Assembly (NCBI GenBank): GCA_029005135.1
Contig: JAQXFO010000010.1
Coordinates: 1-41,670 of the forward strand
Source of the DNA: Lachnospiraceae bacterium
GTDB lineage: Bacteria; Bacillota; Clostridia; Lachnospirales; Lachnospiraceae
Length of the DNA stretch: 41,670 bases
Reading direction: 5' to 3'
Shown: in pieces, positions 1-41,670 of the stretch
Layout: each line of letters opens with the position of its first letter
Position numbering within the stretch: position 1 is the stretch's first letter
Position numbers and translations under genes: made by a program
Notes under the pieces: generated by a model
Seen by the model: only the letters and a program-made list of their open reading frames with translations
Database searches by the model: none
What the model was told of the DNA's origin: nothing

Positions 1-1369
1 CACCCTCCCGGGCCAGAATAGCCAGTGTCTTCGGACTGCAGAAGCCTCCCTGGCAGCGTCCCATACCGGCACGGACACGACGCTTGACGCCGTCCAGAGT
101 CGTTGCCCCCAGGGGGCGCCGAATGGCATCAAGGATCTCTCCCTCCGTGATGCGCTCGCAGCGACAGACGATGCGGCCGTAGGCAGGATCAGCAGCGATC
201 AGCCTGTTCTGCTCCTCCGCCGTCAGTGAGGCAAAAGGCACCGTACCCTGCCTTTTTTCGATAAAATTATCTTTCTTCGTCAGAGATAAGCGGCCGGCGA
301 TAAGCCCGGCCATGTAACGGCCGATGGCCGGAGCACTGGTCAGACCCGGTGATTCGATACCGGCACAGTCAAAGAACAGCGGAGCATCCGCGGCCTCTCC
401 GAGAATAAAGTCCCCGCCGTCTTCGTGGGCGCGAAGGCCGGCAAAGGAAGTGATAAAGGCACGTCCCGGCAAGGCTTCCACATTATCGGCAGCCCGGGCA
501 ATGACCGCCTCCAGGCCTTTCGCCGTCGTTGCCGTGTCATCCCGGTCCGTCCGGTCCTCCGCCGTCGGTCCGATCAGCAGATTGCCGTGAACCGTCGGTG
601 ATACCAGCACACCCTTGCCCATGCGGCCGGGCTGCTCAAAGACGGTACGCGTGACATAGCGGCCGGCGTCCTTGTCCAGCAGACAGTATTCGCCGATGCG
701 CGGCGTGATATGAAGCTTATGGGAGGACACCATATTGTGGATCACATCGGCATAGATGCCGGCGGCATTAACGACAGCCGACGCGCACAGACAGCCCCTG
801 CCGGTCGTGATGCGGTAAAGAGAGCCGTCCTTTTCGATGGCTTCCGCTTTTTCGTTGAATCGAAAGACCGTGCCGTTGACACAGGCATTTTCCGCCAGCG
901 CTATTGTCAGAAGGAAAGGATCGACGATGCCGGCGGTACCGGCATAGAGGGCGCCGACGGTCTTGTCCGTCAGATGCGGCTCCATGGTCCGCGCCTCATC
1001 GCCTGTCAGAAGATGCAGGTCCTCGATGCCGTTCTCCAGACCGCGTTCATAGAGCGCCTTCAGCGCCGGCAGGCCTTCCTCTTCCTTGCAGATCACAAGG
1101 GATCCGCAGTTATTATAAGGAAAATCCAGCTCCTTCGCGTAGGCCGGCATCAGACGACAGCCTTCGCGGTTCATCCGGGCTTTCAAAGAACCGGGTTTGG
1201 CGTCATAGCCGGCATGAACGATGGCGCTGTTGGCTTTAGATGTCCCTTCACAGACATCCGATTCCTTCTCCAGGACACAGACCTTCACCTGATACCGTGA
1301 CAGTTCTCTGGCCACGGCTGAGCCGATGACGCCAGCCCCGATTATGACCACATCATACGTTTCCGCCAT
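1..1369 (-). CDS. GlpA-like FAD-dependent oxidoreductase with C-terminal BFD-type Cys cluster (partial, 3' end off window)
   Basis: The translation opens MAETYDVVIIGAGVIGSAVA, a dinucleotide-binding Rossmann motif for FAD, followed by a DAO-fold body with an EGTSKANSAIVHAGYD stretch typical of GlpA/LhgO-like dehydrogenases. The last readable part has CRCERITEGEI and RAGMGRCQGGFCSP, a CxC...Cx4C pattern like the [2Fe-2S] BFD domain of GlpA. The frame is open to position 1, so the end is outside the window. The ATG at 1369 sits 7 nt after AAAGGAG, and the gap to ispD is 15 nt, so it is probably co-transcribed with the t6A/ispD operon. It is a clear paralogue of the gene at 19277. By family it oxidises glycerol-3-phosphate or a 2-hydroxyacid; the substrate is not decided by sequence. 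Confidence 0.88.
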   Translation of the reverse strand, partial: MAETYDVVIIGAGVIGSAVARELSRYQVKVCVLEKESDVCEGTSKANSAIVHAGYDAKPGSLKARMNREGCRLMPAYAKELDFPYNNCGSLVICKEEEGLPALKALYERGLENGIEDLHLLTGDEARTMEPHLTDKTVGALYAGTAGIVDPFLLTIALAENACVNGTVFRFNEKAEAIEKDGSLYRITTGRGCLCASAVVNAAGIYADVIHNMVSSHKLHITPRIGEYCLLDKDAGRYVTRTVFEQPGRMGKGVLVSPTVHGNLLIGPTAEDRTDRDDTATTAKGLEAVIARAADNVEALPGRAFITSFAGLRAHEDGGDFILGEAADAPLFFDCAGIESPGLTSAPAIGRYMAGLIAGRLSLTKKDNFIEKRQGTVPFASLTAEEQNRLIAADPAYGRIVCRCERITEGEILDAIRRPLGATTLDGVKRRVRAGMGRCQGGFCSPKTLAILAREG

Positions 1370-1384
1370 CTTTGCTCCTTTCGC

Positions 1385-2221
1385 TTATGACTTATTCTTT
1401 TTTCCTTCCTTGCCGCCTTTGCCTTCTTTATCCTTATCTTTCTCTTTGTCGCCCCTGATTTCCCTGTCGCCTTTGCCGTCTCTGACAGCTTCCTTTTCAG
1501 GCAGAGACGCCGCTTCCTTCGCGTCAGCCTGATCGGCTTCGGCTTTGAGAGCTGCCTCGTACTCCGCCTTCAGATCGTCGGGCGTGGTGATCTTGATATT
1601 GTCATAAGAACCTTCCACCAGACGCACACGGGAGATTCCGGAGGCCTCCACCACCATGGCATCATCGGTGATGCCCTTCATGCTGCGTTCGGCCATGATA
1701 TCATAGGCTTCCCGGATAAGATCATACCGAAATACCTGAGGGGTCTGGATGATCCAGACGCGGTCTCTGGGCGGTGTCTGCAGGACATAGCCGTCCTTAT
1801 TCACGATCTTGACCGTATCCTTAGCCGGCATGCCCACGGCACAAGCCGGGAATACTTTGACGGCTTCATAAGCCCGATTAATGATATCCTGATCGACGTA
1901 AGGACGTGCGCTGTCATGAATAAAGACGTATCGGCAATTCTTGCAGGCCTTCAGGCCGGCATAGACGGAATCGTAGCGTTCCCTGCCCCCGATCACGATG
2001 GACTTCACCTTATGGAAGCTGTTCTTCACAATACGCTTGCACTCATCCTTGTGTTTTTCATCAATGACCACGATAATCTCATCGATCACCGGGCTTTTCT
2101 CGAAAACCTGAAGACTCTTTGTCAGCATCGGTTCACCGCCGATGGACAGGAACTGCTTCGGTTTCATGGTCTTCATGCGTTTGCCCTTGCCGGCAGCCAG
2201 AATGATAGCGATGTTTTTCAT
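1385..2221 (-). CDS. ispD: 2-C-methyl-D-erythritol 4-phosphate cytidylyltransferase
   Basis: IspD transfers CMP from CTP to MEP in the non-mevalonate isoprenoid pathway. The N-terminus has the nucleotide-binding signature LAAGKGKRM, then [16 protein letters not shown], and later [13 protein letters not shown] and [19 protein letters not shown], all typical of the family. The catalytic domain fills about residues 1-230, the usual size. The remaining roughly 45 residues are an unusual low-complexity tail rich in Lys, Glu, Asp and Gly that ends in KKNKS. The ATG overlaps the tsaD stop (ATGA) and follows AGGAG, so translation is probably coupled. Confidence 0.95.
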
Positions 2222-3279
2222 AGTCTTTCTCCTAATCTCAGATTGGGGACAGCGTTCAGACTCCAGTCACTGAAATGGCCTTCACAGTATTCATAATAAG
2301 CGGCGGCACCGATCATCGCCGCATTATCAGTACAATAGACGGGCGACGGCACCATGAGTTCGAGACCGGCTTCCCGGCAGGCCTTCTCCATCGCGGCACG
2401 CAGGGTGCTGTTGGCGGAGACACCGCCGGCCATGGCCACCTGCGTCAGATGATTCGCCTTCGCCGCGGTCACCGTGTGCTCACAGAGCACATCCACAACC
2501 GCCTTCTGGAATGAGGCGGCCAGATCCGCCCGGTTAACGGTCTCGCCGATCATAGCGGCGTGATTCAGATAATTCAGCACGGCGGATTTGAGGCCGCTGA
2601 AGCTGAAATCATATTCCGAGCCGTTGACATGGGCTTTCGGAAATACGATTGCCCTGTCATTACCCTCCTTTGACAGCCGGTCGATCTTCGGTCCGCCGGG
2701 ATACCCCAGACCGATAGCCCGGGCCACCTTGTCAAAGGCCTCGCCGGCCGCGTCGTCAACGGAGCGGCCCAGGATGCGGAAACGGGTGGGCGCCTCGGCG
2801 ATAAACAGATGCGTGTGGCCGCCGGAGACCACCAGGCCCAGATAGGGTGGTTTCAGATCCGGATGTTCAATGTAATTAGCGCAGATATGACCCTCGATGT
2901 GGTGTACGCCGATCAGCGGTTTCTGCGCCGCCCAGGCGATCGCCTTGGCGCCTGCCACACCTACCAGAAGAGCCCCCACCAGGCCCGGACCGGCGGTGAC
3001 AGCGATGGCATCCATATCCTCGATGCGGCGGTCAGCCACCTTCAGAGCCTGCTCCACCACAGGATTCAGCTTCTCGATATGCTTGCGGGATGCGATCTCC
3101 GGCACCACGCCGCCGTACAGCGTATGCAGATCGATCTGGGAGGAGATGATATTGGACAGGACCTCCCGGCCGTTCCTCACAACAGCAGCCGCCGTCTCGT
3201 CACAGGAGCTCTCGATGGCCAAAATCTCCACCGGCTCAGCCGGTTCTGCAGCTGTCTTTTCTTCACTTACAGTATTCAC
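2218..3279 (-). CDS. tsaD: tRNA N6-adenosine threonylcarbamoyltransferase TsaD
   Basis: TsaD transfers the threonylcarbamoyl group to A37 of ANN-decoding tRNAs, working with TsaB and TsaE. The protein has the ASKHA-fold start [16 protein letters not shown], the metal-binding [14 protein letters not shown] segment, the SGGHTHLF motif, and [12 protein letters not shown] with [14 protein letters not shown] near the C-terminus. Its 353 residues are close to the family length after allowing for a short acidic N-terminal extension. The start is the GTG at 3279 behind a GAGG sequence that overlaps the end of rnz. With tsaE and tsaB in the same operon, all three accessory t6A genes are together. Confidence 0.96.
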
Positions 3280-3293
3280 GTTGACTATCCTCG

Positions 3294-4223
3294 TTATTCA
3301 CTTTCCCCGGCTTTCCCGCCCTCAAACAGAAGTTCGGCGGACTGACCGTCCCGCGACGCCACGGTTCGCGGGAAAATGGCCCTGATCTCGTTCATGAACT
3401 GCTCCGGCCGTGTTGTGGCGGGGCTGTAATGCGTCAGCCAGAGCTCGCCGACCTCGGCTTCGGCCGCCAGCACGGCTGCCTCCTGCATCGTCATATGACG
3501 GTACCCCCGGGCCTTATCCAGCTTGTCCGGCTCTCCGTACATACCCTCGCAGATAAACAGATCCGCATGGTCAGCGTACTTGCGGATCAGATCCGTCGGC
3601 CGCGTATCCGTGTTATAGGTGACAGTCAGTCCCTTGCGGGCCTCTCCCAGCACCATATCCGGTGTATACAGGCGATCCTCCGCCTCAATGATCTCACCCT
3701 TCTGCAGACGGCTCCAGTAAGCCATGGGCACGCCGTTGGCATCCGCCTTCGCCCGGTCAAAACGTCCCGCCCGGGGCAGAGTGATACGGTAACCGTAGCA
3801 GGGGATCCTGTGAAACACATGATAGGCGTCCACGATCAGTTCCCCGACCCGGAAGGAAGCCTCGATGGTCTCTATCGCCACGGTCCGTATCTCAAAAGGC
3901 AGCTCCGGCGCGATCACCCGCACCGCCGCAATCACCCGCTCGATGCCTTTCGGTCCGATAACAGTCACCGGCTCCGTGCGGTCCGCGTTGCCCATCGTCA
4001 GAAACAGTCCCGGCAGCCCGGCAATATGATCCGCATGAAAATGCGTCAGCAAAATGGTATCAATGGGCTTGAAGGACCACCCCTTCTCCCGTATCGCGGT
4101 CTGTGTGCCCTCACCGCAGTCGATCAGGAGGGTGCTGCCGCTGCAGCGCACCATCAGCGATGTCAGATGCCGGCGGGGAAGCGGCATCATACCGCCGGTT
4201 CCCAGTAGACAGATATCAAGCAT
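3294..4223 (-). CDS. rnz: Ribonuclease Z (tRNA 3' endonuclease)
   Basis: RNase Z removes the 3' trailer from tRNA precursors. The sequence shows the metallo-beta-lactamase core: an early [17 protein letters not shown] stretch, [15 protein letters not shown], the zinc motif [16 protein letters not shown], then a CEGMYG region and the late LTHYSPA segment carrying the last histidine ligand. The 309 residues match the short bacterial RNase Z form. The ATG at 4223 lies 9 nt behind a GGAG at the end of the upstream gene. Its place between t6A genes makes this an operon for tRNA maturation. Confidence 0.95.
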
Positions 4224-4227
4224 AGTG

Positions 4228-5373
4228 TTATTTCTCCGTTCTGAGTGTCATGGTCACGGCATTTTCCTCCGGATCATGATAGTAATGACGCCGCAGACCG
4301 TCTCTGACAAAGCCCAGCTTGTCGTAGAGTCCCAGGGCCGCCGTGTTGCCCTCCCGTACTTCCAGATGCAGGGCTGTCACGCCGGCGCGGAGGGCCGCCT
4401 CCGACGCGGAGGCCATCAGCCGTTCGCCGATCCCCAGCCGGCGAAGGGCGGGATCCACAGCAATATTCAGGACATCCCCGTCCTCGGGAATCATCAGAAG
4501 GCCGACATAGCCGGCGAACCGGCCGTCCCTCTCGGCAGCCAGGAAACAGGTGTCCTGCCGGGCCAGATAGGTCCTCAGACTGCTCTCGGTCCAGCCTTCG
4601 CTGCTGTCCGACGACGCCTCCAGCTTAAGGATCGCGCCGATGTCAGCCTCGGTAACAGGCCGGATGACCAGGGATGCGTCGTCGCGCTCCCTTTCGGCCT
4701 GGGATCTTCTCAGATAGACCGGTGTGTGGGATGCGGGATCCGTCATCTGTCCCTCAGCCAGCAGTGTCAAGCCGAGTGCGGCCACAGAAGCGGCCCTCTG
4801 CCGGTTGACATGGGCCGGGGCGAATTCACAAACCGCCTTCAGCTGTGCCAGAAGCTTATCCCGGAAAACCGGCACGCCGTCTCCGAGGAAAAGGATCCTC
4901 TCATCGCCGGCCATGGCATTCAGCTCACCGATGAGCGTCTCCATGGCAATAGCCCTCTGATCGCAGACCGTGATAAGATGTCCGCCGCGGAAACGGTAGA
5001 GACCGTTGTAGACCTGGCCGCGCCGGGCATCCATGATCGGACAGATCAGTGCCTCCGTGCCGTAGAGATTGTAAGCCAGGGCCGCCAGCGTCGGTACCTC
5101 GATGAGCGGCTTGTTCAGTACCAGTCCAAGGCCTTTGGCCGTCGCGGAACCGATGCGAAGCCCGGTAAAGGATCCCGGACCGGCCGCGAGGGCAATGGCG
5201 TCCACCGTCGACAGATCCAGAGCTGTCCTCCCGGCAATCTCATTGATCATCGGCATCAGTGTCTGGCTGTGTGTCATTTTATTATTGATCGTATATTCGG
5301 CTATCAGTCTGTCATCCTCGAGAATGGCGGCTGAAGCCACCAGTCCCGACGTATCCAGCGCCAGTATTTTCAT
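4228..5373 (-). CDS. tsaB-rimI: TsaB-RimI fusion: t6A dimerisation subunit plus GNAT acetyltransferase
   Basis: Residues 1 to about 225 are TsaB: MKILALDTSGLVASAAI, the HSQTLMPMI segment and ALAAGPGSFTGLRIGSATAKG. TsaB is the inactive ASKHA partner that holds TsaD and TsaE in the t6A complex. From about residue 235 (IRPVTEADIGAILKLE) to 381 is a complete GNAT domain of the RimI type, with the acetyl-CoA loop RRLGIGERL, then EVREGNTAALGLYDKLGF and RRHYYHDPEENAVTM. RimI acetylates the N-terminus of ribosomal protein S18. The frame is uninterrupted, so this is a real fusion of two genes that are usually adjacent. The start overlaps tsaE by 4 bp. Confidence 0.95.
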   Translation of the reverse strand: MKILALDTSGLVASAAILEDDRLIAEYTINNKMTHSQTLMPMINEIAGRTALDLSTVDAIALAAGPGSFTGLRIGSATAKGLGLVLNKPLIEVPTLAALAYNLYGTEALICPIMDARRGQVYNGLYRFRGGHLITVCDQRAIAMETLIGELNAMAGDERILFLGDGVPVFRDKLLAQLKAVCEFAPAHVNRQRAASVAALGLTLLAEGQMTDPASHTPVYLRRSQAERERDDASLVIRPVTEADIGAILKLEASSDSSEGWTESSLRTYLARQDTCFLAAERDGRFAGYVGLLMIPEDGDVLNIAVDPALRRLGIGERLMASASEAALRAGVTALHLEVREGNTAALGLYDKLGFVRDGLRRHYYHDPEENAVTMTLRTEK

Positions 5374-5801
5374 AATGTTTTCCCCTGAATCACAATATGT
5401 CTTTCATCCATATCCGTCCCCGGCGACCGGGTGATCGTCACGCGGATCGTCTCCGGCGGCAGCAATTCCCGAACCATATCCGCCCACTCCACCAGACAGA
5501 CGCCGTCACTGCCCAGGACCTCGTCATAGCCGATCTCATCCATCTCGGCAACATCCTCGATACGGTAGACATCCAGATGGTTCAGCGTCAAGCGCCCGCC
5601 CTCATAGACCTGCATGATCGTAAACGTGGGGCTGTTCACCGGTTCCCGGATGCCCAGACCTTCGGCAAAGCCCTTGGCCCAGACAGTCTTGCCGGCTCCC
5701 AGATCGCCGTCGAGGGCATAGACCTCGCCCGGCTGAGCTTTTTCACCGAACCGGCGGCCCAGGGCCAGTGTTTCTTCACGGCTGTGACTTGTGTATTCCA
5801 C
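5370..5801 (-). CDS. tsaE: tRNA threonylcarbamoyladenosine biosynthesis ATPase TsaE
   Basis: TsaE is a small P-loop ATPase needed for turnover of the TsaBD complex. The Walker A is DGDLGAGKTVWAKG, followed by VNSPTFTIMQVYEGG, HLDVYRIED and CLVEWADMVRELLP, all canonical. I chose the GTG at 5801 because AAGGAG lies 7 nt upstream. A longer reading from 5861 would start inside the promoter and add non-family sequence. The resulting 143 residues match the usual length. It is the first gene of the minus-strand operon. Confidence 0.93.
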   Translation of the reverse strand: MEYTSHSREETLALGRRFGEKAQPGEVYALDGDLGAGKTVWAKGFAEGLGIREPVNSPTFTIMQVYEGGRLTLNHLDVYRIEDVAEMDEIGYDEVLGSDGVCLVEWADMVRELLPPETIRVTITRSPGTDMDERHIVIQGKTL

Positions 5802-5832
5802 GTTTTTCTCCTTCTGAGGCATTATTGCTAAT

Positions 5833-5861
5833 AGTATATCACAGTCAAAAAACCTCGACAA
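5833..5861 (-). promoter_or_regulatory. Promoter of the tsaE-tsaB/rimI-rnz-tsaD-ispD operon
   Basis: On the minus strand TTGTCG (5861-5856) is followed after 17 bp by TATACT (5838-5833), with a TG one base upstream of the -10, so it is an extended -10. It lies about 30 nt upstream of the tsaE GTG and back to back with the cyclophilin promoter. This is a pattern match only. Confidence 0.65.
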
Positions 5862-5875
5862 TCACACGTGACACG

Positions 5876-5904
5876 TTGCGCATTCCTGCCTCTTTCAGTA
5901 TAAT
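5876..5904 (+). promoter_or_regulatory. Promoter of the cyclophilin gene
   Basis: TTGCGC (5876-5881), 17 bp, then a perfect TATAAT (5899-5904), 36 nt before the ATG at 5941. Confidence 0.7.
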
Positions 5905-5940
5905 CAAGGTCTGAGAAATCCCTATAACGGAGGTAAAAAC

Positions 5941-6459
5941 ATGTCCAATCCTGTTGTGACCATCACCATGGCCGACGGCGGTGTGATCAAGGCCGAGCTT
6001 TATCCCGAGATCGCTCCGAATACTGTCAACAATTTCATCAGCCTGATCAAAAAAGGCTTCTATAACAATGTCATCTTCCACCGCGTGATCCCCGGCTTCA
6101 TGATCCAGGGCGGCGATCCGGAGGGCACCGGCCGCGGCGGCCCCGGCTACACAATCAAGGGCGAATTCACTCAGAATGGCTTCAAAAACGATCTGAAACA
6201 CACCCGCGGCGTCCTGTCCATGGCCCGTACCATGTTCCCGAATTCCGCCGGCTCCCAGTTTTTCATCATGCACGCCGATGCGCCCCATCTCGACCGGCAG
6301 TATGCCGCCTTCGGCAAGGTGACGGAGGGTCTCGATGTGGTCGACCGTATCGCCAATGCGGAGCGCGACTACAGCGATATGCCGCTGGAACCGCAGATCA
6401 TCATGACCATGACCGTCGACACTCAGGGTGTCGATTATCCGGAACCGGAGAAAGCCTGA
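5941..6459 (+). CDS. Cyclophilin-type peptidyl-prolyl cis-trans isomerase
   Basis: This is a cytoplasmic single-domain cyclophilin of 172 residues without a signal peptide. Family motifs are clear: NTVNNFISLIKKGFYN, FHRVIPGFMIQGGDPEGTG with the catalytic Arg, GSQFFIMHADAPHLD and YAAFGKVTEGLDVVDRI. It catalyses proline isomerisation in protein folding. The ATG follows GGAGG by 7 nt. It has its own promoter and a strong terminator, so it is a single-gene transcript. Confidence 0.96.
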   Translation: MSNPVVTITMADGGVIKAELYPEIAPNTVNNFISLIKKGFYNNVIFHRVIPGFMIQGGDPEGTGRGGPGYTIKGEFTQNGFKNDLKHTRGVLSMARTMFPNSAGSQFFIMHADAPHLDRQYAAFGKVTEGLDVVDRIANAERDYSDMPLEPQIIMTMTVDTQGVDYPEPEKA

Positions 6460-6469
6460 TCGTATTATT

Positions 6470-6502
6470 AAAGACCGCCCCACCCTGTGAGGCGGTCTTT
6501 TT
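6470..6502 (+). terminator. Intrinsic terminator after the cyclophilin gene
   Basis: A 10-bp perfect stem, AAAGACCGCC (6470-6479) with GGCGGTCTTT (6491-6500), has an 11-nt loop and is followed by a T run. Confidence 0.9.
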
Positions 6503-6609
6503 CTGTCCCCTGCCCCGTCGGCAGCGGCGCCTTTTGTGAGTGATTTCCTGAATCCGACTAAAAATATGATGATATTTTCCGTTTCAGCCGTTAAATACCG
6601 TTATTATTA

Positions 6610-6730
6610 GAATTTAAATTCAAATTCAATCTTTTATTTTTATTCTATAATTCTTTTTTCTGTTTTCTTAAAACTTAAATGCAAATTTTCCCTTGTAATT
6701 TTTTACAAAAAGTTGTTTAATAGGGATAAA
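6610..6730 (+). promoter_or_regulatory. AT-rich control region and putative promoter of the PucR-type regulator
   Basis: The roughly 350-bp gap before the regulator is strikingly AT-rich compared with its surroundings and holds no gene I can support. It contains a perfect 12-bp palindrome GAATTTAAATTC (6610-6621) and an inverted repeat TTGTAA (6693-6698) / TTACAA (6703-6708). The latter overlaps a candidate -35 TTTACA (6702-6707), which is 17 bp from GATAAA (6725-6730). The overlap suggests autoregulation; this is inference. Confidence 0.45.
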
Positions 6731-6851
6731 TCTGTCCCGGGCGTTTTGAGAAAATCTCTAAAAAATCTTACCGGAACTGCGGGATACGGCCTTCAGGAGT
6801 GTCCGCCCCGCCAACAGCAGAATATCGATAAGACAACGAGGTCACTTTTCC

Positions 6852-8459
6852 ATGTATATCACACTTGAAGAATTGCTTCATGCGGATTTCTTTGCGACTG
6901 CAGTCGTAGCCGCCGGCAGGAACGGTATCGGCAACTGCATTTCTTCTTTCAATATTCTTGAGAATGAAAACGGCTACGAATTCACGGATAAGAATATGCT
7001 GGTACTGACCAGCGGAGATTTCTTCAAGTTTGACGCCGAAGGACAGAAGCGCGTGATCGATGTACTCCATCTCAGGGATACCGCCGGACTTCTCCTGAAC
7101 GGCACCTACTTATCAGAGAATGATATCCCGGCATCCACAAAGGCCCTGGCTGACCGCTATGGTTTCCCGATCATACTGCTGCCCGGCAAGCCGCGTCCCT
7201 TCCGGGAATTTTTTCATTTTTATGATTCCTATATCTTCGCCAAAGGCACCAATGAATTCATTCACAAAAGCCGGATTTCGGCCTTTTTCCTTCATAAGAT
7301 CAACGAGAAAGGCGTCAACGCCCTCTGTGAACAGCTGCACCTCTACACCGGCCGGTATGTGATCTTCCAGTTTCAGGACTCTGTCAGCAGCTTCCCCGAT
7401 ACCGCCACGCCCCTCTATGAAGCCGTCAGTCTCGGGTCCATCCGCGCCGTTGAGCTCGATATCGCCGATCACCCTGGTATCCTGTCCGCAGAGAATGATC
7501 TGCAGGCCATCGGCCAGGCCATCACGTATCAGGGCCGCCGGGTCGGTACCATCTGGATGGACACCGCCGAGCAGCCCTATGACGACAACGATCTGTACTT
7601 TCTGGAAGCGGCCCGCCTTGCCGGCGAGCTCAATATCCAGCAGCTTTTCTTCTATAATGAAAATGCGGCCAAGCTCCGCAATTATCTGACCACAAAGCTC
7701 CTACAGGGCAAGGCCACCAACATGAACGATCTGATGCTCCTGGCCCGGGGCGTTAATTGGCAGATACCCTCGGCACTGCGCCTGGTGGCCGTCTCGGTCC
7801 AGCCCCTGAACACGCTGAGGCCTTATATTCACAAGGCGATCCGCGATTTTTCTCAGGAACACCATGTGTCTCTGCAAGCTCAGAATTATCAGGATGCCAT
7901 CATCCTGTTCATGCCCGATGACAAAAATGACTTCCGGCAGGATATGGAAGCCCTGCTCACTGTCATCCGGGAGAGCACCGGCAATCCTGATATTCTCATC
8001 GGCATCGGCTCCCGCGTCGGCATCATGGATTCGGCCCTCAGCCTCCGGCAGGCCTTATTCACGATTGAGATCGAGAAAAAGACGAATATCGGTAAGACCG
8101 TCATGTGCTATGATGACGCCGGCATCTACCGTCTGTGCTTCCCCGACACCTGTTCACCGGAGCTTACGACGATCTGCCGCCGCATTCTGGCCCCGCTCTT
8201 CGAGATGGACGCCTCATCAAAACTGAACCTTATCGAAACACTGAGCACCTATTTTGCCAACAACTGCTGTTACACCGACACAGCCAAAATGCTGTTCGTG
8301 CATCCTAACACGATCCGCTACCGTCTCGGCCTGGTAGAGGAGACGCTTCACATCAATCTCAACCGTTACAGCGATATGCTGGAGCTTCACATGGCGCTGA
8401 AGCTGCTGCCGCTGATGGAACTGTCCTCCGGGATGACCTTTCCGTCAACCCAACCGTAG
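6852..8459 (+). CDS. PucR-family transcriptional regulator
   Basis: Residues 1 to about 125 form a PucR N-terminal domain (MYITLEELLHADFFATAVV; NMLVLTSGDFFKFD; GFPIILLPG). The last about 60 residues carry the PucR-type helix-turn-helix, with ANNCCYTDTAKMLFVHPNTI and RYRLGLVEETL. The middle has the GGDEF-like region usual in this family. Its 535 residues are typical. Members respond to small molecules such as purine breakdown products, but no purine genes are nearby, so the target is unknown. The ribosome binding site is weak. Its last 73 bp overlap the convergent YigZ gene. Confidence 0.88.
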   Translation: MYITLEELLHADFFATAVVAAGRNGIGNCISSFNILENENGYEFTDKNMLVLTSGDFFKFDAEGQKRVIDVLHLRDTAGLLLNGTYLSENDIPASTKALADRYGFPIILLPGKPRPFREFFHFYDSYIFAKGTNEFIHKSRISAFFLHKINEKGVNALCEQLHLYTGRYVIFQFQDSVSSFPDTATPLYEAVSLGSIRAVELDIADHPGILSAENDLQAIGQAITYQGRRVGTIWMDTAEQPYDDNDLYFLEAARLAGELNIQQLFFYNENAAKLRNYLTTKLLQGKATNMNDLMLLARGVNWQIPSALRLVAVSVQPLNTLRPYIHKAIRDFSQEHHVSLQAQNYQDAIILFMPDDKNDFRQDMEALLTVIRESTGNPDILIGIGSRVGIMDSALSLRQALFTIEIEKKTNIGKTVMCYDDAGIYRLCFPDTCSPELTTICRRILAPLFEMDASSKLNLIETLSTYFANNCCYTDTAKMLFVHPNTIRYRLGLVEETLHINLNRYSDMLELHMALKLLPLMELSSGMTFPSTQP

Positions 8460-9079
8460 ACAATAACCGGCCCTTCTTCGACCGCCGCCCGGCCTCCGGT
8501 TAGATCCGCGATCTCCCGGATCACCCGGCTGCTTTCCGCCGGCGGTACAAGAAGGGTCGTCGTGACTTTATCGGTATAGACCGTCTCCAGCACGATCCTC
8601 TCCTGCTGGCGCCACTGATACTGCAGGCGTCCGTCGTCGTTATAGGCCGCCGTCACCATAAGTTTCTGACCCTGTCGCTTCTCCAGAAAGGAAGCGTTCA
8701 GAAGAGCCGCCTTGACGGCGCCCTGGTAAGCCCGTATCAGACCGCCTACCCCCAGCAGAGTGCCGCCGAAGTAACGGGTCACCACTGCGATCACATCGTG
8801 GAGACCTTCCCCCTCCAGGACACTCAGCATCGGCCGCCCCGCCGAGCCGCCCGGTTCGCCGTCGTCGTTCGATCGGAGGATCTCCGGGTCCCGGCCCACG
8901 ATAAAAGCCGAGCAGTGATGTCTGGCGTCATAGTATTTCTTCCGCTGCTCATTCAGGAAGGCTTCCGCCTCCGCCTCAGATTCCACATGCTTCAGAGCGG
9001 CGATGAACCGTGATTTTTTCTCGGTGATCTCACCCTCTGCCGTGCCGGCGATCGTCCGCCGTCCCATCACTTCAGCCAT
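8387..9079 (-). CDS. yigZ: YigZ/IMPACT-family protein (UPF0029)
   Basis: The family signature is clear: KKSRFIAALKHVESEAEAEA, KYYDARHHCSAFIVG, DDGEPGGSAGRPML and VVTRYFGGTLLGVGGLIRAY, followed by a C-terminal ferredoxin-like domain. The 230 residues are slightly longer than usual because of a C-terminal tail encoded in the overlap with the PucR gene. YigZ relatives bind nucleic acid or ribosomes; the cellular role is poorly defined. The ATG follows AAAGGAG. Confidence 0.92.
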   Translation of the reverse strand: MAEVMGRRTIAGTAEGEITEKKSRFIAALKHVESEAEAEAFLNEQRKKYYDARHHCSAFIVGRDPEILRSNDDGEPGGSAGRPMLSVLEGEGLHDVIAVVTRYFGGTLLGVGGLIRAYQGAVKAALLNASFLEKRQGQKLMVTAAYNDDGRLQYQWRQQERIVLETVYTDKVTTTLLVPPAESSRVIREIADLTGGRAAVEEGPVIVYGWVDGKVIPEDSSISGSSFSAM

Positions 9080-9117
9080 AAAGCCTCTCCTTTAATCAAG
9101 ACTGACATGTGCTTACT

Positions 9118-9146
9118 ATTTTACCGTATCAACGGGCATTTGTGAA
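9118..9146 (-). promoter_or_regulatory. Promoter of yigZ
   Basis: On the minus strand TTCACA (9146-9141), 17 bp, TAAAAT (9123-9118), located 39 nt upstream of the ATG. It is divergent from and close to the penicillin-binding protein promoter. Confidence 0.6.
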
Positions 9147-9162
9147 CAAATCGGGCAATCCC

Positions 9163-9191
9163 TTGGCTTAAGGACGCCCAAATGCTATAAT
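9163..9191 (+). promoter_or_regulatory. Promoter of the penicillin-binding protein gene; predicts a leaderless mRNA
   Basis: TTGGCT (9163-9168), 17 bp, then a perfect TATAAT (9186-9191). The expected start of transcription, 7 nt past the -10, is the A of the ATG at 9198. No ribosome binding site can fit between. Confidence 0.65.
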
Positions 9192-9197
9192 GTGGCC

Positions 9198-11720
9198 ATG
9201 AATTTCGGAAAACACTATCTCAAAAAGAAAAAAGAACAAATCGGAAAAGCAGGGCATGCCGGTGTTGTGGCCGTCCTTGTCCTGCTTGCTGTTTTTGCCG
9301 CCTGCCTCACCGTAACGATCTGCCTGGGTCTGGGCACCGTGAACGGCATCATCGCCAACGCGCCCGATATCGACGATATCAATATTTCCCCGACCGGCTT
9401 TTCGACTTATATCTACGATGCCGACGGCAATCAGCTTCAGAAGCTCACCTCCGTCAACGCCAACCGCACCGCCGTTTCCCTGGAAAATGTCCCGAAAGAT
9501 CTGCAGCATGCGGTGGTGGCCATCGAAGATGAGCGTTTCTACGTGCATAACGGCATTGATATCCAGGGCATCATCCGTGCCCTCTTCACCGGTATCAAGA
9601 ACAAATTCCGCTTCACGGAAGGGGCCAGCACGATCACCCAGCAGCTGCTGAAGAACAACGTCTTCACCACCTGGACCGAAGAAAAGTCCCTGATGGACCG
9701 CATCAAGCGGAAATTCCAGGAGCAGTACCTGGCTGTTCTCCTCGAGGAAAAGCTTAATGACAAGAACCTGATTCTGGAGAATTATCTCAACACGATCAAT
9801 CTCGGCGCCGGCACCTACGGCGTCCAGGCCGCCTCGCGGAAGTATTTCGGCAAGGATGTCTCCGAGCTGACCCTGTCCGAAAGTACCGTCATCGCCGGCA
9901 TCACCCAGAATCCGAGCAAGTATAATCCGATCCGCCATCCGGACAAGAATGCGGAGCGCCGGGAGCGCGTCCTTGAGAAAATGGTGGAACAGGGCTACAT
10001 TTCTCAGGAGCAGATGGATGAAGCCCTGGCCGATAATGTCTACGATCGCATTGCCGCCGCCCAGGAAGCCGCCGACAATACCACCGACGTCTATTCCTAT
10101 TTTGTCGATGAGCTGACATCCCAGGTCGTCACCGACCTGAGGGAGCAGCTGGGCTATTCCGAAAAGCAGGCCTATCAGATGCTCTATTCCGGAGGTCTGC
10201 GCATCGAGACCACGATGGATTCTGATATGCAGGCCATCATGGACCGCGAATTTGAAAATGAGGCCAACTTCCCGGCCAATACCCAGTATACCATCGACTG
10301 GGCCCTGTCCGTGACGCATGCTGACGGCGAACAGCAGCACTACAGCAAGGAAATGCTGCGTAAGTATTTCCGTGACCACGGTGATCCCGAATTTGACCTG
10401 CTCTTTGACTCCACCGAGGAAGCCCAGGCTGTGATCGACGATTACAAGTCCCGTATCCTGCGGAACGACGACACTATCATCGCTGAGAGAACCAGCTTCT
10501 CACCGGAGCCTCAGGCCTCGATGGTCATCATCGACCAGAGCACCGGCTACGTCAAGGCAATTCGCGGCGGGCGAGGCATCAAAACAGCCTCCCTTACCCT
10601 CAACCGCGCCACCGATACCTACCGGCAGCCCGGCTCCACCTTTAAGGTGCTGGCCTCCTACGCCACAGCTCTCGATCAGTACAACATGTCACTGGCGACC
10701 ACCTATGTGGATGAGCCCTACGAATACCTCAACGGCCGGAAGGTCAACAACTGGCTGACCAACACCTATCAAGGCGCCATGACGATCCGCAATGCCATCG
10801 TCAACTCGGTCAATGTCATCGCCGTCAAGACGATCACCGATGTCACGCCTTATGCCGCCTATCAGCAGCTGCTGAAGTTCGGCTTCACTTCTCTCGATCC
10901 CGTCAATGACGTCTACCAGCCTCTGGCCCTCGGCGGCATTTACAACGGCGTGTCGAACCTGGAACTGACAGCGGCTTATGCGTCACTGGCCAACGGCGGC
11001 ACCTACACAAAACCGATCTTCTACACACGGATCTGGGACCAGCAGGGCAATCTGATTTTGAAAAATGAGCCCCAGACCAGCCAGGCTGTCAGTCCCGACA
11101 CAGCCTTCCTGCTGACCAGTGCCATGCAGGATGTCGTCACCCGCGGCACCGGCCAGGCGATGCAGCTGCCGAACGGTATGCCCGTGGCCGGCAAGACCGG
11201 TACCACTTCCGGATACAACGATGTCTGGTTCGTCGGCTATACGCCCTATCTGACCTGCGGTGTCTGGGCCGGCTACGATAACAACGAAAAGCTGGCCGCC
11301 GATGCCCATACCTATCACTGGACTCTGTGGAAAAACGTCATGGCAGCCATTTCCGCCGATCAGGAAGTGAAGGCCTTCACCATACCGTCAGACATCTCTC
11401 AGGCCGTGATATGTCAGGAAACCGGTCATCTGGCCAATCAGTACTGCCCCAACACGCTGACGGAATACTTTACGGCCGACACGATCCCGACGGAGGTCTG
11501 TACAGCCCACAAAGCCGCGCCGGTTCCGGAGCCGACGCCGATCCCGACGATCACACCGACGCCGTCGCCGACACCCACACCGACCGAGGATCCCCTCGCG
11601 CCCGAGACACCGGGCGACAGTTCGGGTGAGACACCGACCGATCCATCCACGCCGGCGGATCCCGATATCCCGGCACCGACGCCGCACGGTCCGGCGCCGC
11701 TTTCGGAAGATCCATCTTGA
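9198..11720 (+). CDS. Class A penicillin-binding protein (PBP1A type)
   Basis: This bifunctional peptidoglycan synthase is anchored in the membrane. Numbered from the ATG at 9198, a Lys-rich cytoplasmic tail and one transmembrane helix (about 22-46) precede the GT51 transglycosylase, with EDERFY (catalytic Glu about 110) and EGASTITQQLLKN. The transpeptidase has the SxxK motif at Ser480-Lys483 (GSTFK), SVN at 537-539 and KTG at 666-668 (GKTGTTSGYND). The final 70 or so residues are rich in Pro and Thr, likely wall-spanning. A GTG at 9192 gives two more residues, but the promoter position favours 9198. The stop codon lies inside the next promoter's -35 box. Confidence 0.96.
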   Translation: MNFGKHYLKKKKEQIGKAGHAGVVAVLVLLAVFAACLTVTICLGLGTVNGIIANAPDIDDINISPTGFSTYIYDADGNQLQKLTSVNANRTAVSLENVPKDLQHAVVAIEDERFYVHNGIDIQGIIRALFTGIKNKFRFTEGASTITQQLLKNNVFTTWTEEKSLMDRIKRKFQEQYLAVLLEEKLNDKNLILENYLNTINLGAGTYGVQAASRKYFGKDVSELTLSESTVIAGITQNPSKYNPIRHPDKNAERRERVLEKMVEQGYISQEQMDEALADNVYDRIAAAQEAADNTTDVYSYFVDELTSQVVTDLREQLGYSEKQAYQMLYSGGLRIETTMDSDMQAIMDREFENEANFPANTQYTIDWALSVTHADGEQQHYSKEMLRKYFRDHGDPEFDLLFDSTEEAQAVIDDYKSRILRNDDTIIAERTSFSPEPQASMVIIDQSTGYVKAIRGGRGIKTASLTLNRATDTYRQPGSTFKVLASYATALDQYNMSLATTYVDEPYEYLNGRKVNNWLTNTYQGAMTIRNAIVNSVNVIAVKTITDVTPYAAYQQLLKFGFTSLDPVNDVYQPLALGGIYNGVSNLELTAAYASLANGGTYTKPIFYTRIWDQQGNLILKNEPQTSQAVSPDTAFLLTSAMQDVVTRGTGQAMQLPNGMPVAGKTGTTSGYNDVWFVGYTPYLTCGVWAGYDNNEKLAADAHTYHWTLWKNVMAAISADQEVKAFTIPSDISQAVICQETGHLANQYCPNTLTEYFTADTIPTEVCTAHKAAPVPEPTPIPTITPTPSPTPTPTEDPLAPETPGDSSGETPTDPSTPADPDIPAPTPHGPAPLSEDPS

Positions 11721-11744
11721 CATACGTCAGAATACTGGTATTAT
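11717..11744 (+). promoter_or_regulatory. Promoter of the cobalamin-riboswitch operon
   Basis: A perfect TTGACA (11717-11722), 16 bp, TATTAT (11739-11744). The TGA stop of the penicillin-binding protein gene (11718-11720) lies inside the -35 box. Transcription would begin near 11751, just ahead of the riboswitch. Confidence 0.75.
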
Positions 11745-11769
11745 TTTAAAAGGATTAAAAAAATAAAAA

Positions 11770-11966
11770 CTGCAGACGGCAGTTGAGCGTCCGAAAGACG
11801 CCAACGCCAAAATGATGCCTCAGGCATCAGGGAAGCAGGTGAGAGGCCTGCGCGAACTCGTCACTGTATGCGGAAAAAGTTTTGACCTCAGGGGGACCCC
11901 CGGTCACTGCTCTTCGGAGCGGGAAGGCTGTCAAGATGTGCCGCGAGCCAGGAGACCGGCCGTCAT
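11770..11966 (+). ncRNA. Cobalamin (B12) riboswitch aptamer
   Basis: Conserved elements appear in order: GGGAAGCAGGTGAGAGGCC, CACTGT, then GAGCGGGAAGGC and GAGCCAGGAGACC. The closing helix P1 can form between GACGGC (11775-11780) and GCCGTC (11959-11964). It precedes a CbiK-type chelatase gene, a standard B12-regulon target. Cobalamin binding should lower expression by favouring the downstream terminator. Confidence 0.9.
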
Positions 11967-12082
11967 GCTTTTTGGTTGACCACGAGTAAAATGGTTAATG
12001 CCAAAAGTATACCGGACAGCCTGCGCCGGCCGTTTTTGCGGCTTCCGCATGCCGAAACCGCTGTGTATCTTTTTGTACAATA

Positions 12083-12113
12083 ACTCTCGACTCGTCAGGG
12101 TCGGGAGTTTTTT
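12083..12113 (+). terminator. Riboswitch expression-platform terminator
   Basis: ACTCTCGAC (12083-12091) pairs with GTCGGGAGT (12100-12108), with one G-U pair and an 8-nt loop, followed by six Ts. It lies between the aptamer and the first gene, so control is probably by premature termination. Confidence 0.85.
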
Positions 12114-12151
12114 GTTATTACTTTTCTTATTCTTTTTTGAGGAGGTTTATT

Positions 12152-13411
12152 ATGAAACGTTTTCTGTCTCTTGCCGTCGTCACGATGCTGACGATCGGTC
12201 TCCTTGCCGGCTGCGGCTCTTCAGCGGCGGAATCCTCCGCTGCCTCAACCGGAGCGACCTCTGACACCGCATCTTCCGAAGAATCGGCCGCCGTGTCATC
12301 CGAAATGTCCGAAGACACCGCTGACACAGACCAGGCTCTGGCAGATGAGGCCGCTGCCCTGATCGATGCCATCTATGTCCAGCAGCGCACCGATGAGACC
12401 GATGCCCAGTGCGCCGCCGCCAAAGCAGCCTGGGATGCCCTGACCGACGCCCAGAAGGCCCTGGTATCCGGCGAAAATGCCGATCCGGATTATTTCGGCC
12501 GCGATACCGGCGCTGCGTCTCTGGATGACCCGCGTAACAGCGATGATATCGGCGAGAAGGAACTGCTCGTCGTCTCCTTCGGCACCAGCTTCAACGACAG
12601 CCGCGCTGCCGATATCAAGGGTATCGAGGACGCCGTGGCCGAAGCCTTCCCCGACTGGAGCGTCAGACGGGCCTTCACCGCTCAGATCATCATCAATCAT
12701 GTTCAGGCTCGTGACGGCGAAGTTATCGACAACATGGAACAGGCCCTTCAGCGCGCCGTCGACAACGGCGTGAAGCAACTCGTCATTCTGCCGACCCATC
12801 TCATGCACGGCTACGAATACGACGAAATGTGTGACATGCTGGCGGCCTATGCCGACAATTTTGAATCCGCCGTCGTGGCCGAGCCGCTGCTGGGCCCGCT
12901 GGGTGAAGACCCGAAGGCCATCAACGAAGACAAGCAGATCGTCGCCAAAGCGGTGACCGATGAAGCGGCCGCCGATGCCGGCTACGACAGTGTCGAATCC
13001 GCTGCCGCAGACGGCACCGCCTTCGTCCTTCTGGGCCACGGCACCAGCCACACCGCCAAGGTCTCCTATTCTCAGATGCAGGAACAGATGACAGCCATGG
13101 GCTTTGACAACGTCTTCATCGGCACCGTCGAAGGCGAACCGGAAGAAACCGCCTGCGACAACGTCATCGCCGCTGCCCGCGACGCCGGTTACACCCGGAT
13201 CTGTCTGCGCCCGCTGATGGTCGTTGCCGGCGACCACGCCAACAACGATATGGCCGGTGACGATGAGGATTCCTGGAAGAGCCTCTTTGAAGCCAGCGGC
13301 AGCTTTGACAGCATTGAAAGCCAGATCGAAGGCCTCGGCCGCAGCGAGGCGATTCAGGCTCTGTATATCGCCCATGTCACGGCCGCCCTTGAACAGGCCG
13401 GTCTGGCCTGA
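12152..13411 (+). CDS. CbiK-type cobaltochelatase lipoprotein
   Basis: The ATG at 12152 follows GGAGG. The protein begins with a lipoprotein signal peptide ending LLAGC (Cys21), then a Ser/Thr/Glu-rich linker. A helical segment around residues 60-110 (KAAWDALTDAQKALV) resembles the FIVAR-like modules of secreted Gram-positive proteins. From about residue 137 to the end is a CbiK domain: LLVVSFGTSFNDSR, LPTHLMHGYEYDEM with His216 and His219, FVLLGHGTSHTA with His296, and RPLMVVAGDHANNDM. CbiK inserts Co(II) into sirohydrochlorin in anaerobic B12 synthesis, normally in the cytoplasm. Here it would sit outside the membrane. It may handle imported metals or tetrapyrroles; that role is inference. 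Confidence 0.92.
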   Translation: MKRFLSLAVVTMLTIGLLAGCGSSAAESSAASTGATSDTASSEESAAVSSEMSEDTADTDQALADEAAALIDAIYVQQRTDETDAQCAAAKAAWDALTDAQKALVSGENADPDYFGRDTGAASLDDPRNSDDIGEKELLVVSFGTSFNDSRAADIKGIEDAVAEAFPDWSVRRAFTAQIIINHVQARDGEVIDNMEQALQRAVDNGVKQLVILPTHLMHGYEYDEMCDMLAAYADNFESAVVAEPLLGPLGEDPKAINEDKQIVAKAVTDEAAADAGYDSVESAAADGTAFVLLGHGTSHTAKVSYSQMQEQMTAMGFDNVFIGTVEGEPEETACDNVIAAARDAGYTRICLRPLMVVAGDHANNDMAGDDEDSWKSLFEASGSFDSIESQIEGLGRSEAIQALYIAHVTAALEQAGLA

Positions 13412-13425
13412 GGAGGCTGTCCTTC

Positions 13426-14007
13426 ATGACAAAGCTGACAGTCATTCTCTGTGCCGCCGCCCTTTCCATATCTCTTCTGACGGGCTGCGCCGATCAGACT
13501 GCCCCCTCCTTCAGTTCCGAGGCTTCCGAAGCCGGGTCATCTGCGGACCCGGCTCCGGCGGCCGCCGATCAGGAATCTTCTGATTCCGAAGCCGCCGATT
13601 CGGAAACCGCCGCCACAGAAGCCGTGGCCTGCCCTCTTGCGGACGGACTGTACGAAGCCGAATTCATCACCGACAGCGGTATGTTTCATGTCAATGACGC
13701 CTGCGGCGGCAAAGGCACTCTGACCGTTGAAAACGGCCGCATGACCATTCACGTTTCTCTTGTCAGTAAGAGCATCCTCAATCTCTATCTTGGCACTGCC
13801 GATGAAGCCATGAAGGATGAAGACGGCTGGCTCATGCCCACCACCGACACCGTCACCTACAAAGACGGCCTCAGCGATGAAGTCTACGGCTTCGACATTC
13901 CCGTGGAAGCGCTGTCTGTCGATTTTGACTGTGCCCTTATCGGCAAAAAGGGCATCTGGTACGACCACAAGGTCAGTGTCGCCAATGCCGTTCCGCTCTC
14001 TCCGTAA
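13426..14007 (+). CDS. Small lipoprotein of unknown function, paired with the CbiK lipoprotein
   Basis: The 193-residue product has a lipoprotein signal (LLTGC, Cys21), an acidic Ser/Ala-rich linker to about residue 65, and one compact domain (LADGLYEAEFITDSGMFHV; MTIHVSLVSKSILNLYLG; DEVYGFDIPVEALSVDFDCA; GIWYDHKVSV) that looks like an extracellular beta-sandwich. I do not recognise a named family with certainty. It lies 14 nt after the chelatase, with GAGGAGG overlapping that gene's stop, so both are under the same B12 riboswitch. A role in binding a corrinoid, tetrapyrrole or metal is suggested by context only. Confidence 0.85.
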   Translation: MTKLTVILCAAALSISLLTGCADQTAPSFSSEASEAGSSADPAPAAADQESSDSEAADSETAATEAVACPLADGLYEAEFITDSGMFHVNDACGGKGTLTVENGRMTIHVSLVSKSILNLYLGTADEAMKDEDGWLMPTTDTVTYKDGLSDEVYGFDIPVEALSVDFDCALIGKKGIWYDHKVSVANAVPLSP

Positions 14008-14027
14008 AAACACCTTCAACAATAAAA

Positions 14028-14074
14028 CGGGCCGTGAAGAAGTGATCTCTCATCTCTTCACGACCCGCTTTTTT
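14028..14074 (+). terminator. Terminator of the riboswitch operon
   Basis: A 13-bp stem, 14028-14040 with 14055-14067 (one mismatch), is followed by six Ts. On the minus strand the mismatch becomes a G-T pair and a TTTT run follows, so it may also stop the opposing liv operon. Confidence 0.85.
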
Positions 14075-14134
14075 ACTTTTATCGGCTATGCCGGTTTTCA
14101 TCCTGAAGGGCCGCCTCATGAACAAAGGTGGCCG

Positions 14135-14302
14135 TCACCTTATCGCCCGGATATCCTGATAATAATGATAAAAGGTCGTTCTGGCGATACGGCTTTCCTT
14201 CACAATATCACTCACGGTGATATCATCCAGCGTTTTGTGCCGCAGCATCTCGGCCAGCGCCTCGCGCATCAGTGCTTTGGTTCTCTCCGTTCTCGGATCC
14301 AT
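14135..14302 (-). pseudogene. TetR-family DNA-binding domain remnant (55 codons)
   Basis: The frame starts MDPRTERTKALMREALAEML and contains DDITVSDIVKESRIARTTFY and HYYQD, the complete TetR helix-turn-helix (helices 1-4). It then stops at residue 55, with no ligand-binding domain. The downstream sequence has another short open frame but nothing recognisable as TetR. The ATG is 8 nt after the livF stop, with AAGG upstream, so it could still be translated. It is either a truncated pseudogene or a minimal DNA-binding peptide; I favour a remnant. Confidence 0.7.
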
Positions 14303-14310
14303 AATATGCC

Positions 14311-15048
14311 TTAGCCCAGATAAGCTTCCACGATCTTATCGTTGCTCTTGATCACCTCAGACGGACCTTCGTAAGCAATATTGCCCGTCTCAAGAACATA
14401 GCAGTAATCGGCAATATCGCAGGCCATCATGGCGTTCTGTTCGACCAGCATGATCGTCTGGCCGCCTTCGGCGATCTTCTGGATCGTATCGAAGATCTCC
14501 ATGACAAGCTTCGGCGCAATACCCATGGAGGGTTCGTCCAGCAGCAGGATATCGCCGCCTGTTACCAGCGCCCTGGCAATCGCCAGCATCTGCTGCTCGC
14601 CGCCGGACAAGGTGCCTCCAGCCTGATTCAGACGTTCCTTGAGGCGCGGGAAAAGCGAATAGACATACTCCTTTCGCTCCTCAAAGAGAGTCTTGTTCTT
14701 TGCTTCATACAGATACGCTGCCACACGGAGATTCTCGGCCACAGTCAGCGCCGGGAAGATATGACGACCTTCCGGCACGTGGATCATACCGTTCTGTGTG
14801 ATCTTGTGGGCAGGCATGCCCGTAATCGTATTACCCTTGAATTCAACCGTTCCGGCTTTGATCTTAAGAACACCGGTCAGCGCATTCAGCGTCGTTGTCT
14901 TGCCGGCGCCGTTGGCGCCCAGAAGTGAAACGATCTCACCGGGAAAGACCTCGAAGGAGATACCCTTGAGAGCTGCTATCTTGCCATAAGCCACTGTCAG
15001 ATCCGTAACCTTGAGAATCGGGCTTTTTCCGTTTCCTCTGTCGCTCAT
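14311..15048 (-). CDS. livF: Branched-chain amino-acid-type ABC transporter ATPase LivF
   Basis: This is the second ATPase of a HAAT-type importer. Walker A is LLGANGAGKTT, the signature LSGGEQQMLAIARAL, Walker B ILLLDEPSMGIAP. I chose the ATG at 15048 because AAGGTGA lies 7 nt upstream, at the end of livG; a longer frame from 15096 runs inside livG. The 245 residues are near the usual 235-240. It is the last intact gene of the operon. Confidence 0.93.
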   Translation of the reverse strand: MSDRGNGKSPILKVTDLTVAYGKIAALKGISFEVFPGEIVSLLGANGAGKTTTLNALTGVLKIKAGTVEFKGNTITGMPAHKITQNGMIHVPEGRHIFPALTVAENLRVAAYLYEAKNKTLFEERKEYVYSLFPRLKERLNQAGGTLSGGEQQMLAIARALVTGGDILLLDEPSMGIAPKLVMEIFDTIQKIAEGGQTIMLVEQNAMMACDIADYCYVLETGNIAYEGPSEVIKSNDKIVEAYLG

Positions 15049-15052
15049 ATGA

Positions 15053-15823
15053 TCACCTTGCCTTTCCCAGATAAGCTTCTCTGACCTGCGGATCATTCTT
15101 GACGACCTCAGGGAGACCCTGAAGCAGCTTCTTACCGAAGTTAACGACCAGAACTTCCTCGCAGATCGACATAACCAGTCTCATCTGATGCTCAACGACC
15201 ATAACCGTCAGATTATAGTGATCACGAATGTTTACAATCAGCTCATTCAGGCTGTCGACCTCATTCGGGTTCATACCGGCAGCCGGTTCGTCAAGAAGTA
15301 GCACTCGCGGTTTGCAGCACAGGGCCCGGGCGATTTCAATACGTCTCTGTTCGCCGTAGGGCAGGCTGCCGGCCTTGACGTCGGCGTATTTATCAAGATT
15401 CAGATAGCTCAGAATCTCCCGGCTCTCCTCATCGATGCGCTTCTCTTCATCGCGGAACTTTTTCGTGCGAAGCAATGTGTCGGCCAGATTGTAGCCGGTA
15501 TGCGCATAATGGGCCACCTTCAGATTATCAAGAACCGTCTCGGAATCGAACAGCTTGATATTCTGGAAGGTTCTGGCGATACCGTTGCCGGTGATCACGT
15601 GGGGCTCCAGCTTATTGACGCTCTTGCCCTCGAAGAGGACATCGCCGGCGGTGGGCTTGTACACACCCGTCAGCACGTTGAAAAGTGTGGACTTACCGGC
15701 ACCGTTCGGGCCGATAATGCCGAAGATCTTGCCCTTTTCAACATCAAAGGTCATATCGTCGATGGCGTGAACGCCGCCGAAATACATACAGACATTTTTG
15801 AAAGAAACGATGTTTTCCGCCAT
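15053..15823 (-). CDS. livG: Branched-chain amino-acid-type ABC transporter ATPase LivG
   Basis: Walker A is IIGPNGAGKSTLFN, the signature LPYGEQRRIEIARAL, Walker B VLLLDEPAAGMNP, and the C-terminal extension REAYLGKAR is typical of LivG. The 256 residues match the family. The ATG overlaps the livM stop as TAATG, indicating coupled translation. It pairs with LivF to power the LivH/LivM channel. Confidence 0.94.
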   Translation of the reverse strand: MAENIVSFKNVCMYFGGVHAIDDMTFDVEKGKIFGIIGPNGAGKSTLFNVLTGVYKPTAGDVLFEGKSVNKLEPHVITGNGIARTFQNIKLFDSETVLDNLKVAHYAHTGYNLADTLLRTKKFRDEEKRIDEESREILSYLNLDKYADVKAGSLPYGEQRRIEIARALCCKPRVLLLDEPAAGMNPNEVDSLNELIVNIRDHYNLTVMVVEHQMRLVMSICEEVLVVNFGKKLLQGLPEVVKNDPQVREAYLGKAR

Positions 15824-16773
15824 TATTTTTCTCCTTTCTTGGAAAGCTTCTTCTTAAGAGAAACAATAACGTCCGGAAGTTCTTTATAGCCAAAGACACC
15901 GTTCGGCAGGAAGATCATGACCAGACACAGAATCAGGCCGCCGACGACCCAGCGCCACGTACCGAGACTCTTGAGGAGCTGTACCAGAAGCTGCCAGATG
16001 AGTGCACCGGTAACGGAACCGGTGATGGAACCGACACCACCCAGGTAAACCATGACAAGACCGTCAACCACGTTGGTATAGCCGTAGGAAGACGGGCTGG
16101 TATAGCCAAGCAGATGGCAGAGAAGACCACCGGAGATACCGATCAGGAAGGCGGACACGGCGAAAGCCACGGTCTTGGCCTGACGGACATTGACCGATGA
16201 CATCTGTGTCGCCACCTGGTCTTCCCGGATAGCCTTGATGCTGCGGCCGTACTTGGAACCGATGAAGAATCTCACAATAACCACGGCCAACAGCAGGAAA
16301 ACGAACACCCAGTAGATATTGGTGAACTTATCGATATTGGTCATACCCTGAGATGCACCGACCACACGGGCGTTGTTCAGGATGCTCTGAAGCATCAGGG
16401 TAAACCCCAGAGTGATGATGGCCAGATAGTCACCCTTCGATTTGAAGGAGGGAATAGCCACGATGAGACCGACGATCGCAGCGGCCAGACCTCCGATGAG
16501 GATCGTTATCGGAAACAGCACCGCCGATGTCAGCAGATAACGGCTCGTCAGAGATGCCGCATAGGCACCGACGGCCATGAAACCGGCGTGAGCCAGTGAG
16601 AAGGTACCCATGTAGCCGTTAATGATGTTGATGCCCATGACCATGATGGAATAGATACCGATATACTGAACGATCAGAAGGCGGGATGTGGAAACAAGAC
16701 CCAGCTCCTTACACGCGACCAGGATAAGGGCAACAACAATGACAGAAATAATGCTCGCACGATTCTTTTTCAT
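15823..16773 (-). CDS. livM: Branched-chain amino-acid-type ABC permease LivM
   Basis: This multi-spanning membrane protein has the LivM core: GINIINGYMGTFSLAHAGFM, the LAIITLGFTLMLQ loop, and the cytoplasmic coupling segment SIKAIREDQVATQMSSVNV. The ATG at 16773 (MKKNRAS) is preferred because GAGG lies 8 nt upstream; two earlier candidate codons fall within that ribosome binding site. About eight hydrophobic segments are visible. Confidence 0.93.
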   Translation of the reverse strand: MKKNRASIISVIVVALILVACKELGLVSTSRLLIVQYIGIYSIMVMGINIINGYMGTFSLAHAGFMAVGAYAASLTSRYLLTSAVLFPITILIGGLAAAIVGLIVAIPSFKSKGDYLAIITLGFTLMLQSILNNARVVGASQGMTNIDKFTNIYWVFVFLLLAVVIVRFFIGSKYGRSIKAIREDQVATQMSSVNVRQAKTVAFAVSAFLIGISGGLLCHLLGYTSPSSYGYTNVVDGLVMVYLGGVGSITGSVTGALIWQLLVQLLKSLGTWRWVVGGLILCLVMIFLPNGVFGYKELPDVIVSLKKKLSKKGEK

Positions 16774-16783
16774 TATCATCACC

Positions 16784-17686
16784 TCAAATCTTCTCAGCAG
16801 AGTTCTTGCCCAGAATACCGGTCGGCTTGACCATCAGCACGAGGATCAGAACAGCAAAGAGAACGATATCCTTGTAGCTCGATACCGGCAGCAGGGCCGG
16901 CGCCACGATACTGATGGCACCAATGATGAAACCGCCCAGAACGGCACCTTCGATGGAGCCGATCCCGCCGATAACCGCGGCAATGAAAGACCACCAGTTA
17001 ATACTGTCACCGACATCATAAGTGAAAATACTGTAGGCAGAGACATACAGGATAGCGGCTATCGTGGCCAGCACAGCGCCGAAGACGAAGGCACTGGTGA
17101 TGACACGGTTGGTATTGATGCCCATGAAACCGGCAGCCTTCTTGTCCTGGGCCACGGCTCGCATCGCGGTACCGAGCTTGGTCTTTTTGACAATGAAGCT
17201 GAGGATGATCATGGTAATCACGGCAAAGATGATGATCAGAATTTTATAAAGTGGAACGACCACGCCTGCCATCGTGATCGATGTGTTCGGGATCAGAGCC
17301 GGCATACGTTTGGCCTTGGAACCGAAAAGATTCAGCATCAGGTATTCAAGAGCCATACCGACACCGACAGACGAAACGACGGTCGCCACAGCAGGGGCGG
17401 ACCGCAGCGGTCTGTAGGCCAGACGCTCAATCAGCATACCGACAAGGGCCATAACGACACTGCCGAGTACCAGGGCCACGGCGAAGACCAGCCAGGATGA
17501 ATCGAATACGGTAAACAGATAGGTGCTGAAGAAAAACAGCATATACATCGAAACAGTAAAAATACTGCCGTGGGCAAAGTTAACCAGACCGGCAATGCCG
17601 TAAACCATCGAGAATGAGATGGCTGTCAGAGCATAGATACTGCCGAGCTGAAGAAAGTTGATAAACTGCTGAATAAAAACACTCAT
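16784..17686 (-). CDS. livH: Branched-chain amino-acid-type ABC permease LivH
   Basis: This integral membrane permease of 300 residues has family hallmarks near the N-terminus (LGSIYALTAISFSMVYGIAG then LVNFAHGS) and the cytoplasmic loop GTAMRAVAQDKKAAGFMGI. The partner permease livM follows after 10 nt. About eight transmembrane helices are visible. Confidence 0.94.
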   Translation of the reverse strand: MSVFIQQFINFLQLGSIYALTAISFSMVYGIAGLVNFAHGSIFTVSMYMLFFFSTYLFTVFDSSWLVFAVALVLGSVVMALVGMLIERLAYRPLRSAPAVATVVSSVGVGMALEYLMLNLFGSKAKRMPALIPNTSITMAGVVVPLYKILIIIFAVITMIILSFIVKKTKLGTAMRAVAQDKKAAGFMGINTNRVITSAFVFGAVLATIAAILYVSAYSIFTYDVGDSINWWSFIAAVIGGIGSIEGAVLGGFIIGAISIVAPALLPVSSYKDIVLFAVLILVLMVKPTGILGKNSAEKI

Positions 17687-17725
17687 GACTTATCCCCCTT
17701 GAAAAGGATATCCGGTATATAAGAA

Positions 17726-17757
17726 ACCGTTCGGCGCCGGCGACGGCACCGAACGGT
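17726..17757 (-). terminator. Hairpin between livK and livH, likely partial terminator or mRNA stabiliser
   Basis: On the minus strand a 13-bp stem (17757-17745 with 17738-17726, one G-T pair) has a 6-nt loop and a weak T-containing tail. Such hairpins after the binding-protein gene usually raise its mRNA level over the permease genes. Confidence 0.7.
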
Positions 17758-17798
17758 CTGTTACTTATTTCGTACCGATTTCCCGAATATCACTTTGT

Positions 17799-18998
17799 TT
17801 ACGGTTCGACAGTGGCCAGATACTTGAATTCATTATCTTCAATCTTGATAACAACTGCCGACTTGGTCGGATCGCCGTTGCCGTTATTCCATGTCATGTT
17901 GCCGGTAACGCCTTCATAGGATTCTGTGCTGTTAAGGGCTTCATGGATCGCTTCTCTGTCGAGCTTGTTGGCCTTTTCGATAGCCATCTTCAGAAGCATG
18001 ACGGAATCGTAATTCAGAGCCACGATATCGTTCGGATCGCCGTCTTCCTTATAGGTTTCATGATATTTGTCGATGAACTTCAGCGCCGCGTCGGATGCCA
18101 CATCCTTGTGGTAATGGCCGCACCAGACGGAGCCTTCCAGCAGGTTTTCGGTATCCCATTCAAGAAGAGAAGTATCGCCCCAGGTATCGGAACCAATGAA
18201 CTTGCCTGTGTAGCCCATGGCTCTGGCCTGTGTTGTCTGAGTCACGATCTCTTCATAGAAGTTCGGCAGCAGCAGGATGTCCGGAGCCGCTGTGGCGATC
18301 TTCGTCAGCTGAGACGTGAAGTCAGCCTCACCGGTCTTGCCGTTGTAGGACTGATATTCCACGACCTTGCCGCCCATGTCTTCGAAAGCGCTCTTGAAGT
18401 TGGAAGCAACACCTTCGTTGTACGGATTGGACATATCATACAGGACAGCCGCTGTCTTGGAGTCTTCATAATCATAGGCATACTTGGCAAGGATGTAACC
18501 CTGGAAGCTGTCTGTGAAGCAGCAGCGGAAGATATACGGATTATCTGTCAGTTCGACCAGGGTGGACCACGGTGCAATCATCGGGATCTTGTATTCTTCG
18601 ACGATGGCGGAACCGGCCATACACATATCTGAGTCGTTCGGGCCGACCATGGCCAGGATTTCCTTATCATCGGCAAATTCCTGTGTGTTCAGAGCGGATT
18701 CATCGGTGTTGAAGCCGTTGTCCAGCGCTTTGTAAGCCAGCTTGTAAGACTTGCCGTCGACAGTGACGCCGCCGTTGGCGTTGATCTCTTCGACCGCCAT
18801 ATCGATACCCTTGATGGCGGATTCGCCGATGATCGGGTTGGCACCTGTCAGCTCATAATTGACACCGAAATAAATCGTATCTTCGGAAGAGCCCTTATCC
18901 GCTGAGCCGCCTGATGCAGCACCGGATTCAGAACTGCCGCAGGCTGTCAGGGAAACCGCCATCGCTGCGACTAAAAGCGTAGCCAGTAGTTTTTTCAT
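17799..18998 (-). CDS. livK: Branched-chain amino-acid-type substrate-binding lipoprotein
   Basis: The ATG at 18998 follows AGGAGG. The first 20 residues are a lipoprotein signal ending SLTAC (Cys20). The body is a Leu/Ile/Val-binding-protein fold: YFGVNYELTGANPIIGESAI, GIDMAVEEINANGGV, AMVGPNDSDMC and VLYDMSNPYNEGV. Exact substrate (amino acid, peptide or other) cannot be read. It is the first gene of the liv operon and is separated from livH by the hairpin. Confidence 0.93.
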   Translation of the reverse strand: MKKLLATLLVAAMAVSLTACGSSESGAASGGSADKGSSEDTIYFGVNYELTGANPIIGESAIKGIDMAVEEINANGGVTVDGKSYKLAYKALDNGFNTDESALNTQEFADDKEILAMVGPNDSDMCMAGSAIVEEYKIPMIAPWSTLVELTDNPYIFRCCFTDSFQGYILAKYAYDYEDSKTAAVLYDMSNPYNEGVASNFKSAFEDMGGKVVEYQSYNGKTGEADFTSQLTKIATAAPDILLLPNFYEEIVTQTTQARAMGYTGKFIGSDTWGDTSLLEWDTENLLEGSVWCGHYHKDVASDAALKFIDKYHETYKEDGDPNDIVALNYDSVMLLKMAIEKANKLDREAIHEALNSTESYEGVTGNMTWNNGNGDPTKSAVVIKIEDNEFKYLATVEP

Positions 18999-19089
18999 AA
19001 CAAACTTCCTCCTTTTTTGTTTTGTCGTTGATACTGACTCTTTTTGACCGTTTTCCAAAAAGAATCTGTTCACAACACCTCATGAAGAA

Positions 19090-19118
19090 ATAGTATCATC
19101 GCCTGCTGAATCTGTCAA
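19090..19118 (-). promoter_or_regulatory. Promoter of the liv operon
   Basis: On the minus strand a perfect TTGACA (19118-19113), 17 bp, TACTAT (19095-19090) with an upstream TG (extended -10). The leader to the livK start is about 85 nt. Confidence 0.65.
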
Positions 19119-19181
19119 TTCTCTCAATTTTGCCTTTTTTTGTTGGTGTCAATTTGTTTATTATGCACACATTTCATGTCA

Positions 19182-19210
19182 TTGACCGTCTCTCAACGAT
19201 TTGATAAGAT
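19182..19210 (+). promoter_or_regulatory. Promoter of the flavoprotein cassette
   Basis: TTGACC (19182-19187), 17 bp, TAAGAT (19205-19210) with a TG before the -10. AACGAT (19195-19200) and ATCGTT (19228-19233) form an inverted repeat that brackets the -10, a possible operator for the DeoR gene at the end of the operon. Confidence 0.55.
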
Positions 19211-19276
19211 GAAGCAAATACACCATTATCGTTCATTTTGATTCATTCCGCAGCGTTGCGAAAAAAGGAGAGAAAT

Positions 19277-20770
19277 ATGACTGATTTTGATGTCATCGTC
19301 ATCGGCACCGGCATCAGCGGCGCCTGTATTGCCCGGGAGCTGACCCGCTGGCGGCTGTCGGTCGGTGTTCTGGAAAAGGGTTATGATCTCTGCTGCGGTG
19401 CCACCAAGGGTAATTCCGCCACCGTTCACTCCGGCCACGATGCCGATCACAATACCCTGAAGGGCAAATACAATGTTCTCGGCAATGCCATGTATGATCA
19501 GCTCTGCCGTGAGCTCTCCGTCCCTTTCCGCCGCAACGGCACCATCATCTTTGCGGCTTCCCCTGCCGAAGAGACAGAGCTCGTCCGTCTGAAGGCCAAT
19601 GCCGACAAGGGCGGCGTCCCCGGTGTCCGGATCCTGACCCGGGCTGAGATGGACGCCATGGAAGGCACCTGGGGCAGCGATGTCCGAGGCGGGCTCTATG
19701 CGCCGACCGGCGGTGTAGTCTGTCCTTATACCCTGACCTTTGCCCTCTGTGAAAATGCCGCCCGCAACGGAGCCGAATTCTTCACCAACCGGGAAGTCAC
19801 AGACATCCGACGCGAAGGCGGCCGCTTTATCGTGACCACTCCCGCCGAAACCTACCGCTGCCGTTATGTTTTCAACTGTGCCGGCACCCATGCCGATGAC
19901 ATGAACAATTTTGTCAGCCGTCACAAAATCACGATCATTCCCCGTAAGGGATCTCACATTATTCTTGATAAACGACTGGATCCGTATGTACGCGCCACCC
20001 TGGTCCAGACACCGTCGCCGCTGCCCGGCGGAGGACATACCAAGGGTCAGGGTATCCAGCCGACGATGGACAGAACCGTTATCATCGGCTGCGAAGCCCG
20101 TGACGTCGCCGATAAAGATGACATGGCAACGACGCCCGAGGGTCTTGATGATGTTCTCTCCTATTTCAGAAAGAACTGGCATCTCTTCCCCATCAGCCGT
20201 TTCTATCCGTCCTTCCCCCAGGATCTGGTCATCGGTGCCTTTGCCGGTATACGTCCTCATCCGACAACGGACGATTACATTCTCGGCGAACCGGAGGATT
20301 GCCCGGGCTTCTTCAATATGGCCGGTATCGAATCCCCCGGCATCACAGCCGCACCGGCCATCGCTGCCGATCTTGTCGGACTGGCGGCTGCCCGTTACGG
20401 TTTTGAACCCAACGAAGCCTTTGATCCGATACGCCGCGTCCGCAAGCCCTTCCGCGACATGAGTGCCGACGAAAGGGCCGCCGCCATCGCGGAGGACCCC
20501 GACTACGCTACCATCATCTGCCGCTGCGAGCAGATCACGAAAGCGGAGATTCTGGAGGCCATCCGACGGCCTCTGGGCGCACGCTCGGTCAACAGCGTGA
20601 AGATGCGCGTCCGCGCCGGCATGGGGCGCTGCCAGGGCGGCTTCTGCTCTCCGGAGGTCGTTCGTATCCTGTCGGAAGAACTCGGCATTCCCATGACGGA
20701 GGTTCTGCAAAGCGGCAGCGGATCCAACGTGCTGCCCTATGAAGCCGGTATCGAGGAGGGCCTGTCATGA
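19277..20770 (+). CDS. GlpA-like FAD-dependent oxidoreductase with BFD-type [2Fe-2S] domain
   Basis: The ATG at 19277 follows AAGGAG. The 497-residue product has the FAD motif VIVIGTGISGACIARELTR, the CCGATKGNSATVHSGHDADH stretch shared with GlpA-like enzymes, and IGAFAGIRPHPTTDDYILGE near the FAD site. The C-terminus has ICRCEQI and GMGRCQGGFCSP, a CxCx34Cx4C cluster like the BFD domain of GlpA. By family it oxidises glycerol-3-phosphate or a related hydroxy compound and passes electrons to its partners. It overlaps the next gene by 4 bp and resembles the gene at 1-1369. No glycerol kinase or facilitator is nearby, so the substrate is open. Confidence 0.92.
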   Translation: MTDFDVIVIGTGISGACIARELTRWRLSVGVLEKGYDLCCGATKGNSATVHSGHDADHNTLKGKYNVLGNAMYDQLCRELSVPFRRNGTIIFAASPAEETELVRLKANADKGGVPGVRILTRAEMDAMEGTWGSDVRGGLYAPTGGVVCPYTLTFALCENAARNGAEFFTNREVTDIRREGGRFIVTTPAETYRCRYVFNCAGTHADDMNNFVSRHKITIIPRKGSHIILDKRLDPYVRATLVQTPSPLPGGGHTKGQGIQPTMDRTVIIGCEARDVADKDDMATTPEGLDDVLSYFRKNWHLFPISRFYPSFPQDLVIGAFAGIRPHPTTDDYILGEPEDCPGFFNMAGIESPGITAAPAIAADLVGLAAARYGFEPNEAFDPIRRVRKPFRDMSADERAAAIAEDPDYATIICRCEQITKAEILEAIRRPLGARSVNSVKMRVRAGMGRCQGGFCSPEVVRILSEELGIPMTEVLQSGSGSNVLPYEAGIEEGLS

Positions 20771-22011
20771 CAGAAAAAACCTTTGATCTTGTCATTATCG
20801 GCGGCGGCTGTGCCGGGATGGCGGCAGCGATAGCCGCTTACGACAGCGGTCTGCGCGACATCATCATCATCGAAAGAAGCCCGCTGGCCGGCGGTGTTCT
20901 CCGCCAGTGCATCCACAACGGCTTCGGCATCCAGCAATTTGAACGGGATCTGACCGGTGTCGAATACGCTGATGCCTTCCTGAATGAAGTTAATAAACGG
21001 CAGATCACCCTGATGACAGAGACCATCGTTCTCGAAATCACGCCGGACAGATCCGTTCTGGCCTGCGGTTCAGGGGAAATGGTGCTCATCCGCGCCGGTG
21101 CCGTCATACTGGCCACCGGCTGCCGCGAACGTCCCCGCGGTGCTCTGCTGATCCCGGGAAGTCGTCCCGCCGGCGTCATGACGGCCGGCTGTGCTCAGCG
21201 TTATCTGAATCGGGAGGGCTATCTGGTCGGCAAAAAGATCGTCATCCTCGGTTCCGGTGATATCGGCCTCATTATGGCCCGTCAGTTCGTTCTGGAGGGT
21301 GCCGAGGTCTCCGCTGTCTGTGAGATCATGCCTTATTCTTCCGGTCTGACCCGCAATATCGTCCAGTGTATCGAGGATTATGATATCCCGCTCTTCTTCA
21401 ACACCACCGTCACCCGCATCATCGGCGACAAACGGGTGGAAGCGGTAACGATCGCCGAAGTCGACAAAGACCGGCGTCCCGTTTCCGGAACAGAGCGCCG
21501 GATCGACTGCGACGCCCTGATTCTGTCAGTGGGTCTGATCCCCGAAAATGAACTGGCCATTCAGGCCGGTCTCGCCATGGACAAAGCTACCGGTGGTATT
21601 GTCGCCGACAATACACTGCAGTCCGACACGGAAGGCATCTTTGCCTGCGGCAACGCACTCCACGTCCACGATCTGGCCGATTTTGCCGCCGCGGAAGGCG
21701 CCCTCGCCGGCCGCTGTGCCGCCGATTATGTCAGAAACGGCCGTTCTCCCAAAGGTCAGGTCTTAAAGACCGAAGCCGGCTTCGGCGTACGGGGTCTTGT
21801 TCCTCAGAGGATCCGTCTTCCCCTTGACGAGGCTGTCCGTATCCAGTTCCGTCCGGCCTCCCGCTACACCAACTGCCGCGTGGTAATCCGTTCCGGCGAT
21901 CGGGTAATCGCTTCCCTGAAAAAGCCGATCCTGACCCCCGGAGAAATGTTTATCCGTGAGATCAGGGCCGCCGACATCGACGGCGATATTCATGTGGAGG
22001 TGGTCTTATGA
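20767..22011 (+). CDS. FAD/NAD(P)-binding oxidoreductase, partner of the GlpA-like protein
   Basis: This is a 414-residue pyridine nucleotide-disulfide oxidoreductase fold: an N-terminal FAD motif (VIIGGGCAGMAAAIAAYDSG), an AVILATGCRERPRG segment, a central NAD(P) motif (IVILGSGDIGLIMARQF) and EGIFACGNALHVHDLADFAA near the FAD. It lacks the classical CxxC redox pair, so it probably transfers electrons rather than reducing disulfides. It is the usual second gene of the GlpA-like/DUF1667 cassette in Bacillota. ATGA overlaps both neighbours. Confidence 0.9.
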   Translation: MTEKTFDLVIIGGGCAGMAAAIAAYDSGLRDIIIIERSPLAGGVLRQCIHNGFGIQQFERDLTGVEYADAFLNEVNKRQITLMTETIVLEITPDRSVLACGSGEMVLIRAGAVILATGCRERPRGALLIPGSRPAGVMTAGCAQRYLNREGYLVGKKIVILGSGDIGLIMARQFVLEGAEVSAVCEIMPYSSGLTRNIVQCIEDYDIPLFFNTTVTRIIGDKRVEAVTIAEVDKDRRPVSGTERRIDCDALILSVGLIPENELAIQAGLAMDKATGGIVADNTLQSDTEGIFACGNALHVHDLADFAAAEGALAGRCAADYVRNGRSPKGQVLKTEAGFGVRGLVPQRIRLPLDEAVRIQFRPASRYTNCRVVIRSGDRVIASLKKPILTPGEMFIREIRAADIDGDIHVEVVL

Positions 22012-22388
22012 TTCGTGAACTGATCTGCATCAACTGCCCGATGGGCTGCCGCATGACTGTCACCTTGGAAAACGGTACTGTTACCGATGTGACCGGCAAC
22101 ACCTGCCCCCGCGGAAGGGACTATGCCATACAGGAAGCCACACGACCGCTGCGTGTGCTCACAGGCATCATGAAAGCCGAAGGCTGTCCGTACCCCTTCT
22201 CCGTGCGATCCGACGGCCTGATACCGAAGGACATGATCCGTGACTGTGCTGTCGAACTGAAGAGGCATCACCCACCGCTGCCGGTGGCGGCCGGTGATAT
22301 CGTCATCGCCGATATTCTCGGAACCGGCGTCAATATCATCGCCACAAGCCATCTCGATGCCTCCTTCGATGTGACAAAGCAAAAGTAA
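22008..22388 (+). CDS. DUF1667 protein
   Basis: The 126-residue protein begins with a Cys-rich motif, ELICINCPMGCRM and later GNTCPRGRDYAIQEAT. This CxxCxxxC plus distant Cys arrangement resembles [4Fe-4S] motifs in molybdopterin oxidoreductases. DUF1667 members are the third component of this cassette and probably act as an iron-sulfur subunit. Its start overlaps the preceding stop (ATGA). The iron-sulfur assignment is inference. Confidence 0.9.
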   Translation: MIRELICINCPMGCRMTVTLENGTVTDVTGNTCPRGRDYAIQEATRPLRVLTGIMKAEGCPYPFSVRSDGLIPKDMIRDCAVELKRHHPPLPVAAGDIVIADILGTGVNIIATSHLDASFDVTKQK

Positions 22389-22397
22389 AGGACGCTT

Positions 22398-23219
22398 ATG
22401 GTTAAAGAACAGCGCTGGCAAAACATACTGAGTGAGATCAAAAAAAATGACTCCGTCACCATCGAAACGATCATGCTGATCAATCGCGTCTCCCGCTCCA
22501 CGGCCCGCCGGGATCTGGAAGACATGGAAACAGAGAACCTCCTCCGGCGCGTACGCGGCGGTGCCATACCGCTCCGCACCTATGCCCGAAGCGACAATGT
22601 CTGGCACCTTGCCGAGACGCCGTTGCCTCTGGGGTCATCAAATGAAGCGGAGCCGACCTTCCGCGCCAGAGAAACGCTGTTTCAGGAGGAAAAAAAGCGT
22701 ATCGCCCGGGCAGCCCATAATCTTATCAACCCCGGAGAAACACTGATGCTGGGCGGCGGGACCACCATTCTGGCCTTTGCGCATACACTGTCGGATATCA
22801 ATCCGCTGTATCTGGCGACCAACGACCTGCAGAGTGCCCTTGTCCTGTCCGATTACGATAATGTTGAACTGACTATCCTGGGCGGCAGCCTCCGCCGCAA
22901 GCACTACGCCATGCGGGGCTACTTTACCGAACAGATGATAGCCCAGATGCATGCTGATAAAGCCTTTATCGGCATTGATGCCGTCGATCTCAACGTCGGC
23001 TATATGAACTATTCCACCTCAGAGATCCAGACCAACAAACTGATGCTGGCCAACTCCCATCAGAAAATCATACTGGCCGACCATTCGAAGTTTGAAAAGA
23101 TCGCCTTCGTCAACATATGCAAGATCCACGAAATCGACCTGCTGATAACCGGCCGCGAGATTGATGAACGTTATCTTGAGAAGCTTCATATTCTGGGTGT
23201 TAATGTCATGACCGTATAA
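22398..23219 (+). CDS. DeoR/GlpR-family transcriptional regulator
   Basis: The 273 residues begin with a DeoR winged helix: VTIETIMLINRVSRSTARRD then LEDMETENLLRRVRGGAI. The C-terminal sensor domain follows, with TLMLGGGTTILAFAHTL, LYLATNDLQSALVL, TILGGSLRRKHYAMRG and KIILADHSKFEK. The family binds sugar phosphates and usually represses its own operon, as GlpR does with glycerol-3-phosphate. It lies 9 nt after the DUF1667 gene and is the last gene before a strong terminator. Confidence 0.93.
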   Translation: MVKEQRWQNILSEIKKNDSVTIETIMLINRVSRSTARRDLEDMETENLLRRVRGGAIPLRTYARSDNVWHLAETPLPLGSSNEAEPTFRARETLFQEEKKRIARAAHNLINPGETLMLGGGTTILAFAHTLSDINPLYLATNDLQSALVLSDYDNVELTILGGSLRRKHYAMRGYFTEQMIAQMHADKAFIGIDAVDLNVGYMNYSTSEIQTNKLMLANSHQKIILADHSKFEKIAFVNICKIHEIDLLITGREIDERYLEKLHILGVNVMTV

Positions 23220-23221
23220 GC

Positions 23222-23263
23222 AAGTGACCGCCGGTGTAACAGACACACCGGCGGTCACTTTTA
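23222..23263 (+). terminator. Terminator of the flavoprotein cassette operon
   Basis: A 16-bp perfect stem, 23222-23237 with 23245-23260, with a 7-nt loop and a TTTT tail. Confidence 0.92.
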
Positions 23264-23295
23264 TGAAAAGCAATACTAAAGGAAGACAGCAACAA

Positions 23296-24003
23296 TCAGG
23301 CGTTCACCTGTGCATTAAAGGTATCCACCATGATATCCCAGGCTTTGATCAGATCCGGATCATTGTTAAACAGACCTGAGGAGCCGACGATAAAGGATTC
23401 AATACCGGCATCAGCCAGAATCTTAAAGGTCCTGGCATTGCAGGAGCCATCGATCTCGATAATGTAATGATATTTCTCCGGATTCGACTCTCTCAGAGCT
23501 TTCGCTTCTCTCACCTTGTCGAGAACTTCCGGGATAAACGGCTGACCCGCAAAACCCGGATCCACACTCAGGAATGTGATTTTATCCACCTTATGCAGAT
23601 AGGTCTGAACCATCGACAGAGGTGTTTCCGGATTGATCACGACACCTGTCTTAAAGCCGGCAGCTTTGATCTGATCCATAATGCGGAAGGCTTTCCCATT
23701 AATGACTTCGGCATGCGGGCAGTAATAGCTGATGATGCCTCTGTCGGTCATCGGCTTAACAGCCTTGCTGCAGGCTTCAATGTACTGAGCCGGATCAGTC
23801 ACCATCAGATGGAAATCCATCGGAATATCGCAGGCCGGAGCCATGGCCTTCGCCATATCCGGTGACAGCGTGATATTCGGAACAAAATGACCGTCCATGA
23901 TATCAAAATGATACAGATCGGCTCTCTTGTTCAGAATATCGAGCTGTGCTTTCATATTCAGAAAATCCATGCACATCAGAGACGGGTTAAAAATCGGTTT
24001 CAT
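23296..24003 (-). CDS. alsE: D-allulose-6-phosphate 3-epimerase
   Basis: The 235 residues form a ribulose-phosphate-epimerase-type TIM barrel with features that set AlsE apart from Rpe: NPSLMCMDFL at the N-terminus, FDIMDGHFVPNITLSPDM, VINPETPLSMVQTY, HKVDKITFLSVDPGFAGQPF and EIDGSCNARTF, SSGLFNNDPD. Metal ligands are recognisable as His32, Asp34, His65 and an Asp near 185. AlsE interconverts allulose-6-phosphate and fructose-6-phosphate. It is transcribed alone from the promoter at 24063-24091, and its 3' end faces the cassette terminator. The two RpiB-family genes at the far end of the locus could supply the matching allose-6-phosphate isomerase. Confidence 0.9.
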   Translation of the reverse strand: MKPIFNPSLMCMDFLNMKAQLDILNKRADLYHFDIMDGHFVPNITLSPDMAKAMAPACDIPMDFHLMVTDPAQYIEACSKAVKPMTDRGIISYYCPHAEVINGKAFRIMDQIKAAGFKTGVVINPETPLSMVQTYLHKVDKITFLSVDPGFAGQPFIPEVLDKVREAKALRESNPEKYHYIIEIDGSCNARTFKILADAGIESFIVGSSGLFNNDPDLIKAWDIMVDTFNAQVNA

Positions 24004-24062
24004 CTTTTTTTCTCCTCATTGTTATGCCGGGTTATTTTTGAATAACCTGTAATAAAAAACTG

Positions 24063-24095
24063 TATCTATGATAATATTGAAACAGGTTCAATATT
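24063..24095 (-). promoter_or_regulatory. alsE promoter overlapped by a long palindromic operator
   Basis: On the minus strand TTGAAC (24091-24086), 17 bp, TAGATA (24068-24063). The -35 lies inside a perfect inverted repeat with 9-bp arms: AATATTGAA (24073-24081), 5-bp spacer, TTCAATATT (24087-24095). A repressor here would block alsE. A second inverted repeat GGTTATT/AATAACC lies further down the leader. Confidence 0.6.
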
Positions 24096-24167
24096 GCACA
24101 AAAGAATCCATACGCAGCCGCCAGAGCTGTCAGATTTACCAAAACAATCATTGAGGGGTATGACAAC

Positions 24168-24944
24168 GTGAAGTCAAATTTTCTGAATCGTAAGAATTAT
24201 ATTCTCGAAAAGCTCGAAGCCGAAGGACAAATCGATACCGCTAAGCTTGCCGAGGAGCTAAATGTTACAAAAGAAACTCTCCGAAAAGACCTGACCTCTC
24301 TTGAAGAAAAAAGGCTTCTCATCCGTACTCATGGCGGAGCTTTACGTGCCGACAGCAGTTCTCCGGCCATCGCGCAGACAGCCTACCGCCAGATGCTTCA
24401 CCGCGAAGAAAAGGAAAAGCTGTGCCGTGCCGCCGCCTCCCTGATCAAAGACGGCGATACGATCTATATCGACGGCAGTACAACCTGCTTTTCAATTCTC
24501 AAGTTCATCGATCCTTCCATTCGCATAACCGTTATCACCAATTCGATTCAGCTCATTGTCGAATCCGAAGAATACATAAGCGACAAGATTCTGGTATTCC
24601 TTGTGGGCGGCATCTATGTCAAAGCCTTCCATTCCTGTTTTGGCGATATGGCCATCAAGATGTCTTCATCCTTCCATCCGAACAAGGCCTTCTTTTCGTT
24701 TATGAGTCTTGATGATGAAGGAAACCTGTATGATGCCGATATGTACGGTGTTGATCTGAAAAAGCATTTCACGGCCAATACCGAATCGGTCTATTTTCTC
24801 CTCGATCATTCAAAAATCGGCAAGCGAGGCGGCATCTCCCTGATCGCGGTCGATGCTGCCGATGTCATCATAACTGACGACCGTATTACGGAACAGCAGC
24901 GAATGATTCTTGAATGCTTCAGAAAAAAGCTGCTCATTGTTTGA
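24168..24944 (+). CDS. DeoR-family transcriptional regulator
   Basis: The GTG at 24168 follows GAGGGG. The protein has a DeoR helix-turn-helix (DTAKLAEELNVTKETLRKDL then RTHGGALRAD) and the sugar-phosphate sensor domain (DGDTIYIDGSTTCFSILKF; ITVITNSIQLIV; FLLDHSKIGKRGG). It is a close paralogue of the regulator at 31105-31884, with aligned motifs throughout. It lies between the divergent alsE and the convergent aldolase. The sequence CAAAACAAT just upstream (24140-24148) recurs at 37669-37677, so it may be an operator. Confidence 0.93.
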   Translation: MKSNFLNRKNYILEKLEAEGQIDTAKLAEELNVTKETLRKDLTSLEEKRLLIRTHGGALRADSSSPAIAQTAYRQMLHREEKEKLCRAAASLIKDGDTIYIDGSTTCFSILKFIDPSIRITVITNSIQLIVESEEYISDKILVFLVGGIYVKAFHSCFGDMAIKMSSSFHPNKAFFSFMSLDDEGNLYDADMYGVDLKKHFTANTESVYFLLDHSKIGKRGGISLIAVDAADVIITDDRITEQQRMILECFRKKLLIV

Positions 24945-24982
24945 AAACAGGCTGGCTCTCTGTCATCCCCCGCGATCTGCGT

Positions 24983-25630
24983 TCAGCGCTGACCGTAACT
25001 GTTTTTTACAAAATCCTGCATAAACTGAACTTCTTCATCCGGAATGCCGCAGGGTGTTCCATGGGAGGCCTCCACCATATACAGGATCTGAGCCGTCATT
25101 TCCAGAATCGTCGCCGATGTGAAAGCGCCTTCCATATCACGGCCCACGCAGAGGGCGCCATGGGAATTCAGAAGACAGGCCATCGCTTTTTTACCCAGAG
25201 CTGCTATAGCCGCATCCGACAGGGCATCGCTGCCGGGTATCTCATGTTTCGGGGTACAGCGCACCACATCACAGAGAAGCTGAGCGGCTTCGTCGATAAT
25301 CATCGGGATATCTTCACCTTTAGCGGCAAATACGGTCGAATACAGCGCGTGAGTATGAATAACGGCATTAATATCCTCTCTGGCTCTGAACACTGCCGTA
25401 TGCATCGGTGTTTCAACGGTGGGCTTTCTGTGTCCGTCCACAATATTTCCGAAAAGATCGGTGACAACGATATCCTCTTCACCGATGGTATTGTATGGCA
25501 TACCGCTCGGTGTCAGATAAACCAGCTGTGTTTCAGGATCTCTGACGCTGATATTACCGTAGGTTGATACTGTCAGACCGGATTCAGCCATACGCAGCCC
25601 GCTTTCAACAATTAATTTTTTGTAATTCAT
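24983..25630 (-). CDS. Class II aldolase, L-fuculose/rhamnulose-1-phosphate aldolase type
   Basis: The ATG at 25630 follows AAGGAG. The 215 residues match FucA-like zinc aldolases: GLTVSTYGNISVRDPET, TPSGMPYNTI, ETPMHTAVF with the catalytic Glu, VIHTHALYSTVFA carrying the HxH zinc pair, and LLNSHGALCVG with the third His. Such enzymes split ketose-1-phosphates into dihydroxyacetone phosphate and an aldehyde; some relatives are epimerases or decarboxylases. It is the last gene of the long minus-strand operon, 18 nt after a rhamnulokinase-like gene, which suits a kinase-aldolase pair. Confidence 0.88.
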   Translation of the reverse strand: MNYKKLIVESGLRMAESGLTVSTYGNISVRDPETQLVYLTPSGMPYNTIGEEDIVVTDLFGNIVDGHRKPTVETPMHTAVFRAREDINAVIHTHALYSTVFAAKGEDIPMIIDEAAQLLCDVVRCTPKHEIPGSDALSDAAIAALGKKAMACLLNSHGALCVGRDMEGAFTSATILEMTAQILYMVEASHGTPCGIPDEEVQFMQDFVKNSYGQR

Positions 25631-25648
25631 ACTATCTCCTTTCAATCC

Positions 25649-27115
25649 TTACCGGCAGACAATCTGTCGGTAAGCTTTATTCCACATTTCTCGGTTTGCC
25701 GGGAAATATTGCCTGACTTCAAAGGACCTTCTGATAACATCAGCATAGGAATCGCCATCCGGTAAGACGCCCAGAGCGTCAAACTGCACAAGCGCATTCC
25801 CGGCAGCCGTGGCTTCTGTCGGCCCCGCACAGACGATCTTACCGGTAGCATCCGCAATATAGCGGCAGAAATCACGATCCTGAACAGCTCCGCCCAGAAG
25901 ATACACTTTATCGACGGTTTTACCGGTCAGATCTTCCAGTTCTTCGATATTTTTGCGATAGTGCAGAGCCAGTGATTCCATCACACAGCGGTACAAAAGT
26001 CCCTGATCATGTGTCTCTTCCTGCCCTGTCCGACCAAAATACTCGTTGATGGCCGCTTCCATATCATCCGGAGCCTCGAAAATCGTATCCTCGACATCGA
26101 TATGGCGGGACAACGGCGGTGCCGCTTCGGCTGCGGCAATCAGGTACTCGTAATCGATCGGTTTGCCGGCTGTCTCCCAGCACTTGCGCAGTTCCTGGAT
26201 AAACCACATACCCATGATGGTATTAACCATCTTGACTTTCCCGCCGGCCGCACCTTCATTAGAGTAGTGCGCCAGACGGACACGATCATTGATAACAGGT
26301 TCATCCATCACCATACCGATAATCGACCAGGTACCGGAGTTGATAAAGATATAGAACTCCTCTTCTGCCGGCACCGCGGCCGCGGCAGAGGCCGAATCAT
26401 GCTGTGCTGCCGATATCACCTGCAGGCTTTTCGCCGTATCAAGCCTGATCTTGCGGCAGACTCTGTCAGACAAGCGCCCGCGAACCGATCCGGTCGGCAT
26501 AACAGGAGGAAACGCCGTTTCCGTAAGCCCTGCCGCCTCCAGAATCGACGGACAAAACGTTTTATCCGCCAGGCTGTATAGCTGTGTTGTCGACGCAGCA
26601 GTATATTCCAGCCCCCGGTTCCCGGTCAGGAAATAGATCAGGGCGTCAGACAGCATAAGAAAGGTATCGGTATTCTTCAGGATATCCGGATTTCTCTCTT
26701 TCAGCCCCAGAAGCTGGAAGACCGTATTGTACCACATATCCTGAACGCCGGTCATGCCAAAGAGTCCGCCTTCTCCAAACAGCGTTTCTGCCTTTGTGAT
26801 CATATTCTCACTCTGACGATCACGATAATGGTACGGATTTGTCAGCAGTTCTCCCTGTTTATCAAGAAGAACAAAATCAACCCCCCAGCAATCAATGGCC
26901 ATCGAAGCCAGATCGTCATATCGACGGCAGGCTTTTTTTAATCCGGTCAGAATCTCATGATACAGATACAGGATATCGGTATATAACCGCTGCCCCACCG
27001 CTATCCCTTCATTCGAAAAGCGATGGATCTCCTCCATGGTCATCATGCCGTCTTCCAGGTTCACCGCCATGACACGTCCGCTTGACGCACCAAGGTCAAC
27101 AGCAAGAACTCTCAT
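25649..27115 (-). CDS. Rhamnulokinase-like FGGY sugar kinase (copy 1)
   Basis: The 488 residues are an FGGY kinase of the RhaB branch: VLAVDLGASSGRVMAVNL (phosphate-binding DxGASSGR), MAIDCWGVDFVLLD, NPYHYRDRQSENM, SAAQHDSASAA, FINSGTWSIIG and YLLGGAVQDRDFCRYIAD. It should phosphorylate a ketose, probably at O-1, ahead of aldol cleavage. It sits between the aroE-like gene and the aldolase. A second member of the same subfamily lies in the same operon. The true substrate may not be rhamnulose because no rhamnose isomerase is seen. Confidence 0.9.
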   Translation of the reverse strand: MRVLAVDLGASSGRVMAVNLEDGMMTMEEIHRFSNEGIAVGQRLYTDILYLYHEILTGLKKACRRYDDLASMAIDCWGVDFVLLDKQGELLTNPYHYRDRQSENMITKAETLFGEGGLFGMTGVQDMWYNTVFQLLGLKERNPDILKNTDTFLMLSDALIYFLTGNRGLEYTAASTTQLYSLADKTFCPSILEAAGLTETAFPPVMPTGSVRGRLSDRVCRKIRLDTAKSLQVISAAQHDSASAAAAVPAEEEFYIFINSGTWSIIGMVMDEPVINDRVRLAHYSNEGAAGGKVKMVNTIMGMWFIQELRKCWETAGKPIDYEYLIAAAEAAPPLSRHIDVEDTIFEAPDDMEAAINEYFGRTGQEETHDQGLLYRCVMESLALHYRKNIEELEDLTGKTVDKVYLLGGAVQDRDFCRYIADATGKIVCAGPTEATAAGNALVQFDALGVLPDGDSYADVIRRSFEVRQYFPANREMWNKAYRQIVCR

Positions 27116-27145
27116 ATGACTCTCCTGCGATGATAATGACGGTTT

Positions 27146-28015
27146 TCAGTAATGTACGGAAATGCCGTACTCTTCGGCCAGTGCTTCTTTCATGACTTCA
27201 GCATCAGCGGTTTCGCCGGTCCAGTAGCGAATGCTTTCCACGCACTGATTGATCAGCATGCCCAGACCGTCAATGGTTTTTGCCTGACGCTTTTCCGCCT
27301 CCTTAAGAAGCTGCGTATGCGGATGATTAGGAATCACGTCGCAGACGATCATCCGGTCATGAATACTGTCAAAAACAATATCCGGACGGGCATCCACATT
27401 CGGATACAGGCCGATATCGGTCGTATTGACCAGAATAGCCGTATCCTCATCAATCGTCATGGTATGATCCCAACAGCGATAAACGACTTTCAGATCAGAA
27501 AAATGGCTTTCCAGTGTCTCCACCAGGCCTTTGCCGCGCGCCTCGGAACGGTTGATAATGACCAGCTCACCGATGCCGGCCCTGGCCAGTTCAACCGCAA
27601 TAGCTCTGGCCGCTCCGCCCGCACCCAGCATGGTGACTTTCTTTCCTGTCACATCAATGCCGGCATTGACAACGGAAGCCATAAAGCCCTTGCCGTCTGT
27701 GTTTTCTCCTCGGAGCTTGCCGTTTTGATTAACGATCGTATTCACGGCGCCCATAATAGCCGCTTCTTCCGAAATACTGTCCAGATAAGGGATCGCAGCC
27801 ACCTTATGAGGTATAGTCAAATGCATACCCTTGAAATTCATGGCCTTGAGGCCTTCAAGAGCCGCCGGTAAGGCTTCCGGATGAACATTGATCGTCAGAT
27901 AGCGATATGGGATACCCAGTGTTTCAAAGGCTTTCTGAGCCACGACCACCGTCGGATTCTCATCCACCGGATCTCCAAAGACACCTACCAGTTCTTCTCG
28001 ATAAGATTTTCCCAT
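27146..28015 (-). CDS. Shikimate dehydrogenase-like oxidoreductase without the canonical shikimate-binding serines
   Basis: The 289 residues match the AroE/YdiB fold: KGMHLTIPHKVAAI with the catalytic Lys71, GENTDGKGFM with Asp107, and the NAD(P) loop MLGAGGAARAIAVELARAG with NRSEARG. In the N-terminal substrate site, the usual GDPVxHSxSPxxHN reads GDPVDENPTVVVAQ. Thus the two serines become Asn20 and Thr22, and the His-Asn pair becomes Ala-Gln. Its neighbours are sugar kinases and a UPF0303 gene, not aromatic-pathway genes. I infer a dehydrogenase for another polyhydroxylated substrate, perhaps a sugar acid or cyclitol. Confidence 0.88.
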   Translation of the reverse strand: MGKSYREELVGVFGDPVDENPTVVVAQKAFETLGIPYRYLTINVHPEALPAALEGLKAMNFKGMHLTIPHKVAAIPYLDSISEEAAIMGAVNTIVNQNGKLRGENTDGKGFMASVVNAGIDVTGKKVTMLGAGGAARAIAVELARAGIGELVIINRSEARGKGLVETLESHFSDLKVVYRCWDHTMTIDEDTAILVNTTDIGLYPNVDARPDIVFDSIHDRMIVCDVIPNHPHTQLLKEAEKRQAKTIDGLGMLINQCVESIRYWTGETADAEVMKEALAEEYGISVHY

Positions 28016-28017
28016 TG

Positions 28018-28515
28018 TTATAACTCCATTACCTTTTCGATGTCATCGATTCCCAGATACCTGGCGGCACCGTCCACAGCAGTCTGATGATCCATCGTAT
28101 GTGTCAGTCCCGACACCGCCAAAACACCGATGCAGCCGACGCCTTTCACAACGATCGGAAAACCGCCTCCCATATCAGCATAATCCTGCGGATCAAGATG
28201 AGCATCGCGGTAGATATCATCTTCGCCGGCAAAGGGCATATAATGAATCCGCAGCGTACTCCTGTGAAACATGTTAACCGTATTGATCTTACGTCTCAGC
28301 CACCAATCATTATAACCATTTGTTCCGTTAAAGCCATAACGGAACACCTGATAACCGTTAATATGGATCTCAACAGCAATAGCCTTACCGGCTTTCCTGG
28401 CCTCCTCAACGATCAGGGATCCCAGGTTCCAGGCGTCATCATTATCAAAGTGCTCGAATAGGATTCTCTCCTCCTGTATTTTGACGATCTCGAGATTTTT
28501 TTCTTCGTTTGTCAT
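28018..28515 (-). CDS. UPF0303/HbpS-like (heme-degrading-domain family) protein
   Basis: The 165 residues fit the UPF0303/YBR137W family: FDNDDAWNLGSLIVEEARK, IAVEIHINGYQVFRYGFNG, WLRRKINTVNMFHRST and FPIVVKGVGCIGVLAVSGL, then DHQTAVDGAARYLG. Family members are small cytosolic proteins with a PAS-like or profilin-like fold, some named for heme binding, with no settled function. It sits 2 nt from the aroE-like gene and 1 nt after the M24-like gene, so it is a tight part of the sugar operon. UPF0303 genes in sugar operons hint at a metabolic role. Confidence 0.88.
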   Translation of the reverse strand: MTNEEKNLEIVKIQEERILFEHFDNDDAWNLGSLIVEEARKAGKAIAVEIHINGYQVFRYGFNGTNGYNDWWLRRKINTVNMFHRSTLRIHYMPFAGEDDIYRDAHLDPQDYADMGGGFPIVVKGVGCIGVLAVSGLTHTMDHQTAVDGAARYLGIDDIEKVMEL

Positions 28516-28516
28516 A

Positions 28517-29614
28517 TTACAGCTCCTTAACCAGAATATCCGGGCGCTTTATCGTTATGCCATCAATATCAACATCGCGATAGACCCATTTACCGGTATA
28601 GGATACAATATCCTGTGTATCACCCTTGATAACATAGGTATCTTCAAGCTTGACACCGGCGATGGTGGGATTCCAGGAATACCCCTGATGATCCAGCACC
28701 ACGGCCTCTGTTCTTTCATTCGTGCAGTAATCTCTTGTCAGATAGCCAAGGGCGCCGCCCTGATGATGCAGATGGAAATCAGCTTCAAAACCGGTCTCTT
28801 TATAAACCTCATACGCTTTCGCCAGAACATCGCGCGACATAACACCGGCTTTGGTATTCAGAATATACGTGGCATCGATCTTCAGAAGTGCCTCATACTT
28901 TGTCCTGATTTCTTCTGACAGCGGTTCAAAGCTGACAATACGGCTGATAGATATGGTCAGGCCGTATTTCTGAGCACAGATCGCGATCATGGCGTACTTT
29001 TCAATCTTCTTTGTTGTCGGCAGCGGATGGCGGTATTTGAAAAGACGTTCATCCGACGCCACCAGCATGACCGGTACCGCAAATCCGGCGGCAATCAGTC
29101 TGCCGGCACAGCGTCCGGCTGCTTCCATTTCCGTTTCTCCCGGTTGGATATCTCTCACAGAATCTTCCAGAATACCGGCGGCTAACGGGCCGATCTCCTG
29201 CATTCTGGCTTCTTCTTCCGGAGTCAGAACATAGCGCAGCGGATTGATGAGACCGGCAATTTGGCGTGTACCGTAAACGCCGGTATCACTGCCGGTTTTT
29301 GACAGATCGACGTAACGGGATACCACGGCGGTTTCATCCTCATGCCAGCGGAAACCGATCAGTTCAAAAGTCCCATCTGTCAGTTCTTCATCAAAAACAC
29401 GATACATTTCACTGGAGTTGCAGATAGCGTAGGCTTTATCTTTGGTAATCAGGATCTTGGCCGCCGCTTCGCCGCAGCTTCTGTCGACCATATCACCTTT
29501 ACCGCCTGTGATCCAGTAAAAATTGTGAATGGAATTCAAAATGACAGCATCAAGCGATTCTTTCGCCATCAGTTCTCTGACACGTGACAGTTTGATCTTC
29601 AATTCATCACTCAT
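28517..29614 (-). CDS. M24 (aminopeptidase P/creatinase) fold protein lacking metal ligands
   Basis: The 365 residues have an N-terminal creatinase-type domain (1 to about 130) and a pita-bread M24 domain. The five metal ligands of M24 peptidases are mostly absent. The first Asp position reads Cys213 (AICAQ), the second Ser222 (ISISR), and the first late Glu reads Asn315 (SWNPT). Only His284 (HHQGGALGY) and Glu324 (VKLEDT) are kept. Creatinase, a metal-free hydrolase on this fold, is the nearest precedent. A peptidase role is therefore unlikely. The start overlaps the upstream kinase gene by 8 bp. Confidence 0.87.
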   Translation of the reverse strand: MSDELKIKLSRVRELMAKESLDAVILNSIHNFYWITGGKGDMVDRSCGEAAAKILITKDKAYAICNSSEMYRVFDEELTDGTFELIGFRWHEDETAVVSRYVDLSKTGSDTGVYGTRQIAGLINPLRYVLTPEEEARMQEIGPLAAGILEDSVRDIQPGETEMEAAGRCAGRLIAAGFAVPVMLVASDERLFKYRHPLPTTKKIEKYAMIAICAQKYGLTISISRIVSFEPLSEEIRTKYEALLKIDATYILNTKAGVMSRDVLAKAYEVYKETGFEADFHLHHQGGALGYLTRDYCTNERTEAVVLDHQGYSWNPTIAGVKLEDTYVIKGDTQDIVSYTGKWVYRDVDIDGITIKRPDILVKEL

Positions 29615-31097
29615 GTTTCGCTTCCTCCACTATTCTGACGAATCTGCTGTACATCTCCGTCCATTTTTCCCGTTCTTCCGGTTGGAATTCTTTGATTTCA
29701 AAGGAATCACGGATAATCTGCCTGCCTTCCTTCAGGTCTCTGACCTCGCCGTAAGTCCGCATCTGAACGATCAGATTGCCGATCAGACCGGCTTCATAGG
29801 GCCCTGCATACACGGTTTTCTGGCAGGCATCCGCGGTCCACTGATTGAGAAGGTCATTGTGAGCACCGCCGCCCACAATATGAATCTGTTCCAGTTCATA
29901 GCCGTCCACGGCTTCGATCTGGTCATAAACCATCCGGTATTTCAATGACAGGCTTTCAAGAACACAGCGCACCACATGGCCGAAATCCTCCGGCACCGGC
30001 TGCCCGCTTTGACGGCAGAAATCCTGAACTTTGGCAATCATATTGCCGGGCATATAGAACAGTCGGTTGTCGGGATCAATAAGACATTGTCCGGACGGCG
30101 CTGCCATAGCCATGGCGTTGATTTCATCATACCCCGGCTTCTGTCCTGTCTTCTTCTGATAATCAAACAGGCATTCCTGGAATATCCAGAGACCCATGAC
30201 ATTCTTGATCTGACGATAGCGATGATCAATGCCGCCCTCATAGGCAATGTTGCAGGCAAACGTGTCATCGCTGATAATCGGTTCCGGTACTTCTGTGCCG
30301 ACGATAGACCAGGTGCCGCTGCTGATAAATCCGACGTGATCCTTTGACGTCGGCAGGGCCACCACCGCTGCCGCCGAATCATGTTCCGTGACGGCCACCA
30401 CACTGACAGGCGGATCGGCTTCCGTCAGTCCGATCAGGTCCGGCTTGATCGTACCGGTAATATAACCGGTCTCCACCACATCCGCAAAGATATTTTCGGG
30501 AATACCCAGACGCCGCATCATGTCCGCCGCCCAGGTTTGGCGACGCCAGTCAAAAAGCTGTGAAACAGAAGCCATCGTGTATTCCGTCACCATATTTCCG
30601 GTAAGGAAATAGGCCAGAGTATCCGGCAGCATCATAGCCTTATGCGTATGATCAAGAAGGAATTTCTCGCCTTCATAAACCATAGCGGCCATTTCCATAG
30701 AGGTATTGAACAAGGCCGTCTGTGCGCCCGTTGTCCGATACATCTCTTCTGCCGACACCTTACCGTAGATCTTGGCGGCATGCCTTTCCGTTCTTTCATC
30801 ACGGTAGCATCTGACCTGATTCAGGAGACGGCCGTCCGGCCCGATCAGACCAAAATCATTGCAGTAGGAATCCAGTCCTACACTGACCAGTCTGTCACGA
30901 CGGTCTGCCAGTGAAGCCTGGATACCGGTCAGAAGATTACGATAAATATTGATGATATCCCAGTAGAGTCCGCCGCAGATCTCTGTCTGACGATTCTCAA
31001 AGCGGTGAACGACTCTGGTTGTCAGCTTTCCATTCTCCAGAAAGCCTTCCATCATCTTACCGCTGCTGGCTCCGAGATCAAACCCAAGATATTTCAT
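29607..31097 (-). CDS. Rhamnulokinase-like FGGY sugar kinase (copy 2)
   Basis: From the ATG at 31097 (GAGAG upstream) the 496-residue protein has MKYLGFDLGASSGKMMEGF, SVGLDSYCNDFGLIG, AVTEHDSAAAVVALP, GFISSGTWSIVGTEVPEP and IHIVGGGAHNDLLNQWTADA, with YAGPYEAGLIGN. These are RhaB-type FGGY kinase motifs. It differs clearly from copy 1: the metal/substrate segment reads LDSYCNDFGL where copy 1 reads IDCWGVDFVL. The two kinases likely have different substrates or act at different steps. It follows the DeoR gene by 7 nt and overlaps the M24-like gene. Confidence 0.9.
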   Translation of the reverse strand: MKYLGFDLGASSGKMMEGFLENGKLTTRVVHRFENRQTEICGGLYWDIINIYRNLLTGIQASLADRRDRLVSVGLDSYCNDFGLIGPDGRLLNQVRCYRDERTERHAAKIYGKVSAEEMYRTTGAQTALFNTSMEMAAMVYEGEKFLLDHTHKAMMLPDTLAYFLTGNMVTEYTMASVSQLFDWRRQTWAADMMRRLGIPENIFADVVETGYITGTIKPDLIGLTEADPPVSVVAVTEHDSAAAVVALPTSKDHVGFISSGTWSIVGTEVPEPIISDDTFACNIAYEGGIDHRYRQIKNVMGLWIFQECLFDYQKKTGQKPGYDEINAMAMAAPSGQCLIDPDNRLFYMPGNMIAKVQDFCRQSGQPVPEDFGHVVRCVLESLSLKYRMVYDQIEAVDGYELEQIHIVGGGAHNDLLNQWTADACQKTVYAGPYEAGLIGNLIVQMRTYGEVRDLKEGRQIIRDSFEIKEFQPEEREKWTEMYSRFVRIVEEAKHE

Positions 31098-31104
31098 AAT
31101 TCTC

Positions 31105-31884
31105 TCATTCCGAAATAACGACATGGTCAACAAGTGACTTCAACGTTTCCAATTTGCTGTCGCTGACATGGCTGTCAACGACAACAGTATCGACTGAACT
31201 TATCGGCGATAACTGAACACCGCCCCGTACACCGATCTTGGAATGGTCGATCAACAGGATGACCTTGTCAGAATTGTTGATAAAATAGCGTTTGACATCA
31301 ATATTATGCATATTGGCATCATACAGAACACCGTCTTCGCCAAGACTCATCGCCGAAATAAAGGTCTTATTCGGCAGGAAATTATTCAGCATATCCGAGG
31401 CAAACTCACCGCCAAAGGAGTAGAAGTCTTTCTGGAAAATGCCTCCGATCATGATAAGCGTAATATTGGGATGAAGGTATTCTTCATTTTCCATGACAAC
31501 CTGGATCGAATTTGTCAGGACTGTCACGTTTTTACCGGGATCAATGTACTTCAGCAGAGAAAAACTGGTTGTACTGCAGTCGATGAAAATCGTATCGCCG
31601 CTCTGAATAAGAGAGGCCGCCTTCTTACAGATACTGGCTTTCTCCTCGGTATACAGATTTTTCCGATATACCGTTCTTTCAAACAGCGGCGTATTGTTCT
31701 CCGCTTTGACGGCTCCGCCGTGTGTTCTTGTCAGCAGACCTTCCTTTTCAAGAGCAGCCAGATCTTTTCGCAGAGTTTCCTTGCTGACACGGAGGATCCC
31801 GGCGATCTCTGCCGTGTCAACAAGGCTCTTAGCCTCAAGCTGTTCAAGAATGAATTTTTTTCTCTCAATAAAGGTTGATTTCAC
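31105..31884 (-). CDS. DeoR-family transcriptional regulator
   Basis: The GTG at 31884 lies behind GGGGTGA. The protein has the DeoR winged helix (DTAEIAGILRVSKETLRKDL then RTHGGAVKAE) and the sensor domain (SGDTIFIDCSTTSFSLLKYI; VTVLTNSIQVVM; LLIDHSKIGVRGG). It is paralogous to the regulator at 24168, sharing the VSKETLRKDL, TNSIQ and LxDHSKIGxRGG blocks. It lies inside the operon, between the second permease and copy 2 of the kinase, and probably represses the divergent promoter region at 37577-37902. Confidence 0.93.
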   Translation of the reverse strand: MKSTFIERKKFILEQLEAKSLVDTAEIAGILRVSKETLRKDLAALEKEGLLTRTHGGAVKAENNTPLFERTVYRKNLYTEEKASICKKAASLIQSGDTIFIDCSTTSFSLLKYIDPGKNVTVLTNSIQVVMENEEYLHPNITLIMIGGIFQKDFYSFGGEFASDMLNNFLPNKTFISAMSLGEDGVLYDANMHNIDVKRYFINNSDKVILLIDHSKIGVRGGVQLSPISSVDTVVVDSHVSDSKLETLKSLVDHVVISE

Positions 31885-31931
31885 ACGTCACCCCAAGTTC
31901 CCGAGGCTAAGGCCCCTTCATGACAACAGAA

Positions 31932-32915
31932 TCAACGGATCTCGCCGCTGAACTTAATACTGTCGATCATAACAGCGATGAAGATGATGACACCACGGAA
32001 GATGGTGTAGACATAAGCGGAAGCACCCATCATCGTCATACCATTGATGATTGCCTGTACCAGGCAGATACCGATAATGGCCCCCGGAAGGACGCGGCCC
32101 TTGCCGCCGAACAGTGAAGCGCCGCCGATAACGCAGGATGAAATGACAACAAATTCGTCACCCTGAGCAAAGTTAGCGTTGATAACACCCAGGTTGCAGG
32201 AGCTCAGCTCACCGGCAAAGCCGCTGAGAGCACCGCAGATCACATAAGCCATAAAAACCGTGCGGGCACCGTTAATACCCATCTTATTCGCCGCCACAAG
32301 GTTATTGCCGACAGCATAGATCTGACGGCCAAACTGAGTTCTCGTCAATATCGTGTGCGCGATAATAACAATGGCCAGGAAGATATAAACAAAGGCCGAA
32401 ACACCCAGGAACTTCGCATTGGCAATCGTCATGACCTTGCTGTCCAGGAATACCATCTTCTGATCTGTGAACAGAAGAGCCAGGCCCTTGGCCACGGAAT
32501 ACGTCGCCAGTGTTACGATAAAGGGAACGATTTTGACGTAGGCCACGAAGAAACCGTTGATAATACCGATCAAAGCACCGGACAACGTCGCTGCCACAAA
32601 GCTGAGCCACAACGGCAGTCCCAGGTTGTTCAGAATAATGGAACCGATAACCGCCGAGAAATACATATTCATCGACACCGAGATATCGATACCGGCCACG
32701 ATCAGAACGAAGAACATACCGACGCAGGTAATACCGAGCACAGAGGATGTTCTCAGAATCAACAGAATGTTATTAATGGTCAGGAAGTTGCTGTTCTTGA
32801 AGGTAAAGAACAGGATCATAAGCAGCATGATCACATAAATGCCGTATTCCAGGAATAAGGCCTTTGCTTTTTTGCCGACTGACGGGGTTTCGGCGCTCAC
32901 AACATCTTTTCCCAT
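31932..32915 (-). CDS. Ribose-type sugar ABC transporter permease (second permease)
   Basis: The 327-residue RbsC-family protein has the signature regions: VLGITCVGMFFVLIVAGIDI, GIINGFFVAYVKIVPFIVTL and FGRQIYAVGNNLVAANKMGI, plus eight to ten hydrophobic helices. It pairs with the RbsC-like protein encoded at 34464, giving a two-permease importer like the autoinducer-2/rhamnose type. Its ATG overlaps the last base of the ATPase stop codon (TAATG). Confidence 0.93.
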   Translation of the reverse strand: MGKDVVSAETPSVGKKAKALFLEYGIYVIMLLMILFFTFKNSNFLTINNILLILRTSSVLGITCVGMFFVLIVAGIDISVSMNMYFSAVIGSIILNNLGLPLWLSFVAATLSGALIGIINGFFVAYVKIVPFIVTLATYSVAKGLALLFTDQKMVFLDSKVMTIANAKFLGVSAFVYIFLAIVIIAHTILTRTQFGRQIYAVGNNLVAANKMGINGARTVFMAYVICGALSGFAGELSSCNLGVINANFAQGDEFVVISSCVIGGASLFGGKGRVLPGAIIGICLVQAIINGMTMMGASAYVYTIFRGVIIFIAVMIDSIKFSGEIR

Positions 32916-34426
32916 TATTCAACACCTCCTACCGAACACTTCATGATCTCTTCCGGATTATAATCTTCGTTTCTCATGAAGCTTCCCGTGAATTTATTGT
33001 TGCTCATAACCAGAATACGGTCGCAGATACCCATCAGCTCTTCGATTTCGGAGGAAACCATGATGACCGCTGATTTTTCTTTCGCCAGGTTCTGAATGAT
33101 TGAGTAGATCTCATACTTGGCACCAACGTCGACACCCTTTGTCGGTTCGTCAAGGATAAAGACATTCGGTTCACTTAAAACCCACTTGGCAAAAACAACC
33201 TTCTGCTGATTACCGCCGGAAAGAGTACCCGCCTTCTGAGCGTTGACATCAAAGGTCTTGATTGAGAGCTGATCCCGCATGAGACCGGCATCCTCACGCT
33301 CTTTCTTGCTGTCCATGAAGAAAATGTTGTTTTTGATGCGATGTGTCTTCAGAGAAGCCAGAACGATATTCTCCTTCAGCGTTTTCGGCAGAAGCAGCCC
33401 TTCTTCACGGCGGTTCTCGGTAATCATCGCCATACCGTTGGCAATACAGTTTTCAGGTGTCACCGGGCTGATCGCTTTGCCCTTATAGGAAATCTCTCCG
33501 GATTCCATCGGATCCAGTCCAAAGATGCAGCGCATCAGTTCCGTACGGCCGGCACCCATCAGGCCAAAGACACCCACGATCTCACCTTCTCTGACCGAAA
33601 GGTTAACATTACGGAAACGGTCTTCAGAGCAGATATCTTTCGCTTCAAAAACAACGTCGCCGATTTCCTTTTCGCAGGTCGGATAAATATTGGTCAGTTC
33701 ACGGCCAACCATTTCTCTGATGATCGTATTCGGTTCACATTCCGACGTGGGTCTCTGGGAAATGATCTCGCCGTCTCGCAAAACCGCTATCTGGTCTGTC
33801 TCAGCAAAGACGTCCTCCAGGATATGTGAAATGAAAATGATCGATTTACCGGCCGCCTTCATCTGTCTGAAGATATTGAAAAGCTTTACCTTTTCAGAAT
33901 TGGACAGTGAGGTTGTCGGCTCGTCAAAGATAATGATCTGAGCATCCATCATGATGGATTTTGTGATCTCAACCATCTGACGCTGACCCATGGGCAGTGT
34001 TCCGATAATAGCATTCGGTGACAGATCATCGGCACCGATCTCTTTCAGTTTTTCTTTGACCACGTTGTACATGGTCTTCTTGTTGATGAGACCCAGCTTA
34101 TTCTTAACCATGTCGGTAATATAGAGGTTCTCAGCAACACTCAGGTTGGTGAAAAGGTTCAGTTCCTGCTGTACAAAGGCAATGCCGGCAGCCGCGGCAT
34201 CCTTCGGGCTGTGCGGCTCAAAGGGCTGGCCGTTGACCAGAAACTCACCGCTGTTCTTATGATAAATGCCGTCAAGGACGTTCATCATCGTGGATTTGCC
34301 GGCACCGTTTTCACCGACAAGGCCAAGGATCTCGCCCTTTCTGACTTTCAGGGTGACATCCTTAAGAACCGTAACGTCACCAAAAGACTTTGTAACATGA
34401 TTTAACTCAAGTGCGTATTCACTCAT
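32915..34426 (-). CDS. Ribose-type sugar ABC transporter ATPase (two ABC domains)
   Basis: The 503-residue RbsA-family protein carries two ATPase domains. The first has Walker A GLVGENGAGKSTMM, LPMGQRQMVEITKSI and IIIFDEPTTSLSN. The second has a degenerate Walker A, GVFGLMGAGRTELMR, with LSGGNQQKVVFAKWV and VFILDEPTKGVDVGAK. This is normal for CUT2 importers of pentoses and deoxy sugars. The ATG follows AAGGAG. Confidence 0.95.
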   Translation of the reverse strand: MSEYALELNHVTKSFGDVTVLKDVTLKVRKGEILGLVGENGAGKSTMMNVLDGIYHKNSGEFLVNGQPFEPHSPKDAAAAGIAFVQQELNLFTNLSVAENLYITDMVKNKLGLINKKTMYNVVKEKLKEIGADDLSPNAIIGTLPMGQRQMVEITKSIMMDAQIIIFDEPTTSLSNSEKVKLFNIFRQMKAAGKSIIFISHILEDVFAETDQIAVLRDGEIISQRPTSECEPNTIIREMVGRELTNIYPTCEKEIGDVVFEAKDICSEDRFRNVNLSVREGEIVGVFGLMGAGRTELMRCIFGLDPMESGEISYKGKAISPVTPENCIANGMAMITENRREEGLLLPKTLKENIVLASLKTHRIKNNIFFMDSKKEREDAGLMRDQLSIKTFDVNAQKAGTLSGGNQQKVVFAKWVLSEPNVFILDEPTKGVDVGAKYEIYSIIQNLAKEKSAVIMVSSEIEELMGICDRILVMSNNKFTGSFMRNEDYNPEEIMKCSVGGVE

Positions 34427-34463
34427 CTATCTGTACTCCTTACATCCTTCAACTGTTCCCGGA

Positions 34464-35426
34464 TTACTTGCTATCCCGTTTCTGGATTCTGATCAGGTCG
34501 ATACTGGCCGCCACAAGGATGATCAGGCCCTTAATCAGAGTGATGTAATAATAGGGAACACCTAAGATGTTCAGCGAATTGTCGATCATCGAAATCAACA
34601 GAGCACCAAGAACCGTATTACGGATCTTACCGCTGCCGCCGGCCGGGCTCGTGCCGCCGACGATAATACTGGCCATGATATCATTGAACATCGTGGAGCC
34701 GTAGTTGACGGAGCCGCTCTGCATATAGGCCAGTTCGACGATGCCGGCAATACCGGCGCAGATACCGCTGATAACATAGGCTTTGAAGATCGTCTTTCTG
34801 GGTGAAATACCGGATGTCAGAGCTGTTTTATGATTCGTACCGACAGCATACAGCTGGCGGCCGAAGATTGTTTTCGTTGTTATAATGTGAAGAACGATTG
34901 CCACGCCCAGGGCAATAAAAAGAATAAACGGGAAAATGCCGATGCCGCCTTTAAACTTGCCGAAGGCTGCCGGCAGACCGGATACGGATGCGCCGCCTGT
35001 AAAAACAACCGCAATACCGTTCACGATCATCTGAGTTGCCATCGTAACAATGAACGAAGGCATTTTAAATGTTGTGATGGATAAACCGTTGATAATACCA
35101 AGAAGCAGGCCAAGGCCGACCATGGCCAGAAGTGCCAGCACAATCGAGAATCCGCTGCCGCCCAGAGGTCCGGCTGTTCTCATAATTGAAGCACCAACGA
35201 CAGTTGTCAAGGCCAGAAGTGCAGTACTGGTAAAGTCTACACCGCCATTAAGAACGACCATATGGACGCCGCAAGCCATGATAATCAGCACGCTGCTCTG
35301 ACTCATAAAGCGTGATAATGTGTTCAGATTAGCAAAACCGGGGACAACCACCAGCGAAAAAATAAAGAATGCAATTACGAACCAGATAATGGCATCTATA
35401 GATTTAAATTTTTTTAATGTACTCAC
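34464..35426 (-). CDS. Ribose-type sugar ABC transporter permease (first permease)
   Basis: I place the start at the GTG at 35426 (MSTLKKFKS) because AAGGTGG lies 8 nt upstream; the longer frame from 35438 begins inside that ribosome binding site. The protein has RbsC features: IMACGVHMVVLNGGVDFTST, GIINGLSITTFKMPSFIVTM and FGRQLYAVGTNHKTALTSGI, with about nine hydrophobic helices. It follows a terminator-like hairpin after the binding-protein gene. Confidence 0.92.
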   Translation of the reverse strand: MSTLKKFKSIDAIIWFVIAFFIFSLVVVPGFANLNTLSRFMSQSSVLIIMACGVHMVVLNGGVDFTSTALLALTTVVGASIMRTAGPLGGSGFSIVLALLAMVGLGLLLGIINGLSITTFKMPSFIVTMATQMIVNGIAVVFTGGASVSGLPAAFGKFKGGIGIFPFILFIALGVAIVLHIITTKTIFGRQLYAVGTNHKTALTSGISPRKTIFKAYVISGICAGIAGIVELAYMQSGSVNYGSTMFNDIMASIIVGGTSPAGGSGKIRNTVLGALLISMIDNSLNILGVPYYYITLIKGLIILVAASIDLIRIQKRDSK

Positions 35427-35446
35427 ATTCAAACCCACCTTGCTTA

Positions 35447-35483
35447 TAAAAAAGGAGCGGGCGGATATACACCTGCCCGCTCC
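35447..35483 (-). terminator. Intrinsic terminator between binding-protein and permease genes
   Basis: On the minus strand GGAGCGGGC (35483-35475) pairs with GCCCGCTCC (35462-35454) across a 12-nt loop and is followed by six Ts. It likely stops part of the transcription so that the binding protein is made in excess. Confidence 0.88.
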
Positions 35484-35524
35484 TTCATTTTTTATGCTAC
35501 GAGATTATTCAGATTCTTTTCGAA

Positions 35525-36577
35525 TTAATAACCTGTGAAGTCAGCATAATCGGTATCGACGTTTTCGGAGCTAACTGTGAAGCCCGGATCGATGTAGTCT
35601 TTGGACGGTTTGCCGGAGGCAGCGTCAACAGCAGCATCGACACAGAGTGTAGCCTGAACGGTAGCATCCTGAACAGTAACGCAGTCGACATAGCCATCGC
35701 GGATAGCGGTAACGGCATCGGCAGCACCGTCGAATGTCACCAGAGTGACGTGACCATCTTCACCAACCTTGTTGTACTTGCCAAGCTGCTGCAGACCGGA
35801 AACGATAGACGGCAGAAGGGCATCAGACGGGCTGAAGATGAAGTTAACGGTATCATCGGAAGAGAATGTGTTCTGGACACCGGCCAGAGCCTTGTCACCG
35901 GACCATTCTGTCGGAACAGTGGCAACCAGTTCGAAGATATCCGGATACTTGGCGATGGATTCTTCGAAGCCTTCCTGACGGGCAATAGCATTGACGTCAG
36001 TCAGAGAGCCAACCAGTTCAAGGCAGCGATACTTTGTGCCTTCCGGAGTGATGGAAACGATGTATTCGATTTCATCAGCAACCATGGCCTTGTTATCGGA
36101 AGAAATGGTGGCATAAACTTCGCAGCCTTCACCGGCAGCTCTGTTAGCCATGACAACCGGGATACCGGCGTTGTTGCATTCGACGATAGCGGAAACAACA
36201 GCCTGGCCGTCGGCCGGAGCAATGATGATAGCATCAACGCCCTGGGCGATGAAGTTTTCGATCTGTTCATTCTGCTTCTGAACATCATTTTCAGCAACAG
36301 ATTCGATCAGAGTGATGCCTCTGGCTTCGCATTCGGCCTGGATTGTTCTCTGGTACTCAGCCCACATCTGGGACTCGATAGCGCACCATGAAACACCAAC
36401 TGTGACAGCGTCGGATTCCTCTTCTGCCGGAGCAGCTTCAGAAGATTCTTCAGCCTTGGATTCCTCAGCAGTGCTCGCCGGAGCAGCTGTTGATTCGGAT
36501 GCAGCGCTTCCGCAGCCGGCCAGCATGCTGATAGCCATAGCAGAAACAAGCATCAGGGATAAAACCTTTTTCTTCAT
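35525..36577 (-). CDS. Ribose-type sugar ABC transporter substrate-binding lipoprotein
   Basis: The 350-residue protein has a lipoprotein signal ending SMLAGC (Cys22), a Ser/Glu/Ala-rich linker to about residue 58, and a Peripla_BP_4 domain: GVSWCAIESQMWAEYQRTIQ, NDVQKQNEQIENFIAQGVDA then IIIAPADGQAV, and GIPVVMANRAAGEG. This class binds ribose, galactose, allose, rhamnose and similar sugars; the ligand is not determined by sequence. The ATG follows AAGGAG. It is the second gene of the long minus operon, after the PfkB kinase. Confidence 0.93.
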   Translation of the reverse strand: MKKKVLSLMLVSAMAISMLAGCGSAASESTAAPASTAEESKAEESSEAAPAEEESDAVTVGVSWCAIESQMWAEYQRTIQAECEARGITLIESVAENDVQKQNEQIENFIAQGVDAIIIAPADGQAVVSAIVECNNAGIPVVMANRAAGEGCEVYATISSDNKAMVADEIEYIVSITPEGTKYRCLELVGSLTDVNAIARQEGFEESIAKYPDIFELVATVPTEWSGDKALAGVQNTFSSDDTVNFIFSPSDALLPSIVSGLQQLGKYNKVGEDGHVTLVTFDGAADAVTAIRDGYVDCVTVQDATVQATLCVDAAVDAASGKPSKDYIDPGFTVSSENVDTDYADFTGY

Positions 36578-36601
36578 TTTCGTTTCTCCTTTTTTCTTAT
36601 T

Positions 36602-36628
36602 ACATTAACGGCCCTCTGCCGATAATGT
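36602..36628 (-). other. Hairpin in the kinase/binding-protein intergenic region
   Basis: ACATTAACGGC (36602-36612) and GCCGATAATGT (36618-36628) form an 11-bp stem with one mismatch and a 5-nt loop. No T run follows, so it is more likely an mRNA-processing or stabilising hairpin than a terminator. Confidence 0.5.
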
Positions 36629-36643
36629 TCTGTCATTGACTGA

Positions 36644-37576
36644 TTACCGGATGGTCTCAATTCTGACCTGTCCCATCAGTTCTTTTGCCCGCTTCGGATC
36701 AAACCCGACAGTATCATGAGATTCTGCCGTTGCCGAGGAGACTGCCGACGCGATTCTGAGTGTCTCTTCAAAGGGAAGCTCCTGATCCAGGCCATATGCC
36801 ATCCCGCTCAGGAAAGCGTCTCCGCAGCCGATCGTGTTGATAACATCGACTTTAAGCGGATGGACGCGATAAATAGCATCTTGATAGGAAACAAAAGAAC
36901 CGCGGCCTCCGCAGGTAACAGCGATGCAGGCAATACCTTCACCGGCCAGTTCGCGGATTCCTGCCACAACGTCATCATCGTTTTCTATCTTCCGGTGCAG
37001 GATCTGTCCCAGTTCATCCTCGTTGGGTTTAATGAGGAAGGGTTTCAGTTTTAAGCCTTCCTTCAGATTCTCAGAGCTTGAATCCAAAAGAAATCTGACA
37101 TTTTTTCCGGCCAGGCGCTTCATAGCCTCAACATAGAAAAGAGGGATCTCGGTATTGGAAGCATCACCTGACAGAACCAGAATGTCGCCGCTGCCAATCT
37201 CTTCTTCCATCTTTTTAAGAAGCAGTTCACCTTCTTCTGCGGTGATCATACGGCCTTTTTCGCTCATCAGAGTGCAGCAGCCGTTTTCTTCGACAATGGC
37301 ATAGTTGGTTCTTGACTGACCGTATTCGTAATGATCAAAACGCATATCGATGTAACCGTCGTTCATACGTTCTTCGATCTGCAGGCCGACCGAACCGAAA
37401 TCAATACCGTAGGCTTTATTGCGGCATTGCAGGATTCCCAGATTAACCGACACATGTGTGCCTTTTCCGCCAAGGACATCCTTCTGTCCCGTAATACGGT
37501 TGGTATTTCCCAGTGAAAGGCCTTTCAGATAGACGATACGATCCATCGCCGGATTAATTGTCAAAGTACATATCAT
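36644..37576 (-). CDS. PfkB-family sugar (phosphate) kinase, 1-phosphofructokinase/tagatose-6-P kinase type
   Basis: The 310 residues start MICTLTINPAMDRIVYL, typical of the FruK/LacC branch, with GGKGTHVSVNLGIL in the substrate site and the ATP/catalytic motif DVINTIGCGDAFLSGMAYGL (catalytic Asp in GCGD). The usual GGKGxNVA reads GGKGTHVS, so specificity may be altered. FruK/LacC enzymes phosphorylate fructose-1-phosphate or tagatose-6-phosphate. It is the first gene of the long minus operon, behind the promoter at 37700-37728. Confidence 0.9.
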   Translation of the reverse strand: MICTLTINPAMDRIVYLKGLSLGNTNRITGQKDVLGGKGTHVSVNLGILQCRNKAYGIDFGSVGLQIEERMNDGYIDMRFDHYEYGQSRTNYAIVEENGCCTLMSEKGRMITAEEGELLLKKMEEEIGSGDILVLSGDASNTEIPLFYVEAMKRLAGKNVRFLLDSSSENLKEGLKLKPFLIKPNEDELGQILHRKIENDDDVVAGIRELAGEGIACIAVTCGGRGSFVSYQDAIYRVHPLKVDVINTIGCGDAFLSGMAYGLDQELPFEETLRIASAVSSATAESHDTVGFDPKRAKELMGQVRIETIR

Positions 37577-37615
37577 AATTCTTTTCTCTTGTGTTTTCTT
37601 TGTTTTCTTTTGTTG

Positions 37616-37677
37616 ATTGTTTTGTTATGTTTTGTTTTTGCGTTTTGTTTTGTTTTTATTGGAGAGCGCAAAACAAT
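37616..37677. promoter_or_regulatory. Putative operator cluster in the divergent sugar promoter region
   Basis: ATTGTTTTG (37616-37624) and its exact complement CAAAACAAT (37669-37677) form a wide inverted repeat. Between and across them GTTTTGTT occurs four times (from 37619, 37629, 37642 and 37647). The same CAAAACAAT occurs upstream of the DeoR gene at 24168. The cluster lies just downstream of the minus-strand promoter, where a repressor would block transcription. Assignment to DeoR is inference. Confidence 0.5.
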
Positions 37678-37699
37678 TCTGTTGATTTTGTTTAATGCA

Positions 37700-37728
37700 A
37701 TTTTAACCGTCTATCCCTTGCATTTCAA
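37700..37728 (-). promoter_or_regulatory. Promoter of the long minus-strand sugar operon
   Basis: On the minus strand TTGAAA (37728-37723), 17 bp, TAAAAT (37705-37700). The leader to the PfkB start is about 115 nt and contains the operator cluster. Confidence 0.6.
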
Positions 37729-37827
37729 GTGTGCTTTGGCTATTTAGTACTATTTCGTGAATCTCTAACAGATATTTTCATGTATTTTTTGTCTTTTTGC
37801 TGTTTTTTATTTAACTTGCTTATATTT

Positions 37828-37857
37828 TTGTTTATTTCTCCTTTTCGGTGTTATAAT
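37828..37857 (+). promoter_or_regulatory. Promoter of the plus-strand sugar operon
   Basis: A perfect TATAAT (37852-37857) with TG one base upstream (extended -10) and TTGTTT (37828-37833) at 18 bp. It is 46 nt before the TTG start at 37903. Confidence 0.65.
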
Positions 37858-37902
37858 CTTTGAAACAAAACTTTTCTTTTCTTTCTTTAGGAGGATAAAA
37901 CA

Positions 37903-38718
37903 TTGAAAGATTTAAGCAAATATTTCGGCATGCCCATCATGCTCGACGAAGAGACCGGCAAACTGGTTTCCAGCGATCCGGATGTTTCCTGGGAAGCCTC
38001 TTCACGTAAGTTCTCCGATAAAATGATCGGCCTGATCGCCGATCCTTCTTATGATAAGAAGGATGAGATGTACTACGACTTCTATAAAGCCATCGTCAGA
38101 AACAGCGACAAAGAAGTCTTCACATCCCGCGAACTTCGTTATGATTCCACGGTTATCTTCGCCGGCACGGCCAATGGCGAATTCAAAAAGACTGCCGGTC
38201 ATTTCCATATGCCGATCCCCGGTAAAACCTGCAGCTATCCCGAACTTTACAGTGTTATTAACGGTACCGCTGTTTTCGTCATGCAGAAGGTCGATAATTA
38301 CGAAACAACCGACACGATGACCGTCGAGGATCTTGTTCTGGCTGTTGTCCATCCGGGTGAAACCATTGTTATCCCGCCGAATTACGGTCACTGCACCGTC
38401 AATATTTCCGATGAGACCCTTGTCTTCATCAACCTGGTTGCCGAAGACAGCCACAACTACTATGACGGCGTCAAAGCCAGTGTCGGCATGTCCGCCTACG
38501 TCTTTAAAGATGGCGACAGCTTTACCGTTAGGAAGAATCCGAACTACAAATTCAACTGCGAGCCGAGAATCACGGCACCGACAGACTGCCCCGAACTTGG
38601 CATCGTGGCCGGCAAGACAGCTTACGACGCCTATCTTGAAAACCCGGATCTCTTCCTGTATCTGAAAGATCCCGAAGAAAAAGCGCCCTACTGCCTGTCC
38701 ATGCTGAAGGATATCTGA
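37903..38718 (+). CDS. Cupin-type glucose-6-phosphate isomerase
   Basis: The start is TTG at 37903, 7 nt after a strong AGGAGG. The cupin core has KTAGHFHMPIPGKTCSYPEL and PPNYGHCTVN, giving the metal ligands His100, His102, Glu114 and His163 of archaeal-type phosphoglucose isomerases. At 271 residues it is longer than the roughly 190-residue archaeal enzymes, with extra sequence at both ends. The family interconverts glucose-6-phosphate and fructose-6-phosphate, and some members may act on other sugar phosphates. It leads the plus-strand operon. Confidence 0.92.
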   Translation: MKDLSKYFGMPIMLDEETGKLVSSDPDVSWEASSRKFSDKMIGLIADPSYDKKDEMYYDFYKAIVRNSDKEVFTSRELRYDSTVIFAGTANGEFKKTAGHFHMPIPGKTCSYPELYSVINGTAVFVMQKVDNYETTDTMTVEDLVLAVVHPGETIVIPPNYGHCTVNISDETLVFINLVAEDSHNYYDGVKASVGMSAYVFKDGDSFTVRKNPNYKFNCEPRITAPTDCPELGIVAGKTAYDAYLENPDLFLYLKDPEEKAPYCLSMLKDI

Positions 38719-38723
38719 GCATC

Positions 38724-39557
38724 ATGCTGGCTGACCTGCATTGTCACAGCACCTGGTCTGACGGCTCCTGCACACCGGAAATGCTTGTCAGGCTGGCTCT
38801 GAGAAAAAAGCTCAGCTATCTGGCCCTGACCGATCATGACACTATGCAGGGTGTCATTCCCTGCCGGAAAGCCGCCGAGGGCACGGCCCTGACGGTCATC
38901 CCCGGTGTCGAATGCACCACGAAAGATGCTGAAACCGGACGTTCCGTTCACGTCCTCTGCTATGCACCAAAGAAACCGGACGTTCTGGACGACCTTATGA
39001 GAACCACCTCCGAGCGGCGGCGCGCCGCCAAAATCGGCATGATGGAGAAGCTCGAGAAGCTCTATCCCGATGTTCGTGTTGAAGACGCCGAAGCACTGTC
39101 CGAAAACAGTGCTTCGATGTTTGAGAGCCATGTCATGACAGCTCTGGCTAATGCCGGTGTCACCAATCAACCCTTCGGCCCTCTGCTGAAATCACTGATC
39201 GGAAAACACGGCAGCTGCTATGTGCCGATTCAGTACCCGGACACATTGGAAACCATCGCCCTGATGCACAGGGCCGGCGGCTTTGTTGTCATCGCCCACC
39301 CCGGGCAATTTGATTCCATGGCCTTGACCCGGCGGCTGGCAAGGGAAAAGATGATCGACGGTATTGAATGCCGCCATTATCGCAACGATGAGAATGTCAC
39401 AAAAGAATGCCTCGCGTTGTGTGCCCGTTATGACCTGGCCGTTACAGGCGGCTCCGATTTTCACGGAGCCAACTCTGTTTCCCCGCACTCTCTGGCCTGC
39501 TGTCACATCAGCGGCAAAGAAGTGGATGTTTTTTTGAGAAGACTTGATAATTTTTAG
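38724..39557 (+). CDS. PHP-domain phosphoesterase
   Basis: The 277-residue PHP protein has the metal-binding motifs in order: LADLHCHSTWSDGS, ALTDHDTMQGV, IPGVECTT, VHVLCY, VVIAHPGQFD and VTGGSDFHGANS. Relatives are phosphatases such as the nucleoside bisphosphate phosphatase/RNase AM group. In a sugar operon it may dephosphorylate a sugar phosphate or remove a toxic by-product. The ATG is 5 nt after the isomerase stop, so translation is probably coupled. Confidence 0.92.
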   Translation: MLADLHCHSTWSDGSCTPEMLVRLALRKKLSYLALTDHDTMQGVIPCRKAAEGTALTVIPGVECTTKDAETGRSVHVLCYAPKKPDVLDDLMRTTSERRRAAKIGMMEKLEKLYPDVRVEDAEALSENSASMFESHVMTALANAGVTNQPFGPLLKSLIGKHGSCYVPIQYPDTLETIALMHRAGGFVVIAHPGQFDSMALTRRLAREKMIDGIECRHYRNDENVTKECLALCARYDLAVTGGSDFHGANSVSPHSLACCHISGKEVDVFLRRLDNF

Positions 39558-39569
39558 AAAGGTTAACAC

Positions 39570-40172
39570 ATGTCACTGAGTTATTTAAAAGAGCGCGAAG
39601 AAATGAGCAAAGTCGCCCATTATATGTGGGATCGCCGTCTGACAAATGCTGCCGGCGGCAACTTTGCTCTCAAGGTTGACGAAGACAGAATCCTGATATC
39701 CCCGTCACTTATGTCGGAACGTCATTTCTGTGAGATGGCCCCGGAAGACTTCCTGCTCATCAACGCCAACATGGATGTTCTGGAAGGTGAAGGCAAGCTG
39801 TCCAGGGAAGGCTATATGCACGTCCTTATTCTGACCCGCTTCAAGAACATCACCGCTACCATTCACGCACATCCGCAGTACTGCATGGTCTATGTGGCTC
39901 AGAACAAGCCGATTCCGAACATCACGGAAGCCACCTGGAAGCGCGGCCCGGTCGAAGCCATCCCGCCGACAAAGGCTTATACACGTGAACTGCATGAAGC
40001 GGTCTACGAGTACTGGGAAGAACGGCGCGAACTCGCCGAAACCTATCCCATCGGCTGCATTATGCCTTATCACGGTGTCGTCGTCTCCGGCAAGGATCTC
40101 TATCTGGCCTACAGCCAGTTGGAGCGTATCGAACAGGATGCCATGTGCGGCATTTTCAAAAACTTCATATGA
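39570..40172 (+). CDS. Class II aldolase/adducin-family protein (second copy)
   Basis: The 200 residues have the class II aldolase pattern: LTNAAGGNFALKVDEDRILI, SREGYMHVLIL with the catalytic Glu and His, ATIHAHPQYCMVY with the HxH zinc pair, and MPYHGVVVSGKDLYLA with the last His. It is only distantly related to the aldolase at 24983. It may split a ketose phosphate or act as an epimerase or decarboxylase. AAAGG precedes the ATG. Confidence 0.9.
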   Translation: MSLSYLKEREEMSKVAHYMWDRRLTNAAGGNFALKVDEDRILISPSLMSERHFCEMAPEDFLLINANMDVLEGEGKLSREGYMHVLILTRFKNITATIHAHPQYCMVYVAQNKPIPNITEATWKRGPVEAIPPTKAYTRELHEAVYEYWEERRELAETYPIGCIMPYHGVVVSGKDLYLAYSQLERIEQDAMCGIFKNFI

Positions 40173-40233
40173 TCCAATCCACGTGATGAAAAAGTTGACA
40201 CAGTCATTAAGTATGACTTACAGGAGGTAAAGT

Positions 40234-40830
40234 ATGAAAACCGTGAAAGACAAACAGGTTCTGGTAGCCGCCGACTTCGCCGGTGTCCCGCTGAAAGATG
40301 CTGTCGTCGAACATCTGCAGCAGAAAGGCTGGACAGTCACCGATATCGGTGTCAAGTCCCTGGACGATCCGCATCCCGAAATGTTCCATCGCATCGGCCT
40401 GCGTGTTGGTGCCAAGATCACAGAAGGCGAATTTGAACGTGCCCTGATCTTCTGCGGTACCGGCATGGGAATTCACCTGGCTGCCGCCAGATGCCCGGGC
40501 GCCATGGTGGCTGTCGCTGAAACCATCCCGGCTGCGCTGCGTGCCATTACCGGCAACAACTGCAACATTCTGGCCATGGGCGGACACTACATCGCACCGC
40601 ACACAGGCATCCAGATGGCCGACGCTTTCCTGGAACATAATCTGGGCGATGGTCACGAAGAATGGGAAGGCTTCTACGAATTCCATAAGCTGGCCTATGA
40701 CGAGTTGATGGCTTTCGATTATGAAAAATTCAAAGCCGATGGCTTCGAATTCATCGATCCGGTTGATCCGTATCTGGCTCCGGAACCGCTTGAAGAAAGC
40801 TGGGATCTGAAATATCACTGCGAAAAATGA
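40234..40830 (+). CDS. RpiB/LacA/LacB-family protein, divergent copy
   Basis: The 198-residue protein has the RpiB fold: VAADFAGVPLKDAVVEHL and RALIFCGTGMGIHLAAARCP with Cys74. Two conserved histidines of RpiB are changed: the DHAG motif reads DFAG (Phe15) and the HNxAN loop reads GNNCN (Gly107). It also has about 45 extra C-terminal residues. The next gene is a more canonical RpiB 19 nt away. Tandem unequal pairs are known as LacA/LacB of galactose-6-phosphate isomerase, so a heteromeric isomerase is likely. The ribosome binding site AGGAGG is strong. Confidence 0.9.
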   Translation: MKTVKDKQVLVAADFAGVPLKDAVVEHLQQKGWTVTDIGVKSLDDPHPEMFHRIGLRVGAKITEGEFERALIFCGTGMGIHLAAARCPGAMVAVAETIPAALRAITGNNCNILAMGGHYIAPHTGIQMADAFLEHNLGDGHEEWEGFYEFHKLAYDELMAFDYEKFKADGFEFIDPVDPYLAPEPLEESWDLKYHCEK

Positions 40831-40849
40831 TCTGACACGAGGTGATCCT

Positions 40850-41395
40850 ATGGAAAAACCGGTTTATCTCGGCAATGACACAGCCGGCTGTTATCTGAAA
40901 AACAAATGCATCGAATACCTGGAAGGAAAAGGTATTCCCTATGTCGATTGCGGTTCCGAAGAAGATCCGGATATTGAAAAAACCCGTTATCCCTTCTTTG
41001 CGGCCAAAGTCGCCAAAGCTGTCGCCACCGGCGAAGCCCGGTGCGGTGTCCTTATCTGCGGCACCGGTATCGGAATCAGTATGGTTGCCAACAAATTCAA
41101 AGGCATCCGCGCCGGTCTCTGCAGCAGCACCTACGATGCCGTTATGACACGCCGCCATAACAACGCAAATATTCTCTGCATGGGCGGAAAAACCACCGGT
41201 GAGTGGATCGCCATCGAAATGCTTGACGCATTTCTTAACACCGGCTACGATGCCGGCTTCCACGAAGGTTCTCTCAACCTGATCACAGAGATGGAAAACC
41301 TGATGATGAATGACCAGATCTGGTGTGAAGAACCGCGCAAGATTTCTACCGGGCCCCTGGCAGATGCCGAACTGTTTGACAGGAGCAAAGGTTGA
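40850..41395 (+). CDS. rpiB: RpiB-family sugar-phosphate isomerase
   Basis: The 181 residues include VYLGNDTAGCYLKNKCIEYL, GVLICGTGIGISMVANKFKG with catalytic Cys70, then IRAGLCSSTYDAVMTRRHNN and ANILCMGG with His103. The family isomerises ribose-5-phosphate/ribulose-5-phosphate, allose-6-phosphate/allulose-6-phosphate (AlsI), or tetrose phosphates. With AlsE in the locus, an allose-6-phosphate isomerase role is attractive. The position of His in DHAG is Thr11 here, so even this copy is not standard. It ends the plus-strand operon. Confidence 0.92.
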   Translation: MEKPVYLGNDTAGCYLKNKCIEYLEGKGIPYVDCGSEEDPDIEKTRYPFFAAKVAKAVATGEARCGVLICGTGIGISMVANKFKGIRAGLCSSTYDAVMTRRHNNANILCMGGKTTGEWIAIEMLDAFLNTGYDAGFHEGSLNLITEMENLMMNDQIWCEEPRKISTGPLADAELFDRSKG

Positions 41396-41419
41396 AATAT
41401 CCATTCATACTTCTCAGGG

Positions 41420-41450
41420 AAAGAGCTGTCGTTAAAGACGACGGCTCTTT
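41420..41450 (+). terminator. Terminator of the plus-strand sugar operon
   Basis: A 13-bp stem, 41420-41432 with 41438-41450 (one G-T pair), and a 5-nt loop, ending in TTT then CTCT. Confidence 0.85.
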
Positions 41451-41527
41451 CTCTGTCTTCAGACTACTCGGGACAAGGGCGTCCGCGCGATCGGCTGACT
41501 TCTTTACGATAGGCTATAGGCAGGTTC

Positions 41528-41557
41528 AAAAAAAAGGGACAACCGCCGGGTTGTCCC
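41528..41557 (-). terminator. Minus-strand intrinsic terminator
   Basis: On the minus strand GGGACAACC (41557-41549) pairs with GGTTGTCCC (41544-41536), with a 4-nt loop followed by eight Ts. It must end a transcript that enters from the right edge. Between it and the plus-strand terminator (41451-41527) I see nothing recognisable. Confidence 0.9.
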
Positions 41558-41670
41558 TCAGAATATAAAACCATGCCGCAACTCTTGAACGGCCTTCAGG
41601 AACCATTGTGGGAGTCTCTTCCGGCCCTCCTGCCGCCTTGCGGCTCGTCGGCGTTGGGGCTTTCGGAATA
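41558..41670 (-). ncRNA. Candidate structured RNA or leader segment (unassigned, truncated by window edge)
   Basis: No coding frame is convincing. Read on the minus strand, the segment starts with TCCGAAAGCCCCAACGCC, nearly the same as 11790-11808 in the cobalamin leader. It then forms a small GCCGC-AAG-GCGGC hairpin whose 5' arm could instead pair with a downstream TTGCGGC. It runs directly into the minus-strand terminator with no gene after it. I cannot place it in a known RNA family. Confidence 0.35.

Follow-up and report, generated by a model that had tools for sequence, protein, structure and literature searches.

Closest described systems

Several described sugar systems share part of their gene content with the locus studied here. 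The D-allose operon (alsBACEK/rpiB in E. coli, with similar operons in Lachnospiraceae) has in common with it a ribose-type ABC importer, AlsE and an RpiB-type isomerase, and an allose kinase is adjacent in four of the six loci that we compared. Our locus differs from this operon in its additional FGGY kinases, PfkB kinase, class II aldolases, cupin phosphoglucose isomerase (PGI), PHP protein and AroE-like, M24-like and UPF0303 proteins, and the window (the whole stretch analysed, a contig of 41,670 bases) lacks an allose kinase. Als-like operons were also found in genomes G722, G164, G138, G117 and G059. The L-rhamnose and L-fucose pathways (RhaBAD, FucIKA) combine a RhaB/FucK-type kinase with a FucA-like class II aldolase, as here, but this genome has no RhaA and the locus would add a 6-phosphate branch. 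The tagatose-6-phosphate pathway (LacABCD) resembles the locus in its two RpiB/LacAB-family proteins, PfkB kinase and aldolase; in the locus, however, the aldolases are class II and FucA-like, no PTS was seen in the block, and the canonical pathway was rejected on LacA, LacB and LacC models that all scored below cut-off.

The AroE-like protein, a putative NADP(H) oxidoreductase, resembles 5-ketofructose reductase (KFR; Gluconobacter 7cok, Tatumella TM-KFR) in its clade, its NPT motif and a conserved Lys/Asp. It differs in that it falls in a separate subclade and that its gene shares an operon with importer, kinase and aldolase genes, in a family of anaerobes. According to PMC7954740, TM-KFR reduces 5-ketofructose only, with NADPH and with D-fructose as the product, and a Clostridium pasteurianum relative had no activity on 5-ketofructose. 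A search of mostly open literature, largely at listing level, found no published description of the gene set of our locus.

Layout and regulation of the locus

The locus lies in a Lachnospiraceae genome (assembly GCA_029005135.1). All families named in the first-pass annotation (AlsE-like epimerase, kinases, aldolases, isomerases, transporter, AroE-like, UPF0303 and M24-like proteins) were found at the positions given below. The minus-strand genes from ALD_A to PfkB are tightly packed, with gaps of −8 to +86 bp if FGGY_B starts at an internal ATG (~31097), and those on the plus strand, from the cupin-type PGI to RpiB2, are separated by 5 to 61 bp. The layout is less simple than the two divergent operons described in the annotation: the alsE-like gene (23296..24003, minus strand) and DeoR_B (24168..24944, plus strand; PF00455, PF08220) form a divergent pair of their own, 164 bp apart, and DeoR_B and ALD_A are convergent. 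Both DeoR regulators that the annotation had counted are present, DeoR_A (31105..31884, minus strand; PF00455, PF08220) being common to all six loci, and a third (22398-23219) is encoded just beyond the edge of the locus. As the contig ends 275 bp past RpiB2, and the window with it, the plus-strand operon could continue beyond this gene.

The divergent promoter region (37577..37902) contains six of the window's eight AAACAAAA/TTTTGTTT sites. Shuffled sequences had a mean of 1.10 sites, and one of 2000 shuffles reached as high a count. These sites are possible DeoR operators; by binding to the AAACAAAA array, a DeoR repressor would control the two main operons. The motif was picked by eye in the window, so that only loci L044 and L045, which are related to each other, test it; AAACAAAA enrichment was absent in the two Diplocloster loci.

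Allose genes and a proposed pathway

An allose-pathway gene is present at all six loci, as an allulose-6-phosphate epimerase in two and an allose kinase in four. The alsE-like product of the window scores above the cut-off for D-allulose-6-phosphate 3-epimerase of the D-allose pathway (NF007266, 308.4 bits against 271). One copy of alsE, 83% identical, closes the L043 block, and another, 80% identical, is found elsewhere in the window's genome, on contig C59, where it adjoins an allose kinase. Within the window itself, domain search and blastx identified no ROK kinase among the genes. Elsewhere, the allose kinase model is exceeded (cut-off 253) in G225 (298.2 bits) and Diplocloster agilis (292.4 bits), where the gene is in divergent position and adjoins PfkB. 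L044 has a homologue in the corresponding position (84% identity), as does L047, where the locus ends within the gene and leaves only a fragment of it (91% over 114 aa). Allose kinases above cut-off occur in 15 of 299 Lachnospiraceae genomes, that of the window included.

The importer is a ribose-type (CUT2-like) ABC transporter, encoded on the minus strand by permease A (31932..32915; PF02653), an ATPase with two ABC domains (32915..34426; two stretches of PF00005), permease B (34464..35438; PF02653) and a sugar-binding lipoprotein (35525..36577; PF13407). Permease B matches D-allose permease best among NCBIfam models (164.9 bits, cut-off 396) and the lipoprotein matches RbsB (84 bits, cut-off 337). 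The allose, galactose and ribose models for importer and binding protein all remain below cut-off and indicate no clear specificity.

We tentatively read the locus as serving the catabolism, by several entry routes, of a rare D-allose/D-allulose-type hexose or of its oxidised 5-keto form, a substrate assignment that is drawn from gene content and to which we give not quite an even chance. The first-pass proposal of a locus for an allose/allulose-like rare sugar, which other genera share, is supported; tetroses and sugar acids, which it also named, found little support. In such a pathway, a 5-keto sugar would be imported and reduced by the AroE-like protein with NADPH to a ketohexose, and aldose and ketose would be interconverted by isomerases, namely the cupin-type PGI or RpiB here and RhaA in Diplocloster. 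In a 6-phosphate branch, aldose-6-phosphate would be converted to allulose-6-phosphate by RpiB2 and then to fructose-6-phosphate by AlsE, the allose kinase being supplied from elsewhere in this genome and from beside the locus in relatives. In a 1-phosphate branch, a RhaB-like kinase would phosphorylate a (3R)-ketohexose on C1, with PfkB perhaps acting on C6, and a FucA-like aldolase would cleave the product to DHAP and glyceraldehyde(-3-phosphate). Both branches would drain into glycolysis.

Kinases, aldolases and isomerases

The two FGGY ketose kinases, FGGY_A (25649..27115; RhaB/FucK group) and FGGY_B (29607..31133, likely start near 31097; rhamnulokinase-like), both on the minus strand, score best with rhamnulokinase models, yet at 374.6 and 416 bits remain below the TIGR02627 cut-off of 528. 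Their best PDB matches are FucK 4c23 (9.9e-84) and E. coli RhaB (1.3e-80), respectively, and both proteins are equally near FucK and RhaB. As described in PMC8467252, rhamnulose kinase phosphorylates ketoses and, coupled to an allulose epimerase, raises allulose yield. The third kinase (36644..37576, minus strand) belongs to the 1-phosphofructokinase/hexose-kinase subfamily of PfkB (TIGR03168, 239.9 bits, cut-off 216.4; TIGR03828, 227.5 bits, below its cut-off of 292). ALD_A (24983..25645, minus strand; PF00596) is FucA-like; its best NCBIfam matches, none of which reaches its cut-off, are models for L-fuculose-phosphate aldolase and L-ribulose-5-phosphate 4-epimerase. On the plus strand lie the cupin-type PGI (37903..38718; PF06560, no NCBIfam match), a PHP-family phosphoesterase (38724..39557; PF02811, all NCBIfam matches below cut-off), ALD_B (39570..40172; PF00596, best PDB match fuculose phosphate aldolase 6btd, 1e-14), the divergent RpiB/LacAB-family isomerase RpiB1 (40234..40830; PF02502, PRK05571 at 92 bits, below cut-off) and RpiB2 (40850..41395; PF02502, TIGR01120 at 146.8 bits, above the cut-off of 138.65).

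The kinases, with their rhamnulokinase and RhaB/FucK matches, and the two FucA-like aldolases would also suit a pathway for 6-deoxyhexoses of the rhamnose/fucose type, in which rhamnulose- or fuculose-1-phosphate would be formed and cleaved to DHAP and lactaldehyde, and the allose genes would be mere neighbours. The true RhaA of the Diplocloster locus and the RhaD-like gene in L133 fit L-rhamnose-type sugars too. We nevertheless consider this pathway unlikely: the kinases fall below the curated cut-off, AlsE or allose kinase is present at all six loci, and a 6-deoxy sugar is incompatible with PfkB action at C6 and with the RpiB/AlsE 6-phosphate steps. The absence of a rhamnose isomerase, which the first-pass annotation had pointed out, extends to the whole assembly (PF06134, 0 matches), but not to the Diplocloster version.

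Conservation of the block

The core of the locus recurs, with gene order kept and some genes lost, at five further Lachnospiraceae loci. Conservation beyond close relatives, which the annotation had proposed as a check, was borne out by the block in Diplocloster, at 37-77% protein identity. A pattern-based scan of genome contigs placed 5/5 loci in Lachnospiraceae and found no copy outside this family. Within it, an M24 match of more than 50% identity was found in only three of 250 genomes. PfkB, ALD_B, DeoR and FGGY_B form a module that was found in five other genera and is complete at all five further ALD_B loci.

Outside these blocks, the ALD_B module is accompanied by alcohol dehydrogenase, SDR and transketolase genes, and the L044 block runs on into Rpe, transaldolase, split transketolase and RpiB. 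These neighbours, together with some similarity of RpiB1 to the D-erythrulose-4-phosphate isomerase (DerI) model (86.8 bits, below the cut-off of 240), would fit a pathway in which polyol-derived ketopentoses or tetruloses are phosphorylated and the products enter the pentose phosphate pathway. However, the polyol dehydrogenase and transketolase genes are absent from the block in the window and in Diplocloster, and AlsE and AlsK indicate hexoses. A pentose, tetrose or polyol substrate is thus quite improbable, and an allose/allulose-type hexose remains our preferred reading.

The AroE-like, M24-like and UPF0303 proteins

The AroE-like protein (27146..28015, minus strand) has 5-ketofructose reductase 7cok as its best PDB match (5.9e-63), and the two share the NPT motif and a conserved Lys/Asp; the other rows of the motif comparison had been picked by their Lys and NTD motifs, which are therefore conserved in them by design. 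Shikimate dehydrogenases bind the carboxylate with an SxS pair, at the position of which the AroE-like protein carries DENPT. In a tree of 56 rows, one KFR clade of 31 rows (100% SH-aLRT) stood apart from 25 rows of the shikimate-dehydrogenase type. L080 and L127 fell in the KFR clade, both with NPT, despite their automatic label of shikimate dehydrogenase. An ORF filter left the genome's own AroE (L135), L033-L038, L060, L065 and L069 out of this tree, and two pairs of rows in it or in the M24 alignment come from the same organisms. By motif and placement, the AroE-like protein belongs with the 5-ketofructose reductase clade and not with the shikimate dehydrogenases. Since it scores above the cut-off of the general model for shikimate dehydrogenase as well (TIGR00507, 223.9 bits against 200.2), and since the Lachnospiraceae subclade is distinct from the one with the characterised KFR, its substrate may differ from 5-ketofructose. 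That it is a shikimate/quinate dehydrogenase in a locus degrading a cyclitol acid, which the TIGR00507 match would allow, is scarcely credible given the replaced SxS pair, its placement away from the shikimate dehydrogenases in the tree and a separate AroE-type gene at C85 of the same genome (33% identity); on motif and tree we rejected shikimate/quinate degradation. The first-pass annotation had supposed that the sugar needs oxidation as well as phosphorylation. The placement of the AroE-like protein in the KFR clade favours reduction of a 5-keto sugar over oxidation, although the reaction is reversible in principle.

On alphaproteobacterial plasmids, relatives of the AroE-like gene directly follow a GMC oxidoreductase gene (4/4 records), and a Rhizobium plasmid relative adjoins a GMC/cytochrome c/FAD-SLDH set (sorbitol-dehydrogenase complex). 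Most of 21 KFR-clade neighbourhoods in Lachnospiraceae/Bacillota have no recognisable sugar operon, in contrast to L111/L114 (importer, glycyl radical enzyme and activase), L116 (adjoining GH32) and L041 (FGGY kinase, RbsD, MFS, LacI). The proposed sweetener 5-ketofructose is not used by 15 common gut species, as reported in PMC7954740. A gut-family locus with a KFR-clade reductase in a sugar operon is a possible exception.

The M24-like protein (28517..29614, minus strand; PF00557, PF01321) belongs to the 'pita-bread' family. Peptidases of family M24 bind their metals through the ligands D, D, H, E and E. Four of these five prolidase ligands are missing from the window protein, which retains only the last Glu, and likewise from 17/17 aligned homologues (18 non-reference rows, representing 17 distinct genes). 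It is therefore probably not a peptidase, and we take it as a putative metal-free sugar enzyme. UPF0303 (28018..28515, minus strand) is HbpS-like (PF03928; NF002696, 150.2 bits, cut-off 146). These three proteins, which had been singled out as foreign to textbook sugar pathways, are all present, but the AroE-like one falls in a sugar-reductase clade and the M24-like one lacks the peptidase metal site. Automatic annotation would misname both. The locus thus provides context for two families: such 'shikimate dehydrogenases' are probably sugar reductases, and such 'M24 peptidases' in sugar loci are probably not peptidases.

A more specific version of our reading, doubtful but worth stating, is that the locus gives host-associated anaerobes a pathway dedicated to a 2,5-diketohexose or another hexose of the 5-keto kind. 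After import, the AroE-like reductase would act on this sugar at C5, by reduction or epimerisation; phosphorylation on C1 and C6 and cleavage would follow, and the metal-free M24-family protein would be a new kind of sugar enzyme (e.g., an isomerase, a lyase or a hydrolase of a sugar adduct).

The Glp-like genes at 19238-22388 were not counted as part of the system. On contig C19 of the same genome, a second pair of AroE-like and ALD_A genes adjoins a second copy of these Glp-like genes. Contamination was considered as the source of the C19 copy, but the assembly's only HPr kinase adjoins it, a sign that the contig is genuine.

Gene content and conservation of the locus

The window has a G+C content of 53% and is the whole of contig C10 in an 88-contig assembly of 2.15 Mb. 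The genes listed in the first-pass annotation were recovered with Pfam and NCBIfam models. Read from 37576 to 24983, the minus strand encodes PfkB, a binding protein, a permease, an ATPase, a permease and the regulator DeoR_A, followed by the kinase FGGY_B, an M24-like protein, a UPF0303/HbpS-like protein, an AroE-like protein, the kinase FGGY_A and the class II aldolase ALD_A. On the plus strand, positions 37903–41395 encode a cupin PGI, a PHP protein, the aldolase ALD_B and the isomerases RpiB1 and RpiB2. D-allulose-6-phosphate 3-epimerase (AlsE, minus) and DeoR_B (plus) form a separate divergent pair, and gene spacing is operon-like.

Comparison of the M24 alignment with GTDB contigs yielded five loci, 5/5 in Lachnospiraceae: L043 (G264) from the genus of the window, L044, L045 (G225), and L046 (G015) and L047 from two Diplocloster species. 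L044 and L045 keep the order PfkB, binding protein, permease, ATPase, permease, DeoR, FGGY_B, M24, UPF0303, AroE; the left end of L043 is not intact. UPF0303 is missing from both Diplocloster loci; FGGY_B and M24 are separated there by a xylose-isomerase-like TIM barrel, and protein identities to the window range from 37% (DeoR) to 77% (ALD_B). As an M24 match above 50% identity was found in just 3/250 Lachnospiraceae genomes, the block is rare in this family.

A possible allose-type pathway

A predicted allose-pathway gene is common to all six loci, as four carry a ROK/allose kinase gene and the other two (window and L043) carry AlsE, which lies at the far end in place of the kinase. The ROK kinase gene is divergent to PfkB in L044, L045 and both Diplocloster loci. 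The two tested exceed the curated NCBIfam cut-off for allose kinase (298.2 and 292.4 bits; cut-off 253); the L044 kinase is 84% identical and an L047 fragment 91%. In the genome of the window, an allose kinase is encoded on contig C59 (23034–23939), next to transporter genes and an AlsE that is 80% identical to that of the window. Above-cut-off allose kinases occur in 15/299 family genomes; in L016, the epimerase adjoining the allose kinase gets near-identical scores for Rpe (230.7 bits) and AlsE (229.0 bits). The Diplocloster locus also has a true RhaA; isomerases of this class also turn D-allose into D-allulose.

Tentatively, and with slightly more doubt than confidence, we read this as a rare-hexose locus of the allose type, for a putative substrate, with unusual extra enzymes. 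The gene families, clade and neighbourhoods are direct observations. In the proposed route, a rare hexose would be imported and, where needed, its 5-keto group reduced by the AroE-like enzyme. A 6-phosphate branch would lead through RpiB2 and AlsE to fructose-6-phosphate, and a 1-phosphate branch through a RhaB-like kinase, PfkB and a FucA-like aldolase to trioses. We infer every reaction in this organism, as well as the direction of the redox step and the identity of the sugar. RhaB prefers (3R)-ketoses such as D-allulose. A section of PMC8467252 describes the phosphorylation of ketoses by rhamnulose kinase, and coupling that can raise allulose yield.

Both FGGY_A and FGGY_B are of the RhaB/FucK type; passages of PMC3245297 describe signatures in common between RhaB and FucK functions, and a promiscuous E. 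coli rhamnulokinase. PfkB falls above the cut-off in the 1-phosphofructokinase subfamily and is not LacC. ALD_B, found in 8/299 family genomes, aligns to fuculose-phosphate aldolase and keeps a Glu and three His that we take to be the catalytic and zinc residues. Five ALD_B genomes are not block carriers, and PfkB, DeoR and FGGY_B lie alongside in 5/5, with PHP too in three. The accessory genes near these cores differ, and include alcohol dehydrogenase, SDR, transketolase, RhaD-like aldolase, GFO/IDH, TIM-barrel and OYE-type genes. As ALD_B is found with PfkB, DeoR and FGGY_B in all five, beside varying accessory genes, this core is a ketose module in repeated use, supplemented at each locus by different entry enzymes.

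Two annotation traps

The AroE-like and M24-like proteins are two annotation traps in the locus. The closest solved structure to the AroE-like protein is Gluconobacter 5-ketofructose reductase (7cok, 5.9e-63), ahead of all shikimate dehydrogenases, and both read NPT where shikimate dehydrogenases read HSxSP. Among 49 aligned rows, 26 are of the NPx type and 23 of the S/T-x-S/A type. The tree places 31 of its 56 rows, including 7cok and the window protein, on one side (the KFR clade) with 100% SH-aLRT, and NPx occurs in 31/31, two rows with a wrong automatic label included. The window protein also exceeds the cut-off of the broad TIGR00507 model, which counts against the KFR reading. According to part of PMC7954740, the Tatumella enzyme reduces 5-ketofructose as sole substrate, with NADPH as sole cofactor, to D-fructose.

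Four plasmid records contained AroE-like matches (42.7–44.9% identity). In the three annotated records, a GMC oxidoreductase gene is followed by the KFR-clade gene, with an AraC gene upstream. In the fourth, from Rhizobium gallicum, Pfam assigns the preceding gene to GMC too, and past it come genes for a GMC subunit, cytochrome c and an FAD-SLDH (sorbitol dehydrogenase) subunit. With such neighbours, the plasmid context ties the KFR clade to oxidation products of sorbitol, fructose or sorbose. The Rhizobium gene set (L129, 7425–13689) is unannotated in the PLSDB gene table. Most of the 21 KFR-clade loci viewed lack a sugar operon. A Lachnospiraceae AroE-like relative adjoins a GH32 gene (L116), and in L111 and L114 a KFR-clade gene belongs to the operon of a ribose-type importer, together with a lactonase-like gene and the genes for a glycyl radical enzyme and the corresponding activase; this is a second, different sugar locus using the clade.

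Relative to P. furiosus prolidase, the first four metal ligands of the M24-like ('pita-bread' family) protein align to a gap or Cys, Ser, Gly and Gln, and the last Glu is the sole ligand kept. This loss recurs in 17/17 distinct aligned homologues, three of which have also lost the last Glu; other fixed positions are common to these proteins, with W at the 'WNPT' place and G at the metal His. The eleven more distant homologues each have one or more genes for a carbohydrate transporter, kinase, aldolase or glycosidase in their locus (11/11). As the ligands are lost in all homologues and the distant ones occur in carbohydrate loci, these proteins form a predicted non-metallo M24 subfamily of sugar loci. 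A recurring locus (L018–L023) combines an M24-like gene (30–35% identity to that of the window) with a ribose-type importer and a protein of ~1,100 aa; in L022 this protein contains DUF5107 and TPR, and the neighbouring genes include ROK and zinc alcohol dehydrogenase.

Candidate operator sites

The 326-bp divergent region contains six of the window's eight AAACAAAA/TTTTGTTT sites (shuffle mean 1.10; 1/2000 shuffles as high), a post hoc count since the motif was picked after seeing the window. L044 and L045 each have five sites upstream of PfkB (1/2000 shuffles each); the Diplocloster loci showed no site enrichment (304/2000 and 748/2000 shuffles as high). The cluster would suit a candidate DeoR operator array.

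Other features of the contig

A glp-like operon (FAD oxidoreductases and DUF1667) with a DeoR gene occurs twice in the genome, at 19238–23219 of the window and 64203–69253 of contig C19 (L039). The copies share 91% DNA identity over 2486 bp, and each adjoins an AroE-like and ALD_A pair (88% and 82% protein identity). The contig end (41616–41670) matches two short stretches of C19 (L039, 13846–14035) at 96% and 92%, probably a repeat that ended the assembly here. At 4228–5373, a single reading frame adjoining TsaD encodes both a TsaD-like (TsaB-type) domain and a GNAT acetyltransferase domain.
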